Shown here: piece by piece, positions 1 through 37,645 of the stretch
How the letters are laid out: each line of letters opens with the position of its first letter
How positions within the stretch are numbered: the first letter of the stretch is position 1
DNA from: Bacteroidales bacterium
GTDB lineage: Bacteria; Bacteroidota; Bacteroidia; Bacteroidales; P3
Direction: 5' to 3'
DNA: 37,645 nucleotides
Assembly (NCBI GenBank): GCA_024400565.1
Contig: JAKSMQ010000016.1
Span: 1-37,645 of the forward strand
The notes under the pieces: model-generated
The model's database searches: none
What the model saw: the letters and a program-made list of their open reading frames with translations, nothing else
What the model was told of the DNA's origin: nothing
Made by a program: the position numbers and the translations under genes

Positions 1-999
1 AAGTGCGCTACCATCACTCCTAACAAACAGCGTATGGAAGAATATCCCGAGCTCACCGAAATGTGGAAGAGCCCCAATGGTACCATTCGTTCCATCCTCG
101 ACGGTACCGTATTCCGTACCCCCATCATCATCGACAGCATCAAGCCCGTTGTAAAGAACTGGAACGCTCCTATCACCATCGCCCGTCACGCTTACGGCGA
201 CGTTTACAAGAGTGTTGACATGTACACCACCGAGCCTGGTACCTGCACCATGACCTTCAAGGGCGAAAGCGGCGAAGAAAAGACCATCACCGTACAGAAG
301 GTTGACGGTCCCGCAGTATGGCAGGGCGCTCACAACAAGGAGAAATCCATCCGCTCCTTCGCAAAAGCATGCTTCCAGTATGCAATCGACTCCAAGCAGG
401 ACCTCTGGTTCAGCACCAAGGATACCATCGCTAAGGTATACGACGGCGAATTCAAGAAAGTATTCGAAGAGGAATGGCCCAACTACGAAGCTAAATTCAA
501 AGAGCTCGGCATCACCTATTTCTACACCCTTATCGACGACGCAGTTGCTCGCGTAATCCGCAGCAATGGTGGCTACATCTGGGCTTGCAAGAACTACGAT
601 GGCGACGTAATGAGCGACATGGTATCTACCGCTTTCGGTAGCCTCGCTATGATGACCTCCGTACTCGTTGCTCCCGACGGCACTACCGAGTACGAAGCTG
701 CTCATGGTACCGTTACCAAGCATTACTACAAGCACCTCAAAGGCGAAGAGACCTCTACCAACCCCATGGCTACCATCTTCGCATGGACTGGCGCATTCAA
801 GAAACGTGGCGAACTCGACGGTCTTAAGGATCTCGTTGCTTTCGGCGAGAAACTCGAGCAGGCTTGCTTCCAGACCCTCAACGACGGCGTTATGACCAAG
901 GACCTCGTTGGACTCGTAGAGCCCGGCTTCAAGGCTACCGCTGTTACCTCCAAGCAGTTCATCGCTGCTATCCGCGAGCGTCTTGAGAAACTCATGTAA
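1..999 (+). CDS. icd: NADP-dependent isocitrate dehydrogenase, C-terminal part (5' end outside window)
   Basis: The reading frame is open from base 1 (K-C-A-T-I-T-P at the edge), so the gene starts upstream and about 332 C-terminal residues are visible. The enzyme oxidatively decarboxylates isocitrate to 2-oxoglutarate with NADP in the cytoplasm (TCA cycle, NADPH supply). The segments KSPNGTIRSILDGTVFR, ITIARHAYGDVYK, the metal-site region YTLIDDAVARVIRSNGGYIWACKNYDGDVMSD (given here only as its two halves around D181/D182 of the visible ORF) and EAAHGTVTKHY match the eukaryote-like homodimeric IDH family, not the E. coli Icd type. Codon use is regular and GC-richer than the following intergenic DNA. 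It ends at a TAA followed by a strong terminator. Family assignment is firm; the missing N-terminus cannot be assessed. Confidence 0.96.
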   Translation, partial: KCATITPNKQRMEEYPELTEMWKSPNGTIRSILDGTVFRTPIIIDSIKPVVKNWNAPITIARHAYGDVYKSVDMYTTEPGTCTMTFKGESGEEKTITVQKVDGPAVWQGAHNKEKSIRSFAKACFQYAIDSKQDLWFSTKDTIAKVYDGEFKKVFEEEWPNYEAKFKELGITYFYTLIDDAVARVIRSNGGYIWACKNYDGDVMSDMVSTAFGSLAMMTSVLVAPDGTTEYEAAHGTVTKHYYKHLKGEETSTNPMATIFAWTGAFKKRGELDGLKDLVAFGEKLEQACFQTLNDGVMTKDLVGLVEPGFKATAVTSKQFIAAIRERLEKLM

Positions 1000-1022
1000 T
1001 CTTATCCATTACATCTATATTG

Positions 1023-1048
1023 AGGCCTGCAGTAACTGCAGGCCTTTT
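1023..1048 (+). terminator. Rho-independent terminator of icd
   Basis: A perfect 10-bp stem, AGGCCTGCAG / CTGCAGGCCT, with a TAA loop is followed by TTTT. It starts 24 bases after the icd stop codon. Confidence 0.93.
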
Positions 1049-1361
1049 CATTATAACATCTACGACATCCGATTCCTGTATATCAATAGGATACCCGTAG
1101 AACTAAACGGATTTAGTACTAAACAAGACTGGACTTTGTCCGACTATCCTTATTATCTTGGATGGGAGAATTAAAGAGTATTTCATATAGAGTACAACCA
1201 GAGATTGTCAGATGTATCGGCAACGAATCTATTAATATTTGAAACGTAAAGCAAATCTCATCAAAAATAACTAATGCAATAGTTAACCTTGTCAAGAATT
1301 CAATATGAAGATGTCAACTGAATCGTGTACAACTCAAGCCTCGCAAGCCCACTCCTGAATA

Positions 1362-1488
1362 AGTGCTAGGCCTATGATGGATGTATGTAGGTAGAGCATC
1401 TTGGTAGCACATTAGTAGCAGAAAACTGGCAAATAGCCCAACAGTATGTCACCTGAGTGCTACCAATGTGCCGAGAATGTGCTGGCTA
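1362..1488. repeat. Degenerate 11-bp-periodic repeat cluster, locus 1
   Basis: Forward 11-bp units AGTGCTAGGCC, TATGATGGATG and TATGTAGGTAG occupy 1362-1394. Reverse-oriented units TAGCACATTAG and TAGCAGAAAAC occupy 1405-1426. Forward units TATGTCACCTG, AGTGCTACCAA, TGTGCCGAGAA and TGTGCTGGCTA run back-to-back at 1445-1488. The units fit the loose consensus TRTGnnnnYTR seen also at 22836-22978 and 36193-36258. The period is clear but the units are strongly diverged, so this locus is the weakest of the three. Confidence 0.6.
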
Positions 1489-1821
1489 GAGGCCATTAGT
1501 CACAAATCCAGAAAAGCCATGGTTTTGCGTGTACGATAGCTTTTAACATTTTTAGGAAGGATCTATTGTGAGTCTTTGATATTATAAATCTTTACAAAAT
1601 CCTTGATAAAATCATTCAAAGTAAAATCATTCAAGAGGTCTCCATCAGCTCAAGATCCAACTGAGAATAGTTACTCAATTGCTCAAATGGAGATAGCTTC
1701 GCCTCAATGTATATGTTACATCAAAGGGGTATCTCGGTTTGTATCTAAGAAAAGACAAGCAAAAGGAGTATCGCATTTTACTGATGATGTGCCTCTTAGA
1801 AGGAAATGGTTAAGCGAGGAA

Positions 1822-1964
1822 AATCAGTAATCAATTAATCAATTATTTTTTAAGGGTATCAATATCCACACATATAATATATTTATTTAATTATTAATTA
1901 GTTAAGAAATCTATAAAGAGATGTTGATTACACATATTTAAACTGAATAACTGATTACTGATTA
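1822..1964 (+). repeat. Palindromic repeat element, copy 1
   Basis: The left arm (1822-1845) is built of the word TAATCAR. The right arm (1941-1964) is its near-complement: over 23 aligned positions I count three mismatches. Between them is an AT-rich centre with the 13-base core TATTAATTAGTTA at 1892-1904, followed by AGAGATG at 1917-1923. Core and flanking words are shared with the copies at 2372-2509 (same strand) and 22502-22649 (opposite strand), while the arm sequence is different in each copy. No coding potential is evident. It could act as an RNA hairpin, a DNA cruciform or a non-autonomous mobile element; the sequence does not say which. Confidence 0.8.
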
Positions 1965-1984
1965 CCCAGAACAAATTTGTACGC

Positions 1985-2038
1985 CTCTATAGGGCATCCA
2001 AGATCCTATAGCGTATTGTTTAATAGAACCATAACAAA
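1985..2038. repeat. Imperfect direct repeat following palindromic element 1
   Basis: CTCTATAGGGCATCC ... GCGT ... AGAACCATAACAAA here matches CTCTACAAGGCATCC ... GCGT ... AGAGGCCATAACAAA at 2539-2593. Each copy lies about 20-30 bases after its palindromic element, so the duplicated unit is larger than the palindrome. A related GAGGCCATA...AAAGAT string is found on the minus strand downstream of the third element (about 22430-22455). Confidence 0.6.
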
Positions 2039-2056
2039 TTTCTTCTCATAGAGATG

Positions 2057-2074
2057 TTGTTTGTATACAAACAA
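2057..2074. repeat. Perfect 18-bp palindrome
   Basis: TTGTTTGTATACAAACAA is fully self-complementary. It lies downstream of element 1 and its tail repeat. At the equivalent place after element 2 there is a smaller hairpin, CTTCT-A-AGAAG, near 2625-2635, so a second small stem may belong to the composite repeat. Confidence 0.7.
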
Positions 2075-2371
2075 TCAGAACTCATTTTTCCCTATTCAAA
2101 ATCCTAAATCAGGTTCCGTTTTACCCTTTCTGGGAGTTGTTTTCGTCAACTTTGGTCTCGAAATTGAAAACAAAGTATAGAAACAGACAAAGCCCACAGC
2201 GGCTGGAATCATAGCAAATGGGCAACAAAACACACTTGTCAGACCCCTACGACAGGGGAATCTTGACGCAATCTGTACCTATTTCGAGCTTGGAATCTCG
2301 TATGGTTAGGAATTGAGAATGTCGTATTATATTGTTGATGTGCTATTTAGACAAATAATAGTTTTGATTAT

Positions 2372-2509
2372 CTTCCAATTCCAATTCTTCCAATTTGATT
2401 TCAAGGTATCACAATCTTCTTATTTCTAATATAACTATATATATATTAATTAGTTAAATATTATATATAGAGAGATGTGTATACCATTTTTTCAATTGGA
2501 AGATTGGGG
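2372..2509 (+). repeat. Palindromic repeat element, copy 2
   Basis: The left arm (2372-2396) is organised as TTCCAA-TTCCAA-TTC-TTCCAA. The right arm (2493-2509) reads, on the other strand, CCCCAATCTTCCAATTG, so it pairs with the left arm apart from small bulges. The core TATTAATTAGTTA is at 2444-2456, followed by TATATAGAGAGATG and TATACCATTTTTT. Upstream DNA (GTCGTATTATATTGTTGATGTGC, here abbreviated around 2313-2342) resembles the stretch upstream of copy 1, so the two copies look like a diverged tandem duplication about 550 bp apart. Confidence 0.8.
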
Positions 2510-2538
2510 TTCGGGATGTAATAATGGTTGACTATTTT

Positions 2539-2593
2539 CTCTACAAGGCATCCGAAAGTACGGAATGCGTCATCGAGAAGAGGCCATAACAAA
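2539..2593. repeat. Imperfect direct repeat following palindromic element 2
   Basis: This is the partner of 1985-2038, sharing CTCTA..GGCATCC at its start and CCATAACAAA at its end with a diverged middle. It marks the downstream part of the composite repeat. Confidence 0.6.
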
Positions 2594-2669
2594 GATCATA
2601 ACGGCAGAGACGCATGTTGTGTCTTCTAAGAAGCAAACACTCTCATCTAAGCAGCCTGAGAGACTATCT

Positions 2670-3233
2670 TTAGATGAACTTCGTTAACTCCTTGCACAAT
2701 CTTGCTACCGGCAGGCCCATTACATTATAATAGCACCCATCTATCCGCTCTATGCCTACCATGCCAATCCACTCTTGAATTCCATAAGCTCCGGCCTTGT
2801 CAAAAGGTTTGTAGGTATCAATATAATGGAAAATTTCTTCGTCGCTTAGATCTCGAAACCAGACATCGGTCTTCTCCGCAAAAGAATTCTGACAGGTCTG
2901 ACTACGCAAACAGACGCCCGTATAGACCTGATGCTCGCGTCCCGATAAGGAACGGATCATCTGGTAGGCTTCCTGGCGAGAATGGGGCTTACCTAACACA
3001 TTTTCATCACAGACCACTACCGTATCGGCTGTAACAAGCACATCACCTTGCTTCAGCAACTGGCTGTCGTACCCTTGGGACTTGAGTATTGCCAATCGTT
3101 CAGCCACCTGAGAGGCGGGAGTTGAGACGTCAATTTTTTCTTCGACGTCAACATCTACAATACTCAAGGGTAATCCTAGGGTAGAGAGGAGTTCGCGACG
3201 ACGGGGTGATTTGGATGCTAAGAGCAAATGCAT
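2670..3233 (-). CDS. maf: Maf-family nucleoside triphosphate pyrophosphatase (dTTP/UTP type)
   Basis: The 187-residue protein has the full Maf signature: SKSPRRRELL at residues 7-16, ADTVV at 69-73 with the catalytic-type Asp70, GKP at 81-83, SGREHQVYTGV at 97-107, DKAGAYGIQ at 145-153 and YYNVMGLP at 168-175. Maf proteins hydrolyse non-canonical or pyrimidine nucleoside triphosphates to monophosphates and have been tied to cell-division arrest. The DKAGAYGIQ form matches the YhdE-like dTTP/UTP subgroup. The gene follows the MORN-repeat gene on the same strand, but a strong terminator lies between them, so it is either read through at low level or has its own weak promoter. Length is normal for the family. 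Confidence 0.95.
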   Translation of the reverse strand: MHLLLASKSPRRRELLSTLGLPLSIVDVDVEEKIDVSTPASQVAERLAILKSQGYDSQLLKQGDVLVTADTVVVCDENVLGKPHSRQEAYQMIRSLSGREHQVYTGVCLRSQTCQNSFAEKTDVWFRDLSDEEIFHYIDTYKPFDKAGAYGIQEWIGMVGIERIDGCYYNVMGLPVARLCKELTKFI

Positions 3234-3262
3234 GGGTTGTTATTTTTTTGTGTTACTATCGT

Positions 3263-3288
3263 AAAAAAGGATAGGCTTTAACCTATCC
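3263..3288 (-). terminator. Rho-independent terminator after the MORN-repeat gene
   Basis: On the minus strand the stem GGATAGG / CCTATCC with loop TTAAAG is followed by six T. It sits 30-55 bases after the stop of the 3318-4493 gene and ends the 6613-3318 operon before maf. Confidence 0.9.
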
Positions 3289-3317
3289 TCATTTCTTTAA
3301 TAGGGATTGTTTATCGG

Positions 3318-4493
3318 CTACTTTTTAGCTTTCTTTGTATTGTCCTGCATACTTACCATCTTGCCTTCCTTAAATATGGCAATAACGCCTTCTTTGCCAA
3401 ACTCGTCGTAGAAGATCCACTTACCCTCTTTCTCTCCGTTTACGAAAGAACCGATTTCTTCTGGTTTGCCTGCTGTATTGTAACGTTCAAATTTGCCATT
3501 ATAGACTCCATTAGAATAGTTGCAACGAATTTCTATCTTGCCGTTGGGATAGTAGCGCACTTCTTCGCCATTCTTTACGTCATCCTGATAGGTAATAGTA
3601 TAGCGGGTACGGCCGTCATCGTAATAGCCTACCCATTGTCCATTCTTCTTTCCGTTACGGAAATTGCCTACATAGTCAACACGGCCATCTTCGTACCAAG
3701 CTGTCCATTTGCCATTCTCCTTGCCATTCTGATAGACGCCCTCGTGAAGTTTAGCGCCACTCTCATACCAGGTGGTCCACAATCCGCTACGTTCGCCGTT
3801 AACATAACTGCCTTCGCGCCAACGCTCGCCAGTTTCATAATAATAGGTCCAAGTGCCAGCTTCTACACCAGACTTGTAGTTGCCCTTGATACCCAACTTG
3901 CCGCTGGTACGCCAATAGAACTGCCAAACGCCTTCCTGTTCGCCATCCTTAAGCATACCTTTCATATCAAGCTTGCCACGGTCGGTATACCACACACCCT
4001 CGCCGTTGAGTTCGTTATTCTTGTATGTTCCCTGGAACTTGAGCAGACCGTTCTCGTGCCACTCGCGGGTCTTTCCTTCACGACTTCCGCCAACAAAAAC
4101 AATTTCGTCTTTCTGCTGACCATTGGCAAACCAGGACTTGTAAGTTCCGTTCTTTTTACCGTCGGTAACAGCAATCACGCTCTGAAGTTGGCCATTTTCG
4201 AACCAAGTACGGGTAGTACCTGTTCCGGAATGATATTCTTCGGCACAACGCTTGCCGTTTTCAAAGAAAACTTTCCAAATTCCAGTCTTCTCTCCCTCGT
4301 CGTAGGCTCCCTGCTGATAAACACGCCCATTCTGATGCCACCATGTCCAATCGCCGGTACGGACACTATCGTCGGTCATCATACCTTCAACGGCAGGGTG
4401 GTTCTGTTCTGCATCGTAGAACTTTTGATAACGAATTTGAGCCTGAAGCGACATTGTTGCCAGACAAGCAACAAGAAGGAATATCTTTTTCAT
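3318..4493 (-). CDS. Secreted MORN-type (YwqK-like) repeat protein
   Basis: The 391-residue protein has a signal peptide (MKKIFLLVACLATMSLQA, cleavage before QIR). The rest is some 13-14 tandem repeats of about 23 residues of the form 'G-x-W-x-x-[WY]-[YFH]-x-x-G-x-x-x-x-x-G-x-[YF]-x-x-G-x-x-x-G', for example GKWTAWYEDGRVDYVGNFRN. This is the MORN_2 / YwqK antitoxin-component repeat, which forms an extended beta-hairpin sheet. The tail is Lys-rich (NTKKAKK). In Bacteroidota such proteins are usually exported and of unknown role; the antitoxin label of the family is not supported here, because no toxin gene is adjacent. It is 28 bases downstream of the DUF4270 lipoprotein gene and probably co-transcribed with it. 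Confidence 0.88.
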   Translation of the reverse strand: MKKIFLLVACLATMSLQAQIRYQKFYDAEQNHPAVEGMMTDDSVRTGDWTWWHQNGRVYQQGAYDEGEKTGIWKVFFENGKRCAEEYHSGTGTTRTWFENGQLQSVIAVTDGKKNGTYKSWFANGQQKDEIVFVGGSREGKTREWHENGLLKFQGTYKNNELNGEGVWYTDRGKLDMKGMLKDGEQEGVWQFYWRTSGKLGIKGNYKSGVEAGTWTYYYETGERWREGSYVNGERSGLWTTWYESGAKLHEGVYQNGKENGKWTAWYEDGRVDYVGNFRNGKKNGQWVGYYDDGRTRYTITYQDDVKNGEEVRYYPNGKIEIRCNYSNGVYNGKFERYNTAGKPEEIGSFVNGEKEGKWIFYDEFGKEGVIAIFKEGKMVSMQDNTKKAKK

Positions 4494-4521
4494 GATAGAA
4501 TATTGGTTTTCTTTACAAAAA

Positions 4522-5781
4522 TTACAGTTCAGAATATACTACTACTATACGGGTCTGCCCGTTAGAAGAAGGTGCACAGCCGGCCACCTCGACACGATTA
4601 GCAGACGAACGACGGGAGTTGATCAACACCAGGGTTCCGGGGTCAAAGCCTTTGTAGAGCAGTTTCTGGAAATGCTGGGTGATACGCAACTTATAAGACT
4701 GCGTTTTTTCATTATAACGATAGTCAAGAGACCCTGAAGTATAGCCATCGGACATATCTGGAATATAAGTATTCACGGAATCGTTGACATACTTCAATAC
4801 GACCAGGTCTTTGGGAGGTGCGGTACTTTCGGGATTAACCACAGGCAACTGCAACTCGGCATAATGAATGATTGCATGAGGATGCTGATTATTGAACTGT
4901 TTCACAGCTGCTGTCAGATTAAGCTTAAGACAGCTTCCACCCATAGGTATCAGATGCAAACTGGTAGTACCAGAAATAGAATCCAAGGTATTGAGCAACG
5001 ATACCGAGCCACTATAGTTGGTAATATACTGGTTAAAATGAACGCCGCCCGCTCCTATTGAAAGCAGATTCTGCATGTGAGTGGTCTCCGAATCACCTTC
5101 ATATGTACGATAAACAATAACGCCGCTTACAGCCGCATTAAAATTGACTGTAAACATGGCCTGGTCGCCATCGCTGAGCATTCGGATTCTGATACCTTTG
5201 ATTGCAGATATCAACTCCTGGTTCGAAAAATTGTTTCCGTCGAGGATGTTTGCAAAACTGCTATTGAATTTGAGCCGGATGACAGTATCAGTAGGAGCTA
5301 CAGAAACCATACCGTCAAAGAATGTTGTAGAGCCTACGGCCGCGCTACTGAAAGCATAGTAGGTCGTATCCTTATAGAGATCCTCGGACAATTGTTTCAC
5401 CTCAAAATGAAGATTGAGAGGGCCTGCAGAAACCAGGCTTGCAGGATAGAGATCCTGAACCGAAAGAGACAATACGACAGAGTCGATGGTAGAGGTTCCC
5501 CAATTGATACTATTCTCAGAGGTATTGGCGACCTGAGAATAAATAATAGCCTCTTGTGTGCGCCAACTGTCGGATAAGCGTCCTAGCAGTCCCTGGGAAT
5601 AGTTGGTCGTTACCAAAGAATCGTCCTTCATGGTACAACCTGCCACAGACAGAGTATCAAATTTGCCATCATAGAGGGTAGCGGGATCCTGAAGACCGAG
5701 GCCTATGGATGATTCCTTCTCGTTGCACGCAACGAAAAAGAGTGTAAAAAGAGGTATGAGCAGAAATAATATGCGTTTCAT
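4522..5781 (-). CDS. DUF4270 family lipoprotein
   Basis: I place the start at the ATG at 5781, giving 419 residues, because this begins a clean lipoprotein signal (MKRILFLLIPLFTLFFVAC, lipid-bearing Cys19) and leaves a 7-base gap to the upstream gene. The ORF itself extends 21 codons further and would overlap that gene. The body, with IGLGLQDP near the N-terminus and IVYRTYEGD in the middle, resembles the Bacteroidota DUF4270 family, predicted surface or periplasmic lipoproteins of unknown function. In Bacteroides relatives DUF4270 genes lie next to the GT5-like gene, as here, which supports the assignment and suggests a shared but unknown role. Confidence 0.85.
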   Translation of the reverse strand: MKRILFLLIPLFTLFFVACNEKESSIGLGLQDPATLYDGKFDTLSVAGCTMKDDSLVTTNYSQGLLGRLSDSWRTQEAIIYSQVANTSENSINWGTSTIDSVVLSLSVQDLYPASLVSAGPLNLHFEVKQLSEDLYKDTTYYAFSSAAVGSTTFFDGMVSVAPTDTVIRLKFNSSFANILDGNNFSNQELISAIKGIRIRMLSDGDQAMFTVNFNAAVSGVIVYRTYEGDSETTHMQNLLSIGAGGVHFNQYITNYSGSVSLLNTLDSISGTTSLHLIPMGGSCLKLNLTAAVKQFNNQHPHAIIHYAELQLPVVNPESTAPPKDLVVLKYVNDSVNTYIPDMSDGYTSGSLDYRYNEKTQSYKLRITQHFQKLLYKGFDPGTLVLINSRRSSANRVEVAGCAPSSNGQTRIVVVYSEL

Positions 5782-5788
5782 TGAAAGA

Positions 5789-6613
5789 TTAATTATTGAT
5801 ATTGCTGCCAATAATGGAATCGTAGAGTTTGTTGATACGGGCATAGAAGGCTTTCTCGTCGGGGTTAAAATCTACTACGTGACGCTTGTTGGCCTTTGCG
5901 AACTCTACCAACTCGGGATCGACATTGGGTGATGCTATTACTATGCCGTTTGCATAGGTAATAACTGCCTTCATCAGGTTCTTATAGTCGAGATCGTGGA
6001 AAAGGCGTAAATCTTTGGCTGTCGCTCCGTCTGCTTTCATCTTACGTTCGAGTTCTTCGGTGAAACGGCCGTCAAAACTATCTTCGGTAAGAGAAAGTAC
6101 GGTCTTTGTACCCGAGAAGAATGCATTCTCTTTGTTGATACGCTTAAGATAGAAAGGTACCATCGAAGAGAACCATCCAGAGAAATGAATCAGGTGGGGC
6201 TGCCAGGCCAGTTTGCGAACAGCTTCGAGGGTACCGCGTCCAAAGAAGAGGAGACGCTCGTCGTTATCCTCATAGAGGTTGCCTTTTTCGTCATAAAAGC
6301 CCTGGTGATTGGTAAAATATTCCAGATTATCGATAAAATAAATCTGCATACGAGCAGAAGGAATGGAACCTACCTTGATGATGAGCTGGTGGTCGCAATT
6401 GTTAACAATAAGGTTCATTCCTGAAAGGCGGATTACCTCGTGGAGCTGGTGTTTGCGTTCACTAATGCTGCTGAAACGAGGCATGAATACGCGGATTTCG
6501 CGGCCTAATTCCTGGGTAAATTGGGGCAAGTAACGACCCATGTGTGCACCCTCGGATTCGGGAGTGTAAGGCATAATATCCTGACTTACATACAATATTC
6601 TTCCTTTTGCCAT
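5789..6613 (-). CDS. GT5 glycogen/starch-synthase-like protein, N-terminal domain only
   Basis: From the ATG at 6613 the protein has 274 residues beginning MAKGRILYVSQDIMPY. The longer ORF start at 6643 is excluded because the likely promoter -7 box (6641-6648) lies inside it. The sequence follows the N-terminal Rossmann domain of glycogen synthase (ILYVSQDIMPY, GRYLPQFTQELG, REIRVFMPRF, QIYFIDNLEYF, HLIHFSGWFSSMVPFYLK). However, the usual K-x-G-G-L nucleotide-sugar motif near the N-terminus is replaced by TPESEGAHMGRY and the entire C-terminal GT-B domain is missing. The next gene is an intact DUF4270 lipoprotein, so this is not a frameshift. Such single-domain proteins are conserved in Bacteroidales; glycogen synthesis by this protein alone is doubtful. 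Confidence 0.85.
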   Translation of the reverse strand: MAKGRILYVSQDIMPYTPESEGAHMGRYLPQFTQELGREIRVFMPRFSSISERKHQLHEVIRLSGMNLIVNNCDHQLIIKVGSIPSARMQIYFIDNLEYFTNHQGFYDEKGNLYEDNDERLLFFGRGTLEAVRKLAWQPHLIHFSGWFSSMVPFYLKRINKENAFFSGTKTVLSLTEDSFDGRFTEELERKMKADGATAKDLRLFHDLDYKNLMKAVITYANGIVIASPNVDPELVEFAKANKRHVVDFNPDEKAFYARINKLYDSIIGSNINN

Positions 6614-6640
6614 AGAGGTTGAGATATAGTTATACAAATG

Positions 6641-6648
6641 CAAAGATA
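6641..6648 (-). promoter_or_regulatory. Bacteroidota-type promoter -7 box for the GT5-DUF4270-MORN operon
   Basis: The minus strand reads TATCTTTG, a perfect TAnnTTTG box, 27 bases upstream of the ATG at 6613. The -33 TTTG element is not clear in the AT-rich upstream DNA. Confidence 0.65.
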
Positions 6649-6702
6649 CGAAAAAAATATTATATAAATATATTATTAATAAAAAAAGACACTATAATAG
6701 AA

Positions 6703-6731
6703 CAATCGCGTCCCGTAAGAGGACGCAATTG
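6703..6731 (-). terminator. Hairpin after the dksA-like gene, probable terminator
   Basis: GCGTCC (6708-6713) pairs with GGACGC (6721-6726), with weaker outer pairing CAAT/ATTG. On the minus strand the stem is followed by the moderately T-rich GTTCTATT. It lies about 100 bases downstream of the gene ending at 6834. Confidence 0.6.
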
Positions 6732-6833
6732 TATATTATTTGCGAAGCTAAACTATTGCGCGAAAAGAGAAAACCGACAATCAATTAATGATGACGGGAC
6801 ATTCTGAAACGTGTTCTCGCCAATCTGCCGAGA

Positions 6834-7232
6834 TTAATGACGCTTGGGCTGCTGATTCTTTGCCTCGATGGTCATTGTGGTATGGGGAACGATACGAAGA
6901 CGCTCCTTAGGAATGAGTTTACCCGTTACCCGGCAGATGCCATAGGTCTTGTTCTCAATACGGGCTAACGCAAGATCAAGGTCGCGGATGAATTTGCGCT
7001 GGCGTTCGGCCAACTTAGCATTCTCCTCTTTGGAAAGGACATTACTTCCTTCTTCAAGGTTCTTGAAGGTAGGAGCGGTATCATTCACGTCGTTTTCGGA
7101 GCCGGCCATAGCCTGGAGCAGAAGATCGAGATTCTTCTGTGCCTCTGCACGTTTCTCGAGGATAATCTCGCGGAACTCTTCAAGTTCGGCGTCTGAATAG
7201 CGAGTAGGTTGGTTAGTCTGAGCTTCGTTCAT
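6834..7232 (-). CDS. TraR/DksA-family protein lacking the zinc-finger cysteines
   Basis: The 132-residue protein has a long helical N-terminus (ELEEFREIILEKRAEAQKNL) and the C-terminal signature YGICRVTGKLIPKERLRIVP. DksA proteins bind the RNA polymerase secondary channel and modulate transcription, often with ppGpp. The four-cysteine zinc site C-x2-C-x17-C-x2-C would be residues 100, 103, 121 and 124; here these are Cys, Thr, Thr and Ala, so only one ligand is left and zinc binding is very unlikely. The coiled-coil tip carries NDVNDTAP where DksA has its Asp residues. It follows rimM by 36 bases on the same strand. Such degenerate fingers are common in Bacteroidota homologues. Confidence 0.85.
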   Translation of the reverse strand: MNEAQTNQPTRYSDAELEEFREIILEKRAEAQKNLDLLLQAMAGSENDVNDTAPTFKNLEEGSNVLSKEENAKLAERQRKFIRDLDLALARIENKTYGICRVTGKLIPKERLRIVPHTTMTIEAKNQQPKRH

Positions 7233-7268
7233 AGTTGTATTTTTTATTGGTTTATTATTTTCTCCATA

Positions 7269-7802
7269 TTAATTTTCCGGGCCATTCATGTATAAATCTA
7301 TCAAGCCTGCAGGAGCCTTGATATAAATAGTCTTTGACTCGCGGTCTACCTTCACAATTACCTGATCAATAACTGGAATAAGTATCTCTGTCTCTCCATT
7401 CATTATCTGAAACAGAGCCTGAGCCGGATAGTCTAATATTTCTTTAAGCTGGCCAATATCCCCATAGGTTTCATCAATCATCCGGAATCCCTTTACCTCA
7501 TGGTAATAGAACTTATTGCCAGTCAATTCAGGAAGAAGGGCTAATGGCAGATATAATTCTCTGCCGACAAGGGCTGTACTCTCTTCTGCAGTCAGATCTT
7601 CAAACTCTACGATAGCCTTGTTACCATTCAGATTAAGGTCTTTGATGAAATAAGGGATAAGACTCCCTTTCTGCTCCACCAGAACAGAGTCGAGCTCAGC
7701 ATATTCTTCGGGAGCATCTACATCAAGAAACATAACCACCTGACCTCTCACTCCGAAAGGTTTGGTGATACGACCTAAATAGTAGCATTCTTCTTTTGTC
7801 AT
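7269..7802 (-). CDS. rimM: 16S rRNA processing protein RimM
   Basis: The 177-residue protein starts MTKEECYYLGRITKPFGVRGQV, with the RimM N-terminal beta-barrel signature (G-R-I-x-K-P-F-G-V-R-G, residues 10-20). It has a C-terminal PRC-barrel-like domain from about residue 98 (FYYHEVKGFRMIDE, ILIPVIDQVIVKVD). RimM binds ribosomal protein S19 and helps mature the 30S subunit head. In many bacteria it is next to rpsP and trmD; here rpsP is about 29 kb away and rimM sits with tilS and dksA-like genes. Confidence 0.95.
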   Translation of the reverse strand: MTKEECYYLGRITKPFGVRGQVVMFLDVDAPEEYAELDSVLVEQKGSLIPYFIKDLNLNGNKAIVEFEDLTAEESTALVGRELYLPLALLPELTGNKFYYHEVKGFRMIDETYGDIGQLKEILDYPAQALFQIMNGETEILIPVIDQVIVKVDRESKTIYIKAPAGLIDLYMNGPEN

Positions 7803-7865
7803 AATATAATTAACGCAATTTATGTGTGTTTAGTATATGGAGGAGGAAATATTGTCATAAAAAGA

Positions 7866-8861
7866 TCAATCATGATAGAGTTGATCCCATTCTATATCAT
7901 GTTGTGTTTTCTTTTCTTTATCAAATAGTACATACCTTATGATGTCGGCCCCTTGTGTCAGCATAATCTTTCTCCCCGTACTCCACTCATCTATATGCTG
8001 ATAAAAGGCCTGACTTTCGTCTTTTATACAGACTATCTTGTCTGCCCATTGCCATATCTTCTTTCCGGCTGATTGGCGCAAAGACTGGAAATAGAGACCT
8101 TTGTTACTATAAATGAATTTCAAATCACTATTTACATGAATACGTAATGCCACATCGGGATTAGAGACAGATGGCTGATTCATCTGAAGGGTGTAGCGCA
8201 TTACATTCAACTTGTTCTGTATCTCTGCAATCGGGATCTGTTCTTGATATATTCTCAACAACAGGAAGGTCTTGATATGGTTATCTCCAAACCAATAACA
8301 AATAGTATCTCTATTGGAATTAACAAAATACTCAATATAATTTTCATTATATATGGGCCGATAGTTATCCTTCTTGATTTCATCGAGTGCGAGCTGCCAA
8401 TCTTGCAGGTCTTTTGAGATTCCTGACGCAAAATCTTTTGGGAAAACCTTGCAGAAAGACCCTATGGCTGAGCAAGCTAATTCGAAGAGAAAATCCCGGA
8501 CTTTGCTGCTTCGCTTGACTAATTGTTTCGGATTCCACGATAAAGAATTAACCATATCATACAAGGAATACTCATAATACGATATTTCGTGCTGATAGTA
8601 AGTAAGTTTTTCCGGATGAAATTCTTCATCAGTCATGGCTAAGGCTCTCACTAATGCAGACTCGTTATATTGATTTACTGCTAATTGAAGAATCGGTTCC
8701 TGCTGCAAAACCAGATGAGAGTCGACCATTTCTTTATAGGGTTCCAATTTTAAAGAATCGCCATCTCTCAATACAAATTGTCGGAAATGGAGAGTCTGTA
8801 TCTGAGCCATAGCACACCATGAAAGGCATACGAACAAGATAAGTATCAATTTTTTTTTCAT
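7866..8861 (-). CDS. Secreted protein of unknown function
   Basis: I choose the ATG at 8861 (331 residues), because it opens a typical signal peptide (MKKKLILILFVCLSWCAMA, cleavage before QIQT). The upstream alternative is a TTG at 8882 that would overlap tilS. I do not recognise a family. The mature part is rich in Tyr, Trp and Gln, has no lipobox or membrane segment after the signal, and ends DIEWDQLYHD. It lies 13 bases after tilS on the same strand and 63 bases before rimM, so it is probably co-transcribed. Export is the only property I can support. Confidence 0.75.
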   Translation of the reverse strand: MKKKLILILFVCLSWCAMAQIQTLHFRQFVLRDGDSLKLEPYKEMVDSHLVLQQEPILQLAVNQYNESALVRALAMTDEEFHPEKLTYYQHEISYYEYSLYDMVNSLSWNPKQLVKRSSKVRDFLFELACSAIGSFCKVFPKDFASGISKDLQDWQLALDEIKKDNYRPIYNENYIEYFVNSNRDTICYWFGDNHIKTFLLLRIYQEQIPIAEIQNKLNVMRYTLQMNQPSVSNPDVALRIHVNSDLKFIYSNKGLYFQSLRQSAGKKIWQWADKIVCIKDESQAFYQHIDEWSTGRKIMLTQGADIIRYVLFDKEKKTQHDIEWDQLYHD

Positions 8862-8874
8862 AAGGCCTGATGTT

Positions 8875-10245
8875 TTATTCAATTGACAGTATCAGTATAT
8901 TTTTTGTGGATGGCTTTACCGGATAATGAGCAACACGATGGCCAATAATCCACAAGATTGTATCTTTTGCATCTACAAGAAGGAGAGCCTGTTCCTTTTC
9001 AATTAATGAGAACTTTTGGTCCGAAAAGTAATCGCTAACCAAACGGGTTCCTTTCATTCCAAAAGGTTTAAATCTATCACCTTCTTTCCAATGGCGGATA
9101 GACAAAGGCCATTGAATCAGCTCGGAATCTAAACATGCTGTATCTTTGGATTTTGACGGCACAAATGAGGGCTGGTTAGCGAACAATCTCACTCGCATCA
9201 CTTTTCCATTAGTAAGCAACACACTTGACGTATCTTTCTCTATTATTAGATCACCAGTCTCCAGAGAGGGTGAGATGCAAAAGATAAGCAATTGGGAGCG
9301 ATCTTTGACAATACGATGGGTCCTACTATAGAATTGCAAGCCAGACTGAGAATGCAGTCCTTTCAAGATCTCATCAACTTGAGATATTGAGAATCCAAAC
9401 TCGCGTATCAACTCAAACAGAAGGGTACGTGGAGGTGATAGTTTTTCAATTTCTGAAATTGCAATTGAACACCCGTCTTCCTTTTGAACCAATACCTGCC
9501 CACGGACGAGAGAAATATACGACTGATAAATCTTTTCTGCATCTGCTAACCGAGCAATATTCTGCTGCATGGTACGGTCAATATTGGGTTCTATCTCCCG
9601 TAGAAGCGGCATCAATTGCAAGCGAATCTGATTACGCTTATAAGCTGTAGTCGCATTGGTAAAATCTTCTACGTGAGAAAGGCCATTCATTTGGGCATAC
9701 TGTTCTATCTCATCACGACCGAAAGGCAATAAAGGTCGAACAATATTACCGTTGACAGATGGTATTCCATGTAGGCCTGCTAACCCTGTACCACGAAGAA
9801 GATTAATAAAGAAGGTCTCCGTTGAATCATCACGATGATGGGCTGTTGCAATATAGGCTAACGACTCCTTTACATCGGAATCAGGTGCTTTCCATTGAGG
9901 TTCTACTTTCCCATCCAAGATATCATTAAAAAACTGATATCTGAGATTTCTTGCAGCTTCCTCAATAGACTGGCCATACTGAGTTGCATAAGCATAAGTA
10001 TCAAATTGGGCTACATATAGATTTACTCCATATCGCTTAGCCAATTCCCTAACAAAGTATTCATCTCTATCACAGTCACCGGGACGGAGATGAAAATTGC
10101 AATGGGCTATCGAAAAAGCGAATCGAGCCTGATGCATAAGGTGGCAAAGAGCTGTTGAATCAATTCCACCACTAACAGCAAGCAACCCCTTCTGCTCTGG
10201 GCAGAAGAGGTTGCGGGCTGATTTTATGAAATCCTGAAGTGTCAT
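8875..10245 (-). CDS. tilS: tRNA(Ile)-lysidine synthetase
   Basis: The 456-residue protein has the PP-loop ATP-binding motif SGGIDS at residues 25-30, then HCNFHLRPGDCDRDE at about 48-62 and ATAHHRDDSTETFFINLLRGTG in the middle of the N-terminal catalytic domain. It ends with the TilS C-terminal domain (KEGDRFKPFGMKGTRLVSDYF). The enzyme converts C34 of the CAU anticodon of tRNA-Ile2 to lysidine, so that it reads AUA; it is normally essential. The start is 11 bases after the stop of the giant T9SS gene and no terminator was seen between them, so some expression by read-through is likely. Confidence 0.97.
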   Translation of the reverse strand: MTLQDFIKSARNLFCPEQKGLLAVSGGIDSTALCHLMHQARFAFSIAHCNFHLRPGDCDRDEYFVRELAKRYGVNLYVAQFDTYAYATQYGQSIEEAARNLRYQFFNDILDGKVEPQWKAPDSDVKESLAYIATAHHRDDSTETFFINLLRGTGLAGLHGIPSVNGNIVRPLLPFGRDEIEQYAQMNGLSHVEDFTNATTAYKRNQIRLQLMPLLREIEPNIDRTMQQNIARLADAEKIYQSYISLVRGQVLVQKEDGCSIAISEIEKLSPPRTLLFELIREFGFSISQVDEILKGLHSQSGLQFYSRTHRIVKDRSQLLIFCISPSLETGDLIIEKDTSSVLLTNGKVMRVRLFANQPSFVPSKSKDTACLDSELIQWPLSIRHWKEGDRFKPFGMKGTRLVSDYFSDQKFSLIEKEQALLLVDAKDTILWIIGHRVAHYPVKPSTKNILILSIE

Positions 10246-10256
10246 CAGGATGAGAG

Positions 10257-13200
10257 TTACTTCTTGTAAACCATCTTTCTCATCAGGCGATTGCCGTCCA
10301 TTTCGATACCATAGTAGTATACTCCGGTAGAAAGGTCGGACTGAGAGAAGTTGATGGAATTGTTGCCAGCCTCATATTGATCGTCGCTCTGGTATACGAG
10401 TCGACCCATAACATCCATCACAAAGAAACGTACATTTCCGGAAGTGGGGATATTGAAATCAATACGGGTGTTAGCATCGAAGGGGTTAGGATAGTTCTGC
10501 TCAAGGGTCATACCATTTGCAGCAGGTACCAATGGGATATCATCAAAGTAGTTCTGAATCTCAATGCGAGTCGTCTGGTCATTATCATGGTTAGCATCGC
10601 CACCAAAGTCAATATAACCATAACCAGTATAATTACGATTGGGATCCTTGGGTATTGTAGTATTGAACTCAATATGATATACACGACCGGCAGCAATGTA
10701 GTTGGGTGTCTGCTTGCGGAGGTTTACACCATTGATAACAGCTCCTACATAGAAACCAGCATTACGGTTGAATACGGTGTTACCCACATTCTCGATCTGG
10801 ATACGAACACGACATTCATCGTTGCGGTTTTCTTCAATAAGAACCATGTGAGGTGTGATATCTACAAACTGTGTGGCGATGACATCTGTCGTATCGTTTG
10901 TATGGTCATTATCGTTTGCGCATAGGACGAAAGCATTTACATACTGGTAACTATTGGGCCAAGTACGGGCTGCCAAAACGGTATCAAATGTATGATAGTA
11001 GGTATGGAGAGAAGCCAGAGGAGGATCGAGATGGATTGTATCATAGTACATGGTACTGGTATCACGATCATGCCAGAATCCCACAACCATATCACTAACA
11101 GCACGGGCTCCGATATTCTCTACGGTAAGCTGTACATGGCAGATGTTCTGAGTACCCAAGGAGGTATCAATTACAATCTCTTTTGCCTTAAGGTCTGTGA
11201 TGGCAGAGATACCCTGGAGGGTCTTGTTGATAGTATCGTTGTAGATGTAGTCGTCGGTTGCCGAGTTAACAATAGCCTTCAAGTGCATAGTACCCATTGA
11301 AGCACGACACTTCTGTCTGAAAGTGTAGTTGAAGAATTCGAACGAACCGAGAGGTCTGTTCAGAATAGCGTTGAAGTCTACATGCTCTGTAACTTCAAAG
11401 TTATTGTAGACATAAGTTACATCACATTCGTCAACAGGAGCTTGACCATAGTTACGCATACGAGTGGTAACTACAATAGAGTCACCGGCTACTATACGAG
11501 AGAGAGGATAGAGGAACTCTACCATACCCATATCGTTATCGAGAGGAGCAAGACCGAAGTTCTTGCAAGTAGAGTCGTTCTCCCAATAGATATCCATGTT
11601 TACAGTAGTATAAGCACAGATTTCAAAGGTATCAGGGAAGTCAGACATTACTACGAAAGGATCGGGGAAGGTGTAGAGTGCTGTTCCACCAGGTTCGAGA
11701 ACGCCATTGTAGGTTCCAGTCTTTGCTAGGTTACTACCATAGGGTCGGTAAGCGAGGTTTACAGAACGCATAGTATCATAACCAAAGTTCTTGATAACGA
11801 CCTTGGGATATATGGTCTGACCGAACTTGGGATGAGTGGGAGAAGTGATAGCGATTACACCAACGTCGACTGCACGTTGAGCACGACCTACTGTGAAATC
11901 ATCAATAGTTACACCATCGCATACAGGTGCACCAGGATGTGCAATGAATACGAAGCGGAACTGGAGACGCTGCTGGAATTCGCCGCTGATAGCTCGGGTA
12001 GCAAACTGACGACGCTCATAAGCATAACCTGCAGAGGTACCTGCAAATCCGGCGCCGGCGTTATACCAAAGGGTATCGTTAGCAGTACCGACTTTTCTCC
12101 ATTTACCCTGCCAGTCAAAGTACTCGAGATAAACGAAACTGCTATCGCCGAGGTCGCGTGCAATATAGAAGGAGATAGTGTCGGGACGAATCTGAGAGAT
12201 GTCGATGATAGGAGTATACAAGTAACTGAGATTACCTCTCTGTGTATAGGCTGTAGAACCATTGATCTGCGTAGCATATACAGTAGAGTCGCTTACCCAT
12301 GAGTTGAGGTTTCTCTTAGCAGGAGTACCCTTCTGCCATACATTTTCGGTAAACGAGGTAAATCCCTGAGGTGCATACCAAGTAATCTGATCACTTTCAA
12401 AATCATCGGTCAGCACGAGGGTCTTCACCTGGAAACGATGGAACTGGCAGGTGAGAGAGTCGTTGGTAGCATTGGTATCACCATAAACATTCACGGCAAT
12501 CTTATAAGTGGTAGTACCCTCTTCGAGGTGACGAGCGGGCAATGTAACTGCCTCACTATGGCCAGGAAGAATATTACCGGTCCAGTTGTAAGTCTCGTGA
12601 GAGAGTGAACCATGAATGACAGAGTATGCTATTTCGGCTGAAGTAATAGGAGTAGCGCCCTTATTGGAAATCATAATGGAAACACTGGTGCTATCACTCT
12701 CAACAAAAGGAGTAGTGGGTGATACTAAACGAGAGAGTGCTGCATCGGTCTCAACAGGATTGTCTTCAATATATAGGAGATAATCCTGAACATTACCGAA
12801 GTCGATATTAAGGGCATTATCGTCACCATACTCGAAAATTTCATGTCCACCTTGAGCAAGGACTGCACGCATACGCATATGACCGAGGCAGATGCTGTCA
12901 GGAACAGTAAATATGAACTTACGGGGATGGCGCGAAGAGATTGTGTCAGCAAAGATAATCTCTGTATAGTCACCATAGAGTGCCATCTCGGGATCAGTAT
13001 TGTCGAAATGGCCATCACGGTTGTAGTCAATCATCACGGTGAGGAATCCGCCGGTATTGAAATCGGCATGATCATCACTATTAGCTACTTCTAGAATCAT
13101 GGTGTCGGTAGTACCCTTGATGAGTCTCAGCTTTTCGACCATAGGATTGTTGATCTGAGCGAAATTGCTGTAATCACGACCAACTTCAGGTAATACGCTA

Positions 13201-16200
13201 TTGAGACTACTGAAACTGATTCGGGTAATATCAAGGCCTCCGGGAGAACCGACTACGGGAGTAGTGTACTGGCTCTCGGGTAAGGTCTTAAATACATGGA
13301 AATCGCGTAAGGTATCGTTTACACGAACCATTTCGTTACCAAGATCTGTCCAGGTACGAAGTGTATAGTTTACATTCTCGGTAGGCAGAATAATCAACGA
13401 GTCGAACTTGAAGAGATAGGTATCGTCGGGAGCAATAGTTGCTCGACAGATTTCTGTTACCTCCTGGAGTACGGGCATATTGTTACCCTGACGACGGAGC
13501 TGATAGGTTACAGGAATATTGGTGATAGGCTGATTACCATAGTTGATAATTCTTACCTTAACAGTATCGTTGTCCATATAAACCTTTGAGTAAGGCTCCT
13601 CAACGGCTACAATAGCTGCATCGACAGCAACACGAGGATTCAAGTATACATGAACAGGATTGTAGTAACTGGTACATCCAGTATTGCTTACACATGCGAG
13701 ATAGTAGGTTGAATCATGGAAATACTGAGGAGTTTCCCACCAGCAGGAACGTGCATACTGAGTAGGAGCATGGAATGGTTCAGCATCGGTGGAGTCACGA
13801 TACCACATGATAGGACGACTGGCAGTTGTTCCGGGAAGGGTCTCGTTCTGTGATGCGTGAATTGTATCCCAGGTCGCATAAGGAATGTGGAGGTCAACAC
13901 CATTAGGAGGAGTAGGCAGATACTTAGAGGTAACCGTCTTCCAGGAGTTAACGCTATTAGCAGTAGTATAAGCTGCGCTTGTATCCTTACTGTTAGGACC
14001 TACGGGTTTCTGGTCGAATTGATAGGATACCCATCCGCGAACTCGAACCGAAATATCTTTAGAGTTACCGGTAGGATAGAGATTAACACCATTAGCAAAC
14101 TGAAGTTCTCTTGATTCGTTTACACCAAGAGGAGCGTTCAAATAAACCTCCTCGGTATGGGTGAGAGGAATCTGCGCGACAGTATAGGTTGCCGATGTGG
14201 GCAGTTTTACTTCATAACCGATAGTAAGAGGATAGTCTACGGGAACTGGTTTGCGACCCTTGTTGGTAACGGTTAGCGAAATAGGAGCGTTGTTCAGACG
14301 ACAGCCTTCGCCGTAACCGACCTCTGTGGTAACATTCACATCATTAACACTAGCAACAGTAAGATCGTAAGCCATTTCAATAAAGAATACTGTATCGGTT
14401 ACATTATTTACCATCAAACTATCGTTATGGAGATCAGTAGAGAAGTACGCTCTTATATACTGAGTATCGATGAGACCCATTGGGAGAACGATAAACGAGC
14501 TATCGTAAATAATTTCACCGGGCTGCATCTCAGCAATAGTACGAGTAAGAGTTCTAAGGGTTGGATGATCAATAATCTCTGCATTCCACCAGAGGTTGGT
14601 CTCGGTAGAAGTACCATTATTCATCAGTTTAACCTTTACAAAGAGAGTGTCAGCCTCAACGGTATTGGCAGCCAGAGTAGGAGTAATAAACTGCATGATA
14701 CCTACGTCGTGGATAGAACGGCCAAATTCATCAGCACCAATACATGGAGCAGGAATAGCGGGACGAGATTCACCATCAATATCAGTAGTTACCTCGGGCA
14801 GATACTGAGCCTTTTCATTATAGGTACCAAATGCGAGGTGAAGATCCTGACCGCTTACGAAAGTGGGCTGACTGAACATTGAGTTAGCCTCACGACCCTG
14901 GGTGAAGATACGGAGGGTATCAATTGAGGTGAGTTCGGCAGTACCGATACGAGCAAGTTTACGGGTTGCAGCTGCAGTATCGGAGAAGATTACATTGTAA
15001 TTGGATGAGGATACGTTGGAGAGACTGTTCAGCCAATATGCATAGCCTTTACTGAAGTTAGCAAAGATATTATTCAACACATAAATACCAGCAGAGTTGT
15101 GATCAACAGAGAATGATCGGGTGGTCGCTGCATTAGCTCCAGCATTAAGGCTGACAGTGTTGTAATAAACATTCATAAACTGAGAACTATCGATAGAGAT
15201 ACCATAGGGTACCTGGCCGGTAGTACCAGTACTGATAGAAGAGCACATATTGTTGTAGATCTTACCACGGTCAATATCGTTACCGATACAGCTGAATACC
15301 GAGATAGGACGCTTACCGCCATTTTTGGTATCGGCAAGAATAACATAGTTGCGCTCGATATCAATTCCGCCTTCAACATTGGCCACCAAGATACCCGTAA
15401 GAGCACGACCGGCTACACTTACACCAGAATGGATATAGTTCTGACGAATGTAGATGCCATTTACCTTACGCATCTGGATACCGGTAGACCAGAAGCCGTC
15501 GATGGTATCGCTATTGATGAACATATTGGCAGACAAACCAGTATCAGCACACATACTGCGTATTGCATAATAACCGCTGTCTATGCGGGAATTCTCGATA
15601 TAGAGCTCGTGAACACCGGGATACACGAGAACGCATGAAGAGTTTGCATTGTTGGTAGTACCCTTTACTCGAATTACAGCATTATTAAAATGAATATTGG
15701 AGCAATTGGTAAGCCATACTGCATTGGATGAAGCTGCGGGACCATTAGAGTAGATGGTCATATGGTCGAAGATTACGTTTGAACCTCCGTCGAGTTTCAA
15801 TACATAGTTTTCGGCAGCAGTAGGAGCATGACGAAGAGTTACGCTCTCACGGTTCAGGTTTGCAGAACGGAAGGTAACAGTATTGAGTGTTGAGGTACCT
15901 TCTATCGCTGCAATGTTGAGCTGTTCGTTGTAGATACCACTCTGAACGTCGAACACAACAGGACCTGAGATACCTGCACCATAAAGGGTGTCGAGGGCAA
16001 CCTGGAATGAAGGATAGTCGTTACCTGCAGCAGGACCGATTGTGTAGGTGCCGCCACAGAAGCTGACGTTGATCATTCGGCGAATTGTATCGTTAACAGG
16101 AACGGTATCGTTAGGAGCGTTAACGATAGCAAGCAAGGTGTGTCGACCAGGAGTGAGTGAAGGAGTTGCAATGGTAAGTTCAGAACTCTGGCCAGAAGCA

Positions 16201-19200
16201 ATAGTGGTCGTATTATTATAAACGCCGTGAGTAGCATCAACCCAATAATCAATGGTAAGACTATTCAAAGCAGAAGAACCGCCATTGAAGAGAGACACAT
16301 TGAAGTTAGATGCTCCACATGAAGAGAACTGGGTGGTATCCATACTAACAGGCCACTGGAGAGAAGCATCACTAGCGGGTGTTCCTTCTACATGTACATA
16401 GACAGGAGATGCAGGGCCTTCGCAACCATAATCCTGGAAGCGGAAGAGCATATCGGGACGCTTATCGCTAAGAGTACCATTGCCAGGAACATTAGTAAGG
16501 GTGGCTGCATTAGCATCATCCTTATAATATACAGAACCAGCAAAGGCCTGAGTGTAGCGGGTCTGCGCACCTTGAGATATAGCAGAAGAGAGAGAACGGG
16601 TAATACCGACTACGATATTGGATGTTCCATCCCACACGAAAGGAGTAGTAAACTCATGGGTTATCCAACCTCTGTCTGCATTGGTGAGGGTGAGGTTGGT
16701 CTGATTATAAACCTCTGTCAGAGTCTGCCACCTGGTTGAAGCAGCACCACCGTTAAATGCCTCGATTGAGGTTGAACCTATAGATACCTTATATGTATTG
16801 AAGGTCATCGAACCGGTAGCATTACGGATGGTGTCGAGGTAGAAGGAGAGAGCCTTGATAGGACCAGCGGAATGACCTGCAGCAATCATTTCCTCAGCTT
16901 TGATAAGGTACTGCTCCTGACCATTAACCTTGTTGGGGTTGTAGGGAGAGGGATACGCAGTAGCACCATTTACCATGGAAAGTTCTCCGAGATGGATATT
17001 GTTGTAAGCAGGACCGAATGCTGTTACGTAGAAAGTGTCGTCGGTATAAAGGAAGTCGGAGGTGAAGACATTGGTAGTATCGAGAGGACGCATATTGCGG
17101 TCATACCATGCCAGACTATCAGCTGAAGGCATATCGGTCGTGAGGACGGCGCGCTCAGCATAGTTAACAGTATCGTAGGGGTAGATAACAGGAGCAGTAG
17201 GAGTGTAACGGGAAACTACGCTGCAGCTGGAGGTATCGTTGTGATAGGTATTGTCACCATTGACGTGGTCAACCCAAACCTTGAAATCAAAACGGGTTTC
17301 ACCACTCGAAACAAACATGTTGGCTGGCGTGGAGAAAGTGTGGGTTACCATTGCACGGGGAGCAAGGCTTGCGAGAGTATCGGTACATGCGACAACGCCA
17401 TTGATGCTGTAGCGGGCAACAAACTGACCACTTGCCTGAGCACCATAGTTGCTGATGTTGACTACTACGTTTTCGTTAGCCAAACCACATCCTTCAGGCA
17501 TGCTGATGCTGTCGAGAGAGAGGTCGATGGAAGGAAGGTTGTTGAGGTGGATGTTGACAGTAGCCACTTCGCCGAGACAGCCATTATCGTAGAAACGGAT
17601 AAGCTTGGTGTCGGGAGTACCCAGAGTCATAATGTGAGTTGAGTCTGCAACCTGCCAGTACTGAGCGCTGTTTGAAGGCGAGGAGGAACTGGTAGGCCAT
17701 CCTTTGCGGATAACACCGGCAGTAGTATTGTTGAGAGCAATACCCTGACCTGCCCAAACAGAATTGTGGATATTATTCTGAGTCCATACGGTGCCGCTTG
17801 CAGAAGACATGTTGTTGAAGGATACTGCGTCAACAACACCACGCTTGTCGCGATAAAGAATTGCAAAATTGTGGTTGTAGGCAGGAGTAATGGTGGCACC
17901 AGCGCCAAGAGTCTTGGTAGAGTCGGTGGTGGTGATACCTGAACGGAACTGAACAACGATACTCTTACCAGGCTGGATAGTCACTCTGGGGAAGATGTAC
18001 ATCTTGTTGTTCAGGGTAGCAAAAGCGTTATTGTTGTTGGTGTTGACAGAGCAAAGCATCAGGGTGTCGCCTTCAAGCTCGGCAGGATAGTCACCCACAT
18101 TGGTCATCTCTACAGCAAAAGCGGTAGCAGCATTCATCCAAAGCTGCTGGGGGAAGGTAACACCAACGCCATTATTCTTCAGCTGAACCTCGGTAATCTT
18201 CATAAGAGGAAGGTTGCGATGCTGGCGAATGTAGAAAGTGGTGTCGTGATAGAGAACATCGGTGGTATAGGAATTGCCGCGATAGAAGGGAACAGTATTG
18301 GGGTCGTTGTCGGTATACCAATAGATAGTGCTACGCTCTGCACGGCCGGAAGTATAGATATTGCTGTACCATTGCTGAACACCTGAGGTAACATTAACAG
18401 TTGCGCTACTACCATAGTTTGCATTTACGTTAACATTGGAAGGTGCGGGAGCATGGTAATGAGCGGTAACAGTATAGGAGGATGTATCGTTAATGGGGTT
18501 GGGGTCAATAGCTGAAGTAAGCCAGAAGTAGAAACGATAGGTGGTATCCAGCATACCGTTGGTGGGGAAGTTGAGCGTTGCATTAACGGTACAAGTACGG
18601 GTGCTGCTTCCCGGGATGGTATCAAGAATCTGAACGATACCAGACTGACCGGGGGTCATCTGACCGGGAGTGGTGGCACGGGAATAAGTAAGGTTAAGGC
18701 TGCTGCCGTTTCCGGGGATGAAAGTATTGATACCGCTGTTCTTGATCTGCAGACGGAGAGGAGCGCCGGAAGCAGGAACGTCGCAATATTCATCGTAAGG
18801 TTCAACCATTCCTACAATCTCGAAATCGTAGGGCAATGCCAGGAATTCAAATGCTCCGACACAAGGCGAAACGTTATCACGCTGGGTACCGTAGATATCG
18901 GTGGGAACATCTGCAAAATAGAATGCATGGTTCTTTACCTGCTGGCTGTAGGAGCGGAGGTCGGTAGGAGTAGAGCTGAGGAATGCAGGATTGGTATTCT
19001 GGGAGTTTGCATCGTTGATATGGGTGCGCCATGCTGTAAGATTGTTGCAGTTTACACCATCATACTTGTTGAGGAGGAAGCTACCGGAATAATAAATATT
19101 GAATCCTATATAATTTATATTATCCTCATAAGGCACATAACTGAAGGCGTAGTTGCTCTGGTCTGTGCTGGCAACAATATTGTTGTAGAAATAGCAATGA

Positions 19201-22157
19201 TCAATCTCTCCGCCGCCGAAGGTTGCAGCTGCAACGCCCGAACGCTGGGGAGCGTTAAGCTTGATAGAGTTGTGGAGAACTTTGGTATAGGATGCATCGA
19301 TAATGAACATAGGAGTAGTGAGCATGTTGCTCTGGCCATCATCGTTGCTGATGAGCATATTGTTTGCTATGATAGCATTGTTGCTGTTTGTACCCAGGAA
19401 GCCGGTAACACCAAGACAGGAAGCACCGGAAGTCACATAAACGGTATTGCGGGTTACGCGCATAGCGTCGTGACAATCCTGGAAGAGGAGAGCATAGCTG
19501 GTATTGGTAAGGATATTGTCAACAGAGTTGCTGTCGACGATGGAGGATACATGGTTGCGAACTATGATAGCGTTGCTACCCTGATTCTGGAAACTGTTGT
19601 TGCAGATAACGGCACCATGGGCAAGGTTATCGGCTGCAGGACCTACCATGCTTACGCCGACATTACCACGCTTGAAGGTACAGCCTCTAACCTCAAGGCT
19701 ATCTGCACCACCTGAGTAGAGCAAAGCGGTAGCACGGGTGCTGGCGGCAAGGCTGGCCACGTTGCTGGCAGTTTCTTCAAAGGTACACTCAGAGAACTGG
19801 CATCCGATGCTGTTGATACCCATACGGACGGGATAAGTAACATTGTTGAGATAAGCTGACTGGAACTTAATCTTCGAGAAACGTATGTGATGGGTATTGC
19901 GAAGGTCAATTAGTATAGAGCTACTGGTGGTACCCTGGTTGAAGACTACGGAATTGGCTTGTCCGTTGAGGGGCTCAAACTGAACAAAATTGGTAGCTGA
20001 TGCGCCAGGGATGTTGGGAATTACGATAGGTTCGTAGGTATTGGGGGCGAGTTTCACATGCAAGGGTCCGCCCACACCGCATTGGCTTACGGCATAGAGG
20101 AAACGCTCGAGTGTCTGATAGTCGGCACCAGTACCGCCAACCTGGATGTTGCCGCTGAAGGGGCCTGCGCAGGCAACTAGTTTGGTCCACAAGGTATCGT
20201 TGTAAGGCTCGTGGTCGCGATAGTGAACGCCATTGCTGGTAACGCTGTCGTCTACCCATGCAAGCATTTCGTGATAACCTACAGAGAAGTTTTCGGTTGT
20301 GCTGACGGTAACATTGGTAGTAGCTCCGCCGGCAAGGCTTCCAGTCCAGTTGTAGGAATGTGTCACGCCGCCGTCAACCTGGTAGTAGAGGGTTACGGCA
20401 TTAATGGTGCTGACACCATAGTTCTTGAGCGTGAGGGTTACGTTGTTGTTCTGGTTGGCTGTAGCCGGAGTAGAGTCGTTGGGGAAAGCGTAGCCCGAGA
20501 TTCCGCAGTCATAAATCAAAGGAAGGTTCTCGTAAGCTCTAAATGTAAAGTCGGGACGCTTGGTTGAGGTAATACCCTTTTCAAAATGCGACTTGGTCCA
20601 GGGGTTCATACTGGTACGCGCATCGGTAGTCTGATAGAGGGTCTGCTTTTGACTGGCTGTAGCAAAACCCTTGACCTGCATCGACCCGGGGTCGCGCATG
20701 GTTCCGGTATTGTTATAGCTGGCCGAGGTCACCATCATCATCAGGTCCTTACCGGCATAGAAGAAGGTATCCTGGAAATAGATATTGACCGTTGTATTGG
20801 CATTCTGGGTCAATACAAGGACGCTATCGTATACCACCTTCATGGCATTAAGGTTGAAGTAGGGGGTGATGGAGGTCTGGTCGATGGTATAATCGGTGGG
20901 GACGTTACACATCTTGATCTCGAGGGTATCTCGACGCGAATTGCTTACCGAACTTGCGGCCGTAAAGGTCATGCTGGTAATGGCACCCGGTTTGTAGCCG
21001 GCAGCCGCAAGCGAGGCGCTGTCGTAGATAAACTGCGAGCGGTGTGATGCCTCGGTGGGGAACGGGAAATCGCCGATATTATTCAAAGTCGCCCCCAATG
21101 CTGTCGCCACAGATTGCTGGTTGGTGGTACCACGCACATTGTGGTACGTATTCCAGGATGCAGCATCGGCGGGGAAGTTGACCTGATTCTTATTCAGCGT
21201 AGCATCCTGTACAACGATTCGGTAGCTGATGGTGGTATCGTAACCTACGAAGGGGATGGTACCCTTGACGCGTGCATTCGATACGCCACCCTGGTTGTTG
21301 GTCTGCTGAGATACTACCTGAAGGGTCTGCTTCTGTATGGGAGCACCTACACCAAGACGGTAAAGCATGTATACGGAGTCGAGATTCAGACCCTGCTGAA
21401 CCGAAGTGGAGACGTTTGCCTCAATACGGGTGGAGCGGCTGGTGGGGTAGCTGCCAAGATCGGGATAGTTGAGCATATTGATCTTGGGGTTTACCATAGC
21501 CTGGGTACTGGCCTTGAAGACCAGGTTATCCAGATACCATGCCTGGGTGCTCGTACCGCTGGTTCTAGCCTTAAGGGTAATCCTTACGATGAGCTTGCGG
21601 CTCGACTGGGCTGTACCTGTAAAGAAGGTGTTGAGATTAAACTTCTCCTTCTTCCAGTCGGCATTGGTCACGTTGTTCTGAGCCGACAGCCATGCTGCAT
21701 ACGACTTGCGGGAGTAGGAGTCGGTTCCGGCAAAGTCGGACGAATAATACTCACCATTCTTGTCGTAATGGGTCGTACCATTCAGCTTGGTGAAGGTAGT
21801 CTGGTCGGCACGCTTAGCCTCGATGATGGCACAGATACTTGCCGTCTGGCAGGTAGTAGGGTCGACGTTGTTGATGTGATTGAACTCCATCGAGAAATAC
21901 TGGAAACTACCATTGGCAGTAAAATCGATGGTGTCAAGTACGATTACAGCGTCGGTCGTGGTGTGCGACATCTTCAGCGAGCGGCCTCCTGAGAAAGCCA
22001 GCGAATTGGTTGCAGCCACAGTACCGCTTTGCACGGTATAGGACGAGTTTTCGCCCGTGGCTTCAAACCCCTGCTGGTAGGTCACGACAATCTGACTTTG
22101 AGCCCTGAGACCCAAAATCACGAAAATCAGCCCTAAGAGTAGTAATCTTTTTTTCAT
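10257..22157 (-). CDS. Giant (3966 aa) type IX-secreted modular surface protein
   Basis: A signal peptide (about residues 1-22) and a C-terminal T9SS type A sorting domain (about 3882-3966, LEQNYPNPFDANTRIDF ... GNRLMRKMVYKK) mark it as a cell-surface or released T9SS cargo. Approximate architecture: jelly-roll-like domain 25-215; beta-sandwich 340-545; first parallel beta-helix 665-1105; lamin-tail-like domain 1320-1520 (MKITEVQLKNNG); second copy of the beta-sandwich type 1715-1925; second beta-helix 2035-2480; GEVED domain 2985-3127 (DYNRDGHFDNTDPEM, GNVQDYLLYI); MAM/jelly-roll-like domain 3250-3422. About twelve CARDB-like Ig modules join these, beginning near 549, 1112, 1537, 1929, 2490, 2596, 2849, 3137, 3429, 3537, 3650 and 3764. 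No catalytic domain is evident, so adhesion or matrix function is inferred. It has its own promoter. The uninterrupted 11.9-kb frame argues for function. Confidence 0.93.
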   Translation of the reverse strand: MKKRLLLLGLIFVILGLRAQSQIVVTYQQGFEATGENSSYTVQSGTVAATNSLAFSGGRSLKMSHTTTDAVIVLDTIDFTANGSFQYFSMEFNHINNVDPTTCQTASICAIIEAKRADQTTFTKLNGTTHYDKNGEYYSSDFAGTDSYSRKSYAAWLSAQNNVTNADWKKEKFNLNTFFTGTAQSSRKLIVRITLKARTSGTSTQAWYLDNLVFKASTQAMVNPKINMLNYPDLGSYPTSRSTRIEANVSTSVQQGLNLDSVYMLYRLGVGAPIQKQTLQVVSQQTNNQGGVSNARVKGTIPFVGYDTTISYRIVVQDATLNKNQVNFPADAASWNTYHNVRGTTNQQSVATALGATLNNIGDFPFPTEASHRSQFIYDSASLAAAGYKPGAITSMTFTAASSVSNSRRDTLEIKMCNVPTDYTIDQTSITPYFNLNAMKVVYDSVLVLTQNANTTVNIYFQDTFFYAGKDLMMMVTSASYNNTGTMRDPGSMQVKGFATASQKQTLYQTTDARTSMNPWTKSHFEKGITSTKRPDFTFRAYENLPLIYDCGISGYAFPNDSTPATANQNNNVTLTLKNYGVSTINAVTLYYQVDGGVTHSYNWTGSLAGGATTNVTVSTTENFSVGYHEMLAWVDDSVTSNGVHYRDHEPYNDTLWTKLVACAGPFSGNIQVGGTGADYQTLERFLYAVSQCGVGGPLHVKLAPNTYEPIVIPNIPGASATNFVQFEPLNGQANSVVFNQGTTSSSILIDLRNTHHIRFSKIKFQSAYLNNVTYPVRMGINSIGCQFSECTFEETASNVASLAASTRATALLYSGGADSLEVRGCTFKRGNVGVSMVGPAADNLAHGAVICNNSFQNQGSNAIIVRNHVSSIVDSNSVDNILTNTSYALLFQDCHDAMRVTRNTVYVTSGASCLGVTGFLGTNSNNAIIANNMLISNDDGQSNMLTTPMFIIDASYTKVLHNSIKLNAPQRSGVAAATFGGGEIDHCYFYNNIVASTDQSNYAFSYVPYEDNINYIGFNIYYSGSFLLNKYDGVNCNNLTAWRTHINDANSQNTNPAFLSSTPTDLRSYSQQVKNHAFYFADVPTDIYGTQRDNVSPCVGAFEFLALPYDFEIVGMVEPYDEYCDVPASGAPLRLQIKNSGINTFIPGNGSSLNLTYSRATTPGQMTPGQSGIVQILDTIPGSSTRTCTVNATLNFPTNGMLDTTYRFYFWLTSAIDPNPINDTSSYTVTAHYHAPAPSNVNVNANYGSSATVNVTSGVQQWYSNIYTSGRAERSTIYWYTDNDPNTVPFYRGNSYTTDVLYHDTTFYIRQHRNLPLMKITEVQLKNNGVGVTFPQQLWMNAATAFAVEMTNVGDYPAELEGDTLMLCSVNTNNNNAFATLNNKMYIFPRVTIQPGKSIVVQFRSGITTTDSTKTLGAGATITPAYNHNFAILYRDKRGVVDAVSFNNMSSASGTVWTQNNIHNSVWAGQGIALNNTTAGVIRKGWPTSSSSPSNSAQYWQVADSTHIMTLGTPDTKLIRFYDNGCLGEVATVNIHLNNLPSIDLSLDSISMPEGCGLANENVVVNISNYGAQASGQFVARYSINGVVACTDTLASLAPRAMVTHTFSTPANMFVSSGETRFDFKVWVDHVNGDNTYHNDTSSCSVVSRYTPTAPVIYPYDTVNYAERAVLTTDMPSADSLAWYDRNMRPLDTTNVFTSDFLYTDDTFYVTAFGPAYNNIHLGELSMVNGATAYPSPYNPNKVNGQEQYLIKAEEMIAAGHSAGPIKALSFYLDTIRNATGSMTFNTYKVSIGSTSIEAFNGGAASTRWQTLTEVYNQTNLTLTNADRGWITHEFTTPFVWDGTSNIVVGITRSLSSAISQGAQTRYTQAFAGSVYYKDDANAATLTNVPGNGTLSDKRPDMLFRFQDYGCEGPASPVYVHVEGTPASDASLQWPVSMDTTQFSSCGASNFNVSLFNGGSSALNSLTIDYWVDATHGVYNNTTTIASGQSSELTIATPSLTPGRHTLLAIVNAPNDTVPVNDTIRRMINVSFCGGTYTIGPAAGNDYPSFQVALDTLYGAGISGPVVFDVQSGIYNEQLNIAAIEGTSTLNTVTFRSANLNRESVTLRHAPTAAENYVLKLDGGSNVIFDHMTIYSNGPAASSNAVWLTNCSNIHFNNAVIRVKGTTNNANSSCVLVYPGVHELYIENSRIDSGYYAIRSMCADTGLSANMFINSDTIDGFWSTGIQMRKVNGIYIRQNYIHSGVSVAGRALTGILVANVEGGIDIERNYVILADTKNGGKRPISVFSCIGNDIDRGKIYNNMCSSISTGTTGQVPYGISIDSSQFMNVYYNTVSLNAGANAATTRSFSVDHNSAGIYVLNNIFANFSKGYAYWLNSLSNVSSSNYNVIFSDTAAATRKLARIGTAELTSIDTLRIFTQGREANSMFSQPTFVSGQDLHLAFGTYNEKAQYLPEVTTDIDGESRPAIPAPCIGADEFGRSIHDVGIMQFITPTLAANTVEADTLFVKVKLMNNGTSTETNLWWNAEIIDHPTLRTLTRTIAEMQPGEIIYDSSFIVLPMGLIDTQYIRAYFSTDLHNDSLMVNNVTDTVFFIEMAYDLTVASVNDVNVTTEVGYGEGCRLNNAPISLTVTNKGRKPVPVDYPLTIGYEVKLPTSATYTVAQIPLTHTEEVYLNAPLGVNESRELQFANGVNLYPTGNSKDISVRVRGWVSYQFDQKPVGPNSKDTSAAYTTANSVNSWKTVTSKYLPTPPNGVDLHIPYATWDTIHASQNETLPGTTASRPIMWYRDSTDAEPFHAPTQYARSCWWETPQYFHDSTYYLACVSNTGCTSYYNPVHVYLNPRVAVDAAIVAVEEPYSKVYMDNDTVKVRIINYGNQPITNIPVTYQLRRQGNNMPVLQEVTEICRATIAPDDTYLFKFDSLIILPTENVNYTLRTWTDLGNEMVRVNDTLRDFHVFKTLPESQYTTPVVGSPGGLDITRISFSSLNSVLPEVGRDYSNFAQINNPMVEKLRLIKGTTDTMILEVANSDDHADFNTGGFLTVMIDYNRDGHFDNTDPEMALYGDYTEIIFADTISSRHPRKFIFTVPDSICLGHMRMRAVLAQGGHEIFEYGDDNALNIDFGNVQDYLLYIEDNPVETDAALSRLVSPTTPFVESDSTSVSIMISNKGATPITSAEIAYSVIHGSLSHETYNWTGNILPGHSEAVTLPARHLEEGTTTYKIAVNVYGDTNATNDSLTCQFHRFQVKTLVLTDDFESDQITWYAPQGFTSFTENVWQKGTPAKRNLNSWVSDSTVYATQINGSTAYTQRGNLSYLYTPIIDISQIRPDTISFYIARDLGDSSFVYLEYFDWQGKWRKVGTANDTLWYNAGAGFAGTSAGYAYERRQFATRAISGEFQQRLQFRFVFIAHPGAPVCDGVTIDDFTVGRAQRAVDVGVIAITSPTHPKFGQTIYPKVVIKNFGYDTMRSVNLAYRPYGSNLAKTGTYNGVLEPGGTALYTFPDPFVVMSDFPDTFEICAYTTVNMDIYWENDSTCKNFGLAPLDNDMGMVEFLYPLSRIVAGDSIVVTTRMRNYGQAPVDECDVTYVYNNFEVTEHVDFNAILNRPLGSFEFFNYTFRQKCRASMGTMHLKAIVNSATDDYIYNDTINKTLQGISAITDLKAKEIVIDTSLGTQNICHVQLTVENIGARAVSDMVVGFWHDRDTSTMYYDTIHLDPPLASLHTYYHTFDTVLAARTWPNSYQYVNAFVLCANDNDHTNDTTDVIATQFVDITPHMVLIEENRNDECRVRIQIENVGNTVFNRNAGFYVGAVINGVNLRKQTPNYIAAGRVYHIEFNTTIPKDPNRNYTGYGYIDFGGDANHDNDQTTRIEIQNYFDDIPLVPAANGMTLEQNYPNPFDANTRIDFNIPTSGNVRFFVMDVMGRLVYQSDDQYEAGNNSINFSQSDLSTGVYYYGIEMDGNRLMRKMVYKK

Positions 22158-22204
22158 GTTATATTAATTATTATTTATTTATTTTCATTCATTTATACGA
22201 ATCG

Positions 22205-22236
22205 TACGTACACAACACCCCCATTTTTGGGGTATT
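22205..22236 (-). other. Leader hairpin of the giant T9SS gene
   Basis: On the minus strand CCCC-AAAAAT-GGGG (22219-22232 region) can form a short GC stem in the roughly 85-base 5' leader. It is the only GC-rich stretch in an otherwise AT-rich leader. It may affect mRNA stability; regulation is not shown. Confidence 0.4.
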
Positions 22237-22247
22237 CTACGGATACG

Positions 22248-22280
22248 CAAATATACAACTTTTTTATATTCTACAACAAA
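22248..22280 (-). promoter_or_regulatory. Promoter of the giant T9SS gene
   Basis: On the minus strand the -33 box TTTG (22277-22280) and the -7 box TATATTTG (22248-22255, a full match to TAnnTTTG) are separated by 21 bases. This fits the known Bacteroidota primary-sigma consensus. The predicted leader is about 80-90 bases. Confidence 0.8.
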
Positions 22281-22501
22281 AAAATTCATTTTTTATTACA
22301 AATAAATAATAACGCTTTTCCCCGGCTCATAAATCGCGCTTCCATCCGAGAATGACGTCCTTTAATTGAGACCTCCATTCATAACGATTTTTGCAATTCC
22401 GATTCGTGATCTCAAAGACGTAAAACAACAAGCCATCTTTACTCAATATGGCCTCATAGGGAAAGTATAATCTGTCTTCTATCCCCTACCCTACTACGCT
22501 T

Positions 22502-22649
22502 TGTTAAAGTTAAAGTTGTTAAAGATAAAAAATGGCATACCAACCTTCTCTTATACTATCTATAACTAATTAATATATAAATAAATATAAAGGATTTTAA
22601 GAAATAACATGTATCTCGAAAATAAACTTTAACAACTTTAACTTTAACA
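22502..22649 (-). repeat. Palindromic repeat element, copy 3
   Basis: The arms 22502-22524 and 22627-22649 are a perfect 23-bp inverted repeat. On the plus strand the left arm is (T)GTTAAA-GTTAAA-GTT-GTTAAA-G, the same 6-6-3-6 word layout as in copy 2 but with a different word. The core TATTAATTAGTTA is on the minus strand (plus 22563-22575), so this copy is inverted relative to copies 1 and 2. In the core's orientation it continues AGAGAAGG, GGTATGCCATTTTTT, close to copy 2 (AGAGATG, GTATACCATTTTTT). DNA on its upstream side (GGTATGCGGATTTACT, GGGAAATGAG) also resembles that of copy 1. Confidence 0.88.
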
Positions 22650-22779
22650 CAACCCTCTTACTCATTTCCCTAATAAGCGCACCCTCAACCAAATACCTCA
22701 CACGAGTAAATCCGCATACCTCCGTCATGTTAAATTTCAGGACGAATTAAGGGCATCTTGACAGCAAGTAACGTCTGCT

Positions 22780-22978
22780 TTGAGTCCCCCTAGCGTCCAC
22801 TTAGAGTCCACTTTTGCCCCAAATCGTGCCGCTTTTGTGGACGCTATATGGACGCTAAGTGGAGGCTATATGGACGTTATATGGACTTTATATGGACGTT
22901 ATATGGACTTTATATGGACGTTATATGGACTTTATATGGACGTTATATGGACGCTATATGGGCGCTAGGCCGACTCTA
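22780..22978. repeat. 11-bp tandem array with inverted leading units, locus 3
   Basis: Thirteen contiguous 11-bp units fill 22836-22978. They are mostly TATGGACGTTA alternating with TATGGACTTTA (units 4-10), bounded by TATGGACGCTA, AGTGGAGGCTA and similar variants; the last unit is degenerate. About three units in the opposite orientation, including TAGCGTCCACT and TAGAGTCCACT, precede them at 22780-22812. A 23-base unrelated spacer separates the two orientations. The strict 11-base period and the alternation (22-base higher-order unit) suggest recent tandem expansion in the middle of an older array. Confidence 0.88.
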
Positions 22979-23021
22979 GACTAATGTTAGACAGATGCCA
23001 GACAGCCCCAATGAAGCAAGA

Positions 23022-23049
23022 AAGAGGGACAGCTTATGCCACCCCTCTT
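23022..23049 (-). terminator. Rho-independent terminator after the lipoprotein gene
   Basis: On the minus strand AAGAGGG pairs with CCCTCTT across a 14-base loop and is followed by a short T-rich run (TTCTT). It begins 24 bases after the stop of the gene ending at 23073. Confidence 0.7.
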
Positions 23050-23072
23050 AGCTTATTCGGATTACACTTGGG

Positions 23073-23579
23073 CTATTCAGCCAATTGCAAACGGATGGGG
23101 AAAGTTTTCCCGTCACTCAAACGTTTGAATTCGCCTACGTAGGGAAATTGGCTGGTTTTGAACATAAGGTAGGCTGTAGTAGAGCCTTCTATGCGGGAGT
23201 AATCGCCAAGCATGATATCCTGCGAATCACTCTGCTCGACATGAAGATCGAAAATGCTGGCAGGATTGCTGTCATAATACATATACTGACCGGATTCTCC
23301 CCAGAAGAAATGGACCTTCACTTTGCCTATTGTTCCCACATAGCATCCAGCTTTCTGCATATTGGCCTTACGGGCGGTTTCGTTGGCAGACTGAGCTTCA
23401 ATCTTGGCCATCTCGGCTTCCATTCTAGCCTCTTCGGCCTGTTCTTTGGCTTCTTCCAACGCAGCCTCAAGTTTCATTTTTTCTAACTGGGCCTCTTGCT
23501 CGGCCTTGCTGGGTCCACATGCACAAAGAAAAATACTTTGAAGGACTACAAGAGCTATAAGAAATAGGTGTCTACGCAT
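23073..23579 (-). CDS. Coiled-coil lipoprotein of unknown function
   Basis: The ATG at 23579 gives 168 residues with a lipoprotein signal, MRRHLFLIALVVLQSIFLCAC (lipobox L18-C19-A20-C21). The ORF can be extended 8 codons upstream, but the signal peptide decides the start. Residues 25-85 are a strongly charged Glu/Ala/Lys heptad region (AQLEKMKLEAALEEAKEQAE), predicted to form a coiled coil. A small beta-rich C-terminal domain follows (KVKVHFFWGESGQYMYYD ... YVGEFKRLSDG). I do not recognise the family. The layout, lipid anchor then coiled coil then small domain, suits a periplasmic spacer or peptidoglycan/outer-membrane tether, but this is inference. It is 100 bases downstream of the DUF3078 gene. 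Confidence 0.8.
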   Translation of the reverse strand: MRRHLFLIALVVLQSIFLCACGPSKAEQEAQLEKMKLEAALEEAKEQAEEARMEAEMAKIEAQSANETARKANMQKAGCYVGTIGKVKVHFFWGESGQYMYYDSNPASIFDLHVEQSDSQDIMLGDYSRIEGSTTAYLMFKTSQFPYVGEFKRLSDGKTFPIRLQLAE

Positions 23580-23679
23580 AGTAAAACATCCCTGTTGTGA
23601 CATCGGGCCATCGCTTTGGTTAGAAAGGACGTAAGTTTTTTTACAAACCTACAGTCCCTTAACTCTGCGGATTTACTTG

Positions 23680-24816
23680 TTATTTAGCTTTGGGTGTTTT
23701 CCAATTGAAATAAATCTGAACGCCGGCGCTCTGGTAGAATTGCCAATGACTCTCGTCGTTGCCGAAGAGGGGAGCTACGCCGGAGAAGTCGCTATCGTAC
23801 TTGAAGCGGCTAGAGAAATAGGCAGCCAGGAAGCTTGAAAAACGATATTCCAACTTGAACTCGAAGTCGACGTCGGTATCATAGCGCATACAATGAGCCA
23901 TACGCGCAAAGGACGAACGGCCATTCTCCTTGAGCCAGCTGTTGTCTTCCCATGATCCGAAAGCGCCCTGGTCGATACCATCGTGGTAATTGGGCTTACG
24001 ATAGTCGTAGAAGAGCTCTAAACGGGTGTAGAAATTCAGATTGGGGGCAATATCTTTCTTCAAATAAAATTTCAAATACGAACCAAGTCCGGCATAAACT
24101 CGTTTTCCGCCTGTAGTATCCACACCATAGAGCTGGCCTGCAGCAATAACATTCTCGTCGAGAAGGAATGTTGTTTTGCCGGTAAGGAAGGAGAAGGCCA
24201 CGTTCCAGAAATCTTTCTTGCATTCGAAACCGAGAGCCGTAGTCAGATAGCCGGGAGCCATGAAAGAAGAGACAAGTGTGCCGGGATCGGTAGGATCGAC
24301 ATACTGGAAACCTTCCATAAACTGGGTCTTGAAGTTGGCCGAGGCATTCACGTTCCACGCTTTCTTCATCTTCATGGAGAAGGTGGAAGTAAGGTCTATC
24401 TTATCATCGTTCTTGCGACGGGTCTCGAAATAGGGAAGGCTATCACTTTCTATCAGATCCTGCCAATAGACACCCAAGGCCAGGTCAACTACATTATCCC
24501 AGATAAATTTGGAATGGCTGTATTTGTAGTTGCCGTTGAATGTTCCCACAAATGAAATTTGAGAGATACCGGTTGCAGCCCAGTTGGTATAATAGTTTTC
24601 GTCGAGCTTAATAGCAGGAGTAGAAGAGGTTGTCCAAGTACCCGAAAAGAGATTAAGCTTAGATTTCTCGCCATCGCCATTGTCGCCTTCATCGCCATCG
24701 GCTATCTGATTAGCCTGGCATGTATCCGAAACTGCAACTGTTACAACATCATTATCGGCAACGGCAAAATATGAAATAAAGAGAACGTAGGACAGGAGAA
24801 TCAGGACTCTCTTCAT
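23680..24816 (-). CDS. DUF3078 family outer-membrane protein
   Basis: The 378-residue protein has a signal peptide (MKRVLILLSYVLFISYFAVA). An acidic linker (DGDEGDNGDGEKSK) is followed by a body of alternating aromatic/polar strands. NWAATGISQISFVGTFNGNY and the segment ending in WDNVVDLALG match the Bacteroidota DUF3078 family. The C-terminus (SAGVQIYFNWK) ends on an aromatic-containing strand, as in outer-membrane beta-barrels. The function is unknown; outer-membrane localisation is inferred. Its ATG overlaps the stop of recX by one base (TAATG), so translation is probably coupled. Confidence 0.85.
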   Translation of the reverse strand: MKRVLILLSYVLFISYFAVADNDVVTVAVSDTCQANQIADGDEGDNGDGEKSKLNLFSGTWTTSSTPAIKLDENYYTNWAATGISQISFVGTFNGNYKYSHSKFIWDNVVDLALGVYWQDLIESDSLPYFETRRKNDDKIDLTSTFSMKMKKAWNVNASANFKTQFMEGFQYVDPTDPGTLVSSFMAPGYLTTALGFECKKDFWNVAFSFLTGKTTFLLDENVIAAGQLYGVDTTGGKRVYAGLGSYLKFYLKKDIAPNLNFYTRLELFYDYRKPNYHDGIDQGAFGSWEDNSWLKENGRSSFARMAHCMRYDTDVDFEFKLEYRFSSFLAAYFSSRFKYDSDFSGVAPLFGNDESHWQFYQSAGVQIYFNWKTPKAK

Positions 24817-25313
24817 TATTTTGACGCATTAGTTAGTTTGTCATATACAGATTGAATTTCGTCGTTCTCAAACCCTTTGGAGGCAAGGAAATTAAAGAAC
24901 TTGATGCGCTTCTTGCGCTCATCAGACTCGTCTGCCAACAATTCCCACTTGCTTTCTGCCAGTCCGTCGAGAATCTCATTATATGCAGTTTCATCAATCT
25001 GCTTGAGCGTGGACTCGATAATTTCTTTGGGAATCTGTTTTGAACGCAGCTGGTATGCCATCTTGATACGACCCCATTTCTGCGAGCGCATCTTCGAATT
25101 GCAATAGACCAGAGCATAACGCTCTTCGTTGATATAGTCGTTCTCGCAAAGATACTCTATAATTACGTCAACATCAGTACGGAGGGCTCCCCAACCGAAC
25201 AGTTTGGCTCGGACCGAAGAACGGCAATGTTCGTCAGCCGAGCAATATTTTTCTGCCTTTTGAACAATTGGCAAAACCCTATCATCAAAATATACATCCA
25301 TATTCTTATTCAA
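24816..25313 (-). CDS. recX: RecX family regulatory protein
   Basis: The 165-residue helical protein has the RecX hallmark YINEERYALVYCNSKMRSQ followed by KWGRIKMAYQLRSKQIPKEII, and two further three-helix repeats. RecX binds and limits RecA filaments. A second ATG four codons in (MDVYFDD) is an alternative start. The gene is not next to recA here; instead its stop overlaps the start of a DUF3078 outer-membrane gene. A TATCTTTG promoter box lies upstream. Confidence 0.9.
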   Translation of the reverse strand: MNKNMDVYFDDRVLPIVQKAEKYCSADEHCRSSVRAKLFGWGALRTDVDVIIEYLCENDYINEERYALVYCNSKMRSQKWGRIKMAYQLRSKQIPKEIIESTLKQIDETAYNEILDGLAESKWELLADESDERKKRIKFFNFLASKGFENDEIQSVYDKLTNASK

Positions 25314-25365
25314 CTATATGAAACTAACCAAATTAGACCATACTCACACATAGTATAGCAAGGTG

Positions 25366-25373
25366 CAAAGATA
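25366..25373 (-). promoter_or_regulatory. Promoter -7 box for recX-DUF3078
   Basis: The minus strand reads TATCTTTG, a perfect TAnnTTTG match, 53 bases before the recX ATG. No clear TTTG is found at the expected -33 distance. Confidence 0.6.
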
Positions 25374-25475
25374 CAACATTTTTTGAAACCTACCTAAATA
25401 TTGCAAAAATTTTAACAAAATGAACAATAATAATTTATTATTATTTTCTGCTTTATTGCCTTGATGGTTTCTTTT

Positions 25476-26282
25476 CTACAGACCTCTCTGACGGAGTACC
25501 TCGTACATAAATACAGCCGCAGCCACGGACACATTGAGCGACTGGACCTCGCCTCTGATAGGCAGCTTGGCACGTTCGTCACAGAGTTTCAGCAACTCGT
25601 TGGAGATTCCAGTATCTTCCGACCCCATAATCAGAAGCGTAGGCTGGGTAAAATCGACCTCCAGATAGTTTTTTGACGCTTTCTCGGTTGCTGCTACAAC
25701 CTGCAGACCCGATTGCTTGGCCAGATTTACCGCCGTCTTGAGATTTGCCTCGCGACAGATTGGCATTCTCAACAGAGCGCCCGAAGAGGTCTTGATAGCA
25801 TCTTCATTAATCTGAGCGCTCCCATGGTCAGGAACAATCACGCCATCTGCTCCAGCACACTCGGCTGTACGTACAATAGCGCCCATATTGCGGACATCAG
25901 TCACATGGTCGAGCATGATAAGGAAAGGTGTTCTTCCTTCTTCTTCCAGCTGTGGCAGAAATTCCTGCATCTGATGGTAGGTAATGGGCGAAATGGTTGC
26001 TACAACTCCCTGATGATTGCCGGTCACCATACGGTCAAGTTTTTCTACGGGCACATATTGGAAGGGAAGGCCTGCCGTACGGAGTTTGAACTTGAGTTCC
26101 TGTACCAGCTGTCCCTGAAGTCCGTTCTGGATAAGTACCTTGTCAATCTGGGTTCCGGCCTCGATGGCTTCTATGACAGGACGCAAACCATAAAGGGTCT
26201 GTTGGGCAGAACGTTTCTCGTGAAACACAGGCTTCTCACGAGTCTCTTTTCTCTTGAAATTAGGCTTCGATGTTCTTTCCAT
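25476..26282 (-). CDS. rlmB: 23S rRNA (guanosine-2251-2'-O)-methyltransferase family (RlmB/SpoU)
   Basis: The 268-residue protein has a basic N-terminal tail, then the RNA-binding domain starting [14 protein letters not shown] (30-43). The SPOUT catalytic domain carries motif 1 [12 protein letters not shown] (129-140), motif 2 [11 protein letters not shown] (217-227) and motif 3 [17 protein letters not shown] (241-257). The family methylates the ribose 2'-OH in rRNA or tRNA using SAM. RlmB is the best fit from the YGxxPVxEA start and overall length, but paralogues in the TrmH family cannot be fully excluded. Its start overlaps the end of lolD by 23 bases. Confidence 0.92.
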
Positions 26283-26916
26283 CTTTCATCGTTATTTTAC
26301 GGTCGGCCATAGCAGCCAACTCTTCGTTGTGGGTTACAATTATAAAGGTCTGGTCGTATTGTTCTCTCAACTGGAAAAAGAGATTGTGTAGTTCTTTGGC
26401 ATGCTGAGAGTCAAGATTACCCGACGGCTCGTCGGCAAGGATAACTGCCGGCTTGTTGATGAGGGCACGGGCCACAGCCACTCTCTGCTGTTCTCCGCCA
26501 GAGAGTTCCGAAGGCTTATGCTGAGCACGCTCGCCAAGATTCAGAAACTCTAACAGTTGCATAGCCTCTTTCTTGGCCTCATCCATACTTTTGCCCTTAA
26601 TCAAGGCGGGCATGCAGACATTCTCTAGAGCGGTAAACTCGGGCAGTAGGTTATGAAACTGGAACACAAATCCTATGTTCTCGTTTCTGAATTGAGACAG
26701 TTTGCGGTCTTTCAACTTTGAGACATCCTGACCGTTTATGAACAACTCTCCGCTATCTGCCCTATCGAGCGTTCCGATAATCTGCAGCAGGGTTGTCTTG
26801 CCGGCTCCCGAGGCGCCTACAATCGAAACGACCTCGCCTTTTTTGACCGAGAGATTAATATCGCGCAGAACCTGAAGACTGCCGTACGACTTGTTGATAT
26901 TCTTTACTTGTATCAC
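26260..26916 (-). CDS. lolD: LolD-like lipoprotein/MacB-type ABC transporter ATPase
   Basis: The 218-residue ATPase subunit has Walker A GASGAGKT (34-41), Q-loop [12 protein letters not shown] (84-95 region), signature LSGGEQQ (138-144), Walker B AVILADEP (157-164) and an H-loop [20 protein letters not shown] and [13 protein letters not shown] are typical of the LolD/MacB/FtsE group. LolD powers release of lipoproteins from the inner membrane toward the outer membrane. No LolC/E permease is adjacent; the ATPase lies between hutI (18-base gap) and rlmB (overlap), an arrangement often seen in Bacteroidota. Confidence 0.9.
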
Positions 26917-26934
26917 GCTATTCTGTTGCGTTGG

Positions 26935-28170
26935 TTAGCATTCTTTTCCGTTGAGGAATACACGTTCAACCTTGTTCTCGCCATAGGCGTAAGGCATGTA
27001 TTCGTAGGTCGAGATGGGTTTGGTAATATAGAAATTGGCCACTTTGCCACGGGCTATGCTACCATGTGTTCTACTTAAATCCATTGCATAGGCACTATTG
27101 ATGGTAGTAGCGTTGATTGCCTCTTCGGGAAGCATTCTGTAGTTTACGCAGGCAAAGCTGAGGATGAGCTGCATATTGGGCGAGGGAGAAGAGCCGGGGT
27201 TGTAGTCGCTGGACATAGCGACTCCGAGGCCAGCATCCATCATCTTACGTACGGGAGCATGTTCCATATTGAGGAAGAAAGCTGCTCCAGGAAGGACTGT
27301 GGGCATAGTCTCAGAACCTAGCAGGCACTCAATCTCGGCATCGCCAGTATATTCAAGATGATCGCACGAGAGAGCGTTGTATTTAACTGCTACCTGTATG
27401 CCGCCTGAGCAAGCCATCTCGTTAGCATGAATCTTGGGACGCATGCCATATTTCAGACCAGCTTCAAGCATACGTTCGGTATCTTCGCAGGTAAAGAAAC
27501 CTTCATCACAGAAGACATCAATAAAGTCGGCCAGACCTTCTTTTGCAGCCTGAGGAATCATTTCATCGATAACGAGGTCAACAAACTTCTCCTGGCAACC
27601 GCGATATTCCATAGGAATGCCGTGAGCACCCAGCAAAGTAGATTTGATAGTGAGAGGAGAAGCCTCTTTTAGACGGCGGATAACGCGCAGCATCTTCATC
27701 TCAGCCTCGGTAGTCATACCATAGCCGCTCTTTATTTCGACTGCACCCGTACCCAGATTCTTCATCATCTCCAGACGGGCCAATGCATCCTCGAAAAGCT
27801 GATCTTCGCTGGCTTCCTGCACGCGCTTTGCGCTATTCAGAATACCGCCACCACGCTTGGCAATCTCGTCATAGGAGAGACCACGGATCTTGTCAATATA
27901 TTCTATCTCGCGACTGCCGGCATATACCATGTGGGTATGGCTGTCACAGAAGGAGGGGAATACCATACGGCCGGTAGCATCAACCTCTTTGTCGAAGGTC
28001 TGCTCCTTGAGTTCGCTCATAGGGCCAAAGTCTGCAATCTTATCATCCTCTACGATAAGGTATGCATCTTTGATGGTATCGATACGAGCCATCTCTTTAC
28101 CCATCACGCGTAGTTTGGGTGAATTTTCTACCTGTACAAGTTCTTTAATATTTTTGATAAGGGTCTTCAT
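26935..28170 (-). CDS. hutI: Imidazolonepropionase
   Basis: The 411-residue amidohydrolase has the metal-site motif DSHTHMVYAGSR (76-87; His78 and His80), LGAHGIP (180-186), HANE with His248 and SDYNPGSSPSPNM with Asp322. This set is specific to HutI. The enzyme hydrolyses 4-imidazolone-5-propionate to formiminoglutamate, the third step of histidine degradation. The other hut genes (hutH, hutU, formiminotransferase) are not in the window, so the pathway must be completed elsewhere. The 103-base gap to ruvB shows no clear TAnnTTTG box. Confidence 0.96.
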   Translation of the reverse strand: MKTLIKNIKELVQVENSPKLRVMGKEMARIDTIKDAYLIVEDDKIADFGPMSELKEQTFDKEVDATGRMVFPSFCDSHTHMVYAGSREIEYIDKIRGLSYDEIAKRGGGILNSAKRVQEASEDQLFEDALARLEMMKNLGTGAVEIKSGYGMTTEAEMKMLRVIRRLKEASPLTIKSTLLGAHGIPMEYRGCQEKFVDLVIDEMIPQAAKEGLADFIDVFCDEGFFTCEDTERMLEAGLKYGMRPKIHANEMACSGGIQVAVKYNALSCDHLEYTGDAEIECLLGSETMPTVLPGAAFFLNMEHAPVRKMMDAGLGVAMSSDYNPGSSPSPNMQLILSFACVNYRMLPEEAINATTINSAYAMDLSRTHGSIARGKVANFYITKPISTYEYMPYAYGENKVERVFLNGKEC

Positions 28171-28273
28171 ATGGATGCGTTTTGAATGTTTCTTGATATT
28201 TTATTGTGATTAATAATTACAGAAGCAGAAATTTTTCAGTCTATGATTGTTATTCCTGTCATCCGAATTTCTT

Positions 28274-29299
28274 TTAAAAGAGTTCTTGTTGTGTTCCTTC
28301 CATGCGAATCTTGCCCAAATGCTGATAGGCTAAAGGTGTTACCTCTCGGCCTCTGGGAGTCCGCATCAGATAACCCTCCTGGATAAGATAGGGTTCATAT
28401 ACCTCCTCGACCGTACCGGCATCCTCCCCTACTGCTGTAGCAATAGTTGTGAGACCGACCGGACCTCCTTTGAATTTGTCGATAATAGTTGAAAGGATTC
28501 GAAGGTCCATCTCGTCCAGACCATTTCGGTCGACATTAAGAGACTGGAGGGCATAACGGGCAATATCGAGTGTAATTGTACCATCTCCCTTAACCTGGGC
28601 AAAGTCGCGCACTCGGCGTAACAACAAATTGGCAATACGGGGAGTTCCTCGGCTGCGACGGGCTATTTCCAAAGCACTCTCGCTTGTAATCTTTACATTC
28701 AGGAGGCCTGCCGAACGGTTCACAATCTTTGTGAGAGTATCAGCATCATAGTACTTTAGTCTGCAATTGATTCCAAAGCGGGCACGCAGAGGGGCTGTCA
28801 GCATACCGCTACGGGTGGTAGCGCCTATGAGCGTAAAGGGTTTAAGGTTGAGTTGGACGCTACGGGCAGCAGGACCGCTCTCTATCATGATATCAATCTT
28901 GTAGTCCTCCATGGCCGAATACAGGTACTCCTCAACGATTGGAGAGAGACGATGTATCTCGTCGATAAACAGCACATCGTTGGCTCCTAATCCTGTAAGA
29001 AGGCCAGCCAGATCGCCAGGCTTGTCCAATACAGGACCGGAAGTCATCTTGATGTTGACTCCAAGTTCATTGGCTATGATATACGAGAGGGTTGTCTTAC
29101 CCAAGCCTGGAGGGCCGTGGAGCAAAACATGATCAAGAGGTTCTCCTCGGTCTTTGGCGGCACTTACGAATATCTTCAGATTATCGAGTACCTGCTGCTG
29201 GCCAGCAAAAGCATCAAAGCCCTTGGGACGCAAAGCTCTTTCAACTTCGCGTTCTCGGGTAGATTGGGTATTGCCGGTGGCATCTAAATTCTCATTCAT
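28274..29299 (-). CDS. ruvB: Holliday junction branch-migration helicase RuvB
   Basis: The 341-residue AAA+ ATPase has Walker A GPPGLGKT (62-69), Walker B FIDEIH (110-115), sensor 1 GATTRSGML (158-166), the sensor-2 region [19 protein letters not shown] and the C-terminal winged helix ([19 protein letters not shown]). RuvB drives Holliday-junction branch migration with RuvA. ruvA and ruvC are not in the window. The gene follows the ABC exporter gene by 81 bases. A TAAGTTTG string 20 bases upstream of the ATG is too close and lacks a -33 partner. Confidence 0.98.
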
Positions 29300-29380
29300 T
29301 ATATTATTATCTTTTTTTCAAACTTATCTATTAAAGACTGCAGAGAGACTATATTATTACACACTCACTCTTTTTTTTCT

Positions 29381-31204
29381 CTACGCGGAGAAGGATTGCA
29401 TCTCTACCAGTCTGGCATATAATCCCTGTTGCTCGAGAAGGTCATGATGGGTACCTTCTTCTACAATCTTTCCGTGGTCCAGGACCACTATCTTATCTGC
29501 ATTCTGGATAGTCGACAGACGATGGGCTATCACAATGGATGTTCTCCCTACAAGCAACTGATCCAGGGCCTGCTGAACCGCATGTTCGCTCTCTGTATCC
29601 AAAGCCGATGTCGCTTCATCCAAAAGCAGAATTGGAGGATTTTTCAGGACAGCCCTAGCTATGGACAATCTCTGACGCTGGCCGCCCGAGAGGTTAACTC
29701 CTCTGTCGCCTATCATGGTATCATAACCCATAGGCAAGGCCTTAATAAATTCATCTGCGAATGCGATTACAGAGGCTTCCTTAACAGCATCCAAGGAGAC
29801 ATCCTTTCTACCAAAAGCGATATTATTGGCTACTGTATCGTTGAAGAGGACACATTGTTGCGACACAAGGCCAATCTGATCCCGGAGAGAATTAATCTTT
29901 AAATCCTTTATATCTGTTCCGTCAATAGAGATTGATTCCTCTGTACAGTCGTAAAATCTTGGCAAAAGGTCTGCCAGAGTTGTCTTTCCTGCTCCCGAAG
30001 GACCTACAAGGGCGATGGTCTGACCTTTCTTAATCTTAAGATTGATACCATCTAAAACCAGTTCACGCTCCTCTCCATAGGCAAACGAGACATTATCAAA
30101 TACAATCTCCTGCCCAAGAGGTTTCAATTCCTTAGCATCTTCCCGCTCCGTTATCTTTTCTTCGGCATCCATAACCTCAAATATTCTACCGGCCGAAGCG
30201 CTTCCTTTCACCAGGCTGTTATAGGCCTTTACGACTGCCTGAACAGGGGGAATAAGACGGGCGAAGATAATCACAAAGAAGATAAATAATGACGCCTGAA
30301 GTTCTCCGTCCAAGACGAGACTTCCTCCAATAATGAGAATTGCAACCAGGCCTATTGTTCCCAACACTTCAGAAAGAGGACTCGACAATTCTTTACGACG
30401 GGCTACCTTTATCATAGTCTGTGCATAATCCTGGTTTACCTTCTCAAAATAGTCGGTTCTGACTTTCTCTTTGGCAAACCCTTTCACAACCCTTACGCCC
30501 GCAAGAGATTCCTCTACCACCGAGAAGAGTTGTCCCAGTTTTGTTTGTCCTTTTACAGAATTGCGCTTCAGACTTTTGCCAATTATACCTATCAGAAAGA
30601 CAGCAAGAGGGAGGATAAGCAAGAAATAGAGAAACAGCTTGGGCGAAATAAAGATGAGCGTGGCAGCAAAGAAGATGATGTTTATAGGATCCTTTATCAA
30701 GGACTGCAACGTGCAGACCATACTCCACTCTACATCAGTAAGATCATTCGAGAGACGGCTGATAATATCGCCTCTTCGTTGAGCGGAGAAATAGGAGATA
30801 GGCAATATGGTAATATGATGGTAGAAATCATTTCGCATTCGGGTAATGATACCATTGCGGATAGGACTGAGGAAGAAAAGTCCCAGATAACGGAACAGGT
30901 TGCTCAGGAGGTTGGCGCTCACATATCCTACCGAGACGACACCCAAACAAGGCCAGGCACCCATTTGTTCCTTCATCCGGTAGAGATGAAACATTCCCCA
31001 ATCGGTCAGATCTTGTTGCGAAAACGAGAAGTCCGGGGCGACTGACGGGGGATTGGTAAGTCCGAAAAGCAGCTCTACAAAAGGAATAATAAGTACGAAA
31101 GAAAACAGGTTGAAGAGTATCGCCAACACATTAAAGAAGATATTACAGCATATCTCCTTCGGGAAGAACTTCAGATAGCGGAAAACTCTCCAGATCGGTT
31201 TCAT
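29381..31204 (-). CDS. ABC exporter, fused membrane and ATPase domains (MsbA-like)
   Basis: The 607-residue protein has an N-terminal six-helix exporter domain (first helices in NIFFNVLAILFNLFSFVLII and the following loop, about residues 20-330). The C-terminal ATPase has Walker A GPSGAGKTT (about 399-407), signature LSGGQRQRLSIARAV (about 502) and LLLDEATSALD. The family exports lipid A precursors, lipids, peptides or drugs; the substrate cannot be read from sequence. Its ATG shares one base with the stop of the PorE-like gene upstream (TAATG), so the two are translationally coupled. This supports an envelope role over drug efflux, but only weakly. Confidence 0.92.
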   Translation of the reverse strand: MKPIWRVFRYLKFFPKEICCNIFFNVLAILFNLFSFVLIIPFVELLFGLTNPPSVAPDFSFSQQDLTDWGMFHLYRMKEQMGAWPCLGVVSVGYVSANLLSNLFRYLGLFFLSPIRNGIITRMRNDFYHHITILPISYFSAQRRGDIISRLSNDLTDVEWSMVCTLQSLIKDPINIIFFAATLIFISPKLFLYFLLILPLAVFLIGIIGKSLKRNSVKGQTKLGQLFSVVEESLAGVRVVKGFAKEKVRTDYFEKVNQDYAQTMIKVARRKELSSPLSEVLGTIGLVAILIIGGSLVLDGELQASLFIFFVIIFARLIPPVQAVVKAYNSLVKGSASAGRIFEVMDAEEKITEREDAKELKPLGQEIVFDNVSFAYGEERELVLDGINLKIKKGQTIALVGPSGAGKTTLADLLPRFYDCTEESISIDGTDIKDLKINSLRDQIGLVSQQCVLFNDTVANNIAFGRKDVSLDAVKEASVIAFADEFIKALPMGYDTMIGDRGVNLSGGQRQRLSIARAVLKNPPILLLDEATSALDTESEHAVQQALDQLLVGRTSIVIAHRLSTIQNADKIVVLDHGKIVEEGTHHDLLEQQGLYARLVEMQSFSA

Positions 31205-32937
31205 TATTCTCTCTTTTTGACTGCATTTATGGTAATACGGGCAGGAGTATCAGAATAGGATGCAGAACCAGTCTGAGACAGTCTTGCTCTATTCATCTTG
31301 CGGTCGTTTACCATATAATTGAGTATCTCCTCCGGACCTTGTATAAAGGCCGTATAAGTAGGATGCTCAAGAAGGAAATCCACATAAAGGTCTATCGCCA
31401 TTCTGCCTTCTTCGGTCATCTTACCCGTTCCTGTCGTCAGCTTAGTATCGATATAAATCATATCGTCCTTGTAGCGGGCCACGACACATTTGCCTTTTAC
31501 AGGAACCATATAGGTATTCGTGTTAAGATAGACAGCATCGTCAAATCCTTTTCGACGGACTACTATCTTATCCTGTATCTCATCCAGCTTTACTATCTTC
31601 ATACCTTCGGGGCGGGCATCTGGATAGAGTTCGAACGAGAAGACGTCGTATCCTCCTGCTCCATTATTCTCCTTTGCCTTGTCGGCATAATAGCCCGACT
31701 TTCCGTCGGCGGTAATGCCGAAACAGATATCATCGCCATCGCCGTTGATAGGCATACCCATATTGGTGGGTAGCTTGACATAGTTGTCGTTCAGATTGAT
31801 GAAATACATATCATATCCGCCAAATCCTTGCCATCCGTTCGAGGCGAAATAGAGCGTCTTGCCGTCGGCATGGATAAAGGGACATTTCTCATTTCCGGCA
31901 GTATTGACCCGCGGGCCAAGGTTTTCTGCTCTGCTCCAGTCTCCGTTGGGGAGACGGCGACAATACCAGATATCCGTACCGCCATAGCCGCCTTCGCGAT
32001 TGGATGCAAAATAGAGAAACTGTCCGTCAGGGCTTATACTGGGTTGCGAGTCCCACGACTTGGCTTTGTTCACATTCAGACCTGCGCTTTGGGTAGGTTG
32101 CCACACGCCACCTTTGCATTCCGAAAAATAGATATCGAAGTTGTCTTTTGTCTGAATCGAATAATAGAGAAGACTGTTATCGGCCGTAAGTGTCACGCCG
32201 CCTTCTACAATACCCTGATTGAAGGGGGCAGGTAACTGTTCTCCTGCCGTAAAGCCATTCCCTTTGCGCTTGCTCATACACAACCGAGGCTCATAGGTCT
32301 CAAACATCTTGCCGTAATAGGTCTTCTGCTTGGTAGTAGAAATCTGGCGCAGATAATAGTAATACTGACCATCCCAGGTCTGATAGGGCAGAAACTCGTC
32401 ACTCTTGGAGCTTACTCCCGCTACCAGAACAGGATTGAAGGGAACGGGATTGAGCATTGCCTCAGACAGAAACTCCGACCAGTAGAGGTAGTTGGAAGCC
32501 TCCTCATAGAGTTTTACATAGTCGGGGTTGTTGGTAGCATTGGTAATCTCAAAATAGCGGTTGAAATGGATTACGGCCTGCTCGTACCTTTCGTCGGTAT
32601 AGTCAATAATACCCTGGTAAAAAGCCACACGGGCATCGGGATGCTCCGGGCAGAGTTCCTCAAGCTTGGAGAAATAGCGGCGTATGGCTGCAGGATTCCG
32701 GTTCTCCTCAGCTGCCATTATACCCAGATAGAAATAGGGTTCGGCTGCTTTTGGATGCTTGGAAGACACTTTGCGCAGCAACACCGTCGCAGCCGCATAA
32801 TGTCCTGCTTCGAACTCCTTTACGCCCTTTTCGAAATCACTCTTCTCGTTCCCTTTGAACGTATAGGTACACGCATCCTGGGCTGATGCTGACATCCAGC
32901 CGACCAGAAGGAGCAGGAGCAAGAGTATACGTCGCAT
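31204..32937 (-). CDS. PorE-like TPR/beta-propeller protein with degenerate OmpA-like C-terminus
   Basis: The 577-residue protein has a signal peptide (MRRILLLLLLLVGWMSASA). TPR helices follow at about 25-150 (DFEKGVKEFEAGHYAAATVLL, PYFYLGIMAAEENRNPAA). A PD40/WD40-like beta-propeller fills about 170-440, with SQPSISPDGQFLYFASNREGG and FIHADGKTLYFASNGWQGFGG. This order is that of PorE of the type IX secretion system and related Bacteroidota OmpA-family proteins. The C-terminal ~95 residues (EEGRMAIDLYVDFLLEHPTY, MVNDRKMNRARL) follow the OmpA-C helix-strand pattern, but the peptidoglycan-binding TD and DxxG motifs are missing. It lies between sufD (15-base gap) and the ABC exporter. A T9SS link fits the giant T9SS cargo in this window but is not proven. 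Confidence 0.75.
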   Translation of the reverse strand: MRRILLLLLLLVGWMSASAQDACTYTFKGNEKSDFEKGVKEFEAGHYAAATVLLRKVSSKHPKAAEPYFYLGIMAAEENRNPAAIRRYFSKLEELCPEHPDARVAFYQGIIDYTDERYEQAVIHFNRYFEITNATNNPDYVKLYEEASNYLYWSEFLSEAMLNPVPFNPVLVAGVSSKSDEFLPYQTWDGQYYYYLRQISTTKQKTYYGKMFETYEPRLCMSKRKGNGFTAGEQLPAPFNQGIVEGGVTLTADNSLLYYSIQTKDNFDIYFSECKGGVWQPTQSAGLNVNKAKSWDSQPSISPDGQFLYFASNREGGYGGTDIWYCRRLPNGDWSRAENLGPRVNTAGNEKCPFIHADGKTLYFASNGWQGFGGYDMYFINLNDNYVKLPTNMGMPINGDGDDICFGITADGKSGYYADKAKENNGAGGYDVFSFELYPDARPEGMKIVKLDEIQDKIVVRRKGFDDAVYLNTNTYMVPVKGKCVVARYKDDMIYIDTKLTTGTGKMTEEGRMAIDLYVDFLLEHPTYTAFIQGPEEILNYMVNDRKMNRARLSQTGSASYSDTPARITINAVKKRE

Positions 32938-32952
32938 CGGTTCTATGGGGTA

Positions 32953-34302
32953 TTAGAGTTTAGTGGTGTCAATCTTGAATGTATGGGCGGCCTCTTCGCC
33001 ATTGCAGGGTGTACCGCAAGGAATAGCACAATCGGAGCATGCTGTCAGCTCGCCATGCAGACGCTTCTTCACCAGGTCACCAAGCAACGACTGCAGTTCA
33101 GGGAGTTCTATACCCTTTATCACCTCGTCGCAGAATGCATAGAGCAGCATAGTCTTGGCTGTACGCTCGCTGATACCGCGGCTGCGGATATAAAAAAGTG
33201 CCAGTTCGTCAAGCTGTCCGATAGTACTTCCATGCGAACATTTCACATCGTCGTTGTAAATCTCCAGGAAAGGCTTGGTGTCAATATGTGCCTTATCGGT
33301 AAGAAGAATATTCTTGTTGGTCTGGAAGGCTTCGGTCTTGGATGCTCCGTCGCTTACCATCACATGTCCGTTGAAGGTAGCACGGGCGGCATCGTCCATA
33401 ATACCCTTGAAGAGCTCCCGGCTATGGCAGTCGGGCTGGGCATGCTCGACATAGATGTAGTTGTCGGCCTGCTGCTGCTTGTCGATCAGATAGAGTCCAT
33501 TGGCCTGGCAGTCACAATGTCGGCCGTTCATTCTCACCTCAGTATGGTTGCGGATATGGCCGCCGTTAAGGGTAATAGCTGCCGAACGGAAGGTACTCCC
33601 CTCTTCCATCGTAACGAAGGTCTGATTCAGAAGTGCCGACTTGTCGTTGAGGTTCTGCATCTTGTACAGTTCGGCTTTAGCCCCCTGCTTAATCATCAGC
33701 TCGGTCACGTTGTTGGAGAAACTGTTGGTACCGTCGAACGAATCGTCGCAGAAGATAAAGCTGGCCTTGGCATTATTGCCGACAAGGATAAGATTGCGGG
33801 TATTGAGCAGAGCAGGAATAGGGCCGTGGATTGCGTTGAGAATCTGAACAGGCTTGGAGAGCTGCACGTTGTCGGGAACCATCACAAACAGGCCGTCGGT
33901 ATAGAGATGCTCGTTGAGTTCGAAATAGGGATTTCTGAATCCCCTACCCTTCTTTCTGTCTGCAAGGGTCTCGAATCGGCGGGAGACCTCGTGGGTTGCA
34001 CATTTGCCGAAGAAAGGCTCAACCAGGTCAGGATTCATTTCTCGAACCTGACGAAGGCTTCCTACCATGATACCACAGTCGAGCTGGCACATAGGTCCGA
34101 AATGATAGCCGTTCTCTATAACAAGGGTTGCCTCAAGATTGAGGTTCTGACGGCTGCAGGCAAAGTCCTCTTTCGTACAATCGTCTACAGAGGGACACTT
34201 AAGGTCGGAGGTAAGGAAGTCGTCGAAATTGACCTCTCTCCACACCTCGTTGCCCTTCGATGCTTCGCGACAGCGACGTATCTGATTTATCACGTTTTCC
34301 AT
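32953..34302 (-). CDS. sufD: Fe-S cluster assembly protein SufD
   Basis: The 449-residue protein has the SufB/SufD beta-helix core: LILVGNNAKASFIFCDDSF, NVTELMIKQGAKAELYKMQN, RNHTEVRMNGRHCDCQANGLYL, then the C-terminal block DDVKCSHGSTIGQLDELALFYIRSRGI. The last contains the conserved H-G-x-T-x-G-x-L-D motif with the conserved His. SufD forms the SufBC2D scaffold that builds Fe-S clusters under stress or as the main system. The Cys-rich tail (CSDCAIPCGTPC) is notable. sufC is 5 bases upstream. No sufB is present. SufD is favoured over SufB by length, the divergent N-terminus and the gene order. Confidence 0.92.
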   Translation of the reverse strand: MENVINQIRRCREASKGNEVWREVNFDDFLTSDLKCPSVDDCTKEDFACSRQNLNLEATLVIENGYHFGPMCQLDCGIMVGSLRQVREMNPDLVEPFFGKCATHEVSRRFETLADRKKGRGFRNPYFELNEHLYTDGLFVMVPDNVQLSKPVQILNAIHGPIPALLNTRNLILVGNNAKASFIFCDDSFDGTNSFSNNVTELMIKQGAKAELYKMQNLNDKSALLNQTFVTMEEGSTFRSAAITLNGGHIRNHTEVRMNGRHCDCQANGLYLIDKQQQADNYIYVEHAQPDCHSRELFKGIMDDAARATFNGHVMVSDGASKTEAFQTNKNILLTDKAHIDTKPFLEIYNDDVKCSHGSTIGQLDELALFYIRSRGISERTAKTMLLYAFCDEVIKGIELPELQSLLGDLVKKRLHGELTACSDCAIPCGTPCNGEEAAHTFKIDTTKL

Positions 34303-34307
34303 AGAGT

Positions 34308-35075
34308 CTATTCTCCCTTCTGGTTTAATTCCTGACGAATCCAGTCATAGCCCTTCTCCTCGAGGGTAAGAGCAAGCTCTTTGGGACCGGTCTTGACAAT
34401 ACGGCCTTCGAAGAGCACATGTACAAAGTCGGGCACGATGTAGTCGAGAAGACGCTGATAGTGGGTAATGACCACGATGGCATTATCCTTGGAGCGGAGT
34501 TTATTCACGCCGCTTGCCACAATACGGAGCGCGTCGATATCAAGACCCGAGTCTGTCTCGTCGAGAATGGCAAGCGTAGGATCGAGCATCGCCATCTGGA
34601 AGATTTCGTTCTTCTTCTTTTCGCCGCCCGAAAAGCCTTCGTTGACCGAGCGGTTAGCAAGCTGGGTAGTCATTTCGACAACCTTCTTCTTTTCTTCCAT
34701 CAGCTTGAGAAATTCGGCTCCGCTGAGGGGATTGAGACCACGGTATTTGCGTTGTTCGTTTACGGCGGTGCGCATAAAATTGGTAATGCTCACACCAGGA
34801 ATCTCTACCGGATACTGGAATCCGAGGAAGATACCCTCTGCCGCACGCTGGTCGACAGGAAGATCAAGAATATTCTTGCCGTTGTATATTACCTCACCCT
34901 CGGTCACGGTATATTTGGGATTGCCGGCAATGATGCCTGCCAGGGTGCTCTTTCCGTTACCATTGGGGCCCATGATACTGTGTACTTCGCCACGGTTAAT
35001 TTCAAGGTTTACACCCTTCAATATTTCCTTATCGCCTATGGATGCGTGCAAATTGCGTATAGAAAGTAAAGCCAT
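34308..35075 (-). CDS. sufC: Fe-S cluster assembly ATPase SufC
   Basis: The 255-residue ABC-type ATPase has Walker A GPNGNGKS (36-43), the SufC-specific signature FSGGEKKKNE (148-157) and Walker B LAILDETDSGLD (168-179). SufC hydrolyses ATP to remodel the SufB-SufD scaffold. It is the first gene of the operon: the next gene upstream is divergent and begins 148 bases away, and a promoter lies directly before it. sufB, normally the adjacent gene, is absent from the window. Confidence 0.97.
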   Translation of the reverse strand: MALLSIRNLHASIGDKEILKGVNLEINRGEVHSIMGPNGNGKSTLAGIIAGNPKYTVTEGEVIYNGKNILDLPVDQRAAEGIFLGFQYPVEIPGVSITNFMRTAVNEQRKYRGLNPLSGAEFLKLMEEKKKVVEMTTQLANRSVNEGFSGGEKKKNEIFQMAMLDPTLAILDETDSGLDIDALRIVASGVNKLRSKDNAIVVITHYQRLLDYIVPDFVHVLFEGRIVKTGPKELALTLEEKGYDWIRQELNQKGE

Positions 35076-35114
35076 TTATTGCTTATTTTATTGATTATCT
35101 ATTAATAAATATCA

Positions 35115-35134
35115 CGCGCTCACGCGAGAACGCG
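35115..35134. promoter_or_regulatory. Triple CGCG motif, candidate regulatory site before sufC
   Basis: CGCG occurs three times at exactly 8-base steps (35115, 35123, 35131) within otherwise AT-rich DNA, between the sufC -7 box and its start codon. Each neighbouring pair can form a 4-bp stem with a 4-base loop, or the set can form an iterated protein site. No known operator is recognised. Confidence 0.45.
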
Positions 35135-35138
35135 ACAA

Positions 35139-35169
35139 CAAAAATACAAATAAAAGTTGAGATTTGAAA
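35139..35169 (-). promoter_or_regulatory. Promoter of the sufC operon
   Basis: On the minus strand the -7 box is TATTTTTG (35139-35146, matching TAnnTTTG). A near-match -33 box TTTC (35166-35169) is 19 bases upstream. The region overlaps the promoter of the divergent SAM hydrolase gene. Confidence 0.65.
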
Positions 35170-35186
35170 AAAAAGATGTATCTTTG
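35156..35186 (+). promoter_or_regulatory. Promoter of the SAM hydrolase gene
   Basis: The -7 box TATCTTTG is at 35179-35186 and the -33 near-match GTTG at 35156-35159, with a 19-base spacer. The -7 box lies downstream of the first in-frame ATG of the long ORF (35157), which shows that translation starts at the later ATG at 35223. Confidence 0.7.
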
Positions 35187-35222
35187 CATTTGAATTCGCA
35201 ATTCAAAAAACATCTGAACCAC

Positions 35223-36008
35223 ATGCAAGCACCTATCATTACGTTCACTACGGACTGGGGAACGAAGGATTTTTTTATCGGAATGGTCAAAGGAAGAATC
35301 CTTTCTGAAGTACCCGATGCCAACATCATCGACATCACCCACAACGTCACCCCTTACAAGATTATCTACGCTACGATGGTGGTGCGCCATGCCTGTCTCA
35401 ATTTCCCCAAAGAGACAATCCATATTATCGACGTAAACTCCGAGCCCAAGGCCGACCAGCCCTTCATTATTGCCCGCTACAAAGGCCATTATTTCATCTG
35501 CGCCGACAACGGTCTCCCCTACTCTGTCTTTGGGAATGAATGTGAAAGCGTAACCCGCATTCCCTACACTCTTGGCAACTCCAACTCCTTTATCGGGCTG
35601 ACGCTCTTTACCGAACTGGCCATTCGTCTGGCCAAGGGTGAAAAACCTTCATCCATGGGTGAGAGCCATTCCCAGTTACTCCAACGCAACCTGTTGGAAT
35701 ACAACTTGCGCGACAACAAGTTGTCTGTTACCATTGTCCACAACGATTCCTATGGGAATGCCTATCTGGGTATTACCCGGGCAAAATTTGAAGAGATACG
35801 AGACGGACGCGATTTCGTCCTCGACGCAAATGGTGGCAAAATCACCACTATCTCCCCCTACTATACTACCGACAACGAAGACCTTGCCCTTATAGAATCC
35901 GCCACAGGACTGTTACAGATAGCCCTCTATCAATCCTCGGCAGCACAGTTACTTAACCTAAAGAGCGAAAGTTCGGTCCAGTTCACATTCAAGTCCAAAT
36001 CAGAATAG
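35223..36008 (+). CDS. SAM hydroxide adenosyltransferase / SAM hydrolase (DUF62 family)
   Basis: The start at 35223 gives 261 residues, MQAPIITFTTDWGTKDFFIG. The in-frame ATG at 35157 precedes the promoter -7 box and is rejected. The family signature TTDWGTKDFF (9-18), GMVKGRI and the segment DITHNVTPYKI are the N-terminal domain of the chlorinase/fluorinase-like DUF62 family. Asn/Ser-rich motifs SNSFIGLTLF and NDSYGNAYLGITR lie in the later part. Ordinary bacterial members hydrolyse S-adenosylmethionine to adenosine and methionine; the halogenase activity is restricted to a few actinobacteria. It is the only clear complete plus-strand gene in the window and is divergent from sufC. Confidence 0.92.
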   Translation: MQAPIITFTTDWGTKDFFIGMVKGRILSEVPDANIIDITHNVTPYKIIYATMVVRHACLNFPKETIHIIDVNSEPKADQPFIIARYKGHYFICADNGLPYSVFGNECESVTRIPYTLGNSNSFIGLTLFTELAIRLAKGEKPSSMGESHSQLLQRNLLEYNLRDNKLSVTIVHNDSYGNAYLGITRAKFEEIRDGRDFVLDANGGKITTISPYYTTDNEDLALIESATGLLQIALYQSSAAQLLNLKSESSVQFTFKSKSE

Positions 36009-36039
36009 CATACCCGGACTTATATTTATCAACACTATT

Positions 36040-36072
36040 GCCGGTTCGACTATTCTACAGAACCGGCTTTCT
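36040..36072 (+). terminator. Terminator of the SAM hydrolase gene
   Basis: GCCGGTTC (36040-36047) and GAACCGGC (36060-36067) form a perfect 8-bp stem with a 12-base loop, followed by TTTCTT. It lies 32 bases after the stop. Confidence 0.85.
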
Positions 36073-36496
36073 TATTGGTCGATTCTACTCAAAAACGGAG
36101 ACCTTGTTCTCAAAAAGAGCCCTTCTTGAAAGCCCTTTCTCTCGTTCTAGCCAGCATATAGCGTCCACTTAGCCTCCACGAAACACCCTCCGGATGCTAG
36201 CTGAGTGCTGCTTATATGCTGTCTGTATGCTACCTGTATGCTGGTTAGGTGCTGGCTATAAGGGAAAAATCCCGAAGCCAGAGAGCGAAACTGGCCCGAC
36301 ATTAGAGATCCAATCTTGAGGATACAACCTAACCGTCTTGAATCGTACAATAAACCCACTCGCCTACGCATAACAGAAACGTTCTCCTACACACGACATT
36401 TCCTCTCTTTCAGCCATAGCCAGGCCATTCTATCGGCAAACGCCTTGCTATTAAGAAGAGTTCTGTACTAGCAGCCAAGAGACAGGAGACACGTAT
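36073..36496. other. Gene-free intergenic region
   Basis: Between the two terminators there is no convincing gene. The 11-bp repeat cluster at 36148-36258 is the only structure seen. The 74-codon minus-strand ORF across it has no family resemblance and is shaped by the repeats. Confidence 0.7.
36148..36258. repeat. 11-bp-periodic repeat cluster with inverted leading units, locus 2
   Basis: Three reverse-oriented units, TAGCCAGCATA, TAGCGTCCACT and TAGCCTCCACG, fill 36148-36180. After a 12-base spacer six forward units fill 36193-36258: GATGCTAGCTG, AGTGCTGCTTA, TATGCTGTCTG, TATGCTACCTG, TATGCTGGTTA, GGTGCTGGCTA. The reverse unit TAGCGTCCACT is identical to one at 22791-22801, and the last forward unit differs by one base from TGTGCTGGCTA at 1478-1488, so the three loci are one family. 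Confidence 0.85.
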
Positions 36497-36527
36497 AAAA
36501 CAAGGCTACCCGATTGGGGTAGCCTTT
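36497..36527 (-). terminator. Terminator of rpsP
   Basis: AAGGCTACCC (36502-36511) and GGGTAGCCTT (36517-36526) form a perfect 10-bp stem with a 5-base loop. On the minus strand it is followed by GTTTTAT. It is about 25 bases after the rpsP stop. Confidence 0.9.
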
Positions 36528-36551
36528 GAGGTTATGAAAGTCCCTATCTGA

Positions 36552-37100
36552 TTATTCAGCAGCGGGAGCCTCGGCAGCTTCTTCAGCAGGAGCCTCAGCA
36601 GCTTCAGTCTCAGCCTTGGCAGCAGCCTCAGCTTCAGCAGCAGCCTGACGCTTAGCAGCGATAGCAGCAGCCTTGGTTTCGTTTACTTTCTTCTCGTTCT
36701 CAAGACGAGCCTTAGCGTTGTTGCGTTTTTCGTTCTCGAGGGTGCTAACTACGCCATTGATCTTGGCCTGCTTAGCCTGCATCCACTCGTTGAACTTAAC
36801 GTCAGCCTGTTCCTGGCTGATAGCGCCCTTCTGAACACCCATCTGGAGGTGTTTCTTAAGCATAGCACCCTTATAGGAAAGGATGTTACGTACGGTATCG
36901 CTGGGCTGAGCACCGGTCATAAGCCAGTAAACAGCGCGGTCGAGGTTGAGCTCGATAGTAGCGGGGTTGGTGATGGGATTGTAGGTGCCTATTTTCTCAA
37001 TGAACTTTCCGTCTCGAGGTGCACGACCATCCGCAATTACGATGTGATAGAAAGCCTGATGCTTTTTACCACGACGCTGAAGTCTAATTCTAGTAGGCAT
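36552..37100 (-). CDS. rpsP: 30S ribosomal protein S16 with Ala/Glu-rich C-terminal extension
   Basis: The 182-residue protein starts MPTRIRLQRRGKKHQAFYHI, then DGKFIEKIGTYNP and the segment around YWLMTGAQPSDTVRNIL, the complete S16 core (about residues 1-85). S16 is needed for assembly of the 30S body. A lysine/glutamate helix region and a low-complexity tail rich in Ala and Glu (EAAEAPAEEAAEAPAAE) roughly double the usual length; similar tails are seen in Bacteroidota S16. It is monocistronic here, with its own promoter and terminator; rimM, trmD and rplS are not adjacent. Confidence 0.97.
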   Translation of the reverse strand: MPTRIRLQRRGKKHQAFYHIVIADGRAPRDGKFIEKIGTYNPITNPATIELNLDRAVYWLMTGAQPSDTVRNILSYKGAMLKKHLQMGVQKGAISQEQADVKFNEWMQAKQAKINGVVSTLENEKRNNAKARLENEKKVNETKAAAIAAKRQAAAEAEAAAKAETEAAEAPAEEAAEAPAAE

Positions 37101-37154
37101 AAATGCTTGTGTTTAAATTAATTGTTATAAAAATTATAGTTTCAAATCGAAATG

Positions 37155-37185
37155 CAAAGATACGAACATTTTTCAAACTGCCAAA
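37155..37185 (-). promoter_or_regulatory. Promoter of rpsP
   Basis: On the minus strand the -33 box TTTG (37182-37185) and -7 box TATCTTTG (37155-37162) have a 19-base spacer, a full match to the Bacteroidota consensus. The leader is about 50 bases. Confidence 0.85.
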
Positions 37186-37564
37186 ATATTTTTCCACAAA
37201 GGTGATTCCTTTTGTCTTTTTTGCTCTGTTACGACTACACTCCGAGCACATTCAGCCGCACACCAGGGACAAGGCAGATTTCCTTTTTCGGTTGTATCTT
37301 TCCCGCCTGATGTCTGAACCATGCTTATACGCTTTCTTTTTCCTTTGGTAAATCCGATCCTGTACACTATAGAACCAGTATAGAGTCTGTCCAAGATGAA
37401 TTGATGTATAAACTCGCATTTCCCATAGAATGCGAGTTTTTCTAATGACTTTTACCATCCCTCCAAACAGGACAATAAACGTGAAGAATGAGTGAATAAT
37501 AAAAAGGAGAATATATTAAGGCGGGTTCTATAAATTCATTTTTTGACCTAAAGATGGCATAGTG
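37186..37564. other. Gene-free stretch upstream of rpsP
   Basis: No supported gene is present. Several short ORFs overlap on both strands without family resemblance. The stretch holds one strong plus-strand terminator hairpin (37411-37442) with no gene before it, and ends in the 28-bp tandem repeats. Confidence 0.6.
37411..37442 (+). terminator. Orphan plus-strand terminator hairpin
   Basis: AACTCGCATT (37411-37420) and AATGCGAGTT (37429-37438) form a perfect 10-bp stem with an 8-base loop, running into TTTTT (37437-37441). No plus-strand gene is visible upstream. A near-consensus box TATCTTTC (about 37296-37303) could start a short RNA of about 130 bases ending here. Confidence 0.65.
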
Positions 37565-37645
37565 CTATGGCCAGCGACCGAAGTGGAGCTTGCTATGGCC
37601 AGCGACCGAAGTGGAGCTTGCTATGGCCAGCGACCGAAGTGGAGC
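37565..37645. repeat. 28-bp perfect tandem repeat, cut by the window edge
   Basis: Units start at 37565, 37593 and 37621; the third is cut at 25 of 28 bases. The visible copies are identical (CTATGGCCAGCGACCGAAGT then GGAGCTTG). The unit is GC-rich compared with its AT-rich surroundings. There are no spacers, so it is not a CRISPR array. The total copy number cannot be seen. Confidence 0.92.

Follow-up and report, generated by a model that had tools for sequence, protein, structure and literature searches.

Palindromic elements of Bacteroidales chromosomes as inverted iteron arrays, probably replication origins, matched to one helix of a predicted MCM-like protein

Three elements in the window and their relatives

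The DNA analysed here, a stretch of 37,645 nucleotides (contig JAKSMQ010000016.1; "the window"), belongs to a Bacteroidales metagenome-assembled genome of 1.89 Mb in 57 contigs that is 71.6% complete, and it carries three copies of a palindromic element. A preliminary description had located all three correctly, and the 13-mer TATTAATTAGTTA that it reported is exact in each of them (Table 1). The elements reach further out, to short inverted repeats near both ends, and a decayed 5′ fragment of a gene that we name Y lies beside copy 2. In a blastn comparison of this genome's intact Y locus (L101) with the window, positions 2263-2508 were matched (72%). A single open frame of 3966 aa (10257-22157, minus strand) adjoins copy 3, and just past this copy, at 22811-23008, 11-bp direct repeats (TTATATGGACG and its variants) form an array. 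The contig end (37563-37645) holds three exact copies of the 27-nt sequence TGCTATGGCCAGCGACCGAAGTGGAGC with a 28-nt period.

Table 1. Positions of the elements and associated features in the window (CM R1, score with the covariance model)
Feature	Position	Strand	Remarks
Element copy 1	1818..1967	+	two inverted iteron arms and AT-rich core, 1892-1904; CM R1 96.3 bits
Left end repeat, copy 1	1791..1805	+	GCCTCTTAGAAGGAA; end-motif match
Right end repeat, copy 1	1984..1995	+	CCTCTATAGGGC; end-motif match
Element copy 2	2369..2520	+	word GAAG; core 2444-2456; outer right arm decayed; CM R1 109.7 bits
Left end repeat, copy 2	2342..2354	+	
Right end repeat, copy 2	2535..2549	+	TTTTCTCTACAAGGC
Gene Y 5′ fragment, decayed, beside copy 2	2263..2336	-	blastn match and readable remnant of the GTDCIKLVLS stretch of Y
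Element copy 3	22500..22651	-	word TAAC; core 22563-22575; CM R1 94.3 bits
Left end repeat, copy 3	22665..22680	-	
Right end repeat, copy 3	22451..22464	-	reverse complement, GCCTCATAGGGAAA

The perfect arm pairing claimed for copy 3 was confirmed (23 of 23 bp). The near-perfect pairing claimed for the others is weaker in copy 2 (72% over 29 bp), because its outer right arm has decayed, and the arms of copy 1 are 87% paired over 23 bp. Single-stranded folding of the core strand gave z-scores of -1.6, -4.1 and -6.7 for copies 1, 2 and 3, respectively, so that copy 1 would be unconvincing by itself.

Exact cores occur 17 times in the genome, and a reversed control pattern does not occur at all. 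As judged by eye, L013 lies outside any element and the other 16 sit in one, although at L008 the right arm has decayed. A covariance model built from 19 copies detected at least 29 copies in the source genome and at least one copy in 31 of the 99 genomes of the genus. The highest counts were at least 31 copies, in two genomes, and all copy numbers near 30 per genome are lower bounds. Out of 218 plus 43 model matches we analysed 171 elements, 165 of them distinct, after dropping opposite-strand matches at the same place, L133 (at the place of L093), L159 (cut off) and five matches below 43 bits (L151:1044, L171:745, L156:1843, L186:2239 and L144:1525). With 165 distinct copies, the prediction that many further copies with different yet paired arms would exist was strongly borne out. 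By title or beginning of abstract, the open-licence PMC literature yielded no prior description of the element.

The arms, described before as unrelated among copies, share one common grammar in which mainly a four-base word varies. Read on the strand opposite the core and from the inside outwards, the arm on the Y side is AACTGnnnn AACTGnnn CTGnnnn, that is, three iterons of ~9 nt; the other arm is its inverted copy. The word nnnn is mostly constant inside one copy and differs between copies, and the first word is the same on both arms in 182 of the 201 elements parsed on both sides. Copy 2 has the word of the element at this genome's intact Y, and in copy 3 CTT replaces CTG. The GC content is 38% in the arms and 17% in the core (~90 bp), compared with 46% in the window. 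Outside the arms are imperfect, inverted end motifs of ~13 bp, which on the core strand read GC(C/T)TTTTAGGGAA on the left, mostly 14-15 nt from the arm, and TTCTCTACGAGGC on the right, mostly 11-68 nt from it.

Neighbouring genes and the correspondence between word and helix

Gene Y encodes a protein of ~435 aa whose structure model (mean pLDDT 75; five models, 51 to 75) suggests a helicase-like fold throughout plus a winged helix-turn-helix. We therefore regard Y as a probable MCM-like, ATPase-like protein with a C-terminal winged helix, a domain on which the fold comparison bears little. Its putative Walker A motif (SGGNKGQ) is unusual. A sequence search of solved structures gave just one weak, unrelated match (E 0.05), and this MCM-like bacterial protein is named by none of the family libraries searched. 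PF13148 (DUF3987), a family of predicted helicases of mobile genetic elements according to PMC5862659, did not match Y at the curated cut-off. Y is distantly related to longer proteins (25% to a protein of G036:C25, which PF13148 does match), but it is short, split from the primase and preceded by a hairpin. Searches of phage, plasmid and viral-contig collections found no Y, so that its replicon is unseen outside chromosomal contigs.

Encoded with Y is Z, a separate primase of the DnaG type. At L088 (6800-7696, plus strand) Z matches the PADLOC model RTasDnaG-like (E 1.7e-57), listed under DRT defence systems; visual inspection of the ORFs listed for six Y loci revealed no reverse transcriptase. 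The possibility that gene X is an unrelated gene captured by the element was ruled out, as 73 of 75 X proteins were chain-linked by BLAST into one family. It was also considered that the C-terminus of X might in every case be encoded by the right end repeat; this was given up, since a strict form of the motif is present there in 34 of 80 loci. Among 84 neighbouring proteins of Y loci (of 102 candidate ORFs, after visual removal of fragments, X and frames thought to be spurious), restriction-modification and other defence families were the commonest among the matches listed, and the 25 of 75 Pfam families listed included no integrase family. The X-Y-Z module may therefore ride in defence islands. 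The Y loci L088-L107 lie amid type I and other restriction-modification genes, RhuM, Abi_2 and HipA.

At eight loci checked, one of them with a Y fragment, the start codon of Y follows the element at a distance of 29-49 nt. A correspondence between the word and Y was first seen in 18 Y loci and written down before a larger set was fetched, which comprises 80 Y-element pairs, partly the same loci as the first 18. The scan of named genomes covered the best 80 of 112 relatives; five of these 80 loci begin inside Y (L244, L252, L253, L267 and L275), and at two that have upstream DNA, L250 (218 nt) and L266, no element match was found. Words were parsed automatically and a few may be shifted, as in L190, which was parsed anew.

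The 80 pairs contain 20 different words, and variation of the word goes with variation in one helix of Y. Base 1 follows residue 408 (G with Lys; A with Val, Asn or Leu; T mostly with Gln), base 2 follows residue 404 (G with His), and base 4 follows residue 407 (G with Tyr and never otherwise). Among 293 variable columns, 408, 404 and 407 are the top ones for bases 1, 2 and 4, respectively. For base 3 the top column is again 407, but this says little because the base is nearly invariant (A in 77 of 80). Residues 404, 407, 408 and 411 have the spacing of positions on one face of a predicted helix, 399-411.

Among Y proteins at least 85% identical outside the helix region, the 51 pairs with the same word never differ at positions 407 and 408, whereas the 43 pairs with different words differ there by ~1.3 residues on average. 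Relatedness therefore does not explain the code. In a leave-one-out analysis the whole word was obtained from the four helix residues in 55 of 77 cases, versus 33 of 77 from the nearest whole protein; when partners were limited to less than 75% identity, these numbers were 35 and 12. These 77 are the well-parsed pairs; L207, L225 and L227, which had low parse scores, entered the column ranking but neither the leave-one-out nor the relatedness test.

The arms would accordingly change together because they are inverted copies of the predicted binding site of Y, tracked by one helix. A constant core with variable, matched arms can thus arise without RNA, through coevolution of inverted sites with a single helix. 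The ~80 predicted initiator-site pairs constitute a natural experiment, in which a recognition code of a winged helix may be read from sequence and tested.

Arm pairing and the origin reading

Arm pairing was tested by swapping arms between copies, because MAFFT shifts the right arms and RNAalifold on the MAFFT alignment consequently returned just 6 pairs. For the 165 distinct copies the mean pairing energy was -40.8 kcal/mol within copies and -19.3 kcal/mol after swapping, and the own right arm was among the best 5% of partners in 146 copies and the very best in 44. The stem-loop is kept in fold though not in sequence. The preliminary description had attributed such pairing to a selected stem of RNA or single-stranded DNA or to arm-to-arm conversion; neither is the main cause, since one helix of the neighbouring protein tracks the variable bases. 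A selected hairpin, such as a folded RNA or a strand that a transposase recognises, would fit the far better pairing within than between copies, as well as the excess of G.T over A.C mismatches on the core strand (99 versus 34 in 165 copies). This strand bias comes mostly from one position, however: of the G.T mismatches in the 149 copies that have the reference motif, 52 fall at a single position, and without it the numbers are 43 versus 27 (p = 0.07), which is weak evidence for a structured strand. An RNA was rejected because this asymmetry is largely confined to that position and because no Rfam family matched the window at gathering scores. As the word is moreover accounted for by the DNA-binding helix, we consider a hairpin of either kind very improbable as the explanation of the element. 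It would also fit the deviant middle units, 15 of 27 of which are common to both arms (12 are not). Because of these matching units, the residual pairing past the word may owe something to a role as a hairpin or to copying between arms, in addition to the binding site.

The two iteron sets with AT-rich DNA between them, next to genes for an MCM-like protein and a primase, lead us to propose that the palindromes are inverted iteron arrays read by Y and probably DNA replication origins, to which we assign a probability of roughly 0.7. As in iteron origins, several short repeated sites (three per arm) lie beside AT-rich DNA, and the DNA-binding helix of the adjacent gene product appears from the covariation to match the iterons. 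The winged helix of Y would bind the inverted iterons of both arms, the DNA would melt at the element, and replication would fire there. Several observations count against an origin. An operator for autoregulation would show the same covariation of protein and site; the deviant middle units common to both arms are not required by binding alone; some elements are present in genomes without a short Y; and the simple rules are broken in five of the 80 pairs (L198, L199, L201, L241 and L248), with the close pair L198 (TAAC) and L089r (TGAT) having identical helices and different words. The lack of Y in the collections named above, the lack of an integrase family among those listed for Y-locus neighbours, the low share of scattered copies with a resident word (see below) and the limits of the Y structure model count against it as well.

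If the element were such an operator, Y would occupy the inverted iterons ahead of its gene to repress or time its own transcription, and no replication would start there. Both the short distance to the start codon of Y and the covariation, which is expected of any cognate Y site, agree with this. Two sets of three iterons around ~90 bp of very AT-rich DNA beside genes for an MCM-like protein and a primase are the anatomy of an origin, though, and the scattered copies described below keep the whole array without an adjoining intact Y gene; we consider an operator unlikely.

An origin of this kind has partial counterparts in known systems. That of the crenarchaeal plasmid pRN1, which follows the gene, is described as a ~100-nt stem-loop with conserved flanks, conserved in fold and not in sequence, and as having no iteron structure; the replication protein is an SF3 helicase fused to an archaeo-eukaryotic primase (AEP) with a C-terminal winged helix, and differences in origin sequence are suggested to let related plasmids perhaps replicate independently (PMC4234260). 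The present stem-loop is likewise kept in fold only, beside a helicase-like protein with a predicted C-terminal winged helix. Unlike in pRN1, as described there, the iterons make up the stem, the element precedes Y, the residues that track the sequence can be named, and a separate DnaG-type Z is found instead of AEP primase, SF3 helicase and winged helix in one chain. In the PLE of Vibrio cholerae the DNA-binding domain of RepA covaries with the origin, and cognate specificity was shown experimentally; RepA is described as a RepA_N initiator without predicted helicase or primase, and there are three ~30-bp repeats and two groups (PMC8263062, PMC7145576). Here, too, a modular replicon would have an initiator whose DNA-binding domain covaries with its site, as judged from sequence alone. 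Compared with what is reported for PLE, the protein is MCM-like, the 9-nt iterons are inverted around an AT-rich core, and the 80 pairs have 20 words. The ori of SaPI has an iteron layout. A helicase and a primase are described for SaPI (PMC7145576), and alpha of phage P4 has a winged helix (PMC4234260). The P4 and SaPI systems resemble ours in combining an initiator-helicase that has a DNA-binding domain with a primase, short iterons and AT-rich DNA, in chromosomal mobile islands; the protein families are different. We know of no scattered orphan origins with end repeats in P4 or SaPI.

Scattered copies and end repeats

In the source genome many copies carry pieces of the start of Y and the end of X. 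Other genomes have copies without Y pieces, for example in arrays of G065 and of G074 (C1 and C3), where no Y match is listed; G065, with 97% completeness, contains 11 copies and no short Y. Seventeen genomes were judged by eye to have an intact Y, and 7 of the 14 element-bearing genomes without one have Y fragments. In genomes with an intact Y, just 10 of 90 parsed scattered copies have the word of the resident Y (parsing failed for 14 of 151 scattered copies), so that most would not be bound by it, and the idea that they serve the resident Y was rejected. The 89 proteins encoded next to scattered copies (of 121 candidate ORFs, after the same visual removal) are mixed chromosomal genes, as compared with the Y-locus set by inspection only.

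The end motifs resemble the terminal inverted repeats of MITEs. With copies at Y loci counted in, a score of at least 11 of 13 is reached by the right motif in 121 of 164 flanks (control stretches, 13 of 161) and by the left motif in 118 of 164 (control stretches, 18 of 164). A MITE-type transposable element, with end repeats cut by a transposase and incidental iterons, would account for these motifs, for the many chromosomal sites and for the tandem arrays of two or three units, carrying different words, that were found. It would leave the word-helix code and the fixed place before Y unexplained, no transposase was identified in searches aimed at other features, and neither an empty site nor a target duplication was seen at the loci tried. 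Maf orthologues are present in 44 of 119 genomes, and 30 loci were covered to 1.5 kb beyond Maf, too short a stretch to reach isocitrate dehydrogenase even in the window, where 1.67 kb separate the two genes. Isocitrate dehydrogenase was not found in the 2 to 5 kb beyond Maf covered in 20 relatives (five cut by contig ends); this order is not common to the relatives and therefore no empty site can be read there. At the flank of L164, eight other genomes match with 74-80% over about 280 of 1151 bases. Gene order is not conserved around these two copies, and we claim no target duplication. As the whole explanation a MITE is hardly probable at all, but it may hold together with the origin reading. 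REP sequences are palindromes of 20-40 bp mobilised by the Y1 transposase RAYT; the present element is ~150 bp long and has an ATPase-like partner.

Rather doubtfully, we suggest that the orphan origins form a class of chromosomal mobile DNA: units of ~220 bp, each an origin hairpin with end repeats and the word of a different initiator, in at least 30 copies per genome. If so, the chromosome would hold a stock of origins, or of decoy sites, meant for replicons with other specificities, and X-Y-Z modules arriving from elsewhere could fire the orphan copies, recombine with them or titrate against them. A testable question is why dozens of hairpins resembling origins, mostly with non-resident words, are present in the chromosomes of rumen and gut Bacteroidales.

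At L011 (G000:C29), tandem units of ~550 bp consist of an element, the 5′ end of Y and the 3′ end of X, with one hairpin per unit. The 344-aa gene that lies behind a two-element array at L139 recurs behind the same array at L165, in another genome and with different genes upstream, as though the two had travelled jointly.
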